From: Nereocystis luetkeana
Taxonomy: Eukaryota; Sar; Phaeophyceae; Laminariales; Laminariaceae
Reading direction: 5' to 3'
DNA length: 64,000 nucleotides
Assembly (NCBI GenBank): GCA_031213475.1
Contig: JARUPZ010000017.1
Span: 4,088,849 to 4,152,848, forward strand
Shown in pieces: positions 1-64,000 of this stretch. Below the pieces are notes generated by a model, which saw only the letters and a list, made by a program, of their open reading frames with translations, made no database searches and was not told where the DNA came from. Each line of letters begins with the position of its first letter. The first letter of the stretch is position 1. The translations under genes and the position numbers were made by a program.

Positions 1-150
1 GGTGAGAGACAGAAGCCTGAAACGTACGCAAGATACGCCCTGTACAAGAGGCTGGATCGAACCTGCTTCACTCTCCCGTCGTCCCTTCTCGTCCTGCCCT
101 GACCTGCCCTGACCTGTCCCGCCGCCTGCTTTACACCACGCGTGGCCAAG
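1..150 (+). other. Tail intron of NUP155 at the window edge
   Basis: The window opens with GGTGAGAG, a typical 5' splice site, and a pyrimidine-rich stretch with repeated CTGACCT ends at CCAAG before position 151. I read it as a short (about 149 bp) intron whose upstream exon ends at base 1. The phase of the upstream exon cannot be seen. Confidence 0.55.
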
Positions 151-3100
151 ATGAATTGCTTCAACATCTGGGAGGCCGCGTTCAAGTTCTGCCGATGGGG
201 TGCCACCTCGAACCTCCTTCCGGCACAGAACATCTTCAAGGACACCTCGGGGTTTCAGGTGGTGTCCCTTGGGGTGGTGGGCCCCTCGGAGAGCAAGGAT
301 ATATCGCTGGTGGCGGTCAGCAACGCCGGAATGCGCTTCTACCTCTCTTGCTCTTACAGGTGATACTTTGGGAGGCGGGCCGCGGGGGGGGGGGGTGTAC
401 TCATCGTCGTGAGAGGGCCGTAGTTGTATGGTCTTTTGAGACCCTCGCATCCCTACAATGCCGGAACGGAGCACGTCCGGTATTTTACCGACCAGGCAGG
501 TGTTGCTCGTACCAAGCGCGAATCGCGTGAGGAGGTGTTCGGCTAGTCGAGGGGAGAGGGGGGTGGGGGGGGGGTGGGGTGGGTGGAGGAGGGCGGAAAA
601 CGCTTTTTGACGGGGAGCAGGCAGGCAATTGGGGCATTTTAGAGACGGAGGCGGGGGGCGCGTGCTCATTTGTTGTTTGCCTCAGAAATTTGACCATTGA
701 CCACGCATCCCTTTCGAGACGGAGCACCGCTTTTACCTCTCCTACTCTTAGTAGAGACACCTCCCACATCTGGACGTTTAGTAAACTTTTACGTATACTT
801 CCTAGGACACTAAAAAAGAAAGCCTGCCTTATCCCCTCGAAGAGGGGGGTGCACTCACTATCATTCATGGCCGTAGTCGTATGACCATAGCTCCTCGCAT
901 ATCTACAATACCGGGACGGAGAACGTCGGGTTTTCGGCAACCAGGCAGTCATTTCTTGCGATGGGAGGGCGGGGGGGAGGGGGGGGCTGATTAGTAGGCA
1001 TGGAGGGGAAATGTTCTTGCTCTTACACGTGATATTTATACAGGAGGGACGCAGGGGGGCGGGGGAATGGGGAATGTAAAACACCATATGCCTAGTTTGT
1101 CCCGGTTTCCCTCGTCCTTGTGGCGGCACTACAGCAGTAGAGCATGCGGTAGGCACGACGTCGCAGCCGTACAACATGCGGTAGCTGGCGCCGAGTAGAG
1201 CTTTGGGCAGAGTGAAGACAGAGTGGCTTGATTTCTCACAGCAGAAGGCGTCGAAGCTGCCCGCACTCGTTTTTTTTTTCCCAAAGTAAAGCGCCTTACA
1301 ACACAGTACCAAACCCCGATATCATACACGCCGAGTTGTCCTCGCACTACCTCCATCCTGATAGTTGTTTCCCTTTTTTCTTCGGCATTTTCCGCTTGCG
1401 CCTGTTCGGTTTGTTTCTTTTCTGCGATTCGTTTGCCTGTCATGAGTACAGCGATGACGTATATACTTACTACGTGCCTAGAGTATTGTCCCCCTCTGGA
1501 GTATTGCTCCCCTCTTTTTAATTATTTCACCTTTGTTGGTTTGCTCCGTTCACTATTCCCGTTTTATGTTGTTTTCTCCTTGTTGTATTGTTTCGCCATG
1601 TAATTTTTTTTTTTCCGACTCATCCCACAGCGGTATCTAGGGCTCACACGTTCAGGCTCGATATCTTGATATTTTGTGACCGATTGGGTTCCTTAAAGTG
1701 TACCGGTTACATATATATAGTATGATACTTCTACAGTAGTATTGCGGTGGGCCATAGTAGTCAGGACTCGTCATACACACAAAAAACTACTTATCCCAGC
1801 ATTGTTACCGAGAATATTTGGTCCTGGATACTCTGTTCCCCCATAAACGGTAGCATATTTTGAGTCGGGACTACATATATAGCGCAGATAGACATTGGTC
1901 TATTACTAGTTGTCGGGCGATCAAACAACCTGAAAGGCGTGTTTCGCGTGAGGCATTGAGCTCCTCGTCGCGTGGAGACCTCGGGTAACAAGGCACCACC
2001 CCTAAAAGGCATCATTGCTATTTTTTTTCGTCTTTCTTTCTGCCAAGTGTAGCCGTTTTTTTCCTTCCTGCACTGCTTCTTCGCGAATTAAATTTGTTTG
2101 ATTCCCCCTGTGATAATATTACGGGAGACCATAGTTAATAGGACCAAATATTGTTAGTAAAAATGGTTAAATATATAGTTTTTTATGTATACCATAGGTC
2201 CTATTAAGTATGGTCCCCCATAGTAGTACCTGTTACGTACCAGAGGATCCTTTTTTTGCCTTCCTTCAATGTGTTTCCCTCCCCCTTCTTTTCGCGTCTC
2301 CATTTTTCCGTTTTTTTTTTTCTTTCCTTCCCTCCTTTTTTTCCTCTTCTTTTTTTCCCCTTCGGCAGCGGTGGCGCGTCCCGCCACAACCTCCGCCTGA
2401 ACATGGTCCACATCAGGTGCCCCCCGCCGGATAGCCTCTGGCGGTTCCTCCACCAGGCCGACGGTGGCGTTTCCAACCCGGGGGAAGGCGCCAACGGCTA
2501 TATCAACGGTAACAGAAACACCAACACCCACGGCAACAATGCCAACGGCAACAATACCAACCGTGCCAACATCAACAGTAACAACAACGGTAACAACATC
2601 TACGGTGGTAACGTCAACGGTAGCAGCACCACCGTCGTTGGCAGGTGGGAGGGCGGGGGGGGCGGGGGGGGAAGGGGATCGACCGCTCTAACTCAACCCC
2701 CTCTTCCACTGCAAGCCCAGGCCCAGGTGCAGCCTCCCGATGGCTTCCCGGCGAAGTGGGACCGGCAAGCGTCGCTCGCACCGACTGTTTACGAGGCGTA
2801 CTGCTGCGGCGGCTTGACCGTGCTGGCCCAGTCTGTGGGAGATGGAGGAAGCGGTGGGGGTGGGGGGGGTGGGGGAGGTGATAGGTTGGTTCTGATTGGA
2901 CCGGACTTGGTTACAAGGTCGAAGAGGCGCCGGGATGCACAGCAGGTGCGCACGGGGGGGGGGAGGGAGGTGATGGTGGTGGGGGAGGTTGCTGGTGTTC
3001 GGGGTGTTGATTGATAATGGTCGGGATGGATCGATGGTTGGTGGTTACTGATTGCTTCGTTGATTGGTTGACTGATTGGTTGGTTGATTGGTACCCTGAT

Positions 3101-6100
3101 TTATATTTTGATTGATTTTAATGGGACTGATTGATGGATTGATGTTTGGGCAGTTTAATTCGTTGATTCATTCCGTGTAATTTTTGAGACTCGTTCAATA
3201 CATTCGCTAGAAATTCGGGCGTGTGCGAATCCGCCTTTTCAAGGGTGAACGGGCAAGCGGTAAAATGTCGGGCCAAACCATCAAACACGTAACCATGGAA
3301 GCGAGTCCCTGAGCGTTGGCAGAGCCGAAGTCAACAAAGAGAAAGGATAATATCCCCCACCCGTACTTCGCCCATTTTGTACTAGAATCAAGATCGAATC
3401 AGCCACAAATTGCGAAGAGCCCAAAGAGAGAAAACAAGGGGGGGGGTGAAAATTACAACACTCTGGGCGTAAATGTAAATACCGTTTTTCTGTTTGTAGT
3501 TTCCTTGTTAGGTCTTTGTATTTTCCGCTCAGGGTGGTATTAATTATGGGCTGTAATAAATTATTTTCGCAAAAGAGGGACGCAAGGTGACAGCCTGCCA
3601 ATGCTCAGGGACTCGCTTCCTTAGCTACGTGTCTGATGGTTTGGTCCGACATTTTACCGCTTGCCCGTTCACCCTTGAAAAGGCGGATTCGCACACGCCC
3701 GAATTTCCAGTGAACAGAACCAGCATTTTACGACGGCAGGTTGTTGTTATGGGGGGCCATAGTAAATAGGGCCTACGGTACAGACAATAACCTCTACCAG
3801 GGTATGTATTTCCCTATTTTTACCAACAATATTTGGTCCTATTTACTATGGTCCCCCGTATTAATAGGACCCAGAATATATACTTCGAAGTATGCATTAG
3901 ACTGTAGGTCGTGACCTGTTTCAGGGGAGAACTGTTTCATTTCCCCTCTCTTCTCTCCCCTCCCCCCTCCCCCAGGAAGAACACCCTTGGATGAGAGAAG
4001 CCGTCAGCGACATGGGAGGCAACGGCAACTCCGGCGGCGAGCCCGCGATGGGAAAGGTCTGGTGCATCTCCGAGAGACCCGTCTCCCTCGCCGACAACCC
4101 CGACGGAGCACGCCTCCGGACCCTCGCTCTCACCACAAGAACGCCTTCCCAAGCTGAGGTTACCCACACCTCTACCGCTAGCCGGGGCGGTACCAGGAGC
4201 GGTGGTCGTGGTGGACGTGGTGGTGACTCGGGCTCTGGCTCGAGGTCTAGTTCGGGTTCGCGTGGTGGTGCAGCGACAGCGGTAGCCAAGCGCTCGAGCG
4301 GGGGAGGCGGTAGCGGTGGCGGTGGTGGCGGGGGCATCCTACAGCGTGCGATGAAGTGGCACAAGAGTAACCTCCACGAGGCTCGGCCCGTGGCTCCTTC
4401 CCCTCCTCTGGTCGCCTCCCCCGGTGGGTCGGCGGGTTTCCAGGGGGGGCTGCTGGCCACGAAGGTCGGGGAGGTGGTGCCCCTGCCCGAGCTGGGCACG
4501 CAGCTGTTCAGCGACAGGAGGGAGGTGCTGTGCTTGACGAGCGCCGGTATGCAGACCTTGATGAAGCTCCGACCGGTCGATCACTTGTATGATCTGCTCG
4601 CACATAACCAGGCTGAACGGGTGAGACGTGGGGTTTTTGTGGTTGGAGGCGGGGGTGATTGGGGGTTGGGGCGGAGGGGAGGGGGAGGGGGGGGGGGCGT
4701 ACTCGTTTGTTGCTCGCCTTTGTCATTTGACCTAGGCCCACGCATTCCTTTCTAGACGGGGCACCGTTCCTACTCCTAATAGAGAGAGGGTGGGGGGGTA
4801 CGGGTAGTGGACTGGGTCGGGGATGAGGGTAGGGGAGAATAGAGTGGGGGTTTGGGGGGAAGGTACGGTAGGGGAGGGGGGGGGGGGGGGTAATGGGGTG
4901 CGGGATTATGATATTTCGACTCGTAGCAGAGTTGATGTTTCCTACTTATATTTCTGTCGTGTTCCCGCGGAAGAGAGAGCTCGGGAGTCAACGCCCTTCA
5001 GCTGTTTTGATGAACAGAACCTTTATCCTCCACCTGAAGAGTTCACCATGAAAGTAGCGCCATAATTCGTGGGAAACGTGAAAGTCTGCCGATCCCCCAC
5101 CCCCTCTTATTTCCCCGTTGTACACCACCCCCGCTCCCCTCTCCTCCTCCCTCGTCCCGCTCCCCTCTCTCTTCCCTCTCCTCCCCTCCCCACACCTTTA
5201 TGTAACCCTAGTATACTTCCAAGTAGTTTGTTCCCAAAAACTTGGGGTGGAGTTCTACTAGAGGGGCGGGATATCCAAACGTGGGTTATGTGATACATGT
5301 TATTTATATGACCGATAATAGTGGTGCTCGTAATGTGTTCGACACGGTCCAGTTTTGTTTAGGAAATGTCGATTTGCCCCAACTACCGGTAGTTCCTTCC
5401 CAGCTGCAATTTTTTTTTCCGAGAATTTCCACAGGTGGACCTAGCATGGTCATACTGAACGCCATACAAAGCAAGTATATGGATTTAGGTATGCCCGGTA
5501 TCAATCGTAGGGCGGTTTAGTAAGATGATTACTAAAATGCCATAATACGGTTGTATGTGTACTTCGTGTAGGTATTATTTTACCTGGTACTATACTAAAC
5601 GCCATGTATTTATCGGATCCCAAATATTCTTGAGAGTGTCGAGTGTATAATGGCATAAAGAAGGTACCACCCGCGGGAATGTACCCGTTTTTTTTGTGAA
5701 AAGGGTCCTCATCTTCAATGAATATGGTTGATATTCCGATTATAACCGTTACACCTGCTCTTGATATTCATATATATATGAAGAATGCCGGAAACCCCCC
5801 CTCCCCCCCCCCCCGCCCACCTGTCGTGAAACAAAATAGTAATTCTAAAATTACCCGCCCTATCTTTTTATGTAAAAGGTGAGCCTCTTCTTCGACGACT
5901 TCAGCCCGGATCAGTCCGCGGCGATGTGCTTCGGCATCGCCTGCGGGTTGCCTAAAGACGCTGGAAGTGGCGGTGGCGGGAGCGGGGGGACGGGGTCAAT
6001 GTCCCCCCCTGGAAGAACGAGACCCTCCCCATCATCATACGGTGTCCCCAGCCACACGGTACGCGCCCGCGCGCTCGACGCGGCCGTACTGAACTGCAAG

Positions 6101-9100
6101 CCTCCGGGTTTCAGCAGCCCGCAGGCGGTTGCGGGGGCGGGGGCGGGGGTGGCCCTGGAAGGCGTTATGATGGGGGAGAAGTTCAACAACAGCGCTCTCC
6201 ACAACGGTCTGCAGCTGTTCCTGGCGCGCTTGTTGCGACCTGTTTGGTTTTTGCCCGTGGTTACGATGAGCGGGGGCGGCGGCGGCAGCGGGTCGAAGCG
6301 CTCGGCGGATGGGAAGACCAAGGGGGGAGGGAGCGGGGGCGTGCCTGTTGTGCGGGACCTTGAAGCCCTGCGTGCCCCGCTCGAGCTGCTGAGGGCTAGC
6401 ATCAGACACGCTTTCCCCCGCGCGGTCAGCGAAGACCTGGCGGCTTTGGCGGGGAAGGAGGCGAGAGAGGCCGCCGCGGCGGTGGCGGCCGCGGCGGAGG
6501 CGGGGGAGGGGCTGCCACGCCGGGGAGGAGCTCGTCAGCAGCAGCAGCAGCAGCAGATTCAGGCACAACAACCGGAAACGCCCCAGCAGAGGCACCAGAA
6601 GGCGCTCAAACGAGAAGCGCTCGAGGTGCACGCTGCTTACCGGCTAGCGTCGCGCGCAGCGGAGGCCGTGCGCATGGTTGCAGTGCTCGCGCGCGCCGGC
6701 ACCGGCGCCGCTAAAGTCCCCTGGAACTCCCTTGCCGGCGTCCCACTCTGGAAGATCGTGTCCGGGGGAGGTGAGCACCGGAAGGCTTCTTCGCTGCTGG
6801 CGGACCTGGTGGGTCCCCGCGGTGGACTCCCCGCGCAGGCCCGCGACGAGTACGCGAGGGAGCTGTCCCAGGGCTGCCCCACGTTCTTTAGTCCTGGGGA
6901 CCACCGAGCGTTCGAGGGGGTAGAGCTTCTTGGGAGGGCTGGGCAGGCGTACCGCGGTGATGGTGGGGGTGGTGGTCGTCGTGGCGGAGGAGCCGCTGCT
7001 ACGCTTAGCGTTCCGGCGGGGGGGCTGAAACCGGCCGAAGAGGCGTGGGCGAGTCAAGGGGCGGCGCTGCTAAGCGAGGCGGCAAAGGAGTGGCGGGGGG
7101 AGCGGGCGCTGGGGGAAGACGGGCAGCTCTCGCGAGCGTGCGCGGCGCTGACGGATCTGGGCCGCCTGGGAGCCGTGGTGGACGTGTGCATGACCTGTGC
7201 GAAGAATTTCGAGGACGACCCCGGTCGAGCTACCGCCTCCTCCTCTTCCGGCTCGTCCTCCTCTCTTGGTTCCTCTTCGGGCCCTTCGTTTTTTGCCGGG
7301 GTGGCCTTTCCAGTTTCGGGTTCAGGTGCCGGTTCGGTTTCTAGTTCCGCCGCACCTTTTCCCGCGAATACTGCTGCGGGAACGGTAGCGCTTTCTGGAG
7401 GCGTGTATGGGCGGGATGGGTCGATGGGGGGCGGATTTATGAGCCAGGGCGTGCCGGGTTCGGGGGGGGCGGCGGCCGGGGGAGGTATTAGAAGGAGTGG
7501 TGGTGGCGGTGGGGGGGGGGGGGGAGGGGAACTTCAAGCGTGGGAAGAGGGCGTTTATCAGGGAGGTGGCGTTGTGAGCTCCGGGGACCGGGAGAAGGCT
7601 AGGTTGGAGTGCTACGGGAGGGTCCTCGATACCGTGGTAGGCTTGCTGAAGAGGAGACCGTCAGCCCCTGTTGGGCTAGGGGGGGGTGAGGAAGGGCGGC
7701 GTCCGGAGGTGGATAGCCTGATTTCGCGGTGCCTGGCGTACGATGCTCCGCGCATGCACGAGATGCTGTTCGGGCTGCTCGAGGTAAGCGGGAAATGCAA
7801 TATTTTCCTCCTGTATGCAATACGTACCAGTAGCTTTTCTCGTGGGTTTAGCTGATTGCTTGGGAGTTTGACTGACTGACTGGCTGATTGATTTATTGGT
7901 TGCTTGGTTGCTCGCCTGGACGATTGCTTGGGTCATGGATTGTTCGATTTATTAATTCAATTGACTGGTTGGTTTACTGATTAATTGATTAACAGATTGA
8001 TTTGTTGCGTGATTGCTTCCCTGACTGACTGGTTGACTGGTTGATTTGCTCGGTTGAGTTGTCGACATGATGACTGCTTGTTGGACTGACTGATTGATCG
8101 ATAGGTTGGGTGACTGATTGATCGAGTGCTTGGTTGCTTGGCTGATCCATCGACAGACTGATTGGTCGACTCCCGAATTGATTAAATTGCTTGATTTTAT
8201 CGACTGCCTGACAGAGTGATCTGCTGACTGCTTGATTGGTTTTGATTCGTTCAATGGACTGATCGATAGGTTGATTGATTGCTCGATTGCTCGATTGCTG
8301 CCAGGAAAACGACAAGAGCTTGCTGCTGCGCATCGGAACGCCGAGCGTCGAGCGGTACCTTGAACGGGACCCAACCCTCCTCTTCGGACACTACATGCTG
8401 CACAAGGACTATGCCAAGGTACGGCTAGCGATGGTTGGGATGAGGGGGGGGCGGTGTTGGCGTTGGTGGTGTTAGGGATGTTAGGGATGGCATGAGTAGT
8501 AGGGGATGAAGGTGGTGGGGGGGCAGTAGGAGTGTTGGTGTTGGTGGTGGTGTTTGTGGCAGTGCTGGGTATGGCGATAGCGGTGGTGTTGGTGTTGGTG
8601 GTCGATGGCGAGGGTGTTGGCCTCGGGGTTTGTGGCATTTGAGTTGGTGGTGGTGGTGGCTGCGGTAGTGTTTCTATTGCTGGTGGTGGTTGAGGGGGGG
8701 GGGGGGGGGGTGCCGATGATGGTGGTGGTGTTGGTGCTGGCGGTGGTGTTGCTGGTGGTGGTGTGGTTGGTGGCGCTGAAACTGATGGGACGTGGTGGTG
8801 GTGGTGGTGGTGGTGGTGGGTGTTATTAATAGTGGAGTCGGTAGTGTCGGTGTTGTGGTTAGTGTTGTGGTTGGTGTTATCGCTGCTTCTGTTGCTTTGT
8901 ATAAGGAGCGAAGGCGAGTTTGGAGGGAACGAAACCACCTCCGGAGGTACTAAGGGCGGACACACTGGATGACCTCTTCCAACGGTACAAGAAAAAATAC
9001 AATCGGCACCCTTTTCCGACACCTCGACAGAGGGGTGGGTATATATACCAAAACCAAGATAAAACAAGCTAATAATATTTTTTTCTTCTTTATTTGTCCC

Positions 9101-12100
9101 ATTCCACTTTGGGGTGAGTTCGTTCAGGCGTGAAGGAAGCCGTGCTGTCGTTTTCTCTTCTTTTTTTTGTCGTGTACCCCTGCCTGTTGTGTTGATCGTT
9201 CGATGCCAGAGGGTACTCGCCGCGACTAAGCCCGCGACCTCCGCCCCCTGGTCCCCTCGTTCACGCAAACAGGCGGTCCACCTGATGGATCGAGAGGCGC
9301 GCGCGGAGCCGAGCAAGGGAAAGCACGTACGAAACCGCGTGGACTGTCTGGTCAAGGCCATCTCCGCCTGCCACAAGTGTGACCTCAACTCCCCGCAGGC
9401 GAGCAACTCCAAGCGTGTCCGCTGCTGTGGGTGGCCTTGCTGAAATCCGCGAGACCTGCTGAAAACGCTCGTTCCTGCCTCGAACCCTCTCCGTGTACCC
9501 CCCGCGAGCACCTCCGTATCAAAACGAGCTACGTGATGTTTGGTGTTGTCATCACCATGCCTTCCCCTTCGTCCGTCACCCACATCCACTACCCCATACC
9601 CCACCCCCACCCCCTATTACGTGCTCTGCCCCAGCATTGTAGGGATGCGAGGGTATATGGCCATATGACTACGGCCATGCATGATAATGAGTACACACAC
9701 ACACCCACACCAGAGAATAGCTCAATTCATTGACGCTGTCGCCCATATGCAAGAAAACCCGCCTCAAAAGCGGCACTTCGTAGGATGCAGCTCACCCGTC
9801 TTGCGACTCGTCGAACACCTCACGTTTCGCTTCGCGCTATTGGTGCAAGCGATGTCTGCCTGATCGGTGGAAAGCCGACGTGCTCCGCCCCGGCATTGTA
9901 GGCATGCGAGGGTCTATGGTCATACGACTACGACCATGCATGATAGTGAGTGCACCCCTCCCCCCCCCCCCCCCCCCCCCAATCGCAACCCCCACCTCAC
10001 CCTCTCCCTGCCCACCACCAAGTACGCCCCCACCCTCCCCAACGCAACCCGTCCCCCACCCCGACCCGAACCCCCCACCCACAACCCCACCACTACCCCC
10101 CACCCTCCGCCTCAACCTCTACCCACCTCTTCCCCCAACTCCCTCCCCATCCCCCACCCTCCCCCCATCCCCTCCCCAACCCCCGAACCCCACCCCCGAA
10201 CCCCGCCTCCTTCGTCCCATGAGTCCAGGTGGTCACCCCTGGGTGGAGCTTGAACCACGGCAAGCTCCGTGCCATGGAAGACCTGAGGGACGTGCTTCTG
10301 ATCCAGGAGCGGCTGCTGTCGGACCTGAAGGAGAGCATGACGCCCCTCGAGCGCCTTTTGCGCGACGGGCGAGGCACGGAGTACCTAGAAGGTGGGCACG
10401 TCAAATCGGTCACTGGAAAAACTCTACCCGCCTCTGGCGGATGCTCGACTCCCCGCTCGCGTGATAACGTAGATACTTTGGGGCTATAGGTAGATTCCTC
10501 ATCTGTATGATCTTTATGATATGTATGATCTGTATGATCTGTATGATCTGTAGGATGTGTATGATCTGTATGATCTGTAGGATGTGTATGATCTGTAGGA
10601 TCTGTATGATCTGTATGTCTTTTATGATCTGTATGATATATATTATCTGTATGATATGCGTGATCTATCTATAGCTCATGCTGCTGGGTGGGAACCGTAT
10701 AATCTGCGCGACGGGCGAGGTACGGAGTACAGCAGCAGCAGGTATGTACCCACCCACCCCATCCGTGCACTCCGTACCCATGCCCATGCCCATGCATGCC
10801 CTTCGGAACGCAAAACACGAATCACTCGAAGCCGAGCTGGAAGAGAGAGCTCGCATCGCGGAGGAATGGGCGACGTCTATCGTCGAGCCCACGCAGCTGT
10901 ACGGGCAGGCGTCGGGGGTGTTCCTGTGGGAGGGGTGCTTGCGGTTGCTGCAGTGCTGCGAGCTTGACGAGCCCATGGTGGCTCGAAAGCTCATCAGGTG
11001 CGTGCCGTGCCTCCAGCCAGTCCTCCCACAGTTCTATATGCCGAAAAGGCGTTTTTCGTAGTCTTTTTTTTTCGCGTTGTGGTTTTGATTTTCTCCTTTG
11101 TGACGTTTTCAGTTTTTTTTCCTAATTTTTTTTTCGCGTCACGTTTTTTTTGCTCACTTTTGGCAGTTCAATCTGCTGTTCTAAATTCTGCCGACGAACG
11201 AAAAACAAACCTGCTGACGAATGCTGACAGAAGACATATGCTGGCAAACAATAATCAGCAGCTAATTTACAATCTGCCGACCAAAAATCTGCCGACGAAA
11301 CAAAAAACAAATATGCTGACGAATCAAAGTCTATTGACCGAACCTCTGCGCTGACGTATTCAAGGCTGCTGGTGACCAAACATCTGCTGACGAAAATAGA
11401 CCAGTCTGCTGACCAAGGAGGCGTTCTACGATAGAGGTTCACCCTAAATATTCTGGGGCTCTCCTCACTTTAAGGAGCTCCACACTACTAGTGAGTCACC
11501 CGAAAACTGACTTCAGCAAAAAATCAAATTTCATCCCGATGAATAATCCCCATGTCCCCGAGTATACAAAAACATCATTTTTCGAAACAATATTGTCCTT
11601 CTGACGAGTTTGGGCTAAGGAATGCTGTCATTCAGAAACCAGTTGAGCCAGAATGTGCTACCCTCTATCGTAGAACGCGTCCGAGCATTTTGTGACACGA
11701 AACGCCTGCTGGCAACAAACGATTCGATGTGACGACCAAACCGATACGTTGCTGACAAAACCTCCTGACAATGTATCCGCCTATATCCGCCAGGTCCATA
11801 ATTTGGAGAGAGGTTCCCGCCGTGAGCCGAGGGAGTTCCAACTCCCGTACGCAGACGTTTATCGAGGAGGGGAGGGATCGTCCTGGGGAGGTGGAGATAG
11901 ACGACGTGCGACTGGAGTTGGACAAGGATTCCGCTGGAGAAGGGGGGGGTGGCGGGGCTGCCTTGAAAGGACGCGTGACTTTCGAGGACGATGGTTGGTT
12001 TTCGCCGCTGCTGGTGAGGCGCGGGGGGGGGGGGGGGGGGGGCAGGGGGGGGTACTTATTTTGTTGCTCGACGTAGTCCTTTGACTTTCGGCGACGCATC

Positions 12101-15100
12101 CCTTTCGAGACGGGTGGGCAGGCGGGCGGGCAGGGGGGGGGGAGAGAGAGACTACGGCAATAATCACCCAACTCGAGGGTAAAGTAAGAAAGGGGGGACG
12201 GGGGACTGGGGGGGGGGGAAAGAGGAGGGAGGGAGGGAGGGAGGGAGGGAGGGGGGTGAAGCGCGAGTTGGTGAGAGCGCAATGGAGCAACTCACCCTCG
12301 TGTGCGGTGGTGGGGATCAGCCGAGCAGAGACTGAGAGATACCATCGTCAGGGAGAAGCACCTGAGACTACCAGTGTCGACGGGTGGGAACGAGGGTCAG
12401 GCGTTTGTCAGAGAGACAGAGACTGCTGTACATGTACGAAATACCCCGAGTCCAAAGGGGAAAGGAGAGAAGGGCGGCGGGGTACTCGATTGGAGAGATG
12501 TACTCGATATTATGCATGGCCGTAGTCGTATGACCGGAGGGGTTGTGCTCATGCCATGCATGGCCGCAGTCGTACAAGGGTGCGACAACTGCTACCTACA
12601 ACTACTAGTCGCCTCTACAGTAACCACGAGCTGCACGAGTGCACCTCCTGCAACAGTATTAATGGTTTGCTCCCAAAAAACGAAACTTGCTCGAGAAACA
12701 TGTATTTTTTTTTCGAAATATTTTGTAAATATGTAAACATGTGCAGATACCTCTGTTAGCTGACTACGTCACCATTGTATATACGCACACGTCACGTTTT
12801 TTTTCCCCCACCTCTGCTTACCTTCTGCTTACGCCGCACCTGTTGCTGCGTGCTTAGTAAGTAAACCCATGTATGAGAATAACCAACAAGACCCTAAGCC
12901 TCACTTCTTGGGAGCCAATACGGGGGGCCATAGTTAATAGGACCTATGGTAAACATAAACACCTATATATTTAACCATGTTTACTAACAATTTTTGGTCC
13001 TATTAACTATGGTCCTCCGTAATAGTAAAATTGGGTTTTAACCCCTTTAGTACCGCAGTCCCGATTTGGGGACGAACCAGCCAAATTCCAACTGATTTGT
13101 CCCCAAAACGGGACTGGGGTCCTAAAAGGGTTGAGAAAGCATGATCAGCGGCAAGCGCTGCACTAAATGAAACGGCACTGGTTTATTTGTAGCCGTGGTC
13201 CCCGTCGGCGTCTGGTTGTCGTTTTAGCGACGTTTTGTTTTTTGCTCGAGAGTCGTCGTTTTTGATGAGCCCTCTCTATAAGTATCAACCTACCCCAAAA
13301 TATGGTTTCGACATCGATCAGCTTGTCATAGGTGTCGTTCGAAATAAAAAATAAAAAATAATAATGGGATTGACCCGTTTAGAACGGCACTCCTATTTTG
13401 GGGAGAAATCACTTGTAGTTAGAGTCAAGTGCGTACCTGTTCATGCACACTGCAGTATTTTCAATAGTGAGGCGTTAGTAACGAGGCGTGCTGCGACAGG
13501 GGTAGTTTTGCCTCCCTAAGCAAATATTTCTGACTGATCGGGCCCCTTAACATGATATGGTAGGAACACCATTCATGTTTTAACGATTTCACATCTCTCT
13601 TGTGATATGCCTGGGCTTCGGCGCGGTTCATCGGGTTTTCGTTTGCACTTTTCAGCTTTTGTTTAAAATCTGTTTTTTGTGGGTAAGGTATAGACGCCCT
13701 ATCCTATAATCAAGTCAGAAGAGCCTCTCAAAAAAATTGGCGCGACCCCTGTATGGCAAAAACACGCGTCTAGTGTTGACGTGGGTTGTTCGTCAGCTCA
13801 GGAACCCCGTCCGTCAGAAATGTTTCGGCCTAAGAAAATACTACCTGGTACACCCCACCTTCCTTCGCCGAGTATCACGAACTTTTTCCTTTTTTTTTCT
13901 TGCAGGAAAAAATGGCGGTGCTGTCGCGCGAGCTGTTGGCGCATAAGGCAAGCTTCGTTCTTCCCGTGGACACGCTGTGCATGGAGCTGCAGGCCATCGC
14001 CGACGCCTATTCCGATGCAGGCGGCTCGGTGAGACGTCTCATGCCGTGATCCCCAGAAGGCAAAAACATTGTTAGTCGGACGCGGGGGTGGTTTCTTGCG
14101 CCAAAATACGGCGCTCTGGTCCGGTTTGTTGGTGACCCAAGGTGCCGACTTTTTGTGTATTGCGTTTTGTTCGCGTGTTTAATGCGCGTTGACTTCAAGT
14201 GCTTCCGTTGCTTCCACCCAACGGCGTCAGACTTGCCCTGATACGTATTTACTAGAAACGCGAAAAGTGAACGTCTCGTTCTGTTATTTATTTAGTCTCT
14301 CAGTTCGCAAGTATCTTGTTAGCCCCACCTCCTCTTCCTCGTATCGACGCCGCCTCTGTGCGTGGTGCTCGCCCCCCCCCCCCCACCCCTCCCGAACGTG
14401 GTCACGCTAGAACGCACCCCAATTAATTCAAGCTTGTCTTCCGTTGCAAGTCCGATTCACGGGCGGTTAGTAGTAGAGGGTGCAGCTCACCCTTCATTCG
14501 ACTTTCCGAACAACCTCGCGTCCCGCTTTGCGCGCTTGGGGCAAGCGATGCGCGCCTGGTCGGTATGAAAAGCCCTACGCGCTCCGTTCCCGGTATTGCA
14601 AATAGGGATGCGAGGGTTTATGATATTACGGCTACGGCCATGCATCTACATGAGCACACCCTGCCCCCTGGCTCCGTCTCGAAAGGGATGCATGGTAAAC
14701 GGTCGAATGCCGAAGGCAAGCAACAAATGAGTACGCCCCCGCCCCCCCCTCTGCTCCGTCTCGAAAGGGACTCATGGTCAATTCAATGGTCATATGGCTA
14801 AAAGGCAAGCAACATGTGAGTAGGCTCCCCCCCCCCCCCCCCCCAAACACACGTGGTCCATCCCGGCATTGTATATAGGGACGCGAGGGTCTATGGTCAT
14901 ACGACTACGGCCATGCATGACATGAGAACCCCCCCCCCCCCACCCCCTGGGCTGAAATGCCTCATTTTTGTATCATGTGAACTCCCCCCCCTTCTACCAG
15001 GCGCCACCACTGTGCGTTGTTAAGGCATCAAAGGGGGCGGGAGTGTCGACGATAGCTCTGCTAGACGCGTACGAGTTCATGAACCGCAACCACTACCCGA

Positions 15101-17183
15101 GGGAGGATCCCATGAAGCTGAGGAGGTTCGAGGTGATGGTGGAGCTGCTGAGGTTGGCCGGTCTCGACTACAACGTGAGTTAAAAAAACAAAAACGAAGC
15201 AAAAAAACATGAATAGATGTGGTGTGTGTGATCCAAGCTTTCTTCCCTCGGGATTTATTTATAAAAGTGAAAAGAAAAAAAAAACAGCTGTTTGATCGAG
15301 GATGTCGTCGAACACTCATCTTTGCAAGCTGTGTCGGTGTGATACGTCGATCGCGCGTAATGCGGGGTTTTGTATGGCCTCGTGCCGGGTATACAGGTCC
15401 GTATCCGAGGAAGAAGACATCATCTGAAGCTGCATTTGTGGTTGATTTGGATTCCCGGTGGGTGTCGCTAAATCTGGAGAAGGGAGAGAGAATACAGCAG
15501 GCGTTCGCTTCCTCGTATCGTACCGGCTAGTCGTACTTCGTGCGAAGCGAAGAACATGACAAAAAAAAACTCTTGAAAGCTAAATAAGAACGAGGTAGCC
15601 ACCGCGCAGGGAACCGGGCAAGCAACACCGGCCAGCCCAAACGAGTGTATAGCCACCGTAGTTCGTACGCTTCCGCTTATAGTCTTGGGGCGAGACTTAT
15701 CATGGTACAGATGTCAGACCCACATATCTGTAATATAGAAATATCGTGGTCGGTGTTATCTTCCAGTCCCAGAGTTATTGAAACCTGTCCTGCTGACCTG
15801 GGACTGCGATTTTTTTGTGGCGATGAGTTAACGTGAGAAATGGCCAGCAATCGCTGTGTAAGTAAACACGGGGGAGAAGGGCTGGCGGTGCCGTATTTTA
15901 TGAGCTGCGTACGTACTCGCACGGAGAAGCTCAAGATATCACGAGAACAAAACAAGACTTTGGAAGGACACGATTTTTTTCCGCTCAATCCGACCGGAAA
16001 TAAAGGTAGCCCGAAACAAAATGTACTTGTAAAAGTACCGTACTAAACTATACCTGGTACCTGGTAGGCCGTAGTTGCTCGCTAGAGGAGCTAAGCCCAT
16101 TTAAGACCGCAGGTCCCCCTTCCCCCCCCCCCCCCTAGTAGGGATGCGAGGGTCTATGATCATACGACTACGGTCATGCATGAGATCGAGTACATCTCTC
16201 CCATCGAGTACACCCCCCCTCGTCTGCCGCCTCTTTGTGACTATGCACTACCTGCGAATACACTGATTACTTTGATGTTGTAGGTGGGGATACCGACGGG
16301 AAAAAAAAAATTATGAGGGGATACCGTAACGTTTACCAGGTACCGGTAGTAAGTAGTGCTCTAGATTCTAGCGAAAACACGATCGCTATCTTACGAGATT
16401 TAGATGGTGGCCACAAAAGACAAACAGGGAGGGGATATAAGCGATGCTGCTCGTACGCAAAACGGATGGGCGAAACGTTTCATGTAATGTGTATATGGAA
16501 ACAGCGTGATGAGCGTCCTAGTGCTAGAGGTGTCTCTAATAGGAGTAGGAACGGTGCTCCGCCTCGAAAGGGATGATTGGTCAATGATCAAATGACTAAG
16601 GCAAGCGAAAAAAATGGGTATCCGCACCCCCCTCCCCCTTGTCCGCAACGTATTCGCTATATGTTCATGCGCGTGCGGGGACACCGACGAAAAATGTGGC
16701 GCCCGGATAGATACTATATACCCCCCACACGAACTAACTACGAATAACCCCCAGTATTATGTAGATACTAATAAAAAAAACGCCTCCAGGGAAACCATAG
16801 CGCACCCCCACCCCCACCCCCAAAATCCAACGTGCGCCGTCACGGCATCGCAGGGATGCGAGGGTCTATGGTTGTACGACTACGACCACGCGTGATAGTC
16901 AGTACCCCCCCCCCCCCCCCCCCCCCGCCACCCTCCGCAACATGAACGTACTCGTTTTGTGGTTACTATTCAGGCGGGGACGCCGACGGAAAACGTTCGC
17001 CCGGAGAGGCTGGAGCGGCTGGCGCAAGACACGCACGGAGGCCTCGAGTCTGTCCGATTTTCGCTCGGCGGCGAGGCCAGTGTTCCCGACATGGAGGTTC
17101 GATACAAGGTGGAGGAGCTGAAGGTTCAGCTGGAGAGGCTGCTTCACTCTCCGCGATTTCCCACGCTCAAGCATCGATATTAG
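151..17183 (+). CDS. NUP155: Nucleoporin Nup155/Nup170 family, 12 exons, 5' end outside window
   Basis: Structural inner-ring nucleoporin of the nuclear pore complex. Exons read as 151-359, 2369-2945, 3976-4620, 5879-7783, 8305-8418, 9210-9398, 10229-10391, 10742-10997, 11794-12013, 13906-14028, 15001-15174 and 16974-17183 (TAG). Phases agree at every junction, giving 1594 residues in the window. Family landmarks appear in order: PSESKDISLVAVSNAGMRFY; LRLNMVHIRCPPP; LTSAGMQTLMKLRPVDHL; an FFDDFSPDQSAAMCFGIACG block; MHEMLFGLLE; KSLLLRIGTPSVERYL; RVDCLVKAISACHK; IVEPTQLYG...LWEGCLRLLQCC; SFVLPVDTLCMEL; LDAYEFMNR; and a C-terminal KVEELKVQLERLLH. These match metazoan Nup155 from the end of the beta-propeller through the helical C-terminus. 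It is longer than the roughly 1390-residue human protein because exon 4 and its neighbours carry Gly-, Ser-, Ala- and Gln-rich insertions. Exon 6 appears to use a GC donor. The true start and most of the propeller lie upstream. Confidence 0.93.
384..960 (+). repeat. Three G-run transposon fragments in NUP155 intron 1 (families A and B)
   Basis: Bases 384-545 and 848-955 are family B ends (GGCCGTAGT.GTATG, then CCTCGCATCCCTACAATGCC, then GGAGCACGTC.GG). Bases 640-830 are family A (GACCATTGACCACGCATCCC, TTTCGAGACGGAGCACCG, AGAGACACCTCC). Each begins beside a run of G followed by a version of GTACTC. Only non-coding sequence is visible. The rest of intron 1 to 2368 is AT- and pyrimidine-rich with one MITE. 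Confidence 0.75.
2117..2225 (+). mobile_element. MITE family 1, copy 1
   Basis: About 109 bp near-palindrome. Its ends TATTACGGG and CCCCATAGTA enclose inverted ACCATAGTTAATAGGACC / GGTCCTATTAAGTATGGT. Family consensus ends are TATTACGGGGGACCATAG and its complement, with TA as the likely duplicated target, as in Tc1/mariner-type MITEs. It lies in NUP155 intron 1. Confidence 0.9.
3005..3175 (+). repeat. Degenerate GATT/GGTT minisatellite in NUP155 intron 2
   Basis: Imperfect tandem repeats of TGATTGGT/TGATTGAT type follow the exon 2 donor at 2946. The same sequence type fills intron 4 (7850-8300), suggesting related repeats at two sites in one gene. Confidence 0.8.
3748..3865 (+). mobile_element. 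MITE family 1, copy 2
   Basis: Same terminal inverted repeats (GGGGCCATAGTAAATAGG / CCTATTTACTATGGTCCCCC), opposite internal orientation to copy 1. The internal part carries TACCAGGGTA where sister copies have a plain TA, i.e. a short insertion (see Part 2). It lies in NUP155 intron 2. Confidence 0.88.
4679..4790 (+). repeat. Family A transposon fragment beside the exon 3 donor
   Basis: A run of G then CGTACTCGTTTGTTGCTCGCC, and a family A body fragment (ACGCATTCCTTTCTAGACGG) begin about 60 bp after the NUP155 exon 3 donor at 4621. Truncated relative to the roughly 230 bp copies at 33.56 and 63.41 kb. The rest of intron 3 (to 5878) holds G-rich then C/T-rich low-complexity sequence and no gene. 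Confidence 0.65.
7850..8303 (+). repeat. Degenerate GATT-type minisatellite filling NUP155 intron 4
   Basis: Almost all of intron 4 is imperfect TGATTGGT/TGACTGAC/TGATCGAT repeats, running right up to the exon 5 acceptor (CTCGATTGCTGCCAG). The antisense open frame across it, rich in Asn-Gln-Ser, is a by-product of the repeat. Confidence 0.85.
8440..8890 (+). repeat. GTTGGTGGT-type low-complexity tract in NUP155 intron 5
   Basis: Imperfect GTTGGTGTTGGTGG and GGTGGT repeats with a G14-class run near 8695. Nothing else is seen until a family D fragment at about 8965. Confidence 0.85.
8965..9110 (+). repeat. Family D dispersed repeat
   Basis: Contains the order CTTTTCCGACACC, GACAGAGGGGTGGGTATATA, ACCAAAACCAAGATAAAA. 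The same order occurs at 44905-45025 and 62395-62540. No coding capacity is seen and the class is unknown. Confidence 0.5.
9625..9965 (-). repeat. Two family B transposon ends in NUP155 intron 6
   Basis: Reverse-oriented copies: GCATTGTAGGGATGCGAGGG then ACTACGGCCATGCATGA at 9632-9695, and a longer copy from about 9725 (CATATGCAAG, TAGGATGCAGCTCACCC, GCGCTATTGGTGCAAGC) ending in a C-run at 9956-9980. The C-rich stretch from there to 10215 leads into the exon 7 acceptor. Confidence 0.75.
10500..10680 (+). repeat. TGTATGATC microsatellite in NUP155 intron 7
   Basis: About 18 imperfect copies of CTGTATGAT. It leads into a GATC-rich family C tail (GCTCATGCTGCTGGGTGGGA) just before the exon 8 acceptor. 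Confidence 0.85.
11170..11770 (+). repeat. CTGCTGACGAA minisatellite, split by a transposon, in NUP155 intron 8
   Basis: Degenerate units of the type CTGCTGACGAA/CTGCCGACCAAAAAT run from 11170 to about 11418 and resume from about 11690 to 11770. The transposon at 11420-11679 sits between the two halves. Confidence 0.8.
11420..11679 (+). mobile_element. Short DNA transposon with 17 bp terminal inverted repeats
   Basis: Ends GGCGTTCTACGATAGAGG (11420-11437) and CCTCTATCGTAGAACGC (11662-11678) are inverted repeats. The interior has TTCTGGGGCTCTCC, TCACCCGAAAA and GTCATTCAGAAA. The same interior occurs at 61100-61425. Non-autonomous, inserted into the CTGCTGACGAA minisatellite. Confidence 0.8.
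12029..12115 (+). repeat. Family A fragment next to the exon 9 donor
   Basis: G-run, then GTACTTATTTTGTTGCTCG and GACGCATCCCTTTCGAGACG, starting only about 15 bp after the NUP155 donor at 12014. A G-rich GGGA repeat follows to about 12255, and a family B fragment (CATGGCCGTAGTCGTATGACC) at 12490-12575. Confidence 0.7.
12918..13027 (+). mobile_element. MITE family 1, copy 3
   Basis: TACGGGGGGCCATAGTTAAT ... ACTATGGTCCTCCGTAATAG, in NUP155 intron 9. The internal strand orientation is opposite to copy 1. Confidence 0.9.
13034..13136 (+). mobile_element. Palindromic MITE family 2, copy 1
   Basis: About 100 bp imperfect palindrome: AACCCCTTTAGTACCGCAGT, CCCGATTTGGGGAC ... GTCCCCAAAACGGGAC, CCTAAAAGGGTTGAG. 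A second full copy lies at 61173-61272 and half-copies near 13373 and 16090. It directly abuts MITE family 1 copy 3. Confidence 0.8.
13455..13740 (+). repeat. Transposon-like repeat shared with 30.6 kb
   Basis: GGCGTGCTGCGACAGGGGTAG at one end and GGTATAGACGCC at the other. TCATCGGGTTTTCG, TTTAGC-type and AAATCTGTTTTTTG blocks inside recur in order at 30612-30900. Unknown class, non-coding. Confidence 0.5.
14460..14930 (-). repeat. Cluster of family A and B transposon ends in NUP155 intron 10
   Basis: Reverse family B copies at 14460-14670 (GGTGCAGCTCACCC, GGGGCAAGCGATGCGCGCC, GGATGCGAGGG) and 14870-14930. Reverse family A ends (CCGTCTCGAAAGGGA, GGCAAGCAACA.) at about 14680-14830, each ending in a C-run. 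The exon 11 acceptor follows at 15000. Confidence 0.75.
16130..16915 (-). repeat. Family B, A and B transposon copies in NUP155 intron 11
   Basis: 16135-16215 and 16840-16915 are reverse family B ends. 16395-16640 is a near full-length reverse family A copy (GATGGTGGCCAC, AGAGGTGTCTCTAATAGGAG, GCCTCGAAAGGGATGATTGG). C-runs mark the outer ends. The rest of intron 11 (15175-16130) shows nothing recognisable apart from AT-rich sequence and a doubled TACCTGGTA. Confidence 0.8.
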
Positions 17184-17614
17184 TACTCCTGAAAGTATAA
17201 TTTTGGTGTTTTTCTGCTCTTGGTTTTTTTTTTTTTTCTCTCTTGTTTTAAGGCTGCTGATGGTGTTTTTTTTTCTCTCTTTTTTGAGTGGGCGAAGGCG
17301 TGGGCGCTCGTTGTGTTTTACACGTACCTGGTAAAGTTTTTTTTGTTTTTGCTTGTTTTTTTTTTTGCGCTCGTTTTTGTCTCGTTATTTGTGCGCTCTG
17401 GTTTTTTTCCCCTTCTTTAATGAAATATGTTTGCGCTTGCTTTTGCGCTTCGCGCGTGCGCTTACATGTTGTTGTGTTTTTTTTTTTCTTGATTCTTTTT
17501 TTCGCGTGTTCTTCTGATACTCTTCAGTTTTCGCTTTCGATCTTTGAGAAAAAAAAAGGAGTTGTCGGTGCTCGTTAGGGTGTGCCCGTTAGTAGGTGGG
17601 TGCGGCGGGTGGGT

Positions 17615-17648
<34 letters not shown>

Positions 17649-19778
17649 GACAGGACAGGCCTGAAAGAATGCCTGCGAAAACTACGTGTTGCTGCAGGAT
17701 TGGCTCTGTCGCGTTCTGTCTTTGAAGGTAGCATTTGGTTGTTTCCTTCGGGCAGTTTTGTTTTGTTCTTGTTTTGCTTTCGTCTCCCGAACGGTCGGTT
17801 TAGAAGAAAAAAAGCGGTTGAGAAAGATCTGTTGAAGATGACCGTTGGGGAAGATTTTATTGGTGGGAAAATACCGGTAGAACGAGATTGGTGGGACAAA
17901 CTCGACGGGACAAGATCGTGGGGCAAGATTGAGGGAACAGTATTACGATTGATAGACAGCGATGGGTTGAAACGGTGAAACTGATTTGTTTTGAAATTCG
18001 GTTTGTTGCGTGGTTTCTCTTTCTGTCTTCCTTTTTTTTTCTTGTTCCGAGGGAGGGAAGGAAGCTGTGGGAAAGGAAAACCAACGCTCACGTTGTCTGA
18101 CAGTATTTGTCGGACACCCCCCCCCCCCCCAGCCTGATACCCGTTATTGATTGGTTCATCTCGTGGTTAGGATCTCGTGGTTAAGAAACACGAGGTAAAA
18201 GCAGCGGTGGTAAAAGGGTTTTTGAAATCCGTTTTTATTGCATGTTTTTGATTGGCTCGCCTAGTGTTTTGAGGACACGAGGTGAAAGAAGCAGCGGATG
18301 AAGGAATTATGACACTATGTAGGCGGTAGGTACCGCGGTGTGCTCCCTCTCACCCTCTCGCGAGTCGCAAGAAAAGTGCCCGTAGATTTTGATAAATTTG
18401 AATAATCACAGCATGAAGAAAGGCGGAGGCCGGCCGATTTATCCTGAGGAAATATAAAGGTGAGGAGAAATACGGGAGCGGTGGTCAATTTGATTTTGCA
18501 GTGAAGATTCCCTTGCGCCTATGTATGAACAAACCCACTGAGCTGAACTGAGCATCTGTTTCATTCGGCATCCCTGATTTTTTGTTGTTGTAAACCCTCC
18601 GGCGGATTGGTACTCGTGAAAAATAAAGCTTAAGGTCACCACACTTCCACGTTCAGATTTCGTGTCGTGTGTCAGTTTAACCCATAGCTCCCGTTGCAGC
18701 AGCAGAGCAGGCTGCTGTTACTACTGGCGCTTGGGCACGTTTACCCGACCTGACCTGACCCCCGAGAGGGGCAGGTGCGGTTGTTGTGCTGTGACTACTG
18801 GTAGGTACCCTGTGCGCTGGTAAATGTGTCGTGTGTTTTGCTTTTCAAATTAACCCGCGTGGGAGGGAGGGACTTCAGACGGGGGGGGTGGAGAACCGCC
18901 GATTGCGGCGTCGGCCACATTTCGTAATTTGCGGATGATACAGAGTCACAATGGTTGGATTCAAGGAAACCGTTGGGCACGGGCGCAACATCCATCCATC
19001 CCGCCTGTAGTGCTTGGCGCTCCCGCTGCTCGCAGATGGTTGATGCCACCGAAATTTACCAACCATTTTTCGGGTCGCTGTCGTGGGGTCCCCAAAAGAG
19101 GGTTTAAACGGTTACTTTTTATTTTGCTCAACAAAAGCCGTAAATAAATACACCTATTATAGCCAAGGCCAAGGGTCCGAAAAAGCGCGTTTTTTTTTTC
19201 CCCCCTCCCCTGTTTTTTTACGTGAGATGGGGGGGGGGGGGGGACGTGATGAAAATGTGGTGATTACTGTATCGGCCACTGCATGCCTCGGGGGGGGGGG
19301 GGGCATGATAAAAGTTAACGCCCGAACTATAAATCAACGAGGCGTAATATGGTGTACGACACGGGCGCTGTGTGAACCTCTACCCTCACACCTGGGCGCT
19401 AACGCCGTGCTCTCGGAGACGGTTGCCGAACTAAACAGCTTTTTTTGTTGTTGTTTTTTTTGTTTCGCGGTCGCTACTTCGAGGGGTCTCAAACGTGTTG
19501 TATAGAAGTAGACGGGTGAAAAGGCCGCACAACTCGATAATAATGATAGCATGTATTATCACAGGTGGCGTTTTCTTGGTCCCACAAGGGGGTTGATTGA
19601 TAACCGCCGCTTTTACGTAGAACTCTCAGCGTACAAGGTGTACGATATGGAAAAGGGCCGCTTTGTCTCCTGATTATATCCAGGTACTTGTATTAACGGT
19701 CCTTGGATCTCTGCCAATGGTGGTAGAGCTCAGACGCTCATCCCCCACGATTTACTTTGTCCCCACAAACAAAAGCCA
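17184..19778. other. Gene-poor stretch after NUP155
   Basis: T-rich sequence, a G-run of over 25 bases near 17615, a degenerate GGGACAAGATTG-type tract (17820-17970) and G-runs near 19230 and 19290. A short frame on the minus strand at 18875-19066 has no recognisable motif and no supporting splice sites. No gene is called. Confidence 0.5.
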
Positions 19779-19879
19779 GTGGAGGCCTGCCATCATAAAA
19801 CGTGTGGAGGCCTGCCATCATAAAACGTGTGGAGGCCTGCCATATAAAACGTGTGGAGGCCTGCCATCATAAAACGTGT
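19779..19879 (+). repeat. Four-copy 25 bp tandem repeat
   Basis: Unit GGAGGCCTGCCATCATAAAA plus CGTGT, four near-perfect copies, the third lacking two bases. The near-identity of the units implies recent expansion. Confidence 0.95.
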
Positions 19880-20112
19880 GATACTTGAACAAAAGCTCGG
19901 GGGGCTGGCTGGCCATCAATCATCCTGGAGGACCCCCTTCCTCCCCCCCCCCCGCGCGCCTGCGTTTTTGTTCTCGTTTTTGTTCTTCCCCTGCGTTTTT
20001 GTTCTTGTTGTTCTTCCCCACTTTTGCGGCGCGAGGACTCCCCAGAGTCACTCCATGCACCCCACAGACCTTCACTGAAAAACAGCAGTCCGTAGCACCC
20101 CGCAGCGTTGAC

Positions 20113-20605
20113 CAATGAACGGACGAGACGCGTGCTACGATAGGGGTATAGCAGCACCGGATTTTTCTGAGAAGATTCCTCACTCGAGGAGCTCCCATGC
20201 CCACCCTAAACTGACCTCCAAGAAAATGTGTCAGCCCCATACGAGTATATAAGCTCAAACCTGGTAGGTGCTAACCGTCCATCACGGGCCACGACCCGGC
20301 CCACGGGTCGAGTCAGGAACCTTTTTTTTATTTCAATTTCACGGGTCGGGTGTGGAATCGAGTCGAGTCGGGTCGGGTCAGCGGGTTTTCAAACCCCCAT
20401 GGGTCGGGTCGCCCTCACCCGACGCAAAGGGGCCTGAACCGCGAGGCTTGACCCGGCCCGTCAACAGCCCTGGTGCTAACGATGCATATCGTGCAACACC
20501 ACAGGCGGGATGCGTGCAGAGGGTAGTTGCTCCTGTAAGCTGAGGAGCGCCCTCCCGTCAGTCAGAAATCATTTCGGCAAAAAAAAGTGCTGCCTATACC
20601 CCTGT
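20113..20605 (+). mobile_element. DNA transposon interrupted by a younger insertion
   Basis: Ends GTGCTACGATAGGGGTATAG (from 20131) and GTGCTGCCTATACCCC (near 20588) are inverted. Internal TCCTCACTCGAGGAGCTCCC and AAACTGACCTCCA blocks relate it to the 11420 and 61100 elements. It is split by the insertion at 20276-20471. Confidence 0.6.
20276..20471 (+). mobile_element. 196 bp insertion with 9 bp target-site duplication
   Basis: Flanked by exact GGTGCTAAC at 20267-20275 and 20472-20480. Ends CATCACGGGCCACGACCCGG and CCGGCCCGTCAACAGCC are imperfect inverted repeats, and the interior is rich in GGGTCGGGTC. A 9 bp duplication is typical of Mutator-like elements. No transposase is present. Confidence 0.75.
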
Positions 20606-21149
20606 ATGTATGGTGTAAGCCAACATATCGTAGTGGAGAGTAGCGTTCAACCACGTGCCTGGTGTTCGAGAAAATGGTTGGCATGCACTATTGCGAACGA
20701 TACGGGGACGTTCGTGTTGTTATTCTCGCGTTAACTCGCGCCCAAAACATTCGAGTCCGTGGGGTCACAGGACAGGCTCTCCGAAAAACTGAAGCGGGGA
20801 AAAATACCCTTCGGGGAAGAAAAGATAGCAGTGTTATACGAGTAGCCAAATCAAAATAATACCTGGTACTGTTCATAAAGCAGTCGTATACACGTCATGG
20901 CTGAAGCACATCGTAGACGTCAGACAGGGAAACACTCGAACATCCCTTGCACGAGTTGTACTGTAGCCTACAGCAACAGTCCAACGGGGCCGCATACAAG
21001 AAACGAAACGAAAAAAAAGAGCGAATGTAACTAACTACCCCTGACCCCAACCCCAAATCAACCAATCAATCAAATGTGCACGCAGGGCTGGATAGTCCCT
21101 CTTCGCCTCGAACCTAGTGTTTTGTCAAACGTTTCACGCCCGAGGGACA

Positions 21150-21365
21150 GATCAGATAGATCACGATCTATTAATAGCTCGTCATCTAGATCCTAACCTG
21201 CTGTTGGGAAACGCCGTAAGTAGGATCTGTACAGTGCAGATCCAACCCAGGACTACACATGTCCTAGATCATGCAGGTTACACGACTCCCATCCGGCAAC
21301 ATTGCGCAACTCGTACAATCATGAAGATCAGGAATCTATAATGCCTCGAAAAATCTATAGATCAT
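21150..21365 (+). repeat. GATC-rich family C dispersed repeat
   Basis: Blocks GATCTATTAATAGCTCGTCA, TCTAGATCCTAACC, AGATCATG.AGG and ACTCCCATCCGGCA.CA. Related copies: 24385-24600, 31440-31700, 39430-39660, 39800-40020, 50940-51040 and 56505-56770. It is non-coding. The rest of 20606-22650 holds no gene; 21690-21715 is a C-run and 22068-22095 a CTG repeat. Confidence 0.6.
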
Positions 21366-22659
21366 GACGTAGGAATCGGTGACATCTGTCCGGGGTCTGA
21401 ATCATTTTCTCGAAAACAAGCGGGAACATCGTTACCTGGAGGTACGTCCTGTCGAAATGTTCTCTCAAGCAAACACGTGCACGAGTGGGGCACCCCTATT
21501 ATTACGTCCCAGTCAGCCCCTACCGCTCCGGTCCGCCGGTTCTACCGGCACCCTCATCCTCCTCCCCGCCGCGTATCTGTCTCAAAAGATGAAGCCTGAT
21601 GCCAACGTCAACCCCCCGACTGCAATGCCAATCCCAGCGCAATCCTCACCCCAACTCCGTATCGCCAATTCCATCAATCAATACGACCCCCCCCCCCCCC
21701 CCCCCCCCCCGTCATGCATCCTCATCTATCGACGAAAACCAACCATGGAACTAGAGGGGAGATGGCGAAGTCGACGACACACGCAAGAAAAAAAAAGGTG
21801 CTTGCTGCAGAAAAACAGGGGATAAAGTACTCGTAGGCGAAACTTGAGAAAGGCTTGTGCGCACGCTGCTCGATAAAACGAGGGCTGGGGGTGGCGGATA
21901 CAGCGGGGGGAAAAAAACGAGATGCCTACAGTACGTATCACACGTGTACATACCAGCTGCCGTTGTGCACGGAGCGAAACTATGAGCAAATCGGCCACCC
22001 TCTTTTATCTCTGACAGAGTCACTCCACGTAGTAACAAGAACCGGTACCAGGTATCCCGCTGAACCAGCTGCTGCTGCTGCTGCTGTTGCTGCTGCCTAT
22101 CGCGTACGCCAAGGAACATGGGATCTACAAGCGCGCTAAGCACCACTAGGAGGCTATCATACAGCAGCGCGGACAGTTTGTTGTTCTTGTCGTCGTTTCT
22201 ACGTGTCCAGCTCAACTCGAGTAAGGTTTTTTCGCCCCTATTACAGCAGCCCGGCCTCGTGGACGAAAGCCGTCCCCGTGTAGCAGTTATCCCCCCCCCC
22301 CCCCCCCGCCCGGTACCTGCCTTCAATTCTAGAGAAAAGCACGCCACCGCAAACGCTACAAAACCAGCGTGGGTGACACCACAGAAAGGGGGCCCGACTA
22401 CGCACTCAAAAATCAGAATTCTTGGGTCAATTTTTGCAGCGCGTACATACGTGAGTGGTGTCTACTACACACGTTTTGTGTCACGCAAACAAGGACGGGT
22501 TGCAAGTACGTCTTACGCGGCTAAACCGTTATGTGCCACCAAAGGTGGGAGTTCACGTACGTATAGCGCGGGTGACACCCGCTATCCCCCCTCTCCACGA
22601 ACAGAAGGACCGAGACGTAAAAATTCAGCAACCGAAAAACAAACGGTTCAACAGTGATT

Positions 22660-22815
22660 CTCAGCAGCCTCCTTCGAATCGGTCCGGCTCAACACCCCCC
22701 CCCCCCCCCCCCCCTCCCTCCCTCCCTGGAGAGGCCGTACTTTAAGGGTAAAAACAATCAGAGATAAGGGGCGTGAACGTCGCCATCCGTCGGTTCACCG
22801 GAGGCGGGTTGCGTA
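22660..22815 (-). pseudogene. Decayed partial copy of the small gene's last exon
   Basis: On the minus strand the blocks AACCCGCCTCCGGTGAACCG, ACGGATGGCGACGTTC and AAGTACGGCC, then the terminal GAAGGAGGCTGCTGA, match in order the 3' half of the exon at 22900-23212. Interruptions include a C-run at about 22698. The copy sits immediately downstream of the intact exon, so it is a local tandem duplicate. Confidence 0.75.
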
Positions 22816-22899
22816 TACACTACCAGCATATTTCGCATACTGATATACTAGCACGCTGTTCCAGCACCTATCACAATAAAATCCAGCGGTTATTTTTAT

Positions 22900-25555
22900 T
22901 CAGTAGCCTCCTCTGAACCGATCTAGCTCCGCCTCGGCGTCGTCCTCTCCCGAGGCGCCGTACTTTTTTGGGTCAAAGTTGGGGATAGGGGGGGTATACG
23001 TCGCCATCCGTCGGTTCAACGGAGGCGGGTTGCGGTCCTTCTGCCGGGCGGCGTGCTGGAGCAACTCGGGGAGGTTGGCGATGGCATCGTCCCTGAGCTT
23101 GATCTTCATCGTCAGGTCGGCCATTCTCTCGTTGTGGGTGGTGGCCATCTTGCTGTTGTAACGCCGACCTACATCGAACTCCCGCTGTTTTTCCTCGGCC
23201 GAAATTTCGGGTCTGCGGTCGTGGGGGGGGGCGGGGGTTTCGTGGGGATTGGAGGTTGGGGTTGGAAGTTAAGAGCTGGGATAGGATTAGGTAGTTGGGG
23301 TGGGAGTTAGAGTGGGGGTGGGATGTGGTGATTCGTGCGAGGGAGTGGGAGTTGGGGGGGGGTTGGGGTTGGGGGTGGGGGTGGAGGTGGGGGGGGCGTG
23401 CTCATGTGTTGCTTGCCGTAGCCATTTACCATCCACCTCGCATCCCCTTCGAGATGGAGCACGTCTCCTATTCCTAACAGAGACACCTCCTACACTTGGG
23501 CGCTCATTACCTTATTTCCGGGTGGTAGGGGGGGGGGGTGAGTTGAGAAAAGGGGGTAGGGTAGGGTAGGGTAGGGTAAGGGTAGGGTAGGGTAGGGTAA
23601 GGGTAGGGTAAGGGTAGGATAAGGTAGGGTAGGGTGGGAAAGGCAGCACAGCAATGATATCTTCACGAAACGCGGCCAAAACGTCAGCACATCCTCGTCC
23701 CTGCTTAATATACTTCCCCGCCCTGTGCCCCGCGTCTCGCCTCGTTGAAGTCGCCATATGGGGTACGAGCCAACGATATTGCTTGACTACCCTCGAAGGA
23801 CGATACAGACCAGATGAAAGTGGCGGACACAGGAGTGGAAAACGGATGACAGCGCCTCTTATAACTCTGCTGTACTTCATGGCGGTGCCTACTGTATCGA
23901 ACTGAATCGATTCAAGTCGACACAGCGGGCAGCACAAGGAAAAGCAGGAGGTCGATCAGGAGTGCGGTCATCCATAGATTGGTTAAACGGTCATTATCCC
24001 AAACATCGTCAGGGGAGCGTACTAAAGCAGCGACATTGGCTCGTATTCCATGGGACGACTACAAAGAGACTGGGTAAGGGTCGGGGCGCGGGGCGCAGGC
24101 GCGGCGGTGTGTTCTACAGGGACGAAACAAATGGACGTCTTGGCCGCGCTTCGCGTAGAAATGAATGGTGTGCCCCTCTTTCCCTAACCTTCCCTTCCAT
24201 ACCCCATCCTACTCTACCCTACCCTACCCTACCCTACCCTACCCTACCCTACCCGACCCGACCCTACCGTAACCTACTCTACCCGACTCTGCCCCCCCCC
24301 GTTATCCGCATCTTCTTGCGGGGCCCGTGCGAACTAACATCCCGCTTTGCACCCATCTCTTCAATATGTCACACCTGGGACAAACAGATCATGATCTATC
24401 TATCTGTACATGATCTAGTTCCTCAACTGCAGTTGCGAGAGGTTGTGCGGGATCTGCATAGAGCATATCCCACCCAGGAAACATGTGCTACAGTATGTCA
24501 TGCGGGTTGTACGGGTCTGACCCCGCAACATGAGCTACTGCTGTAGATCATACGTACAAGGTCGGGAATAGATGATCTATCTTCAGTTTGTTGACACGGT
24601 GATTGCTTACAGGAGGCTCCCATCTCATTCTGCGCCAACATTACACGAATCGTTCCATGTCTGGTACCTAACATCACTCTGTCCGGGAATGTACGGATCG
24701 TTTTACACTACAACAGTCAATCAAAACGATCTACCATGGTATATAATTTTCGGGGCAGAGTGGTACCGATTAATAGCATCCACATATCCAATATTACTCG
24801 TACTGCAGTGTAGACTTACAGTAGACTTACAGACCAGTACCCACGTGCTGTATGTACATGTATGAAACATGTTTTTTGAGCGCAATGGCAATAATTTCAT
24901 AAATTTCTCTTCTGCTGGCAACGGGTATTTTCTGGCGGTCTCGGCCGGGGTTTGCAAGAGGGGGCCTGGCCGCATGCTCATCACGGTTCAAAATTTGGGC
25001 CCCGACCGGGCTCCGTGGCGCGTGCTCCGGGCGTCCAAAAGTCGCGCGAGCCGATTCTTTTTCACGGGATTGCTTTCCGCGACGCCGAGCCGCCCCGGAT
25101 AATGGAAACCCCACAATTTGAAATATTCGCTCTGCTGCTGCTGCTGCTGTATCACACCGCTGCTGTATCACACCGCCCCTCCAGCCCTCGAGCTCTCTAT
25201 TCCGCGGCAGCCGCGGTACAACAGCAGTCGCACTATCAAGCTCTTCTCTTTGGGGCGGCCACGGACGGTGCTTCCGTGTGTGCGTGTTTGCCATGATATC
25301 GGTCGTCCTACGTAGGAACTATTACGGGGGATCATAGTTAATAGGACCAAATATTGTTAGTAAAAATGGTTCAATATATAGGTTTTTATGTGTAACATGG
25401 GTCCTGTTAACTATGGTCCCCCGTAATAGGAACCAGCACATGATCTCAAGAGAGGTGTGATTGCTGGGGCAGGGCGGTATAAAGCCACACTTCCTCGGAA
25501 ATACAACAGGAACCGCGCAGCCAAGGTACACACAATAGCGACAGCAGCGGTACAA

Positions 25556-25589
<34 letters not shown>

Positions 25590-27108
25590 GGAGTAAAACA
25601 GCAGTGGTACAACAGCAAATGCGCTTCATTAACGCTTTGACCTTTGTAACAGCCCGTTGTTTTCGTGTTGGTGTGTGTGCAGTGATCCCCAGGAGGTGCA
25701 GTCGTGACCGCCTTTTCACTTCATTTTTTCAGATCAGTCACACATCGTCGTATCATGCCTCACCCTGTCATCACATAAAGAGGAACGCCTGACGATGATG
25801 TTGCCCCTTTCCCGCTCGAGACACCCCGGGATTTCAAGTCAACCGCATCCCGAAGGGGAAGTTTGGACATACAGCGTATGATATCGTGCTATGAGTGCAA
25901 GTATCGTATTACGGCGTATCAAGTACTTGCCCAGCAACAGGTACCGCTGTACCAGCTATGCCACCGGTATCTCTACACACTGGGCTACCAAAAAAGCAAG
26001 GGTCTATCACCTCCCAGGTATATACCCAGCTATTAATAGTGCAATACGACGTACGAATCCCAGATCCTAACCCTAACCCTAAGCCATAACGCACGCTGGC
26101 CTGTTTCCCCGCTGAGCAGGCTGCGCGTCCAGTAGCTTCAGCAGGTTGGCATTCCGGCGTTTTCGTTCCCTAGCCTAACCTACCTCGAACCCTAACCTAC
26201 CCTACGATACCCTACCCTACCCTACCCTACCCCACCCTTCGCTACGCTACCCTAGGCTACATACACTACCCTACGTTATGCTACCCTACCTTACCTTACC
26301 CTGCGCTCCCCTGCCCTGGCCTGACCTACCCTACTCTACCCTACCCTGCCCCAACCTACTGTAGCCTTCGCTGCCCCCCCGTTACACCTCCACCTCTCCG
26401 TCTGCCGTCCTACCTACCCACCTGTGTACCTGAACGTCTTCCCCCTCAGTCTACACTAGGAGCTTCACCAGGTTGACAGTTTTCTGAACCAGCGTTTTCG
26501 TTCCATACCCTGACTTACCCTACCCTGCATCCACTCTACCTTACCCGTACCCGACCCTATGATACCCTACCCTACCCTACCCTACATTATCCTACCCTAC
26601 CCTACCCTATCTTATCCTATCCTATCCTGTCATATCCTATCCTACCCTACCCTACCCTACCTTATCCTACCCTACTCTACCCTATCCTATCTTATCCTAC
26701 CCTACTCTACCTTATCCTACAGCAGTACCTCGATCCTATTCTAACCCATCCCAACCTAAGCTGACCCCCCGTTGCATCTGCACCTGGCTGCCTACCTACT
26801 GTACCTACCTATTGTACCTACCTACCTACCTACCTACCTATCTGTGAGCCTGACTGCCTGTCTACCTGACTGCCTTCCTACCTGCCTCACCGTTTAGTAG
26901 GCTGCGCGTCCAGCAGCTTCAGCAGGTGGACAGTCTTCTGATCCAGCGCTTTCCCAGACCGTCCCTTCTTGATCTTGGCCATCATGCTCCGTCGCCCGAG
27001 CCCCTTTTCCATGGACTTCCCGGACCGCGCAGTCGATGCCCATCCACCTGACGCTGATGATCGGGCAGCGGCCTCTCCCACGACGACATGGAGGGCGGCG
27101 CGCAGCAT
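22900..27108 (-). CDS. Small mitochondrial-type basic protein, two exons; possible mitoribosomal protein
   Basis: Exon 1 is 27108-26891 (218 nt) and exon 2 is 23212-22900 (stop TGA at 22902-22900). The donor AAACG|GTGAGG and acceptor GACCGCAG|A give matching phase (CG+A = Arg) and a 176-residue protein. The N-terminus MLRAALHVVVGEAAARSS, then Ser/Arg-rich sequence, looks like a mitochondrial presequence. The mature part has AKIKKGRSGKALDQKTVHLL, LLDAQPTKRPEISAEEKQRE, MKIKLRDDAIANLPELLQ, then NPPPLNRRMATYTPPIPNFD and an acidic tail. This architecture reminds me of small mitochondrial ribosomal proteins of the mL40 type, but I cannot confirm the family. AATAAAAATAA follows the stop. The 3678 bp intron contains decayed exon-1 copies, TACCC arrays and a fold-back element. 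Confidence 0.75.
23551..24290. mobile_element. Fold-back element with TAGGG/CCCTA pentamer tips
   Basis: A GGGTA array at 23551-23640 faces a TACCC array at 24205-24290. Inside them the sequence is inverted for about 150 bp more: GAAACGCGGCCAAAACGTC against its complement near 24150, TCGTCCCTG..., GCCCCGCG, and TACGAGCCAA against TTGGCTCGTA at 24038. The loop is about 23800-24000. No protein is encoded. It lies in the intron of the small gene. Confidence 0.8.
24385..24600 (+). repeat. Family C dispersed repeat
   Basis: AGATCATGATCTATCTATC, TGATCTAGTTCCTCA, GAGAGGTTGTGCGGGATCTG, GTCATGCGGGTTGTACGG. Clearly homologous to 31440-31700 in the same orientation. 24600-25320 shows only (CTG)n near 25125 and unassigned sequence. 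Confidence 0.75.
25320..25429 (+). mobile_element. MITE family 1, copy 4
   Basis: TATTACGGGGGATCATAG ... CTATGGTCCCCCGTAATAG, with the same internal orientation as copy 1. A CAG/CTG-rich stretch at 25535-25615 follows. Confidence 0.93.
26111..26169 (-). pseudogene. Decayed copy of exon-1 3' end (copy A)
   Basis: The minus strand retains CTGCTGAAGCTACTGGACGC and GCAGCCT, equal to the LLKLLDAQP end of the small gene's exon 1, after GGAACGAAAACGC. The frame is broken and a few bases are missing. It lies inside the parent gene's own intron, followed by a TACCC array. Confidence 0.75.
26170..26760 (+). repeat. TACCC pentamer arrays
   Basis: Imperfect (TACCC)n arrays at about 26170-26385 and 26510-26760, with TATCC and TACCT variants. 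They separate copies A and B and the true exon 1, making units of about 340-440 bp. They resemble but are not telomeric TTAGGG. A short CCTAACCCTAACCCTAA occurs at 26066. Confidence 0.85.
26446..26504 (-). pseudogene. Decayed copy of exon-1 3' end (copy B)
   Basis: The minus strand reads GGAACGAAAACGCTGGTTCA then GAAAACTGTCAACCTGGTGA. Translated, KTLVQKTVNLVKLLV parallels KALDQKTVHLLKLLD of the real exon. It shares with copy A the tail GCGTTTTCGTTCC before a TACCC array, so both descend from one amplified unit. Confidence 0.78.
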
Positions 27109-27900
27109 GGCCTTTGTTGCTCGGGTATGGCACTACGGCGAGCATTACCTCAAAAGTCGAAACAGGAGTTGCACACAATTTGAAGGGGATAAAGTAACCG
27201 GGGATCGGGGACATTGCTAGCTCTTCGAGAGTTTCCGGAGATCTTGCGATCTTGACATACCAGATGCTGATACAGCAGTCATATCTTGATAGGGGATTGT
27301 TGCCGCCATTTGAGACACGAGGTTGAGACATGGCAGCCTTTACGTCAGATCAGACCAGTAGCGAACAACTGGATTGTTGGTTGGTGGTGACGGTGCTGAA
27401 GGTTCGTCGTTTTGTTTCTTCACACCCTAGAGGCTCTCGTTTCGATCGATTGGCCACGAAACCTATCCAATGCGCGTCGCCCTCACCACTCGCCACACTC
27501 GCCGCGTCCGGTCGGATACGTTCTTTCCATTTTTATTGGGACGGACAAACGCAGAAACACGCAACCTTCCGACCGCCCGATTCTTACATTCTACAGCCTG
27601 CGTTTTGACCCGCCGCCCTAAATCCGTCGCCCGCTCGCAACAAGCCCCGCCTATAGCCATCGCCCGCCTCAGATCTCGCCGTGCCGCCGGTGGTCCGCCA
27701 AGTAAGTGGCATGGCAATGCACTACAGCAGTACGCGGACGGGACATACTTTTCCCGTGGTTCGACGAAAAAAGAACATGTTTACGTAGTCATCAGTTTCT
27801 CAGTTTGGCCGGCTGCGTGAGACGTCGGTCGCGCATGTATGTTCTGCCTGAGAACTCGGTGGGTGAATCCCCTGGGAAACCCGAGGGCCAACAGGAGGAC

Positions 27901-28013
27901 TATAAGGGGGGGGCATAGTAAATACCTGGTAGGACCTACGGTACGCACAAAAACCTAAATATTTACCTATTTTCACTTACAAATTTGATCCTATTTACTA
28001 TGGTCCCCCGTAA
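27901..28013 (+). mobile_element. MITE family 1, copy 5, with internal 7 bp insertion
   Basis: GGGGGGGCATAGTAAATA then CCTGGTA then GGACC, where sister copies read AATAGGACC. The far end is ACTATGGTCCCCCGTAA. The insertion is a CCTGG plus duplicated TA (see Part 2). Confidence 0.9.
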
Positions 28014-28641
28014 CACAACCATGCGTATCAATAGTAGTAGCTGTAGTGGTTTCCGTTTCGCAATAAAGCCGTTTCGTGGCGGCAGCATCAAATAAAGTGG
28101 GGGCGGCGGGGGGAGGGGCGGGGGCGAGAATTGTCGAAGCGACCTAAACTCGGCGACTTTCGGCGGCGGCAGCAGCAGGCACGGTTGTGCCCGCAGGAGA
28201 CGCTCGACGGAATGCTCGGTGGGAAGGGGAGCTTGAAAGGGCAACGCCGGTGTTAAAGCCTTGGGGCGGTCTAGGGTTCCCCAAACTCATTGGGGGGATT
28301 TCTAATAATAGCAAGAATCGGTACGTACTACCAGGGTACATCGCTTGTCGGGCCTGCTGCCCTGCTAGGGGACCGGTTTGGGGAGCACTCCGACTTTGAA
28401 GCAACTTCTCGTGTCCCATTCCCACCGCCCAGGGGTCGCGTCTACTTCCGCAAACACGTCAAGCCGGCTCGAGGGCGGCCCCCATTTTGCGACGGGAATC
28501 GATAGTCGAAACAGAGAGCATCAGCCGCTGCCAAGTCTCAGCTTCGCGGGTGCCCTCTGCCCTGTGCGTAAATATTACCCAAAACTCACAGTATTATATT
28601 GTGGAGAAGGTGTTACTTGCTCTGAGCTACCCCCCCCCCCC

Positions 28642-29183
28642 CTATTTTATGTAGGTTGGGTTGGCGTCGGTTGACAACGACACTGTAAAACATACCGCTC
28701 ACTACGTGAGCTAGACAACAACCAGGGTGGTACCGTTTTCTTTTGTTTTTTTTTGGCGGTCGCCCACAGCTGTGGTTGTCGAGTTATTGGATCATTTGTG
28801 CGAGGTAAAGAACCTTTACTCCGCACAAGGGAATTGATCGTATCACGTACCAGGTAGTGTTCAAGATAAGGCACCCAAGAGGCAGTTACATAGTACTCCC
28901 ATTGCTGTCTCTGGAAATGCCTACTCCGGAAATTAAATCAACTCATTGAAGCTGTCATCCATATGCAAGTCCGCCTCACAAGTGGTTCTTAGTAGGATGC
29001 AGGTCACCCTTCATGCGACTCGCCGGACACCTCACGGCGCTTCGCGCTTGGTGCACGCAATGTCTGCCTGGTCGGTGAAAACCCGACATGCTCCGTCCCG
29101 GCATTGTAGGGATGCGAGGGTCTATGGTCACACGACTACGGCCATGCATTAGATCGAGTGCATCTCTCCTATCGAGTACACCC
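28642..29183 (+). mobile_element. Solo long arm of the family B element
   Basis: About 540 bp. Inner end GTTGGGTTGGCGTCGGTTG, then CACTACGTGAGCTAGACAAC, TTTACTCCGCACAAGGG, GGCACCCAAGAGGCAGTTAC, CATATGCAAGTCCGCCTCAC, and the outer family B end (GGCATTGTAGGGATGCGAGG, GAGTACACC, C-run). The same 540 bp arm occurs inverted at 34150-34668 and direct at 35190-35712. No coding sequence. Confidence 0.85.
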
Positions 29184-32100
29184 CCCCCCCCCCTCTAAAC
29201 GGAGGGATCTTTAGGACGTAACGGTGCCGTATACGGACGCACGTTGGCCTACGCGCTCCGTTTCAATACCCGTGGGGAAGCAGGGAGATATGGTTTCAGG
29301 GGCGCACGCGCAAGCGTTTCCAAGAAAAGAAACGTTCGAAGTGAGACGCCAACCTGGGTCTTCGAAGACTAGTCCTCGATGACGCCAAAGGCGAAAGGTG
29401 CTACTACTACTGCTGTACCAACTAACTGCTATAGGGGTAAAAGCTCGATCGATTACCCAGCCCACCAGGTTAAGCATTATAACAATATGCTGTAGATACC
29501 CGAGGGTATATCATGAAGTCTCTGCTTAGCATATCACGGCAACAGTATCACAACTCACATCAGTTCACGCCCAAGTCGTGGCAGGAATATTCAATCGGTA
29601 CAACAGTAGCTCACAAAGCACCATGGAACTACCACCACGAAGAAAGTGTCATACCTGGTATACATCAGGCATACATTAGGAGCGTTCTGTGAAACCTATT
29701 AAAGAGCCCACGAAAGGCCAACAAAAGCCCATCAAACCGGCACGCAGAACAAAAGCGCAAGGCACTCAGAGCATCAATCTCGACACGAGTCGACGGGTGA
29801 AGAAAGGGCTGATACTCGTAGAAGTCTTCTCGCGAAAAACATGAAGGCACGAACAGTAATAGTGGGGAGGGGGGAGGAGAGCCTCCTATGTGACCCCGGA
29901 TCTAAACTACGACTAGAGAAGGGAAGGAAAACAGAAGGAAACGGAAACAGAAGGGCGTATATAATAAATGGGAATAAAAGTGAAGAAAAAAAAAACGATG
30001 TCGAGCCTACATATATATAGTACCTGGTAGTATAGTAGTAGGGGCCGACAGCGTGAAAATGAGCAGGGACATCACAAACCAATATCAATTAAAAAATACC
30101 TTCACGAGGCCACATCCGTAGCACGGCGACTGGAGCATCCCACCCAGCATGCAACCACGACCGCCATACGCATGCTACTTTGACCAGATTCCCGACCTCA
30201 TACAGCTGGGTGTCTTTTGTGTTTTTGATTGAAAAAAGAGAAGGTAATGAAGTTCACCAATTAATAGCAGCCCTAACATCGGCTAATCGCGACAAAAAAT
30301 AGACGACTTTCGAAAGCTCTGTGGAGCAAAGCGTCACAAGTGCCACGGAGGACAGACAACAAATCAACGCTTCCTTGAGCTATAGGCTTCCTTGAACTAC
30401 GAGTAACAGCTGCGATGATTACACAGTTTTTTGTACCGAATTCCTCCTTACAACTGTATGTAGTGGTCGCTACTAGAATGCCTTCAGTTTCTTTGGGCTG
30501 TCTGTGTACTGATTAGACTTCCGAACTTTCCACGCGGCTGGTGGGCCTTTTTTCGTTTTTTTCAGCTGCACAAAAAGTCATCGGAATTTTGCCTTGCGTC
30601 ACCCTCAGGAGGCGTACTACGATGCGGTAGATGTATATAGCACTTTTCGGCCGAACTGTCACTGGGACTGACCGGGCTTCCTATCCTAATATTGTCGGAA
30701 TACTATATCAACATTTTACAGCATATTTCATGATATACCAACTTATAGGCCTTCGGATTTCTCATCGGGTTGCACTACGTTTAGCTTTTTCTCGTTAAAA
30801 TCAGATTTTGAGTGAGGTATAAAGCTCATATACCCAAATCAAGCGCTGAGCCTGAACAAAGTTAGGTGCTGCCCCTATGAGGCGAACACGCCTCCGACGT
30901 CCAAACGCCCCGGAAGGGGGGCCTTGTAATTTCTATGAACACCTCGGACAGATCATCCATGATCCCCACTTCATCACGGCACAGATCAGATTCCTGACTT
31001 CTATCAGTATTATCTACAGTAGCTCATGTTGACGGGTGGGAGCCGTATGTATCATCTGCACGCTCTAGCGCATAATTTCTATTGCATCACAATAGCTCGG
31101 ATTTGTACCACACATATATCATACTGTACCTGCCCAATACCTCATGACAGTTAGGATCTAAATGATCTACAGTAGACAGATAGATCATCATCTGTCGGAA
31201 CTACTGAGGAAATTACTCCACGAAATTTCAAGTAAGTCTATTCGGTCTCAAAACGCGGGGTGCGCTTCTTGTGCCCGAGTCTACTAACTCCAAGCAATTT
31301 GCCCCCGAGATGTGGGTGTCGTTGGAAAAATGAGCTGCACTACTACTCGTGCCGCACGACTTCGGTGACTCCAAGTTAACGAAGTTTTTCTCCGGCTTAA
31401 GGGCGCAGCTGTTGACAGTTGTTGAAAACAAGTTGAAACCTTTCCACACCTTGAGGGAAGATCAGATAGATCATCTACAGATAGATCATGATCTAGATGA
31501 TCTAGTTCCTCGCCTTCCGTTGTGAGAGGCTGTGCAGGATCTGTACATGGTACAGATCAAACGCAGCAAAGGTGTGTGCTACCGTAGATCATGCGGCTTA
31601 TATACGGCTCCCATCCGGCAGCACGAGCTGTTAATAGACCATACAGATAATACAGATCAGGTTTCTATCTGGCCTGAATGACCTGCAGATCATCAAGCGG
31701 GAACCCTCGATGGTCTATCTGATGTGTGAAATAATTTCCAATAGCAAAGCTCGTCCATATTCAAGACCAAGAGGTTCATCACCAACCCGCGGGCGTTCGT
31801 AGTTACGGGTATTGTGGAGGCGTTAAGACCTTGCGCTACTGTAAAAATGGGTCCGACTCCAGTTTCAAGCAGTTTGCCCCCCAAAATGCTTGCCAAGTTG
31901 CAAAGGGGGTATGTATGGCCCATTTACTGCACAACTTGTGCAACTCAAAATTTCAGCATTTTTTACTCCCGAGGCACTGGTGGTACCGTCGCGAAGCGGA
32001 CCTTGGTGTAATCTTACGTGACCATTTCTGCTGCAGCGCTCTCGAAAAACCGCAGCAGCTCGATAGAAAAAAACTGTCCAACTTTAATTCCAACTCAAAG

Positions 32101-33176
32101 AGGGCGTCCCTTCATGAAGGACAAAACCAAAATAAGACGGGGGAAAACATATCGTTTTTCCCCATCCTCCAGCCTTAACTGGCTCTACTGTTCTACTTTT
32201 CAACAGTACTACGGGTGGGGGGGGGGGGGATGTAACCACGTATTCCCCTGTCTTTACACGCCACATTCGGTTCTCAAGACTGTGTTCCCCAGTAATACTA
32301 CTCGTCCAAAATCGTCGTGAGAACGCAACACGCCCACAGAGAAGCCAAGGATGCGTGAAAAACGCGAGAAAATACTCCCTTCCAAACGTACGTGTTGTTG
32401 TCCCCGCTCCCCTGATCGATCTATAATCGTAAAAAGCCTACATATCTCGCGAGCTCCTGTCATGAGCGCCAGCCACCTGAAGGGTATCGCAATAAAGTGA
32501 GCACGCGGGCGGGATTGGAAGGTGGGTGGGTGGGTGGGAAGGTGGGCGGAAGCGCACCAGGGGAGGGGAGCGGGGGTGGGGGGGGGAGGTGGGGAGGCAA
32601 AGCAAATCACGTCCGTGTACATCCGATAATTTAGCTTTTTAACTCGTAGCAGTCTCAAACGTTTTGAGAAACAAAAGATAACAACATTACAAAACATATG
32701 CTGTCGCTAGGAAAGTCGCACAGCACGAAATCCGTGACTGTCGTCAACTTGTAGTATGGGTTGAGCGCGTACGGCGTACGTCGGACGCTTCCGGAAGTTT
32801 GAATGGGGTTCCATTTTTGATACGCCGTCACAAATAGAAATTCGCATTCGCTCGTAAAATTAGGGGAAAATAAACCCTTGTTGCGTCTAAAATGCCCAGT
32901 CTCTTACGTACTGTCGAGCATTTTGGGGACGGACGGAACCCCGGCTCAGAAACAATCCTAGACAACTCCAATGCCCAGTGTATGTCGTCAATGCTACTAC
33001 GGTAATAAGCTTAGCGTATGCCATGGTATATTTTCAGACACCGGAGCAAAATACAAACAGAAGAGAGTCTTGTGACGATTGCAACATGGTGAATGGTTCT
33101 CGTGTTTGAATAGCGGGTATGCGCTCGAGCAGCATGCGCCCCGCCCGGGCTTCTTCCGCCTATCTCCCCCGCTCAC
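29184..33176. other. Gene-poor repeat region
   Basis: Contains the 30612-30900 relative of the 13455 repeat, family C copies (30975-31060 and 31440-31700), and two related blocks near 31250-31430 and 31710-31980 carrying CCAAGCAATTTGCCCCC-type motifs. A G-run lies near 32216. No open frame with supporting splice sites was recognised. Confidence 0.5.
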
Positions 33177-33360
33177 CTGCAAATTCCGCCACGGTCTGCG
33201 CCGGTTCTAAGCCCATCGCCCCCCACGCCCCCCCCTCAGCACCCCCCGACCCCTCGCCGTCATATCTGCTGCTGCTGCTGCTGCTGCTGCTGCCGACCTC
33301 CGGGAAACCCTTCGCAGGCGTTTCGCCCCATATCAGTGGGGGAGCAGCGTCGTCCTCAGA
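33177..33360 (-). CDS. Isolated candidate internal exon, unknown protein
   Basis: A minus-strand frame lies between the acceptor GTGGTCAG|TCTGAGG and the strong donor TTTGCAG|GTGAGC. It reads SEDDAAPPLIWGETPAKGFP, a run of eight Ser from a CTG repeat, then Gly-rich sequence ending LEPAQTVAEFA. It is 184 nt and leaves the frame in phase 1. No partner exons were found on either side, so it may be chance or a relic. I do not recognise the family. Confidence 0.25.
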
Positions 33361-33535
33361 CTGACCACTAACTTCGAACGCCGAAATGACGGACTAGTAG
33401 ACATAAAGCACATACAATGCACACATCCATCGTTGGGGGGGGGGGGGGGGAAGTGTGTATGTGTGGGGGGGGGGGGGGGGGGGGGGCGTCAGTTATTTCT
33501 CGAGTCCACACTATAAGGAAAAAAACGTTGTCCGA

Positions 33536-33559
<24 letters not shown>

Positions 33560-33567
<8 letters not shown>

Positions 33568-33785
33568 TACTCGTTGGCTGCTCGCCTTAGTGATTAAAAA
33601 AGCGACCATGCGCCCCTTTCGAGACGGAGCACCGTTTTGATTCCAAACGGAGACACCTGCAACATTTGCGCGCTCACTACTGCACGTGTTTTTGCATGTA
33701 TAACATAGAAACGTTAGGCGTATCTTATCGACTTCCTGTTTCGCCGTTTGTGGCCGCCATCTGTCTCCTAGGATAGAGGAGGAGG
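33560..33785 (+). repeat. Family A transposon copy
   Basis: G-run, GTACTCGTTGGCTGCTCGCC, CCCCTTTCGAGACGGAGCAC, GGAGACACCTGCAACATTTG, CTTCCTGTTTCGCCGTTTG, GTGGCCGCCATCTGTCTCC. Together with 42060-42275 and 63410-63645 this defines the roughly 230 bp full-length family A. Confidence 0.8.
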
Positions 33786-34149
33786 GGGCGGGGGGGGTCA
33801 ATTACTGTGACAATACGATCAGCGAACTTGGGGCACCGTCCTACTGCGGCTGAAAATTCATATAAACGTAGATGCCCTACCGTAGGTTCCATCGAGAGCA
33901 GAAATGCCGGTTTCAAGATCTCAACAAACGATACGCACACCGCAAAATATCAAAAAAGTCAACTGCCGTCAACCACACCAGCAATCAATCAATCAATCAA
34001 TCAAAGGCGAACGTTTGGGCAAAGGCCCATAAAGGGTACACTTCGTACACCTCAAGTATGTTTTCTATGAGGTCACTAACATCAAAAGGATGGTTTTCTA
34101 CATGTTTCTTTCATATTATATCGCGCGGGGGGCAAGCAGGGGTGAAGGT

Positions 34150-35712
34150 GCGTGGGGGGGGGGAGTCCCCATTGTCATGGATAACCGTAGTCGTATGGCC
34201 ATATACCGTCGCATCCCTACAATGCCGGGACGGAGCACGTCGGGTTTTCACCGGCATGGCAGACATCGCTTGCGCCAAGCGCGAAGCGCCGTGAGATGTT
34301 GGGCGAGTCGCGTGAAGGGCGAGCTGCATCCTACTAAGAACCGCTTTTGAGCCGGATATTTTTGCAAATGGATGACCGCGTCAATTAATCGATTTTATTT
34401 TCTGGTGTGGCCACTTCCAGAGACAGCAATGACTCTAGCATGTAACTGTCTCGTGGATGCCTTACCATATACACACTACGTGACACGATCACCCCCCCCC
34501 TTGTGCGGAGTTAAGGTTCTCCCCGCACAAAAATTGATCTGACTCGACCGCCAGCCGTGGTGACCCCCCCCCCCCAAAACAAAACGGCACCCTGGTTGTC
34601 TAGCTCACGCAGTGAGAGGTGTGTTTTACAGCGTCGTCGCCAACCGACGCCAGCCCAACCTATATCTCAATATATACCAGGTATTATTATAGGGGGGGGG
34701 GAAGGTGGGGGGCGTGGGGGGGTTTGCTCTGCCTCGTTGCCACAACATGCGCTCGTTAGTCGTAACCCTTGCGGCACATTCAGACACCGAGGCGGGGGGA
34801 CAAGGCAGAAGAGAGGGGTCAGTTGTTCCTGGATGAAACGGAATACACCTCGGAGGGCTTTCGGGGACTGCAAATACCTATATCAGCATACCCGCTGTGC
34901 AGAAACGCTTGCCTGGCGCACATATGACACCGCCTCCGCACAGCTAGCAACAAAGGCGGGTCTCATAACCTACCAATACAGCCTAGGGATAAATAAACTC
35001 GCTCGCCCCTCTCCCCCGGCAATGACCAGACCGGGGAAAGCCCATGCCCCCCCCCCCCCCCGCTTGGTGCAAGCAGTGTCTGTCTGCCTGGTCGGTGAAA
35101 AATCGACGTGCTCCGCCGCGGCATTGTAGGGATGCGAGGGTCTATGATCATTCGACTACAGCCATGAGTGACATGATTTCCCCCCTCCTATTGCATATAA
35201 GTTGGGTTGGCGTCGGTTGGCAGCGACACTGCTGTAAAACATGCCGCTCACTGCTTGAGCTAGACAACCAGGGTACCGCTTTTTTGTTCTTTGTTTTGGC
35301 GGTCGGTCACAGCTGGTTGTCGAGTTACATCGTTTGTGCGAGGTGAACAACCTTTACTCCGCACAAGTGGGAATTATTGTATCACGTGGTGTTTATGGTA
35401 AGGCACCCAAGAGGCAGTTACATAGTACTCCCATTGCTGTCTCTGGAAATGCCTACACCGGAAATTTAATCAACTCATTGAAGCTGTCATCCATATGCAA
35501 GTCCGCCTCACAAGAGGTTCTTAGTAGGATGCAGCTCCACTCTTCATACGACTCGCCGGACACCTCACGGCGTTTCGCGCTTGGTGCAAACAGTATCTGC
35601 CTGGTCGGTGAAATCCCGACGTGCTCCGTCCCGGCATTGTAGGGATGCGAGGGTCTATGGTCATATGACTACGGCCATGCATGAGATCGAGTACATGTCT
35701 CCTATTGACTAC
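34150..35712. mobile_element. Inverted pair of 540 bp family B arms
   Basis: The left arm (34150-34668, reverse) and right arm (35190-35712, direct) are inverted copies of the unit at 28642-29183. The centre (34680-35180) includes a third outer-end fragment at 35045-35175 and a G-run at 34692. This is either a non-autonomous TIR transposon of about 1.56 kb or two independent insertions. The right outer end abuts the 3' side of PPR-A. Confidence 0.75.
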
Positions 35713-35781
35713 ACCCCCCACCCCCCCAGCCGCTCCCCACCATGCTTTCGTATTGTCGCCCCACCGCCTACATGCACGAAC

Positions 35782-38380
35782 CTGATAGCTCTCGTAAAAA
35801 GGCGTCATGTCCTCCGTCCGCATCTCCATCAACAGGGCGACAGCTTCTCGCAACTGGCCGGCGGCGCCGCAAGCCTTCACTACCTCGTGGTAGATGGCTG
35901 CGTCTGGCGAGAGCCTCTCCTCCCGCATTTCTCGGAACAGAGACAACGCCTCATCCCAGCGCCCCGCGGTCCCGCAAGCTTGAAGGACGGCCTCGAAGCT
36001 TTCCACGGTGGCGGAAACCCCCGCTGCCGAACGCATCTCTCCCAAGAGCGCGACGGCGTCCTCCCATCGCCCCGCTGTACCGCACGCTCGGATCGCCGCT
36101 TGGAAGGTCACCTCGTCGGGGGTAAGACCTACCCCCGACAGCTCCCGCAGCAGCACCATCGCTTCCTCAGCGCGGCCCCCTTTCCCACAAGCGGTGATGG
36201 CCGCGTTATAGCAAGGAAGGTTAGGCTCCACGCCGGCCCGCGGCACCATCTCCCTCAACAGAGACAGCGCTGACTCCCAGTCGCCTCGGTTCCCCAGCGC
36301 GACGATAACCGGCTGGTAGCTAAAGACGCCTGGGGGGAGTTCCACAGTCGGCATTTCTCGCAGGAGGGCCAAAGCTTGGTCCGCCCGGTTCCCCCTCTCG
36401 CAGGCGTTTATGGCCGCGTTGTAGCAGAACACGTCGGGCCGGACCCCGGACCTCGGCATCTCTCGGAGCAGGGTCACCGCCTCCTCCCACCGAGTGCAGT
36501 GCGCGCACGCCGATATCGCCGAGCTGAACGTGAACGCATCGGGCTCGACCTCCCGCGACGCCGTCATCTCCTCCAAGAGGGCGATGGCTTCCTCCCACTC
36601 ACCGCCTTTAGCGCAGGCTGACACCGCCGAGTTGTAGCAGTACCGGTTCGGAGTCACGCCCGCCGCGGGCATCTCCTCGAGAAGATCTACGGCCCGCCTC
36701 CAGTCGCGAGCGTTCCCGCACGCGGTGATAGCCGAGGAGTAGCTAAATACATCGGGAGAGGCTCCCGCTTCCGTCATCCCCCTGAGGAGAAGCACGGCCT
36801 GCGACATCTTCCCCGCGCGTCCGCACGCCCCGATTACCATGTTGTAGATGATCACGGACGGCGAGATGCCGCGCGCCACCATCTCCCGGAGCAGCCCCAC
36901 CGCCTCCTGCCACCGCCGCGCCTTGCTAAACGCCGCGACGATCGGGTGGTAACTGTCCGCATCGACGGCGAGCCCCGCGGTCTCCGAAGCCTTTCTCAAG
37001 AGATCAAGCGCTTCCGAGGTCTGGCCGCAGCCGGCGCAGGCCGCGATCGCCGAGTTGTAGGTGGCGATTGTCGGCGTTAGCATGCTGCCGCCGGAGGGGG
37101 CAGGGACGGTAGAGGCGGCGGCGGCAGCCGCGGCTTCCACTTCCTGCAAAGTTAGCGTACGATCCCCCCCGGGGAGAGCAGGGGCGGCAACGGAAACTGC
37201 TGCTGCTGCTGTTGCTACGGCGGGGGCAGCGGCGATTTCCGTTTCCCGCAAAATCAACGTACTACCGCCGGGGGAAACGGAAGCGGCGGCTTCCATTTCT
37301 CGCAAAAGCTCTATAGCTTTCTTCCCCTGCCCCCCCCTCGCGTACGCCTCCATCACGGAGTTATAAGTCTCCACTCCAGGGCTAACACCGGCGGCGGCCA
37401 TCTCCCTCAGTAAATCCAGGGCAGGGCCCCACTGCCCCTGCCTCCCGAGCACGAAAGCGACCGAGTTGTAACTCCTCGCGTCGGGCTTAAGCCCGGCCGC
37501 GCTAATCTCCCCCAAGACCTCCAAGGCGTGCCCCCACTCCCCGGCCCGACCACAGGCCTCGATGGCGTCATTGAAACCCGCCGTGTCCAGCCGGACCCCG
37601 GCCTCCCGAGACCGTTGGAGGAGTTGCAGCGCTTCGGACCACTGGAACGCCCTGCCGCACTCGGCGACGACAGCGTTGACGGACTCCGCGTGGGCAATAA
37701 CGCCCGTAGTCCGCATTATTTCGAGTACCGCGAGCCCGGACTTCCAGTCCTTGCTCCGCACCATGTACTGGACGCACGCGCGGTACATTTCCTCGGTGAC
37801 AACCCCCGAGGGCCGCCGTCGCCGTGCCTGGTCGAGCTCGCGGATGACCCCCCTCTGCTTCCCCACCGACATCCCCTTGATCTTCTGTGTGAAGGTTCGA
37901 GACTTTCGCCGGCTGCTGAGAGTAGATGAGGAGGTGGAGGAGGAAGTGGAGGAGGAGAAGGAGGAGGAAGCGGGGGGGGGTGGGGAGGGGGGAGCGGTGC
38001 CTCCCGTCGTACCTCGCCACGTCTGCCTCTGACTCCCTGCCCCGCGGGCAGCGTTAGCGGCGCCATTTTTTTCCCCTTTCTGGAACGGGTGCAGCAAGCA
38101 GTATATACGTGCGTACAGCAGTGCAGTATAATGTAAACGAGTATCATAGCAGGGTTTTGGTGGTGCAGTAGATTTCAGGGCTGAGCTGTGTCACACGCAC
38201 CAAAGTTGTACTCGTAGGAGCCAGGAAAATGTCTACCCGAAGCCAGCCGACGCAAACCTCGGCTGGCTGCAGGTGACACCATACAGCGCTACGTACGTAC
38301 TTCTAAGCTGTAGTGATGCCAATGACAGGCAGAAAGGCATAAAAACAACAACACGACTTTCAAGTAGTAGTATTAATAGC

Positions 38381-38434
<54 letters not shown>

Positions 38435-38898
38435 TCGCCAGTTCTCACGACGAATCACTTCAACCTTTGGGAAGATCGTGCTCCCAGCAGGAGCAGCAGC
38501 TTTAGAGATCATCTCACAGAGCAACGCTACGTACACGTATATCCAAGCTGATTAATACTGCTCACCAGCTGCTGCTGCATCCTTCCTGCTTTTAGCGGAA
38601 GCTTCAACTTCTGTTGACGTGTCGGTCTCTTCTTCCTGTCAACAGCAGATCCAACTGCAACCGATTCTCCAGCCCCAACCGCTACTTCTTTCGCGGCCGA
38701 GCCCTTCGCCGCCTGGCTAGCCGAGACAGCACAGACGGCCTCGGCAGCCGACGCCCTCTTTCGTCGCTTCGACCCCTTCGCGACGCTGGCTATGGGCACC
38801 TCGCTGACGTCGAGCTTCCATGGCCTCGACGGAAGTGCAACCGACAGTATCCCCCCGCCCAGCTGGTGGGGAGTAGACAGGAGATGGACAAATGCCAT
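35782..38898 (-). CDS. P-type PPR protein (PPR-A), at least 877 aa, two exons plus unresolved 3' end
   Basis: Exon 1 is 38898-38566 (111 codons) and exon 2 is 38079-35782; donor CAGCTG|GTGAGC and acceptor CGTTCCAG|AAAGGG are both phase 0. The start is chosen because MAFVHLLSTP parallels the MAFV starts of PPR-B and PPR-C. Lys/Arg-rich sequence follows (KGSKRRKR, DRKKRPTRQQ), then a Ser-rich linker and the shared module RTFTQKIKGMSVGKQRGVIR. About 17 PPR motifs of 35-36 residues follow (type FSYSSAITACGNARDWRRAV, DLLEEMPAAGVTPN). Motif 5 is followed by a roughly 70-residue Ala-rich insertion. No E or DYW domain. Such proteins bind organellar RNA. The frame stays open to 35521 but there it reads family B transposon sequence, so I end the exon at CTATCAG|GTTCGT. 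A further 3' exon was not found. Confidence 0.85.
38381..38428 (+). repeat. (AGT)n microsatellite
   Basis: Uninterrupted AGT trinucleotides, about 16 copies, inside the single recognised intron of PPR-A. Confidence 0.97.
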
Positions 38899-40890
38899 CA
38901 GAGCCTGGAGAGGCAGAGAGGGAGCGGACGAGCTTGGTCCTGATGCCTGAATGGCAGTCCTCGGGGCACCTTCGGCCCAGACGGTGCTGCTGTAAACGAA
39001 ATGATCATGAAAAAAAAAACAGGAGATGGAGTTCAAACATGCGCAACGCATTATTGGGCAAAGGGGAAAGGGGCTGCGATCTGCCGCTGCGAGCTTGCCT
39101 GACGCTGACAGGCTCGTCTTTCGAATACGCAGGAAAGCACCGACTGTGGCCTGGGTACTGTTGTCAAGCTGATGTGAACATTCAAGGAACATGGTAACAA
39201 CACGGGCTACAGTAGTTATCGACTACCAGTACTCTAGTTATTGACAGTCGATCTATGTACCAGGTCTGCATCTGAAGCTAATGTTACTTTATACCATGGT
39301 AGTTCGCGTAACGGCTGAGAGAAGATCGCCTACAGTAACTCTGATTCCAAGTAATTTGTGCCTCGCAGTAAACCTCGCACCCACCCCCATTTCGGGGACG
39401 AAGTACTTCACACCTACAGCAGTAGGTGAGATAATCTATCCCCACTTCATCATCTAGATCTCTCTAGGCAGATACATTCCTGATCTACAGTAGCTAATCG
39501 TGTAGCCGGGTGGGAGCCGTATGATTGCGCAGGCTAGTTGAACATGTTCCCTGAAATGGATCTGTACTGCAAACAGATCCTGGACAACGTATTATATCAC
39601 AACCCTGGTGACACAGATCCTGGACAACATATCATAACCCTGGGTTACATCCCTCAGTTAATTAACTTGATGTCGACGGCTCCTACTCGTACGTATCCAT
39701 TTTTTTCATAATAATACGCGTAGCGGCAGGTTAGGTTCTCGATGTTTCCCCCCCCGGTAAACCTCGCGCCCCCCCCCATTTCGGCGGCAAACTACATCAG
39801 ACTACGGATAGATCATAGATTCCCACGTCATTATGTAGGCATCTCAGGGCAGATATACATTGATTCCTGAACTGCATGAAGTACATACAGTAGCGCATCA
39901 TGTTATCGTGTGGGGACCGTACTATTCATACCTGCATGATCGACGATAGAGTATGTTTCCTGAGTTGGGTCTGTACTCTACAGATTCTGCACAGCATCTC
40001 ATAACACGACAGGTTAGCTTCTACGCTGTAACTACTACTGCCGTGTCCTTGGTATAAAAATATGATAGTTGAAACGGCTTATATTAGCCCTTTTACAACA
40101 GGAACAACCACCCAACTCTACTCGTATCTCAAAGTAGCTTGTCCCCAACAGCGTGGGCGTATAGATTGGCGTACAGCTGTTGTTGTAAAACGAACTGCCA
40201 AAAAAGGAGGTAAGGGTGAACTGAATTAAACGAAGCCCATCATCACGCTATTGCTTGATGTCGTCAGATCAATCTTGCATTGACAGCTTCATCGGTACCA
40301 CGTTCGTGTGGTCCGATGCCAGATACTTGTGATCCGTCCTCATCCGAAAACAAGCTACCACATCTCTGCAGAACTCTCGAAAGGCGTACCGTGGCAGAGC
40401 TCTCTACCTGAACTCTTAAAGTGAAGCTGCTACTACCGACGGTAATGTACCCAAGGCACCACTCGTACTACTATACTGTTGTTGGAAAAAGCCACCCACT
40501 GCCCCGACAATAATTAAACCATGTTGTGTAAGGTTAGCAATTTCCTCCACAAAAGTTAATTCACTGACGGCACATCCTCGCTTAAAATGGGCGGACAAAT
40601 CGTAAACTACTGATGATGATGGCCGCTAATACCACCCCTCCCCCCCCACCCACTTGGTTGGATATCCAAGAAACCAGCGGCCATGTCTATATCCATGGAA
40701 TCCACTCTTCCATCGGTCTACCCTAAGTCTATTGCGCCAAGTGGGAAGCCTCATCCTGTTCCTACCCCCTGTCACTCCCCCATAAAACAAAAAAGTCGAG
40801 GACTCGCGAAGCAGCGTGCGAGAACGATGATGTGAGCATCCATGCCTGTCCGACGGTTAACACCAAATGGCCCGCGACCCTTGCGGTTAA
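38899..40890. other. Gene-poor region upstream of PPR-A
   Basis: Family C copies at 39430-39660 and 39800-40020, each preceded by a block with AAACCTCGC and CCCCATTTCGG. 40200-40890 shows no gene. Confidence 0.5.
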
Positions 40891-40899
40891 CATCCACCT

Positions 40900-41270
40900 C
40901 CCTACGCCCCGTCCCGTCTTGTTTCGATCCGTCCCGCTTCCGTTCCGATCTCTTCCCGGTCCCGTCCCGGTCTTGTCCCGGTCTCGTCCGGGCTTCTTCC
41001 CCGCTTCGTTCTAGCGACGTTCCCATCCCGTTCCATTCCTGTTCCGTTCGTCCCGGTTCCGTCAGCTTCAGCCCGGTTCCGTCTCGGTTCCGTCTCGGTT
41101 CCGTCTCGGTTCTGTCCCGGTTCCGTCCCGATTTCGTCCCGGTTACGACCCGGTTACGTCCCACTTCCGTTCATCCTAGATCAGTCCCGACTAACTCTGG
41201 CTTTGTTCCGTCTCATCCCAGTCCGCTTCCGGTTTCGTCTCAATTCCGTCCCGGTTCCGTCCCTGATTCG
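40900..41270 (+). repeat. GTCCCGGTTCC minisatellite
   Basis: Degenerate tandem repeats of about 10-11 bp (CCGTCTCGGTTCCGTCTCGG and variants) spanning about 370 bp. The open frames across it on both strands are products of the repeat. Confidence 0.85.
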
Positions 41271-41637
41271 TTCGGTGGTATTGGGAGAGGTGGGGGGGGG
41301 GGGGTTGGGAAGGCGCACATGAACGCGAGGAGCGGGGGGCGTCAATAAGCCTCAGGCGTTTTGCGGGGGGGGGGGGGGGTCCAGAAAGGCGCAGATGGAA
41401 GGCGGGTGATAACCGAGGCGCGGATGGAGGTGTTTGTACGTGTGTGTATGGCAATGACGTGGGTGAGGGAGGCAGAGGAGGGGGGCGCGGGTCCGGACCT
41501 GACAATCACGACTACGCAGCCGATACTTAAATCACGACCACAGGGACGTTTACGAGCCATCCCCGGATTTCAGCCCTTGCGTTTCGGGTTGGAGATAGGG
41601 TTAGGGTTGGGGAAAGGGCTAGGACTGAGATTAGTGC

Positions 41638-41746
41638 TATTACGGGGGACCACAGATAATAGGACCTAATTTTATTGGTAAACATACCGAAATATATGGG
41701 TTTTTGTGTGTAGCGTAGGTCCTATTTATTATGGTCCCCCGTAATA
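41638..41746 (+). mobile_element. MITE family 1, copy 6
   Basis: TATTACGGGGGACCACAG ... TTATGGTCCCCCGTAATAG, preceded by TTAGGGTTGGGG-type sequence. Confidence 0.92.
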
Positions 41747-42047
41747 GTGTCAGTTGCCAGTCTTCAGGGCTGTGAGAAATACAGCGACGGGACTATACTT
41801 GACATTGACCTGAAGTTTTTAGGGTGTATTCAGCACGAAAAACGCTGCTGTAGGGCTCAGCTGTCGCTGCACGCTGGTCTGTGGGAGTTGGTTGGTGTGC
41901 TGGAGGCGACGGCTGCAACGGGAAAATACGATACACAAGTCCGAGAACTCGGGTATGGCTTGTGAACGTCCCCGTAGTCGTGATTTAAGTCCCGCCTACG
42001 TAGTCGGGACTATCAGTTCCCGAGGAAGGTCAGTAAGATGCCGGTTG

Positions 42048-42275
42048 GGGTTGGGGGGGGGGGGGGGGGGGGGGCGTACTCATTTTTTGCTTGCCTTAGT
42101 CAGTTGACCATTGACCACGCATCCCTTTCATTCCTGCTTCTAATAGAGACACCTCCAAAATTTGGAGGCTCATCACGTTGCTTCCACATATTACAAACAC
42201 ACGTTTTGCTAACCTCATCCCCTTCCTGTTTAGCCGCCCGTGGCCACCATCCATCTTATAAGAAAGCGATCGTTT
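42048..42275 (+). repeat. Family A transposon copy, near full length
   Basis: G-run, CGTACTCATTTTTTGCTTGCC, GACCATTGACCACGCATCCC, AATAGAGACACCTCC, CTTCCTGTTTAGCCGCCCG, TGGCCACCATCCATCTTA. A second G-run follows at 42321. 42300-43570 shows no gene. Confidence 0.85.
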
Positions 42276-43639
42276 TCTCGCTACTATCGTGTGTACCAAC
42301 TCCCCCCATGTCACGGGTTGGGGGGGGGGGGGGGGGTCAGCATCGCTGGATCGGATCTGATTACTGACTCGTACGACATTCTGCAGGCACTCAGGCGGTA
42401 GCGATAAAACGCAGACCAACGGGAGGCAGGTGGAAACGCGGTGCTCGCGAGGGAAGACAAAAATAACGCGAAGCGGGATACCACAAGGATTTCACGAGTT
42501 TCCCCGCGGGGGCATCTGTCTAACGTTTTCGTCCAAAAACCTCAGAGGTGTTGCTTTCCACGATATTGCTTTCCTCTGCGGCTCTGTAGCAAAACAATTT
42601 TACGCCGAGAAACAGCAGGAAGCTATGGACCAATCCCTGAACCGGTACAAACTACGCCGCCCGCGCCTAAATACGCTCGTTCACAGACTACAGTTCTCGC
42701 GGTTTATATTTAACTCTTTCTGAACTGCACCCGCATCTTGGGGTACAACCTACGAGTCACCCCACGGTAGCGGTTGCACTTTTTGGCCCAAAGGTTTCTG
42801 AACAATCGAGTTCCTAAAGTGAGGAACTACCAGTCAAGATGAAAACTTTACTCGTATAATCGTTTTAGGACTAGCGCATACAAGTGCCGGTCGGGTGGCA
42901 CGAACGAACTTCCTCCAAGTATTGTATCGGGTGAGACATGAGCTCCTAATGTGAGGGGTTCAGGAACTTCTGGTGCACCCCTACCGTGGGATGGCTCCTA
43001 CATGGAATTAGCGTTGGGTAAATTCGCAGGAAGCAGCAGAAATACCCGGGAAAACAACCTGCTGCTGAAAAAATAAAACCCAAGCCAGCACCCGACCACC
43101 ATCGTGAGATAATTAAATAAAATTCGAGTGCAACCGCACGAATTTTGGGTATGAGTTTCGTCCATCTCACCGTAATAGATCTCAGATCCCAGCCATCTCT
43201 TAACCCTGCTGATACTGCGAAACATATTCACACACAACGTTCAAATAGTCTGTCTCCAGCAAGAATGGGTACAGTTTCATTATTTAAAGGGGTCAAGACG
43301 AACCAGGTACATCCTGAGCTATGCTTCCACTCCAGAGTTTTTTGGGACAAGTCGTGTGACCACAGACTGTATTTTCGGCGATGAAATTATGTGACAACAA
43401 CAACAACAACATTCCTAATTTGCTATTGCAATCCCGCCAATATAAGTTGCCTTACCGGGAAGGGGTCTGTACGAAAGGCTACCGAGTGCCCTGGAGAGAA
43501 GCCTCTTCCGGGTTTGGTGAAGGAATCGAGGCGTTTGCCTCGAGGGGAAGTGACAACTCTTCAGCAGCTACGCGCGGTGAAGGGGGGGGGGGGGGGGTGG
43601 CAAGCGGCGCGCACGACGGGCACGACGGAAAACGGCGGC

Positions 43640-43790
43640 GGAGGTTGTGGTGGTGAACATGAGGGTGGTGGTGGTGGTGATGGTGGTGGTGGTGGTGGTA
43701 GGGGTGGAGAAGGTGGCGGTGGTGATGGTCAAGGTGGTGTAGGTGGCGGTTGGGGTGGGGGTGTTGCTGGTGGCTGGGAGTTTGCCGGGC
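43640..43790 (+). repeat. GGTGGT low-complexity tract
   Basis: GGTGGTGGTGATGGTGG-type repeats. The open frames on both strands here are low complexity and were not called as genes. Confidence 0.85.
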
Positions 43791-44259
43791 GAAAAGCAAG
43801 AGCGAGCTCCAGCAGAGCCCTTTAGACGAACAGGAGTCAGCACGAAATGAACCGTGTACACGACCTCCCCCCCTCTCCCGGCATTTTGAGCAAGCCCCGA
43901 TCACACCCATACCCAACATTTTTGTCCGTTTACAGGGTTTCCCTCCTGCCCCAACCCCCCCTTCTCTGTAACAAAGACCGAAACACACAAGAAAAAACGA
44001 AAAGCCTCAACTACACATACTTGACACCAGGTACAACACAACAGTACGTAGTCACTAACAGTATTCTATTTGCCTTCCGACAAAATGTGCTGGGTACTGT
44101 TCCTACAGAATGAAAAAGCTGACATTTACTGTTGACCAATCTACCCGTGAAAACCCATGGTTCCTCCCTCCTGACCCTACGTTCTCCTTCCAAAACCGGC
44201 AGAAACTAAAAAAGCGAAGCCAACAAACACGACTTTCAGGCACGCCGCTGAAACTAACC

Positions 44260-44680
44260 CCGACCTTAAAAAACGCGTCAGTATGGGCGCCGAAAGAAAT
44301 TGTACCACTCAGGTCCCCAAATTTAAGGACATTTTTATAGAGGCATCTAATTCATACGGTCTTCATGTCGAGGGGCAGGGTGGTACTATTACTGCTGTAG
44401 TGCCCCCAAACATAAGGACAGTTTGTACCTTAAAATATTAAATTCATACGGGCATGTACATACAGGGACAGGATGGTGTTGTTACTACTAATACTGATGT
44501 GTCTCTAAATATAAGGGTGGTTTTCATATTCATATATAATGCATACGGTCCTTACGTTGAGGGGCAGGGTGGTACTACTATTACCGTAGTGCCTCTAATT
44601 AAAAGAGCAGTTTGTATAATATCAGTAGTATCTAATCCATATATATATCCGCCATCGATCAACCAATTCCTATGGTTGAG
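44260..44680 (+). repeat. About 95 bp degenerate tandem repeat, four units
   Basis: Anchored by ATTCATACGG or a variant at about 44350, 44442, 44540 and 44633. Each unit carries GAGGGGCAGGGTGGTACTA, a TAGTGCC block and ATAAGGACAGTTTGTA. Two units translate similarly (YVEGQGGTTITVVP against HVEGQGGTITAVVP), but stops interrupt the frame. Confidence 0.75.
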
Positions 44681-44904
44681 CTGAAATCTCCAAAACAAAA
44701 CAAAAAGGGGTTGCGAAAACGTTGGCTAGTTCCCTCGCCGCTGAGGACCCTCACCACTCACAAAATGTTGCCCCCCCCCCCCAAAACAAATACCACTCCT
44801 TCTGCCCTTATCACACGGGGAACACAGTAGTCAGAACCAAGCATGGTTTGTGAACATTTAAGGGGTTCTGATGATGGGTTCTGATTACCCTGCCGCCTCA
44901 AGGG

Positions 44905-45025
44905 TACACGAGAAAAAAAAACGACACCCACCCTTTTTTTTTCGAGTCCCAGACAGAGGGAGGGGGGTATACTAAAGTAAGGTGAACAAAAAGTGAGGGA
45001 AAAACACAGTTTTTGTTGAATTTCC
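44905..45025 (+). repeat. Family D dispersed repeat
   Basis: TTTTTTTCGAGTCCCAGACA, GAGGGAGGGGGGTATACTAA, AGTAAGGTGAACAAAAAG. Matches 62395-62540 and, more weakly, 8965-9110. Lies just 3' of PPR-B. Confidence 0.6.
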
Positions 45026-45052
45026 GAGAAAAAAGCCCAACCCGCTACGTAT

Positions 45053-48000
45053 TTATAGTTGTTTCCAAATCCGACATGGTGGCGATTGTGAGTTCCGTGA
45101 GTTCCGGTTTCTCTTTTTTTTTTGCGTACCCCTGCCCCCCCCGCAACAGCGTGCCTCATCAACATATATATATATATATATAAACACACCTTTCACCAAC
45201 TCCGCGCGCTCGAGCGGCACCCCAGAAGCCTGCGACAGTGACATTATCTCCTCCACTAGCTCCGCCGCACGTACGCCTCTCCCAGCCTTGTGGCAGGCCG
45301 AGATCGCCGCCGACAGAGACCCGGAGTCCGGGGCCACCCCGGCGGCAGGCATCTCCTTCAACAGAGCCAGAGCCTCTTCCCACAGCCCGCTCTTTCCGCA
45401 CGCCGTAATCGCGGCGTTGTAGCTGGACACGGTGGGGGCGATCCCGACCGCTTGCATCTCCCAGAGAAGCTCCACGGCTTCTTTCCCCTGGCCGCATTCG
45501 CCGCAGGACCGGATGGCCGAGAGGTAGCTGGGCATGGTGGGGGTGATGCCACCCTCGACCATCTCCCTCAGCAGCTCCACGATGCGGTCTCCCTGGCCCC
45601 CGTTTCCGCAGGCCATGATGGCAGCCGAGTAGGTAAGCTCCGTCGGGGCCAACCCTTCCTCCGACATCTTCCCCATGAGCTCGAGGGCTTGTTCGACCTC
45701 GCCGCAGTTGCCCAGCGCCGCGATCGCCGCGGTGTAGGTCACCACCGTCGGGGTTACGCCGTCCCCCGGCATCGCCCTCAGGAGGGCCAGCGCCTGCTCC
45801 CACTGCCCACCTATCCCGCAACCGGTGATGGCAGCGTTATAGCAGAACTCGTTCGCCGGCAAGCCTTGCCCCGGCATCTCCCTCAACAGGGTCAGCCCTT
45901 CCTCCCATTGGCCGCTCTTACCGCACGCGGAAATTGCGGCGGAATAGCTGAACGTGTTAGGCGCGACCCCCGCCCCCTCCATCTCCCTCAGGAGCGCAAC
46001 TGCTTGATCTGCCTCGCCCGCCTGCCCGCACGCGCGGATCGCCGGCGAGTAGCAGACGGCGCTCGGGTCAACCCCGGCCCCCGGCATCTCCCGCAGAAGC
46101 GCTAATGCCTCCTCCCACTTCCCGCCGTTCGCGAGGGCCGATATAGCGGCGGAATATGTGATCGCGTTCGGCGCCACGCCCGCCGCCGGCATCTCTCTGA
46201 GCAGCGTGACCGCGGCACCCCACTGGAGGGAGTTCCCCAGCGCGGTGATGGCCGAGTTATAGCTTATGACATCCGGGGTTAGACCCACGGCCGACATCTC
46301 CCTCATGAGTGCAACGGCCTCATCCCCCTTTCCGCAAGTACCGCAGGCGGCAATGGCGGTGTTGTAGGAGATAACGTTGGCCTCCACCCCCGGGGTCGAG
46401 GACATCTCCCGGAGGAGCTTCACGGCGCGCTCCCACTGCCCCCCCTTCTCGCAGGCCGAAATCGCGGCGTTGAAGCTTCCGCTCGCGGGGGTAACGCCTC
46501 CCACGGTTCCCATCTCCTCGAAGAGCTCCAGGGCCTGCTCCCACTTGTTTGCCTCCGTGCACGCCGACATGGCTGCGTTGTAGCTGATGGAGTTCGGGCG
46601 GATACCGGCATCGGCCATCTCGCGCAGCAGGGCCACCGCCTTCTCCCACTGGCGGCTCTTTCTGCACGCGGAGATGGCCGCGGAGAAGCTGATCACGTCG
46701 GGGGAGAGCCCGGCGGCGGACATCTCGCGGAGGATCGAGACGGCTCGCTCCCCCTCTCCCGCCTTACCGCACGCAGCGATGACTATGTTGTGCGTGATCA
46801 CGTCCGGCTCGACCCCAGCCGTCTCCCGCATGTAGCGGAACAGGTCAAGTGCTTCTTCCCACCGCCCGCAGTCGGCGCAGGTGCAGATAGCCAGGTTGTA
46901 GTTGTACACGTTAGCGGGCTCCTCCCAGTCCCGTGTTTCCTTCACCATCGCGACCGCGTCCTGCCATCTTCCGGCAGTGCGGCAGGCGTTAGCCACGGCG
47001 GAGTAGGTGGCCCGGTTCGGCGCAACCCCCTTGCCCTCCATTTCCCGCAGCAGGGCCAGCGCCTCGTCGCTCTTGCCGCAGCCGCCGCAAACCTTGATGG
47101 CCGCGAGATAGGTGATCTCGTTAGGTTCCACCCCGAGCTCCGACATCTCCTTCAGCAGCGACATCGCGGTTTCCCACTCCCCGCCGCTCGCGCAGGCCGG
47201 GATGGCCGCGTTGTAGCTCACAACGTCCAGGGGTATGCCCGACTTCCTCGCGTCTCGCATGAGCTCGATGGCTTCCTTGCTCCGTCCGGCCTTCCCGCAA
47301 GCGTCAAGGGCGGCATTGACGCAGTACCTGATCCATGTGACACGGCAAGGGAGGGGTGGGGGGTTACTTCAGGGCCCAACGTTGCTTGACTGACAGAAGG
47401 GCTCTTGCGCCATAACTGGCCCATTCAAATTCGACGTACTTCGTCCCCAAAAGCGTGGAGGCATGTTCTGAAAGGGACCCAATATCTTCGCGATCCCGTT
47501 TGTCTCTTATATGCCGCGGGTACAATCTTATTCGTTACCCGGTACGAATCGCGACCAAAATATGTTCAGGAGACAGCACTTCCATCCCCACCTTCGACAG
47601 ACAACAAACTCGCCTTTTTCGTTTTTCGTTTTTCATCGTCACTTTTATATTTTCCAGCTTAATTCGTCGGAGGTTGTACCCTCAGCGATCTGCTGGACAG
47701 ACCGTGGCCACAGGTGTCGTCCCTTCTGCCCCCCCGTACGTGCCTTCACCTTTTTTCGCGCATAGGGGCCGGCATTCCCACTGCTCGTCGATTTTCCCCC
47801 AATGTTGCTAACTCACTCTCTCGCGCTTTCCGCTCATCAATTGTTATGCAAGAGGAAGTCCTCGTACGAGTATGCACTCGATGAGACTCGAACCACGAAA
47901 TTGACCTACCAAGCCACCGGGGACGCCGGCTACATACCATACTTTGCCTTGACTGGCATCAAACTACTACCCTGGTATATACCTGGTACAAGGTACCGGT

Positions 48001-48945
48001 AGTTTTGTTTCAGCGTGGAATAGTCGGCCCTAAAATTAACCCTCGGTAGCGCACGTTTTCGGTTGATGTGTCTCATGAACATGTTAGACCTGGTGTCACA
48101 CCAGGCTGGCACCCAGCAGCCAGAAGGGTGTGTATTCGTTCGTATGTACCTGGTACCCTGGTACATGTTTCTCCAAGACGTTTTTTTCGTTGGGGTATAG
48201 AGTTCCTCATGCCATCACTGCTGTCAATGGAAAGTAAAAAAAACGGGGTGCAGCACCCCCTCTACCCTTTGGGCATGATAACTCACCTGTTGGGCTCGAC
48301 CCCGAGCGCCGCCATCCTCGCGAGGACGTCCAGTGCCTCGCCCCACCGGAAGCACTTGGCCAGCCGGCTGATGCACATGTTGTATACGAACGTCGACACC
48401 CCGGCCTTGTCCGAGGTCGCACCTCGCGAGTGCCTGGCCCGGGCCTCGGCGATCTCTGCGGCGTCCAGTGCCGCCAGCACCGCCCTCCAGTCCTGCGCGG
48501 GCACCTCCCTGATCTTAGACAGCGCAATTTTCGATCGAAGGAGCGCCCTCGCGCTGGCACTGAGCTGCTTGCCGCGACCTGCTGCGCTGCCACGGTCACC
48601 GCCACCGCCGCGCCCACGGCCACGGCCTCCTCCTCTCGCTTTCACGCTCCTAGGAGCACCAGCAGCGGCTTTCTCTGGCACTCCAGCAGAACCTTCAGCT
48701 GCGGCACTCGCGTCTGGGGCCACTGCGCTCATATGTGCGAGCGGCGTCTTCTGTACACTATTATGAGACCATCCAGCGGTGCCGCACGCTGCGCGTGTCG
48801 ACGTACGTGGGCCGACGCCGTAGGCAAAGGCGCCGCCTGCTGCCGAGCCACTCGTCGGTCCGCTCGCCGAGGCGCGCCATCGGTACGTATGCGGAATCCA
48901 ACCGCTAATTTCTTGGCTCAGACCAGGAAGGGCTACGAAGGCCAT
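45053..48945 (-). CDS. P-type PPR protein (PPR-B), up to 977 aa, 21 motifs, head-to-head with PPR-C
   Basis: Exon 1 is 48945-48287 and exon 2 starts at 47327. CCAACAG|GTGAGT and GGATCAG|GTACTG join in phase (AG+G = Arg), restoring VEPNRYCVNAALDACGKAG exactly across motifs 1 and 2. The MAFVALPG start is preferred over an upstream in-frame ATG at 49002 because all three paralogues begin MAFV. After a Gly/Arg-rich linker comes the shared module (KIREVPAQDWRAVLAALDAA), then 21 contiguous PPR motifs such as ISYNSAITALGNSLQWGAAV. No editing-type C-terminal domain. Expected role: sequence-specific organellar RNA binding. The frame is open to 45053, but after ERAELVKG it crosses a TA microsatellite. 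A donor at AAAG|GTGTGT (45190) with an unseen last exon is more likely. Confidence 0.88.
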
Positions 48946-49144
48946 GGTCTCTCCTGTGGCTACTGCGGTCGCAGTCGGTGTGCACCGCCTTACTGCAACC
49001 ACATCATATTACAAAACGCGATACCAGGTTTCATGATTGTTCAGGAGGCGTGTTTTATAGGACATCTCGGGGTTCCGCGAACAAGGTCCACCGACGGCAG
49101 CGCCCAGGTTCAGGACACTGGACAGCAGAGGGAAGAGCCGTGTG
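48946..49144. promoter_or_regulatory. Putative bidirectional promoter between PPR-B and PPR-C
   Basis: Only 199 bp separate the two divergent start codons (48945 on minus, 49145 on plus). No obvious TATA box was seen, apart from ATCATATTACAAAA near 49005 and TTTTATAGG near 49053. Both 5' leaders and any core promoter must fit here unless non-coding first exons exist. Confidence 0.45.
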
Positions 49145-52100
49145 ATGGCTTTCGTCTCTCTCCCCACTGCTGGTCGTGGATCAGGGCATCTGACTGTTGG
49201 TGGTGCCGGACGCTGGTGGAACTATAGCGATCGCCGCGGTCGTTACCCCTTGTCGGCATCCATCGCGACACGTCCACCAATTGATAGAGCCAGTGCCGCT
49301 CGCCTGGGCGGTGGCGGTGGTGGTCAACCGCAGGATGGCCTTGCTCGCCACAGAGCGCGGGGTGCATGGACAGCAGGGACTGATGTGGCACGCGAGACGA
49401 AGAGGGTCGGGAGTGGTAACAGCGGACGGCCAAAGGGTAGAGTGAGGGGCACGGACAATCCGCACTCGAGGCGCTTCGTTCAGAAGGTATGTACCAGGTA
49501 CCGGTATGTGTTTTGGACGTAGCACGTTGCGTATGATACATTCCGACATGGACAGAGGTTACGAAGGCCAGACATGGGAAGGAGGGTAGACGGACAGACA
49601 GGCATATGGTTCCACGCATAGCTGAGTGGTAGCCACGCATTCCGCAAGAGACGCCATGGACACCTGTGACAACAGGCAGCTTGTTCAAATGTCTCCGTGT
49701 CTGTCACCACAGTACACCGCTGTAGCAGCAGGAGCAGGAGCGGCGACAACGGGTAGAGCACAACTACGAAGTACCTGGTAAGCAGCAGTACCACCACCAC
49801 CACCACGACCATCGCCACCACCACTGCCACCGCCACCACCACCAGAACTCAGCAGCAGCAGAACACTGAAGCAGCACTCGGCAGCAACAGCAGCAACAGC
49901 AGCAGTGTGTCTTAGCCGAAGCAGTAGCACCACGACACCAGCAAGAACAACAACACCAGTAGCTGTACAGCGCAGTGTGTATAATATACCAGGGTAATCC
50001 GTACCTACAGCAGTATTTCAAATTTCAAGTACAAAGGAAAGTCTTCATCGCGCGGGTAGAACACTACCGACCGATCTGCGTACACGCGAAACGGAACAAG
50101 AATCTGAAACGGAGGTGTTACCTACTATCTACCAGGTATTCATAGCCGTCCAGGGGACGTGTGTGCTGAAGTTGTACAGGCTGAATGCGCATCATACCTA
50201 CTTATGCCGCATACATGATGCTTGGAACTGCCTTGTTTTTCCGGACAGACAGGCTAAATTTGTTGCCCTCTCGCCCCGAAACCATGTGCGTACACCATCT
50301 CTGTACATACGCAAAAAAGGTCAAGGGCTTGGCGAGAGGGGACTGGAGGGGCGTCCTTCGAGAACTCGACGCGGCGGAGGTCGCGGCGGCTGCTAGCGTG
50401 GTGGTGGGGCCGGCGATGTCCATCGCGGCACCTGCAGCTGTTGGCGCGGGTACCGTGGGCACCTCGGGTATCGCGGGTACACCGGGTAAAGCAAGGACCG
50501 CGGGTACATCGGGTGCAGTGGGCGCCGCGACGGGGAAGCCCGCCCAACCGATGACCGTCTACATGTACACGGCGTGCGTGACGTCGCTGTCTAAGTGCGG
50601 ACGGTGGCGGGAGGCGCTCGAGACCCTGGACAGGATGACCGCGGCGGGTATAACCCCGACCTCGCACGCGATAAGCGCCACGATAACGGCGTGCGGGAAG
50701 GGGGGGCAAGCACAGGCGGGGCTTGACCTCCTAGAGAGGATGAGGAGCAGCGGCGCCTTGGAGCCCGAACTGTACTGCTTGAGTGCCGCGATCGACGCGG
50801 CGGGGAGGGAGGGGCGGTGGGAAGCGGCGCTGGCGCTGCTCGGGGATTTGCGGAAGGCGGGGATAAAGCCGGACAAGTTTGTGTACAGGTACGTCATACG
50901 GTGGTGGAGGGAATTGGACAAGTTTTCACACCTCGAACAGATCTTTACTCGACGATCTAGATCGGAGGGCAGATAGATCCCTGATCTGTATAATCTGTAT
51001 GATCTGTATGATCTAAAACTCATGTTGCTGGGTGGGAGGAAGTTTTGTCAAGGATTTGTAAAGCAGGTACATACATACGTAAGCGTAGGAAATTACAAGG
51101 CGCTTCGCTCCGCGGGCGGCCAACGCCGCCCGCTACACGCTCAGGAAGAAAAAGTACATCGAATTACGCGAAGCGGACAGAAGGTCGATGATTGAATATA
51201 TGTTTTTATGATTGTTGTAGTTGCAAACTGGCGACTTGATAATGCCAAGAGTCACATGCCGTACGAGTACGTACGTACGTTCATACCCCAGGGAGGGTAC
51301 TGATTTTCTTCTTTTGATATGCTGTATGTACCTGGTATGTACGAACGAGAAAGCACAGCATGCACAGCACCACCACCGCAAAAACAATGAAAATGAAACC
51401 GAAAAACTCGGAAAGAGAAAAAAATCCCCGTCCCCTCTCATGTAATAATCGTCTGCCCCTGGAACACCTTGCACCAGTCAAAGAATAAAAAAATAAAAAA
51501 ATGAACAGCAGAGCTTCTCTCTCAGCCTCGTACGCCGCCCGCCCCTCTCGCGACCACCTCGCCACCGATTCGGTCCGGGTAAAGCTTTCCTCCCTCTTTG
51601 TAACAGTGATCCCCGTCGCCCGCCCCGCGTGAAGCCCGGTGCTCACCGTGACCCTCGTTCTCCAGCTCGACGATGTCGATGGTCAGACGGCGTTCGTATC
51701 TGTGTACCTGGTATAATTCAGCGTGGTCGCAAAAATTAGCACCGCTTGAATGTTAGCTTGCAATCCCGAACGACCCTTATGGACTCGTACATACTCTGTC
51801 TATTTTTTCAGATGGAGGCAAAACAGAGCCCATTCATGCTTCCCTTGTGTTTCGAGGCACACACGACGCCTAGCCACGAAAACCACGACCGCGATCCTTG
51901 CACCCCCCCCTCTACCCGCCAGCATCCGCCGACACCCGCGACGGCGCCGGGCTCGCCCGCGTCGCCGCGCTTCGACTACACACACGCACACGAAACGGAA
52001 GAAAAAAGGAAAAAGTAACTGAAAGTGCAAAAGAAATTTCAACCAGCCGGTGAAAAAAAGCGAAAGAGAGCCTCCCAAACCGCTGAAAAAACAAAATCGA

Positions 52101-54586
52101 CTTTTTTTTCTTTTTCCGAGATTTTTTTTCTACTGTTCCGGGGAAAAAAGTGTGGCACGGCAAGCAAGCACGCAAAGAAAGCAAAGGACGCGAAGAAAGC
52201 AAAGATCGCAGAAGCGACAAAAAATCGTGGAAGACTCGCTGAGCGTGAGGCAGGTCCTTACAATCAAGTGATTTGAGGAAAAGGGTAAACGTAAGTGTGT
52301 GTATGCGTGCCCGTTTGCGTACATTATGCACCGGTAATGAGGGAGTTGGTCTATTGGAAGAAACTGCACACGTTTGGATTGAAAGTGTAGGATTTTGCCG
52401 GCGATTTTTTTTTGTGTCCAGCAGTTTTAGGCTGTCGTCGTCGTCGTCGCCGTCGCTGTTGCTCTTACGGCTGTTAGTGGTTATACTGATGTTGGCGACG
52501 TTGGCGTTATGCGGTTCGTTTTGTGTATTACATGCGCGCGCATATACTTTTTTTTTCTTGTTGGTCGTTTTTCACGTCCTTGTCTTGTTTTAGACATGTT
52601 TTCGGCGTTCTGGTCTTGTCTGGTACTTCGTTCGTCTGTTTTTTCGGTGCAATCTCTTGCAGTTCTTGTTTGTTGTTTGCTGATTTTCCGTTGTGTTTCT
52701 AGTTTTTTTTCTCCCTCGTAGGTCTTGTTATTTCTTGTTCCTTGGCTTGTTTTTTTTTTTCTCGTGTTTCTCACTTTTCTCACTTTTCTCAATTTTGTTC
52801 CCCCTTTTTCTCTCAATGTTTCGTTATTACCTCTCTCTCCTTGTTTTTTGTACGCACGCATCTTACTTTAAGCCCGCTCTTGGTGCAAGCAATTATGCCA
52901 TGCGTGTCATGAGTACGCACCCCCCCTCCGTCCCGCCATTGCAGGGATGCAAGGGTCTATGGTCATACGACTACGGCCATGCATGATATCGAGTACATCC
53001 CTCCTATCCCCCCCCCTACTTTTCCTGTATATTAAAGGGCGGCCATCACGGCCTGCGGCAACGGCCGGCAGCTGGAAGAAGCCCTGCAGCTCCTTCGCGA
53101 CATGCGGGCCGACCCCGATGTCGACGCCGATGCCCCCAGCTACAACGCCGCCATCACCGCCTGCGGCCGCTGCGAGCGGTGGGACCTAGCCCTGACCCTC
53201 CTCCGGGAGATGTCACCCTCCGCGTCGAGGGGGCCCGCTCCGGACATCATTAGCTACGGAGCCGCCATGGCTGCGTGCGCCAGCTGCGACCGGTGGGAAG
53301 AGGCTACAGGCCTACTCCGGGAGATGCCCGCGACGGGCCTCGCTCCCGACTCGACGATGTACACGTCTGCGATTTCTGCGTGCGGGAGGGCGGGACGGTG
53401 GGAGGAAGCGTTGTCCCTTTTTCAAGAGGTCGGCGTCGCGAAGCGATCGGGTTTTCCACCGAATCCTGTGGTATTTTCGGCGGCGATCATGGCGTGCGGG
53501 GACGGGGGGCAGTGGGAGAAGGCCCTGGAGTTGCTCCGGGAGATGCCGGGGGCCGGGGTGACCCCCGATGTTGTCTGTTTTAACTCCGCGATGACCGCGT
53601 GCGCTAAGAGCGGGAAGTCCAACGAGGCGCTGGCGCTGCTGAGGGAGATGGCGTCAACCCCAGCGCCCCCTCCGACGGAGGCGGTGGCGCGGGGGGGGGT
53701 GGGGATGGAAGCGGGGGCGGGATGCCGACCTAACGTTGTCACGTTCAACGCGGCCATAAAGGCCTGCGGAGCCGCTGGGCAGTGGGAGCAGGCGCTGAGC
53801 CTCCTCCGAGGCATGCTGACCGTGAGAGTGGTCCCAAACGCGACGAGCTACGCGTCGGCCATCGCGGCCTGCGGCGAGGCGGGAAGGTGGGAGCAAGCCG
53901 TTCGGCTCCTGGAGACGGTGCGGGGGATACACGGGGTGGAGCTTGGCGCCGGCAGTTTCAACGCTGCCATCAAGGCGTGCGGGAAGGCTGGACGGTTGGA
54001 TGACGCGCTCAACATTTTGAGGGGCGCGGCTGTCGCGGGCGCCGAGGCTCCTGATATTTCGACGTACACCGCGGCTATCGTGGCGGCGGGGGCGTGTGGA
54101 AACCCCGGGAAGGCAGTGGCCCTACTTCGGGAGATGCCGACGGCAGGGGTAACGCCCAGCGCGATAAGCTATAACGCGGCGATAGACGCCTGCGGGAAGG
54201 GTTTCCAGTGGGAGGAGGCTCTATCTCTATTGAGGGAGATGGGGAAGTCTGGTGGTGATGGCGGGCTGGGGCCGGATCTCATCAGCTATAACTCGGCTAT
54301 CTCCGCGATGGGGGTAGCGGGAGAGTGGGAGAGGGCGCTGAATTTGCTGGAGGAGATGTCGGAGGCTGGCGTCGAGCCCGACGCGGTTAGCCTTGCCTCC
54401 GCTGTTAGGGCTTGCGAGCTGGCCGGGAGGGGCGAGGAGGCGGAGGCTTTGGTGCGGGCCAGGGTGCGGCCGGCGCGATCGTGTTCGGGTGGCTCGTCGG
54501 TGCTGCCGCTATCGCCAACGACGCCGCCGCCACCACCGCCGCGGCTAGTGCCGCGATCAGGCGCCGGCAAGGGGGAGGTGGGTTAG
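49145..54586 (+). CDS. P-type PPR protein (PPR-C), 819 aa, three exons
   Basis: Exons are 49145-49486, 50320-50888 and 53038-54586 (TAG). Junctions: CAGAAG|GTATGT to AAAAAAG|GTCAAG (phase 0), then GTACAG|GTACGT to ATTAAAG|GGCGG (phase 2). The first restores RRFVQKVKGLARGDWRGVL, the counterpart of TFTQKIKGM in PPR-A. The second restores VYRAAITACGNG inside a motif. Start MAFVSLPTAG, then an Arg/Gly-rich linker, about 16 PPR motifs and a short Ser/Pro-rich tail. Motif 9 carries an insertion of about 20 residues. No E/DYW domain, so RNA binding rather than editing is expected; which organelle is unclear. A family B transposon end lies in intron 2 at 52880-53010, directly before the last acceptor. 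Confidence 0.9.
49790..49975 (+). repeat. ACCACC and AGCAGCAGCA repeats in PPR-C intron 1
   Basis: CACCACCACCACGACCATCG-type and CAGCAGCAGAAC-type low complexity, with several TACCWGGTA sites around it. Non-coding. Confidence 0.8.
52880..53015 (-). repeat. Family B transposon end before the last PPR-C acceptor
   Basis: GGTGCAAGCAATTATGCCAT, CATTGCAGGGATGCAAGGG, ACTACGGCCATGCATGA, GAGTACATCCC and a C-run at 53008-53017. Its pyrimidine end lies about 20 bp before the splice acceptor at 53037. The rest of PPR-C intron 2 (50889-52880) holds a family C copy at 50940-51040 and T-rich sequence. Confidence 0.8.
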
Positions 54587-54882
54587 TGTCTGAGCAGGAC
54601 CTTCGAACAGCGTCGGGAATCGCTTTGTTTTTGATTGTCTCTGGTGCCCTTGCTATTTTTGGCTGTGTTCGGTGGATTCGTTTTGACGTTTTTATTGCTT
54701 GATTCGCGAACAATCTGTCCATGCGGCGTTAGTGCAATATTTTATTGCACCCCCATGTTTTTTTATGTGCCTTCTTTTATTTTTGGTGCCTGGTCTCTTA
54801 TGAGCAGTTCCTTTTAGTATGTTTCGTGTTACGTCCTGGACTTTCTTCGTTATGCTTATTTTTCCCTTTCCTCGTCGTTTCG

Positions 54883-54919
<37 letters not shown>

Positions 54920-55660
54920 CGTGTGCTGACCTGTCTGTCTGCCTGCCTTTCCGCCCCCCCTCCCTCCCTTCCCGTTTGTTTGTTTGTCTGTCTGTCTGTC
55001 TGTTTGTATGTCTGGCTGCCTGGCTATTGGTTTCCCTGCCTACCTTTCTGCCCGTCTGTTTTGTCTTGCCTGCCCGTCGCCCCCGGGTCTGTCCGTTTGC
55101 ATCTTTGCCTTTTTGCCTGCCTACAGGTCTACAGATTTAGTAACGTCTGATGCCACTATCGAGGGCCGCGCGGCTGACTGTTTCTGGATAGACAGAAGAC
55201 TCCGAGATGTTAATATCTGTTTTTTTCCCCCATTTTTTTCGATCTTTTTTAGGCGTCGCTGTTTTGTTTTTCGAGCCGAGGTACTCGCGGGTTTTACGTA
55301 CGTACAACTTTTTTTAACGATCGGCGGCACTCTATACTAGCTGTCCGTGGTCATAAAAGTGTGTGCCTGTTTGTGCCTTTTCCCCCCCACGATTCGTGCT
55401 TTGGTTTATGTAGCGCATACATACAGCAGGAGTACCGGCGACGTCAGAAAAAAAAATGGATTGTTGGCCCAGTTTTTTTTTTTTTTTTTTGCTCTCCATC
55501 CCATTTATTGTCCTCGCCCTACTCTCGCGCTCCCTCCCAATAGTACCTCAAACCCGGGATCAACATACGAAGCGGGCACTCCTTCCCCCTCCCCATTTCT
55601 CGCACGGCATGTGCCTTGCATTTCTTCCTACACCCCTGAAATTTCAAACTGATATTCTTG
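54587..55660. other. T-rich region downstream of PPR-C
   Basis: (GTT)n at 54883-54920, CTGT/TGCC-type repeats at 54925-55130 and T-runs. No gene seen. Confidence 0.6.
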
Positions 55661-55669
55661 TTGGCCTGG

Positions 55670-55925
55670 CTGTAAGTTGGCCGACTATAAGTCGCCAACT
55701 AGTCATTACGTGGCAAGGTATTACAGTTACAGTAGTTGCGTGCGGTAATATTCGGAATATCGCGCAATGTGTATGTGACTATAAGTCGCCAACTAGTTCT
55801 GAGTTGGCTAGGTAGTGCAGCCACAGTAGTTGCGCGCGGCATTTCGCGTACTTTGTATCTGACAACAAGTCGCCAACAAGTTCTTAGTCGGCTAGGTATT
55901 TACAGCTGAAGTAGTTGCGCGAGGA
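55670..55925 (+). repeat. Three-unit tandem repeat of about 84-94 bp
   Basis: Units start at about 55683, 55777 and 55861 with GACTATAAGTCGCCAACTAG. Each contains TTGGCTAGGTA.T, ACAGTAGTTGCGCGCGG and a GCGCAATGTGTAT-type end. Confidence 0.85.
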
Positions 55926-56504
55926 AATTTGCACGGGGTTCTGCTTTTTTGTGTCTCGCCGGCGCGTTTGCGGCTCGGATTGTGTGTGTTGTTGTTAGTG
56001 AGCACGAACAAATTGGTGAGTTGGTTGGACATACTTCGCCACACCCCAACTAACACCTGGTAAGTATGAATAGCCGTGAAGTCCAGCAAAGTCACAGCCC
56101 TACGTGTGGGGCTCTTTTTCTCCTGAGCAGTGTATGCAGTATGCAGCGTCGTAAGATATGCCCTTTCGCCCCTCGGATCTTCATCGCAAAGAATTCACGA
56201 TTCATCATTCCCGCAAGCTTGTCGGCTTTCAATTCATAAACCTGGTAGTCTGTTGAGTGCATAATCTCGTGCTCTCTTTTGCGTAGTTTAGTTTCATGTT
56301 ACCATCTTTTCGTGCATTACATCCTGAGTTCGTTTCTGGTGTGTTTGCTGGTTTTGTCCACAATGAAGCAAGGAACATGACTGCTCCCCGGAGGGGAGGG
56401 GGAACATATTCCCTCTGAAACCGAAGAGTACAACGCTTTTACGTACAGTTTCACTCTTCGTTCGAAACATCCCACACCCCAGACAGCTATTAATAATCGG
56501 TTCC

Positions 56505-56770
56505 CGCTTCATGATCTAGTTCTTTCAAGGCAGATATACTTCTGATCTGTCTGATCTACCTAGCTCATATTGCCGGGTGGGAGCCGAACTACCGGTATGA
56601 TCAAAGACACGTTTCCTGTGTCGGATCTGTACTGTACAGGTCCCGCGCAACATCTCATGACGGCAGGTTAGGATCTATCTGTAGATGACGTACTTGTAGA
56701 TGCTCTATCTGTAGATGGTCTATCTGTAGATGATGTATCTGTAGATGATGGATCTATAGATGATCTGATC
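56505..56770 (-). repeat. Family C dispersed repeat with GATCTATCTGTAGAT tail
   Basis: CATGATCTAGTTC, AGCTCATATTGCCGGGTGGG, TGTCGGATCTGTACTGTACA, GGTTAGGATCTATCTGTAGA, then a TATCTGTAGATGA microsatellite. A family B end follows at 56880-57005. 57010-58000 holds no recognised gene. Confidence 0.7.
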
Positions 56771-58000
56771 GGCGTGTGAAATGTTCTGCTCTACCCATGT
56801 GATGCCGGTTTTGTTGTTTCGTTTCACCATGAAGCGACGACACCACGGCAGAACGCCAATAATGCCCGCCGGAGGGAGGGGGGGTGTATACCCGATATCA
56901 TGCATGTCCGTAGCCGTACGAGCATGAACCCTCGCATCCCCATAGTGCCGGGGCGGAACACGTCAGTTTTCACCGACGAGGCAGGCATTGCTTGCACCAT
57001 AAAGCGGGGGGCGGGGGGGGGGTTGAAAACAAAACGCCTAAAAAAAACATGAGAACCACGTTCTAAAATGATATCACTTTCATCGTTCGCTTTGGCCTTC
57101 CCTCGAGGTGGAGTTAATTCCTCACCAGAAACGCTATAACGCGGGCACGTCTAACGGCGAGTGCTCCCTCCCCCCAAAATCCAAGAACAGCACTAAGCTC
57201 ATTGTATACTTCAGTACCAGGTACAAGGTATTATACTACTGTATTGGTACCAGGCATATAACCCTTCACTGAATGTTCGTTACAAATAAAAAATACCTAC
57301 CCGTGATGCTGGTTGCCAACCATTGTCGGTTTACGTCCTGCATCCCGTGTGACGCTGGTTTCTGTTCGAAATGAAAAGCGCCGACGAGGGAGGTGGGGCG
57401 TCTGTACGACAACAAACAACAAAAAGCGCAACGCCTCCAAAAGAGTGGGGAACAGCCGCGCTTTTACTCGATTGGGGCGTTGAAGCTACGAGCGCCTGAA
57501 ACAGCGATAACGTTTGTGTAGGCAACCGTCCACCAGCAGCGTCAGCATCTAGCCCAGCGGTACGGGTGGAATCAGGTTGCGCCCGCGCCGTGCATACGTC
57601 TCCTTGCATGTTGTAAGGCCCATTCATATCGAAGAATTTTATTTCCCCCGTAATTTCTCAAGTTTGAAAATATCCGAGCTGCCGGATGCACCTTCGTCCC
57701 TTCTGCATCAAGATTCGGAGGCGGAGGCGTTCTGTCACAATTTATGAAATCCTTCAGAAAGCAACTTTTTGTAGGAAAGTTAGATTTATCATTTTTGGAC
57801 ACAAAAATATCAGGGAACCCAGGACGATGAAAAAAGAAGCGTGAAAAAATGATGGAAATTATGGAGAAAAACAAACTCTCCGATAAGAATGACCCAGTAC
57901 AACTCGGTCACCATTTTTTTTTAAACCATCCCCACAATCGCACAGTAGCAGCTCCTGTAATAAGCGTCACTATGTATTTTTAAATTCCCCCTTGCTGAAC

Positions 58001-58108
58001 TATTACGGGGGACCATAGTTAATAGGACCAAATACTGTTAGTAAAAATGGTGAAATATATAGGATTTTATGTATACCATAGGTCCTATTAACTATGCCCC
58101 CCCGTAAC
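58001..58108 (+). mobile_element. MITE family 1, copy 7
   Basis: TATTACGGGGGACCATAG ... CTATGCCCCCCCGTAACAG. Orientation as copy 1. Confidence 0.93.
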
Positions 58109-58402
58109 AGCAAGAGGGTACGCGCACGGTATGCTTTTTTTCCATTGCGGTCTGCCTTCCAACAATGTGGTCGGTGGCTCTGCTCACGGCCGGCAGGTGC
58201 CGACACGTGGGCGCCACGACGTTGTCAATGGTCTGGGTGCCCCTCCTGTTTTCCTTTCGAGGATAGATCAACGAAAAAGAAAAAACACCACACGCCCTGA
58301 AACTCCAAGAGAGCCAAGCGACAAAACGGTTTCTCCGTGTTTTTCGTTGTGTTCTGCCTTCCTGATTTTCTTCACAATGATGTCAACACTACGGAGGAAC
58401 AT

Positions 58403-58511
58403 TATTACGGGGGGCCATAGTTAACAGGACCAAATATTGTCAGTAAAAATGGTGAAATATATAGGTGTTTATGTATACCATAGGTCCTGTTAACTAGGGT
58501 CCCCCGTAATA
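58403..58511 (+). mobile_element. MITE family 1, copy 8
   Basis: TATTACGGGGGGCCATAG ... CTAGGGTCCCCCGTAATAG. Nearly identical to copy 7 (58001), with which it may have been co-duplicated. Confidence 0.93.
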
Positions 58512-59458
58512 GTTACTCTGTAGTGCCCTTTCCGCCCCGGAGACAAGACCATAAAACCCCGGGGAGAGGGGACAATAACCATATAGCGCTTCCAAAACCC
58601 GAGAGTAACACGCAAAAAACGGTATCTCGTTTTTTCATCATGTTTTGTTTTCAGATCGTTGATGCTGCAAGAGAGGTGCGCGAGACACACGAGCACGTCA
58701 ACGGTGCGTGTCCCACCTCTCTTTCCCGCCTTGGGGACACCAAACAAACAAAATTACGCCTGCCTCCGAAAGACAATACGTAGCGAACCGCGTAATGTAC
58801 GACTCTCACCCTACACGTGCAGGAAGGAGCGGTCGGCTCAAAACTTTGTCCAGAGGATACGGGTCTTAATTAGTTGGTCGAGGCTGGCCATTCGGCCGCC
58901 CGAAGGTTTCCGGAAAAAAAAAAACTACCGAAACAGGCGGCGGAGCCGCGTAACTGCCCCTGCCGACCTCGAGCCCCCCAGAGGGTTGAGCTTCGGGTTA
59001 GGTCTGGGGTCGGGTTGGTGCGGGCCGACACGCAAGATTGAAATTGACCACACGTCCTGCACAATTTCTTCATGCATACCAGTCCTGCACAAACGAAGTT
59101 TTGTTCAGACCGGTCCTGCACATCTAGAGCCATTTACGCAAAGGTTTCATTCCCCCATATTTTTCAGTCCTCAAGGCCTGAGCTGCCATTCAATGAATGG
59201 GGTGCTCATTTCCGCTCACGAGCAGCGCAGAAATGTGGGCAACGCTAATAGTGGTGGGTTCCCCTCCGCTTCCATTTGGAGAGAAAAAATCGAAAAAAGG
59301 CACTCGAAAAACGTGACCACATCGAGATTAACGGTGTTAGTTGGTCCTTCCGCCCCCCTCTTTTTTATTTCTTGTGTTTTCGTTGAGGTCTGTCTGCCTT
59401 TCAAATGAAATGACGCTGGTTCCGCCCACGGCAAGTACCGACACGTGAGCACGTCAGC

Positions 59459-59568
59459 TATTACGGGGGAACATAGTTAACAGGACCTGTAGTACACATA
59501 AAAACCTATATGTTTAACCATTTTTACTAACAATATTTGGTCCTGTTAACTATGGCCCCCCGTAATAG
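59459..59568 (+). mobile_element. MITE family 1, copy 9
   Basis: TATTACGGGGGAACATAG ... CTATGGCCCCCCGTAATAG. Internal orientation opposite to copies 7 and 8. Confidence 0.93.
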
Positions 59569-61099
59569 TAGCATGGGTGCCCTCTCTCCTCGCTTCGGCC
59601 AGACAAAGCAAAAGGCGTAAACGCCTCCAAACGGCAAGAGAACCACGCTATAAGCGGTGTATTGTATGTAGGCCTTCCACCTTTTTCGTTAGGGTTCTGC
59701 CTTCCCAATGAATGATGCCGGTATAGCTCACGAGAAGCGCCGACACTTGGGCACGCCCATGGTCTGGGCGCCCCACCTCTTCCCCTCGGCGACACGGACC
59801 GAAAAGAACACGCCTCAAAAGAACAACAAAAACCACGACGAAACCGTTTCATTTATTTCCTCCCATCACGCACAATACTCACCGTACGTACGCTGTATAA
59901 TACAGTCCGAAACTTGACCCCTTTTCTCACTATCCCGTTAAAAGAAGGTAGTGCGTCAACCTGATCGTACAAAACGTAAAAAAAAAAAAAAAAAAACGCC
60001 TCCCAAAGACGGGAGTTTAAGCCATGGGGCTGAACCAAGGGCTTGCTCACTGTTCATTACTCCAGCTGCAACACCCCCCGTCGCGTGCTGCCATCGCAAA
60101 ATAAAAGCTGGGCCTCGTTCTCAGTTGCCACTGCCCCAGTGTTGTGAATGGTCGACGAGCAGCAAAACTACAGCGAGTTTGTGCTCGGTTTTCGTGCATA
60201 TATATCACACAACAATCGAGCAAACATCGGTAAACATTAAAAGAGGTGCCCGCACTCTCTCCGCCCCCCCTCCCGGGTCCCGTTCCACGTCGCCAGCCCC
60301 CACCCCGCCTATATTCGGTCCACCGAACGCGATACTCCATATCATTTCTCATGTTTTATGTTTGCGGTTTCAGTTCTCTGTTGCCGGGAACTCCACCCAA
60401 TGTCTCCTCTTCGCTTGCTTCCGCTTTTTCTTGAGTTTCGATGCCTGGAAGGCGTAACAGGGGGGGGGGGGGGGGTGCGCGGGAATAAAAATGAAAACTA
60501 GTGGGCGGCAAACAGAGGGGACTACAACATGCAGCGCGTTAGTTCGTGACAAAGCAAACATGTTACCAGAAAGAAAAAAAAGAAACTATTGCATGATCAA
60601 CTACCTGTAAATATTGTAGGCGTGAACGTACGGTAGCTTCTACTAAAAATGGCGCAAGGGGTCTACTGAAGCAGGCGCAGCAACCTGTTTTCTACTGTGA
60701 GCAACGCTTGTTTGCCGCAGTAGGCCTGATCAGCCTATTGGTACTACGACCACTGTAGGCGCGAATCCCGTCTACTACAGTAGGCGAAGTGTATCTACAC
60801 TACAGTACCCTCGTAGTTGTAATACGCCTACTTACAAGCAGCAGGCGTAAAACCCGTGAACCGTTTACCGCAAGGCGGGGCGGGTAGAACACTTCAGCCA
60901 TATGCGCAATACATACTGCAGGTAGGTGCAGCACGCCTGCTGTACCAGGTACGCACAGTGTAGGTGCAATACGTCTACATACAGTACATGCAATGCATCT
61001 TCCTACCACAGCAGGCGTAAAAACCCGCTTTTCCTACAGTACGAGCAAAACATCTACGTGAACCATAGGCGCAGCAGTACGTCTACTGCCGCATCCTAT

Positions 61100-61425
61100 A
61101 GTAAAGACGCACCACTTTTTTTCTGGGGCTCCCCGTCTGAGGAGTGTTGATACCTCACCCGAAAAAACTGGCTTCAACCCCTTAAGAACCGCAGTCCCGT
61201 TTTGGGGACAAAACACTTGGGGGATAGAGTGATTTGTCCCCAGAACAGGACCGCAGTACTCAATGGGTTGAGGAATTCAAAAGTGCAATGGTTGACGAAG
61301 AATCCCATGGCCTCGGTACACAAAAAATATAACTTGGGCACAACAAGAAAGAAATTCCGACGATCTGGGGTTTAAAGGGACCCCGTCATTCAGAAAAAAA
61401 AGGCAAAACGTGCTACCTCTTGCTG
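61100..61425 (+). mobile_element. Relative of the 11420 transposon carrying a nested MITE
   Basis: TTTCTGGGGCTCCCC, CCTCACCCGAAAAAACTGGC, then MITE family 2 (61173-61272), then GTACACAAAAAATATAA and CCCCGTCATTCAGAAAA, in the order seen at 11440-11640. Terminal repeats are poorly preserved. Confidence 0.65.
61173..61272 (+). mobile_element. Palindromic MITE family 2, copy 2 (nested)
   Basis: TTCAACCCCTTAAGAACCGC, AGTCCCGTTTTGGGGACAAA ... TTTGTCCCCAGAACAGGACC, AATGGGTTGAGGAA. Homologous to 13034-13136. It splits the element at 61100-61425. Confidence 0.8.
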
Positions 61426-61678
61426 TACCAGGCGTCTACTACAGTAGTGGGAGCACATACACCGCGTCTACTGCCAAGAAAAAAAAAGAGCGAGGCGTTT
61501 TGACACGCGCCCACCATGGCTACACATCATACCGTACAGGCATCATGCGCAAGGTCCACGCAAGAACAGTACAATAAGGGCCATACACTATTAGATTATT
61601 GCCATTGGAGACTTGTTAGTAGGTGCGCACGTAAACGTCCATGATATTCTAGGTCGTAAAATCCATACGCACAACGTG

Positions 61679-62833
61679 CTAGGCCACGCCACGCTGGCCA
61701 AGCCCCGCTTCCGTCCCACTCACCGCTTCCGACGCCTTGCGCCCTTCCCCCCCCGCTGTCCCGCCACCCTCACCAGCCCCGTCCCCCCCTCCCGCCTCCA
61801 CATCGCCCATCGCCGTGTCCCCGTCGACCATCGAAGCTTCGGCGTCCGAGAGGCTTCTCGCACGGCCTCGCGGGTGTCGAGGGCGGCGCTTCGGGGACGG
61901 TGCGGGTGCCGCCTCGTCATCCTGAAAAAATCCGAGAAATTTACGCTCAGTTTCGGACGTATGGAAAAACAAAACAATAGTTTCTGGTTCAGCAGGTTCA
62001 GAAAAAAAAGTGTGGTTTTGTACATTATGTTCATGATGTTGATATTTCGCGACAGAATACCGGTTTCCGAGTAAAAAATCACGCTCGAAGAAGTTGTTTT
62101 GCAGCTTCCGAGAAAATTCTTCCGAAAACTCAATACACGTACGGTAACGCTCTCCGTTTCCCGAAACATTTTACGCGTAGAGATTTCTCTCTCGTCAGAT
62201 CAGTTGAGTTTTTAAAAACATATATATTTCCGACACAAGGTCCGAGTCGCGGTTCGCAGAAGGTTTCGTGCGCGTCAATATTTCCAGTTCTCGATGAAAG
62301 CCCGGTGTCGTGGTTGGATTTGGGTGCCACCAACACCAACACCATAGCCCACCCCACCCCAAACACACATCAACACCAACACGGGCCCACGAATAAAATG
62401 CCCGAGACCCTTTCTCGAGACCCAGACAGGGTGGGGGGGGGGGGGGGGGGGAGGGGGGCGTATACCAAAGCGAAGTAAAATACGAATGAAGAAAAAAAAA
62501 TCGCTTCTCGTAATTTCGTCCAGAAAATCCCAACGCACTGGTTTGTTTTTTTGTTTTGGACGCTTGGGGAAAAGGAGCGTAGGTCGTTTTCTCTTGTTGT
62601 CGAGCACCCTTGACACCACCCACCGTCACCAAAAAACAACCCCTATGCACCCACGACCGCCATCACCCCAGCAACCACCACTACCCGCGCGCGGCAGCGG
62701 CTGCTCACGTCGTCGAAGGGGGGGGGGGCGTCGGGGTGTCGGAAAGAAAATCCACTCTTGGAAACCTCCTTAACAGCGGGGTTGACCTCCTGCGCCGCCT
62801 GCAGCATGCCCTTAAGCTTCGTCACGCTCTCGC
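61679..62833 (-). CDS. Last two exons of an unrecognised gene entering from the right
   Basis: Exon 62833-62766 (68 nt) lies between CCCTTAG|GCGAGAG and AAGGAG|GTTTCC and encodes ESVTKLKGMLQAAQEVNPAV, then KE. The final exon is 61921-61679 (81 codons including TAG) after the strong acceptor TTTTTTCAG|GATGAC. It encodes an acidic start, SPKRRPRHPRGRARSLSD, a probable nuclear-localisation or phosphorylation-type stretch, then Gly/Glu-rich sequence ending GQRGVA. Both junctions are phase 0. The 68 nt exon begins in phase 1, so upstream exons are required; none was recognised up to 64000. I do not recognise the family. Confidence 0.5.
62395..62540 (+). repeat. Family D dispersed repeat
   Basis: CCCTTTCTCGAGACCCAGAC, GGGGGGCGTATACCAAAG and CGTAATTTCGTCCAGAAAA parallel the copy at 44905-45025. 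It lies in the intron of the 61679-62833 gene. Confidence 0.6.
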
Positions 62834-62934
62834 CTAAGGGGAGAAAGGGCGGGAGGGGGGGAGGGATGCAACAAGCGGAAGCGGCATGGAAGATGTTTTT
62901 GAGGGAAAACACCGCTCGAAACTCAACTTCGTGA

Positions 62935-63645
62935 AAGCGGGGGGAGGGGTGTACTCATTGCCATGGTCGTGCATGGCAGTAGTCGTATGTAATATCGTAG
63001 ACCCTCGCATCCCTACAACGCCGGGACGGAGCACGTCGGGTTTCCCCGGCCAGGCAGGCATTGTTTGCACCAAGGACAACGTGCGGAGGGCGGGGGGGGG
63101 GGGGGTTAGAAGCAGCAACAAGCGGCGAGGCAGACTGAAACAATGTAGAGGGGAAAAGTGACAGAAAAACAAACCCAGCGGGCAGGGGGAGGAGGGGGGG
63201 GGGGGAGGTGACATGATAAGCCGCAAGTGCGAAGCGAAAACATTCCAGATGAAAAAAATGAACTCGAAAGCAAAACAAAAACGGGGACGGGGGCGAGAGA
63301 GTGTCAAGCGAAGAGCGGCAATAGCACGTTCCATTTCACAGGAAAAACGTAACAAATAGAGGGGGATTACAGCGTGGGCCACACCAAGCAATCTCGGGGT
63401 TACTAGTGGGGGGGGGGGAGACGTACTCGTCGGTTGCTCGCCTCAGCATTGTATTTGTCAATTGACCACGCATCCCTTTCGAGACGGAGCACCGTTCCTA
63501 CTCCGAACACAGACACCTCCTACCTTGGGTCGCTCACTATTTATAAAGGCTTTTCTACATAATTAGGTGAACACTTTTTAGCCTACATTATCCACTTCCT
63601 ATTTTGCTTTTTTGCGGCCACCATCTGTGTCCCAGGACAGCGATG
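62935..63645 (+). repeat. Family B end and full family A copy near the right edge
   Basis: 62940-63080 is a direct family B end (GTACTCATTGCCATGG, CGCATCCCTACAACGCCGGG). 63405-63645 is a family A copy (G-run, ACGTACTCGTCGGTTGCTCG, CATCCCTTTCGAGACGGAGC, GCGGCCACCATCTGTGTCCC). No exon was recognised in 62840-64000. Confidence 0.8.
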
Positions 63646-64000
63646 CTGGGGTAGGCGACGATCAAGGTTAGTGTCCGAACCGAAATATACGCAGGGAGAC
63701 ACCTGATGTACATGTGCCCGACTCACAGATACCCACCACAACCACCGCCACCGACGTAACTACCTGTACCACCTACAACCTACAACCCCCCCTCACCGAC
63801 ACCAAACACCAGCCACCCCCCCCCAGCTTAGACGTCGTCGTAATACGTCCTAGGTTCGTCTTGAGCTGTCTTAGCAAAAGTCCGAGACAAATTTAAGTTG
63901 TACCGAGAGGAATCCAAGGCGTGCTACTAAGGAACCCACGACGTGAAAAGCGGATCTACGACAAGCAGCATTCGCATCCCCACCCGCTCCAGCTCCCCAT

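What the first reader, a model, noticed from the sequence alone, without database searches (positions are those of the whole stretch)
5581..60951. Palindrome TACCWGGTA is hugely over-represented and looks like a transposon excision footprint
I count 22 TACCTGGTA/TACCAGGTA sites: 5581, 13842, 16051, 16058, 16334, 17325, 20861, 22046, 27923, 28848, 29652, 30021, 34675, 47980, 48147, 49492, 49772, 50130, 51329, 51705, 57215, 60943. About 0.5 is expected by chance in 64 kb. There are also six TACCGGTA (5384, 16341, 17872, 47994, 49499, 56590; about 1 expected) and five TACCAGGGTA/TACCCTGGTA (3795, 28329, 47968, 48154, 49987; about 0.1 expected). None lies in an exon. Two sites have empty-site comparisons. 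MITE copy 5 reads AATA-CCTGG-TA-GGACC where sister MITEs read AATA-GGACC. The 28.8 kb arm reads CACGTA-CCAGG-TA-GTG where the 34.47 kb arm reads CACGTAGTG. So the motif is a CC(N0-2)GG insertion plus duplication of TA. The A/T ambiguity at the centre is what repair of mismatched overhangs would leave after cut-and-paste excision of a TA-targeting element whose ends start CC...GG, comparable in kind to Tc1/mariner footprints.
Basis: partly seen in the sequence, partly recalled or inferred. Interest (0 to 1): 0.88.

Follow-up and report, generated by a model that had tools for sequence, protein, structure and literature searches.

The report
180,000 transposon scars, parent element missing
A short palindrome that litters this eukaryotic genome appears to be the scar left wherever a TA-inserting transposon jumped out again, and the scars are so numerous that they would record a huge burst of jumping by an element we could not find.

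Summary
The window has 22 TACCWGGTA, 6 TACCGGTA and 5 TACCAGGGTA/TACCCTGGTA. The unnamed 465-Mb eukaryotic host genome has 182,395 TACCWGGTA against 1,744 for the reversed control.

The motif is an insertion at TA. Relatives of the same repeats lack it: 22 of 22 other MITE copies at 27923 and 7 of 8 other copies at 28848. A satellite array carries TA, TACCAGGTA or TACCAGGGTA at equivalent TAs. One MITE TA carries different scars in different copies. The flanks show a palindromic target preference, shared by the variants CCAG, CCGG, CCAGGG and CCATGG but not by CCCGG or CAG.

Best reading: excision footprints of a TA-targeting cut-and-paste transposon with a 5-nt self-annealing overhang CCAGG, a longer version of Sleeping Beauty's TACWGTA scar; pairing one base out of register explains the main variants.

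One correction: TACCAGGTA and TACCTGGTA are reverse complements, so the A/T "ambiguity" alone shows nothing. However, both forms do occur at one oriented TA.

Not shown: the parent element. No convincing terminal inverted repeat starting CCWGG was found in the parts searched.

The parts
5581..5589 (+). TACCTGGTA scar
13842..13850 (+). TACCTGGTA scar
16051..16066 (+). nested double scar TACCTGGTACCTGGTA (sites 16051 and 16058)
16334..16348 (+). nested scar TACCAGGTACCGGTA (sites 16334 and 16341)
17325..17333 (+). TACCTGGTA scar
20860..20868 (+). TACCTGGTA scar (finding says 20861)
22046..22054 (+). TACCAGGTA scar
27923..27931 (+). TACCTGGTA scar inside a MITE; 22 of 22 other copies lack it
28848..28856 (+). 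TACCAGGTA scar inside a dispersed repeat; 7 of 8 other copies lack it
29652..29660 (+). TACCTGGTA scar
30021..30029 (+). TACCTGGTA scar
34675..34683 (+). TACCAGGTA scar
47980..47988 (+). TACCTGGTA scar in a cluster
48147..48163 (+). nested scar TACCTGGTACCCTGGTA (sites 48147 and 48154)
49492..49506 (+). nested scar TACCAGGTACCGGTA (sites 49492 and 49499)
49772..49780 (+). TACCTGGTA scar
50130..50138 (+). TACCAGGTA scar
51329..51337 (+). TACCTGGTA scar
51705..51713 (+). TACCTGGTA scar
57215..57223 (+). TACCAGGTA scar
60943..60951 (+). TACCAGGTA scar
5384..5391 (.). TACCGGTA (variant class; by the reversed control over a third of such sites genome-wide are background)
17872..17879 (.). TACCGGTA variant
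47994..48001 (.). TACCGGTA variant in a cluster
56590..56597 (.). TACCGGTA variant
3795..3804 (+). TACCAGGGTA scar at the hot TA of a 99-bp MITE (copy 3750-3858, 10 bp longer than the norm)
28329..28338 (+). TACCAGGGTA scar
47968..47977 (-). TACCAGGGTA scar (reads TACCCTGGTA on +)
49987..49996 (+). TACCAGGGTA scar
24732..24741 (.). TACCATGGTA, rare variant predicted by the slip model
39292..39301 (.). TACCATGGTA, rare variant predicted by the slip model

Best explanation
TACCWGGTA is the excision scar of a cut-and-paste DNA transposon that inserts at TA and duplicates it. Proposed steps: the transposase inserts the element at a preferred palindromic TA (W-A-n-n-n-Y-R-TA-Y-R-n-n-n-T-W); on excision it cuts the non-transferred strand 5 nt inside each end, leaving 3' overhangs CCAGG (or CCTGG) on both flanks; the two overhangs anneal to each other through C:G, C:G, G:C, G:C around one mismatched A:A (or T:T); repair gives TACC(A/T)GGTA. 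Annealing one base out of register gives CCAGGG/CCCTGG and CCATGG (longer) or CCAG/CTGG and CCGG (shorter). Repeated use of good targets gives nested scars. Shown: insertion at TA, a shared target preference, the variant set, the abundance. Inferred: that an element was there, its end sequence, the 5-nt stagger, the annealing step.
For: Abundance: 182,395 against a 1,744 control. In a scan of all TA-x-TA in 264 kb, CCAGG is by far the top 5-mer, 99 against 2.4 expected. Insertion: the CCWGGTA class was the commonest 4-12 bp gap between repeat copies (7 contexts; the next classes have 5); the 9 motif-bearing gap listings reduce to 4 separate sites. Window sites 27923 and 28848: 22 of 22 and 7 of 8 other copies lack the insert. 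Satellite L023: half-unit A has TA 3 times and TACCAGGTA 9 times; half-unit B has TA 3 times and TACCAGGGTA 8 times (units amplified, so not independent; one diverged unit at 6853 and one cut at the end left out). MITE hot TA: 4 of 26 copies carry different inserts at the same TA. 60 reads at AAAAACCTA followed by CC (of 100 listed places, of 4,561 matches): 42 are MITE copies by a word test, with CCAGG 21, CCAG 4, CCAGGG 3, CCTGG 3, CCGG 2, CCACG, CCGGG and CCACGG 1 each, no clear scar 6; the other 18 lie in other sequence. Empty form of that site 5,821 exact copies, CCTGG-filled 307. Target preference appears independently on both sides. A weight matrix trained on 98 non-nested CCAGG flanks, palindromes counted once, nested sites removed, also fits CCAG (30 sites, p 2e-6), CCGG (15, 0.0013), CCAGGG (12, 7e-5) and CCATGG (4, 0.0007), and not CCCGG (13, 0.4) or CAG (121, 0.98). 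Counts against expectation in 311.5 kb: CCAG 31/10.3, CCGG 19/5.0, CCAGGG 13/0.93, CCATGG 4/0.32; the unpredicted blunt product CCTAGG 0/0.24.
Against: No parent element was found. No convincing terminal inverted repeats starting CCWGG in 264 kb (the best pair matched 7 of 11 further bases) or around 8 of the 28 DDE_1 (pogo-like) matches, two of them extended. DDE_3 gave 0 hits; Transposase_1 gave 0 hits with a silent control, so uninformative. I recognised no unexcised end in the 60 hot-TA reads. CCAGG outnumbers CCTGG 21 to 3 at the hot MITE TA, where random mismatch repair predicts 1:1; amplification of already scarred copies could explain it but was not tested. Two products that the slip model also predicts are poorly supported: CTAG is enriched (10/2.8) but its target preference is not significant (p 0.053), and CCCGGG (2/0.48) has none (p 0.9). 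CCCGG is enriched (13/3.1) without the preference and is unexplained. GGACC, meant as a control, also scores high (p 7e-8); it lies in the MITE ends. The joined-flank scan found empty counterparts for 3 of 85 CCAGG and 1 of 13 CCAGGG sites but 0 of 16 CCGG, 0 of 22 CCAG, 0 of 4 CCATGG, and ordinary repeat strings such as CGAC (9 of 25) scored higher.
Confidence: 0.78

Rival explanations
1. Scar made without a resident element: a TA-specific transposase or nuclease cuts preferred TA sites and short CC/GG ends are added or captured during end joining, so the 7-bp unit itself is the inserted thing.
For: No parent found in the searches made; no unexcised element recognised in 60 hot-TA reads; one site, L024, has TACCAGGTA where relatives have TATCACGTA with no length change.
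Against: Needs a fixed donor sequence CCAGG; the TA duplication and the variant set are what paired element ends would leave (inference).
Confidence: 0.12
2. Same footprint idea, but with a 3-nt overhang CCA or CCT as in Mos1 or Sleeping Beauty, joined with one-base overlap.
For: SB and mariner transposases are described as cutting three nucleotides inside (PMC7827188, passages); CCWGG can be built from CCW plus WGG with one shared base; CCATGG occurs (4 against 0.32).
Against: Predicts simple TACCATA/TATGGTA scars (48 against 40.9 expected) and CCATGG or CCTAGG as major products (4 and 0); gives no reason for CCAGGG and CCAG.
Confidence: 0.15
3. A conserved protein-binding palindrome.
For: Palindromic, very abundant, with palindromic flanks.
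Against: Related repeat copies lack it as a clean TA-duplicating insertion, and different variants sit at one TA.
Confidence: 0.01
4. Hitch-hiking: the motif is part of a few high-copy repeats and is counted many times.
For: True for part of the counts: the satellite in L023 and some MITE copies carry it repeatedly.
Against: 12 of 14 window sites tested have no usable relative spanning them in 27 sequences of over 5 kb; only 4 separate sites sat in repeats with an informative gap. The sample is a small part of the genome, so this is limited.
Confidence: 0.03

Closest known systems
Sleeping Beauty (Tc1/mariner) excision footprint TACWGTA
   Same: TA target duplicated; short palindromic remnant with a central A/T; [quoted passage not shown]
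   Different: Here the remnant is 5 nt (CCWGG), not 3 (CWG), with one-base longer and shorter variants; no transposase or ends identified; a very large natural number per genome.
Mos1-type mariner
   Same: TA target; Mos1 ends begin CCAGG (recalled, from no call).
   Different: Mos1 leaves 3 nt (recalled; PMC7827188 passage says SB and mariner cut three nucleotides inside); the CCA-type scar is hardly enriched here (48 against 40.9).
pogo/Tigger-like elements
   Same: TA target (recalled); DDE_1 transposases are present in this genome (28 matches).
   Different: Passer, a pogo element, leaves 0-4 bp (PMC9976928, passage); none of 8 loci inspected here shows ends starting CCWGG.
Mariner-Tc1 families of Ectocarpus
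   Same: A brown-algal genome with almost 12,000 Mariner-Tc1 copies, mostly non-autonomous (PMC12477816, passages).
   Different: That paper's main text does not contain words starting with footprint or excision; whether the present host is a brown alga is my inference.

Membership tests
Tc1/mariner superfamily | Insertion at TA with TA duplication | tested here: met
Tc1/mariner superfamily | Footprint of 2-4 bp | tested here: not met
   Main scar is 5 bp; 4-bp CCAG and CCGG are minor. Range quoted from a passage of PMC7913693
Tc1/mariner superfamily | Palindromic target preference around TA | tested here: met
   the Tc1/SB consensus used for comparison is recalled
Tc1/mariner superfamily | Element with terminal inverted repeats matching the footprint | tested here: inconclusive
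   None found in 264 kb or around 8 of 28 DDE_1 matches; this is not a whole-genome search
Tc1/mariner superfamily | Transposase encoded by the element | tested here: inconclusive
   DDE_3 0 hits, DDE_1 28 hits not linked to the scar, Transposase_1 uninformative
Excision footprint of a TA-targeting cut-and-paste element (as a kind) | Empty sites exist; scar is a short insert plus TA duplication; heterogeneous at one site | tested here: met
Excision footprint of a TA-targeting cut-and-paste element (as a kind) | Full-length element at the same site in a relative | not testable with these tools
   No sister genomes are held (output says it has no relatives here)

The most novel reading that the evidence does not exclude
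An undescribed TA-specific transposase lineage with a 5-nt stagger has swept this genome so often that its scars (about 180,000, roughly one per 2.5 kb and 0.3% of the genome) far outnumber its surviving copies. The scars form a genome-wide fossil record of target choice and of end-joining outcomes, written by an element that is now rare, lost, or supplied from outside.
Probability: 0.45. Interest if true: 0.85.

Novelty: new variant of a known kind. Interest (0 to 1): 0.74.

Why it matters
To my knowledge excision footprints are mostly studied a few at a time, in reporter assays. Here one genome holds about 180,000 with a readable target motif and repair spectrum, some inside repeats where the empty site is known. 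That makes target choice, overhang length and germline end-joining of a transposon testable from sequence alone, and it raises the question of how an element can cut and paste so often and leave so few copies. Searching for this scar class could reveal past transposon activity that element-based annotation misses.

Tried and rejected
Tried without result: inverted repeats with TA flanks in 264 kb, which found the CGGGGG MITE and other repeats but no convincing CCWGG pair; joined-flank search over TA-x-TA strings, too few repeats to rank classes (CCAGG 3 sites, while some other strings score higher through ordinary repeats); transposase families; terminal repeats around pogo-like loci; a protein search for the organism's identity (switched off). 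Rejected: protein-binding site (insertion shown); TACAGTA as a second footprint of the same system (over-represented, 124 against 46.5, but no target preference); CCCGG as a slip product (no target preference). Superseded: the first weight-matrix test counted palindromic classes on both strands and kept nested sites; the figures given are from the repeat without these faults, in which CTAG is no longer significant. Not obtained: genome-wide counts of TACCAGTA and of the CCAGG-filled hot site, so only the CCTGG-filled count is known.
Full report
Observation. The window holds 22 TACCWGGTA, 6 TACCGGTA and 5 TACCAGGGTA/TACCCTGGTA at the stated places, one coordinate off by one. The window lies in a 465,085,209-bp assembly of 1,987 contigs. 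It carries long PPR-repeat ORFs; with the genome size and base composition this suggests a brown alga or relative, but that is my inference and I could not test it (one search was switched off). Genome-wide there are 182,395 TACCWGGTA against 1,744 of the reversed word, 11,422 TACCAGGGTA against 409 and 25,126 TACCGGTA against 9,325. That is about one TACCWGGTA per 2.5 kb. In 264 kb (window plus 20 stretches of 10 kb), CCAGG is by far the most over-represented 5-mer between two TAs (99 against 2.4); per-locus density ranges from 0 to 0.9 per kb.

A correction. TACCAGGTA and TACCTGGTA are reverse complements. The meaningful test is a TA whose orientation is fixed by surrounding repeat sequence; see the MITE below.

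It is an insertion at TA. Alignments between repeat copies (791 alignments, 264 kb) gave the 7-bp CCWGGTA class as the commonest 4-12 bp gap (7 contexts, next classes 5). The nine motif-bearing listings collapse to four separate sites: window 27923, 28848 and 3795, and L018 about 7056. I joined the flanks of 14 window sites (10 TACCWGGTA, 1 TACCAGGGTA, 3 TACCGGTA) around a single TA and searched 27 sequences of over 5 kb; two sites have relatives spanning them. At 27923, 22 of 22 other MITE copies lack the insert. At 28848, 7 of 8 lack it (one of these reads TG for TA), and L024 has TACCAGGTA replacing TATCACGTA without a length change. The other 12 sites have no usable relative. A broader joined-flank scan found empty counterparts for 3 of 85 CCAGG and 1 of 13 CCAGGG sites, none for CCGG (16), CCAG (22), CCCGG (12) or CCATGG (4), and higher numbers for some ordinary repeat strings. 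A satellite array (L023) gives a natural experiment: in one half-unit the same TA is bare 3 times and TACCAGGTA 9 times; in the other it is bare 3 times and TACCAGGGTA 8 times (a diverged unit at 6853 and one at the end were left out, and amplified units are not independent).

Different scars at one TA. A 99-bp TA-flanked MITE has 26 copies in the sample then held; four carry inserts at the same internal TA, with four different remnants (CCTGG decayed, CCAGG, CCGG, CCAGGG; the last copy is 10 bp longer than the norm, so it has a further small change). The string AAAAACCTACC, that TA followed by CC, occurs 4,561 times against 298. I read 60 of the 100 listed places. By a word test 42 are MITE copies: CCAGG 21, CCAG 4, CCAGGG 3, CCTGG 3, CCGG 2, CCACG, CCGGG and CCACGG 1 each, no clear scar 6. 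The other 18 lie in other sequence, including three identical copies (L064-L066). The search string requires CC, so remnants starting otherwise are not seen. The empty site AAAAACCTATATATTTA occurs 5,821 times and its CCTGG-filled form 307 times, both with zero controls; the CCAGG-filled count was not obtained. So both orientations of the remnant do occur at one oriented TA. The excess of CCAGG over CCTGG in the reads is unexplained; amplification of scarred copies is one possibility.

Target preference. Aligned on TACCAGGTA, each side independently shows the same mirrored preference: R at -1 and Y at +1 (each over 80%), A at -6 and T at +6 (about half), and A/T at -7 and +7 (about 80%) (background of all TAs). 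After removing the insert this is a 16-bp palindrome centred on TA, the kind of signal left by a dimeric transposase choosing a target (inference). Nested scars are more common than independent insertion predicts: 10 runs in 264 kb, where about 1.5 would be expected from 99 sites among 14,003 TAs (my arithmetic).

Mechanism. Sleeping Beauty leaves 3-nt 3' overhangs, and its scars are identical to those overhangs (PMC7827188, passages), with consensus TACAGTA/TACTGTA (PMC4378557, passages). CCAGG is the same design lengthened: five bases that pair with themselves except at the centre. If the two overhangs pair one base out of register, resolving the two mismatches from either strand gives CCAGGG, CCCTGG, CCATGG or CCCGGG (longer) and CCAG, CTGG, CCGG or CTAG (shorter). 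In 311.5 kb the counts against expectation are CCAG 31/10.3, CCGG 19/5.0, CTAG 10/2.8, CCAGGG 13/0.93, CCATGG 4/0.32 and CCCGGG 2/0.48; the blunt product of a 3-nt CCT overhang, CCTAGG, is 0/0.24. A weight matrix learned from the flanks of 98 non-nested CCAGG sites was used as a further check, with palindromes counted once and nested sites removed. CCAG (p 2e-6), CCGG (0.0013), CCAGGG (7e-5) and CCATGG (0.0007) carry the same target preference. CTAG does not reach significance (0.053), CCCGGG (2 sites) does not carry it, and neither do CCCGG, CAG, CCG, CAGG, CCC and CGAG. One control string, GGACC, also scores high (7e-8), but it lies inside the MITE ends. Thus the main variants fit the slip idea, while two of its predicted mixed products are not supported.

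What is missing. I did not find the element. No convincing inverted repeats starting CCWGG were seen in 264 kb. DDE_3 gave no hit. DDE_1 gave 28 hits, of which 8 loci were inspected and two extended; none had such ends. Transposase_1 gave none, with an uninformative control. I recognised no unexcised end among the 60 hot-TA reads. The sample read is about 0.06% of the genome, so an element of a thousand copies could easily have escaped it.

Known or new. The library search for TACCWGGTA found no paper. TACCAGGTA occurs in 119 papers, of which the 20 listed look like chance occurrences judging by title and start of abstract. A search on brown alga with transposon, footprint and excision listed 7 papers, none apparently on this by title and start of abstract. 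I therefore call it a new variant of a known kind: footprint-like in the respects I could test, longer than the 2-4 bp quoted for Tc1/mariner (PMC7913693, passage), and not filed under any family because the element is unknown.

Noticed in passing
window 2122-2220, 3750-3858, 12921-13019, 25325-25423, 41643-41741, 58006-58104, 58408-58506, 59464-59562: A 99-bp MITE family with ends CGGGGG...CCCCCG flanked by TA (26 copies in the sample); an internal 17-mer has 5,821 exact copies genome-wide.
   Followed up: partly
L023 about 820-6900: A satellite of about 528 bp made of two related half-units, both hit at the equivalent TA by different scars, then amplified.
   Followed up: partly
L024 about 760-1000: A repeat copy with TACCAGGTA in place of TATCACGTA, no length change: the spacer between two TAs looks replaced.
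   Followed up: no
window and L001-L026: TACAGTA/TACTGTA is also over-represented (124 against 46.5) but lacks the target preference; part may be simple repeats.
   Followed up: partly
G000:C2, C809, C872, C1099, C1378; C34:4445281-4448513: Five DDE_1 matches with identical scores and three in-frame TAGs on five contigs, and two matches in opposite orientation 2.4 kb apart on C34.
   Followed up: no
window 35521-38097, 45053-47260, 53102-54586: Three long ORFs made of pentatricopeptide repeats.
   Followed up: no
window: The words GTAGGGTAGG/TACCCTACCC are strongly repeated (27 and 28 in the window, counting both strands), i.e. stretches of short GGGTA-like repeats.
   Followed up: no
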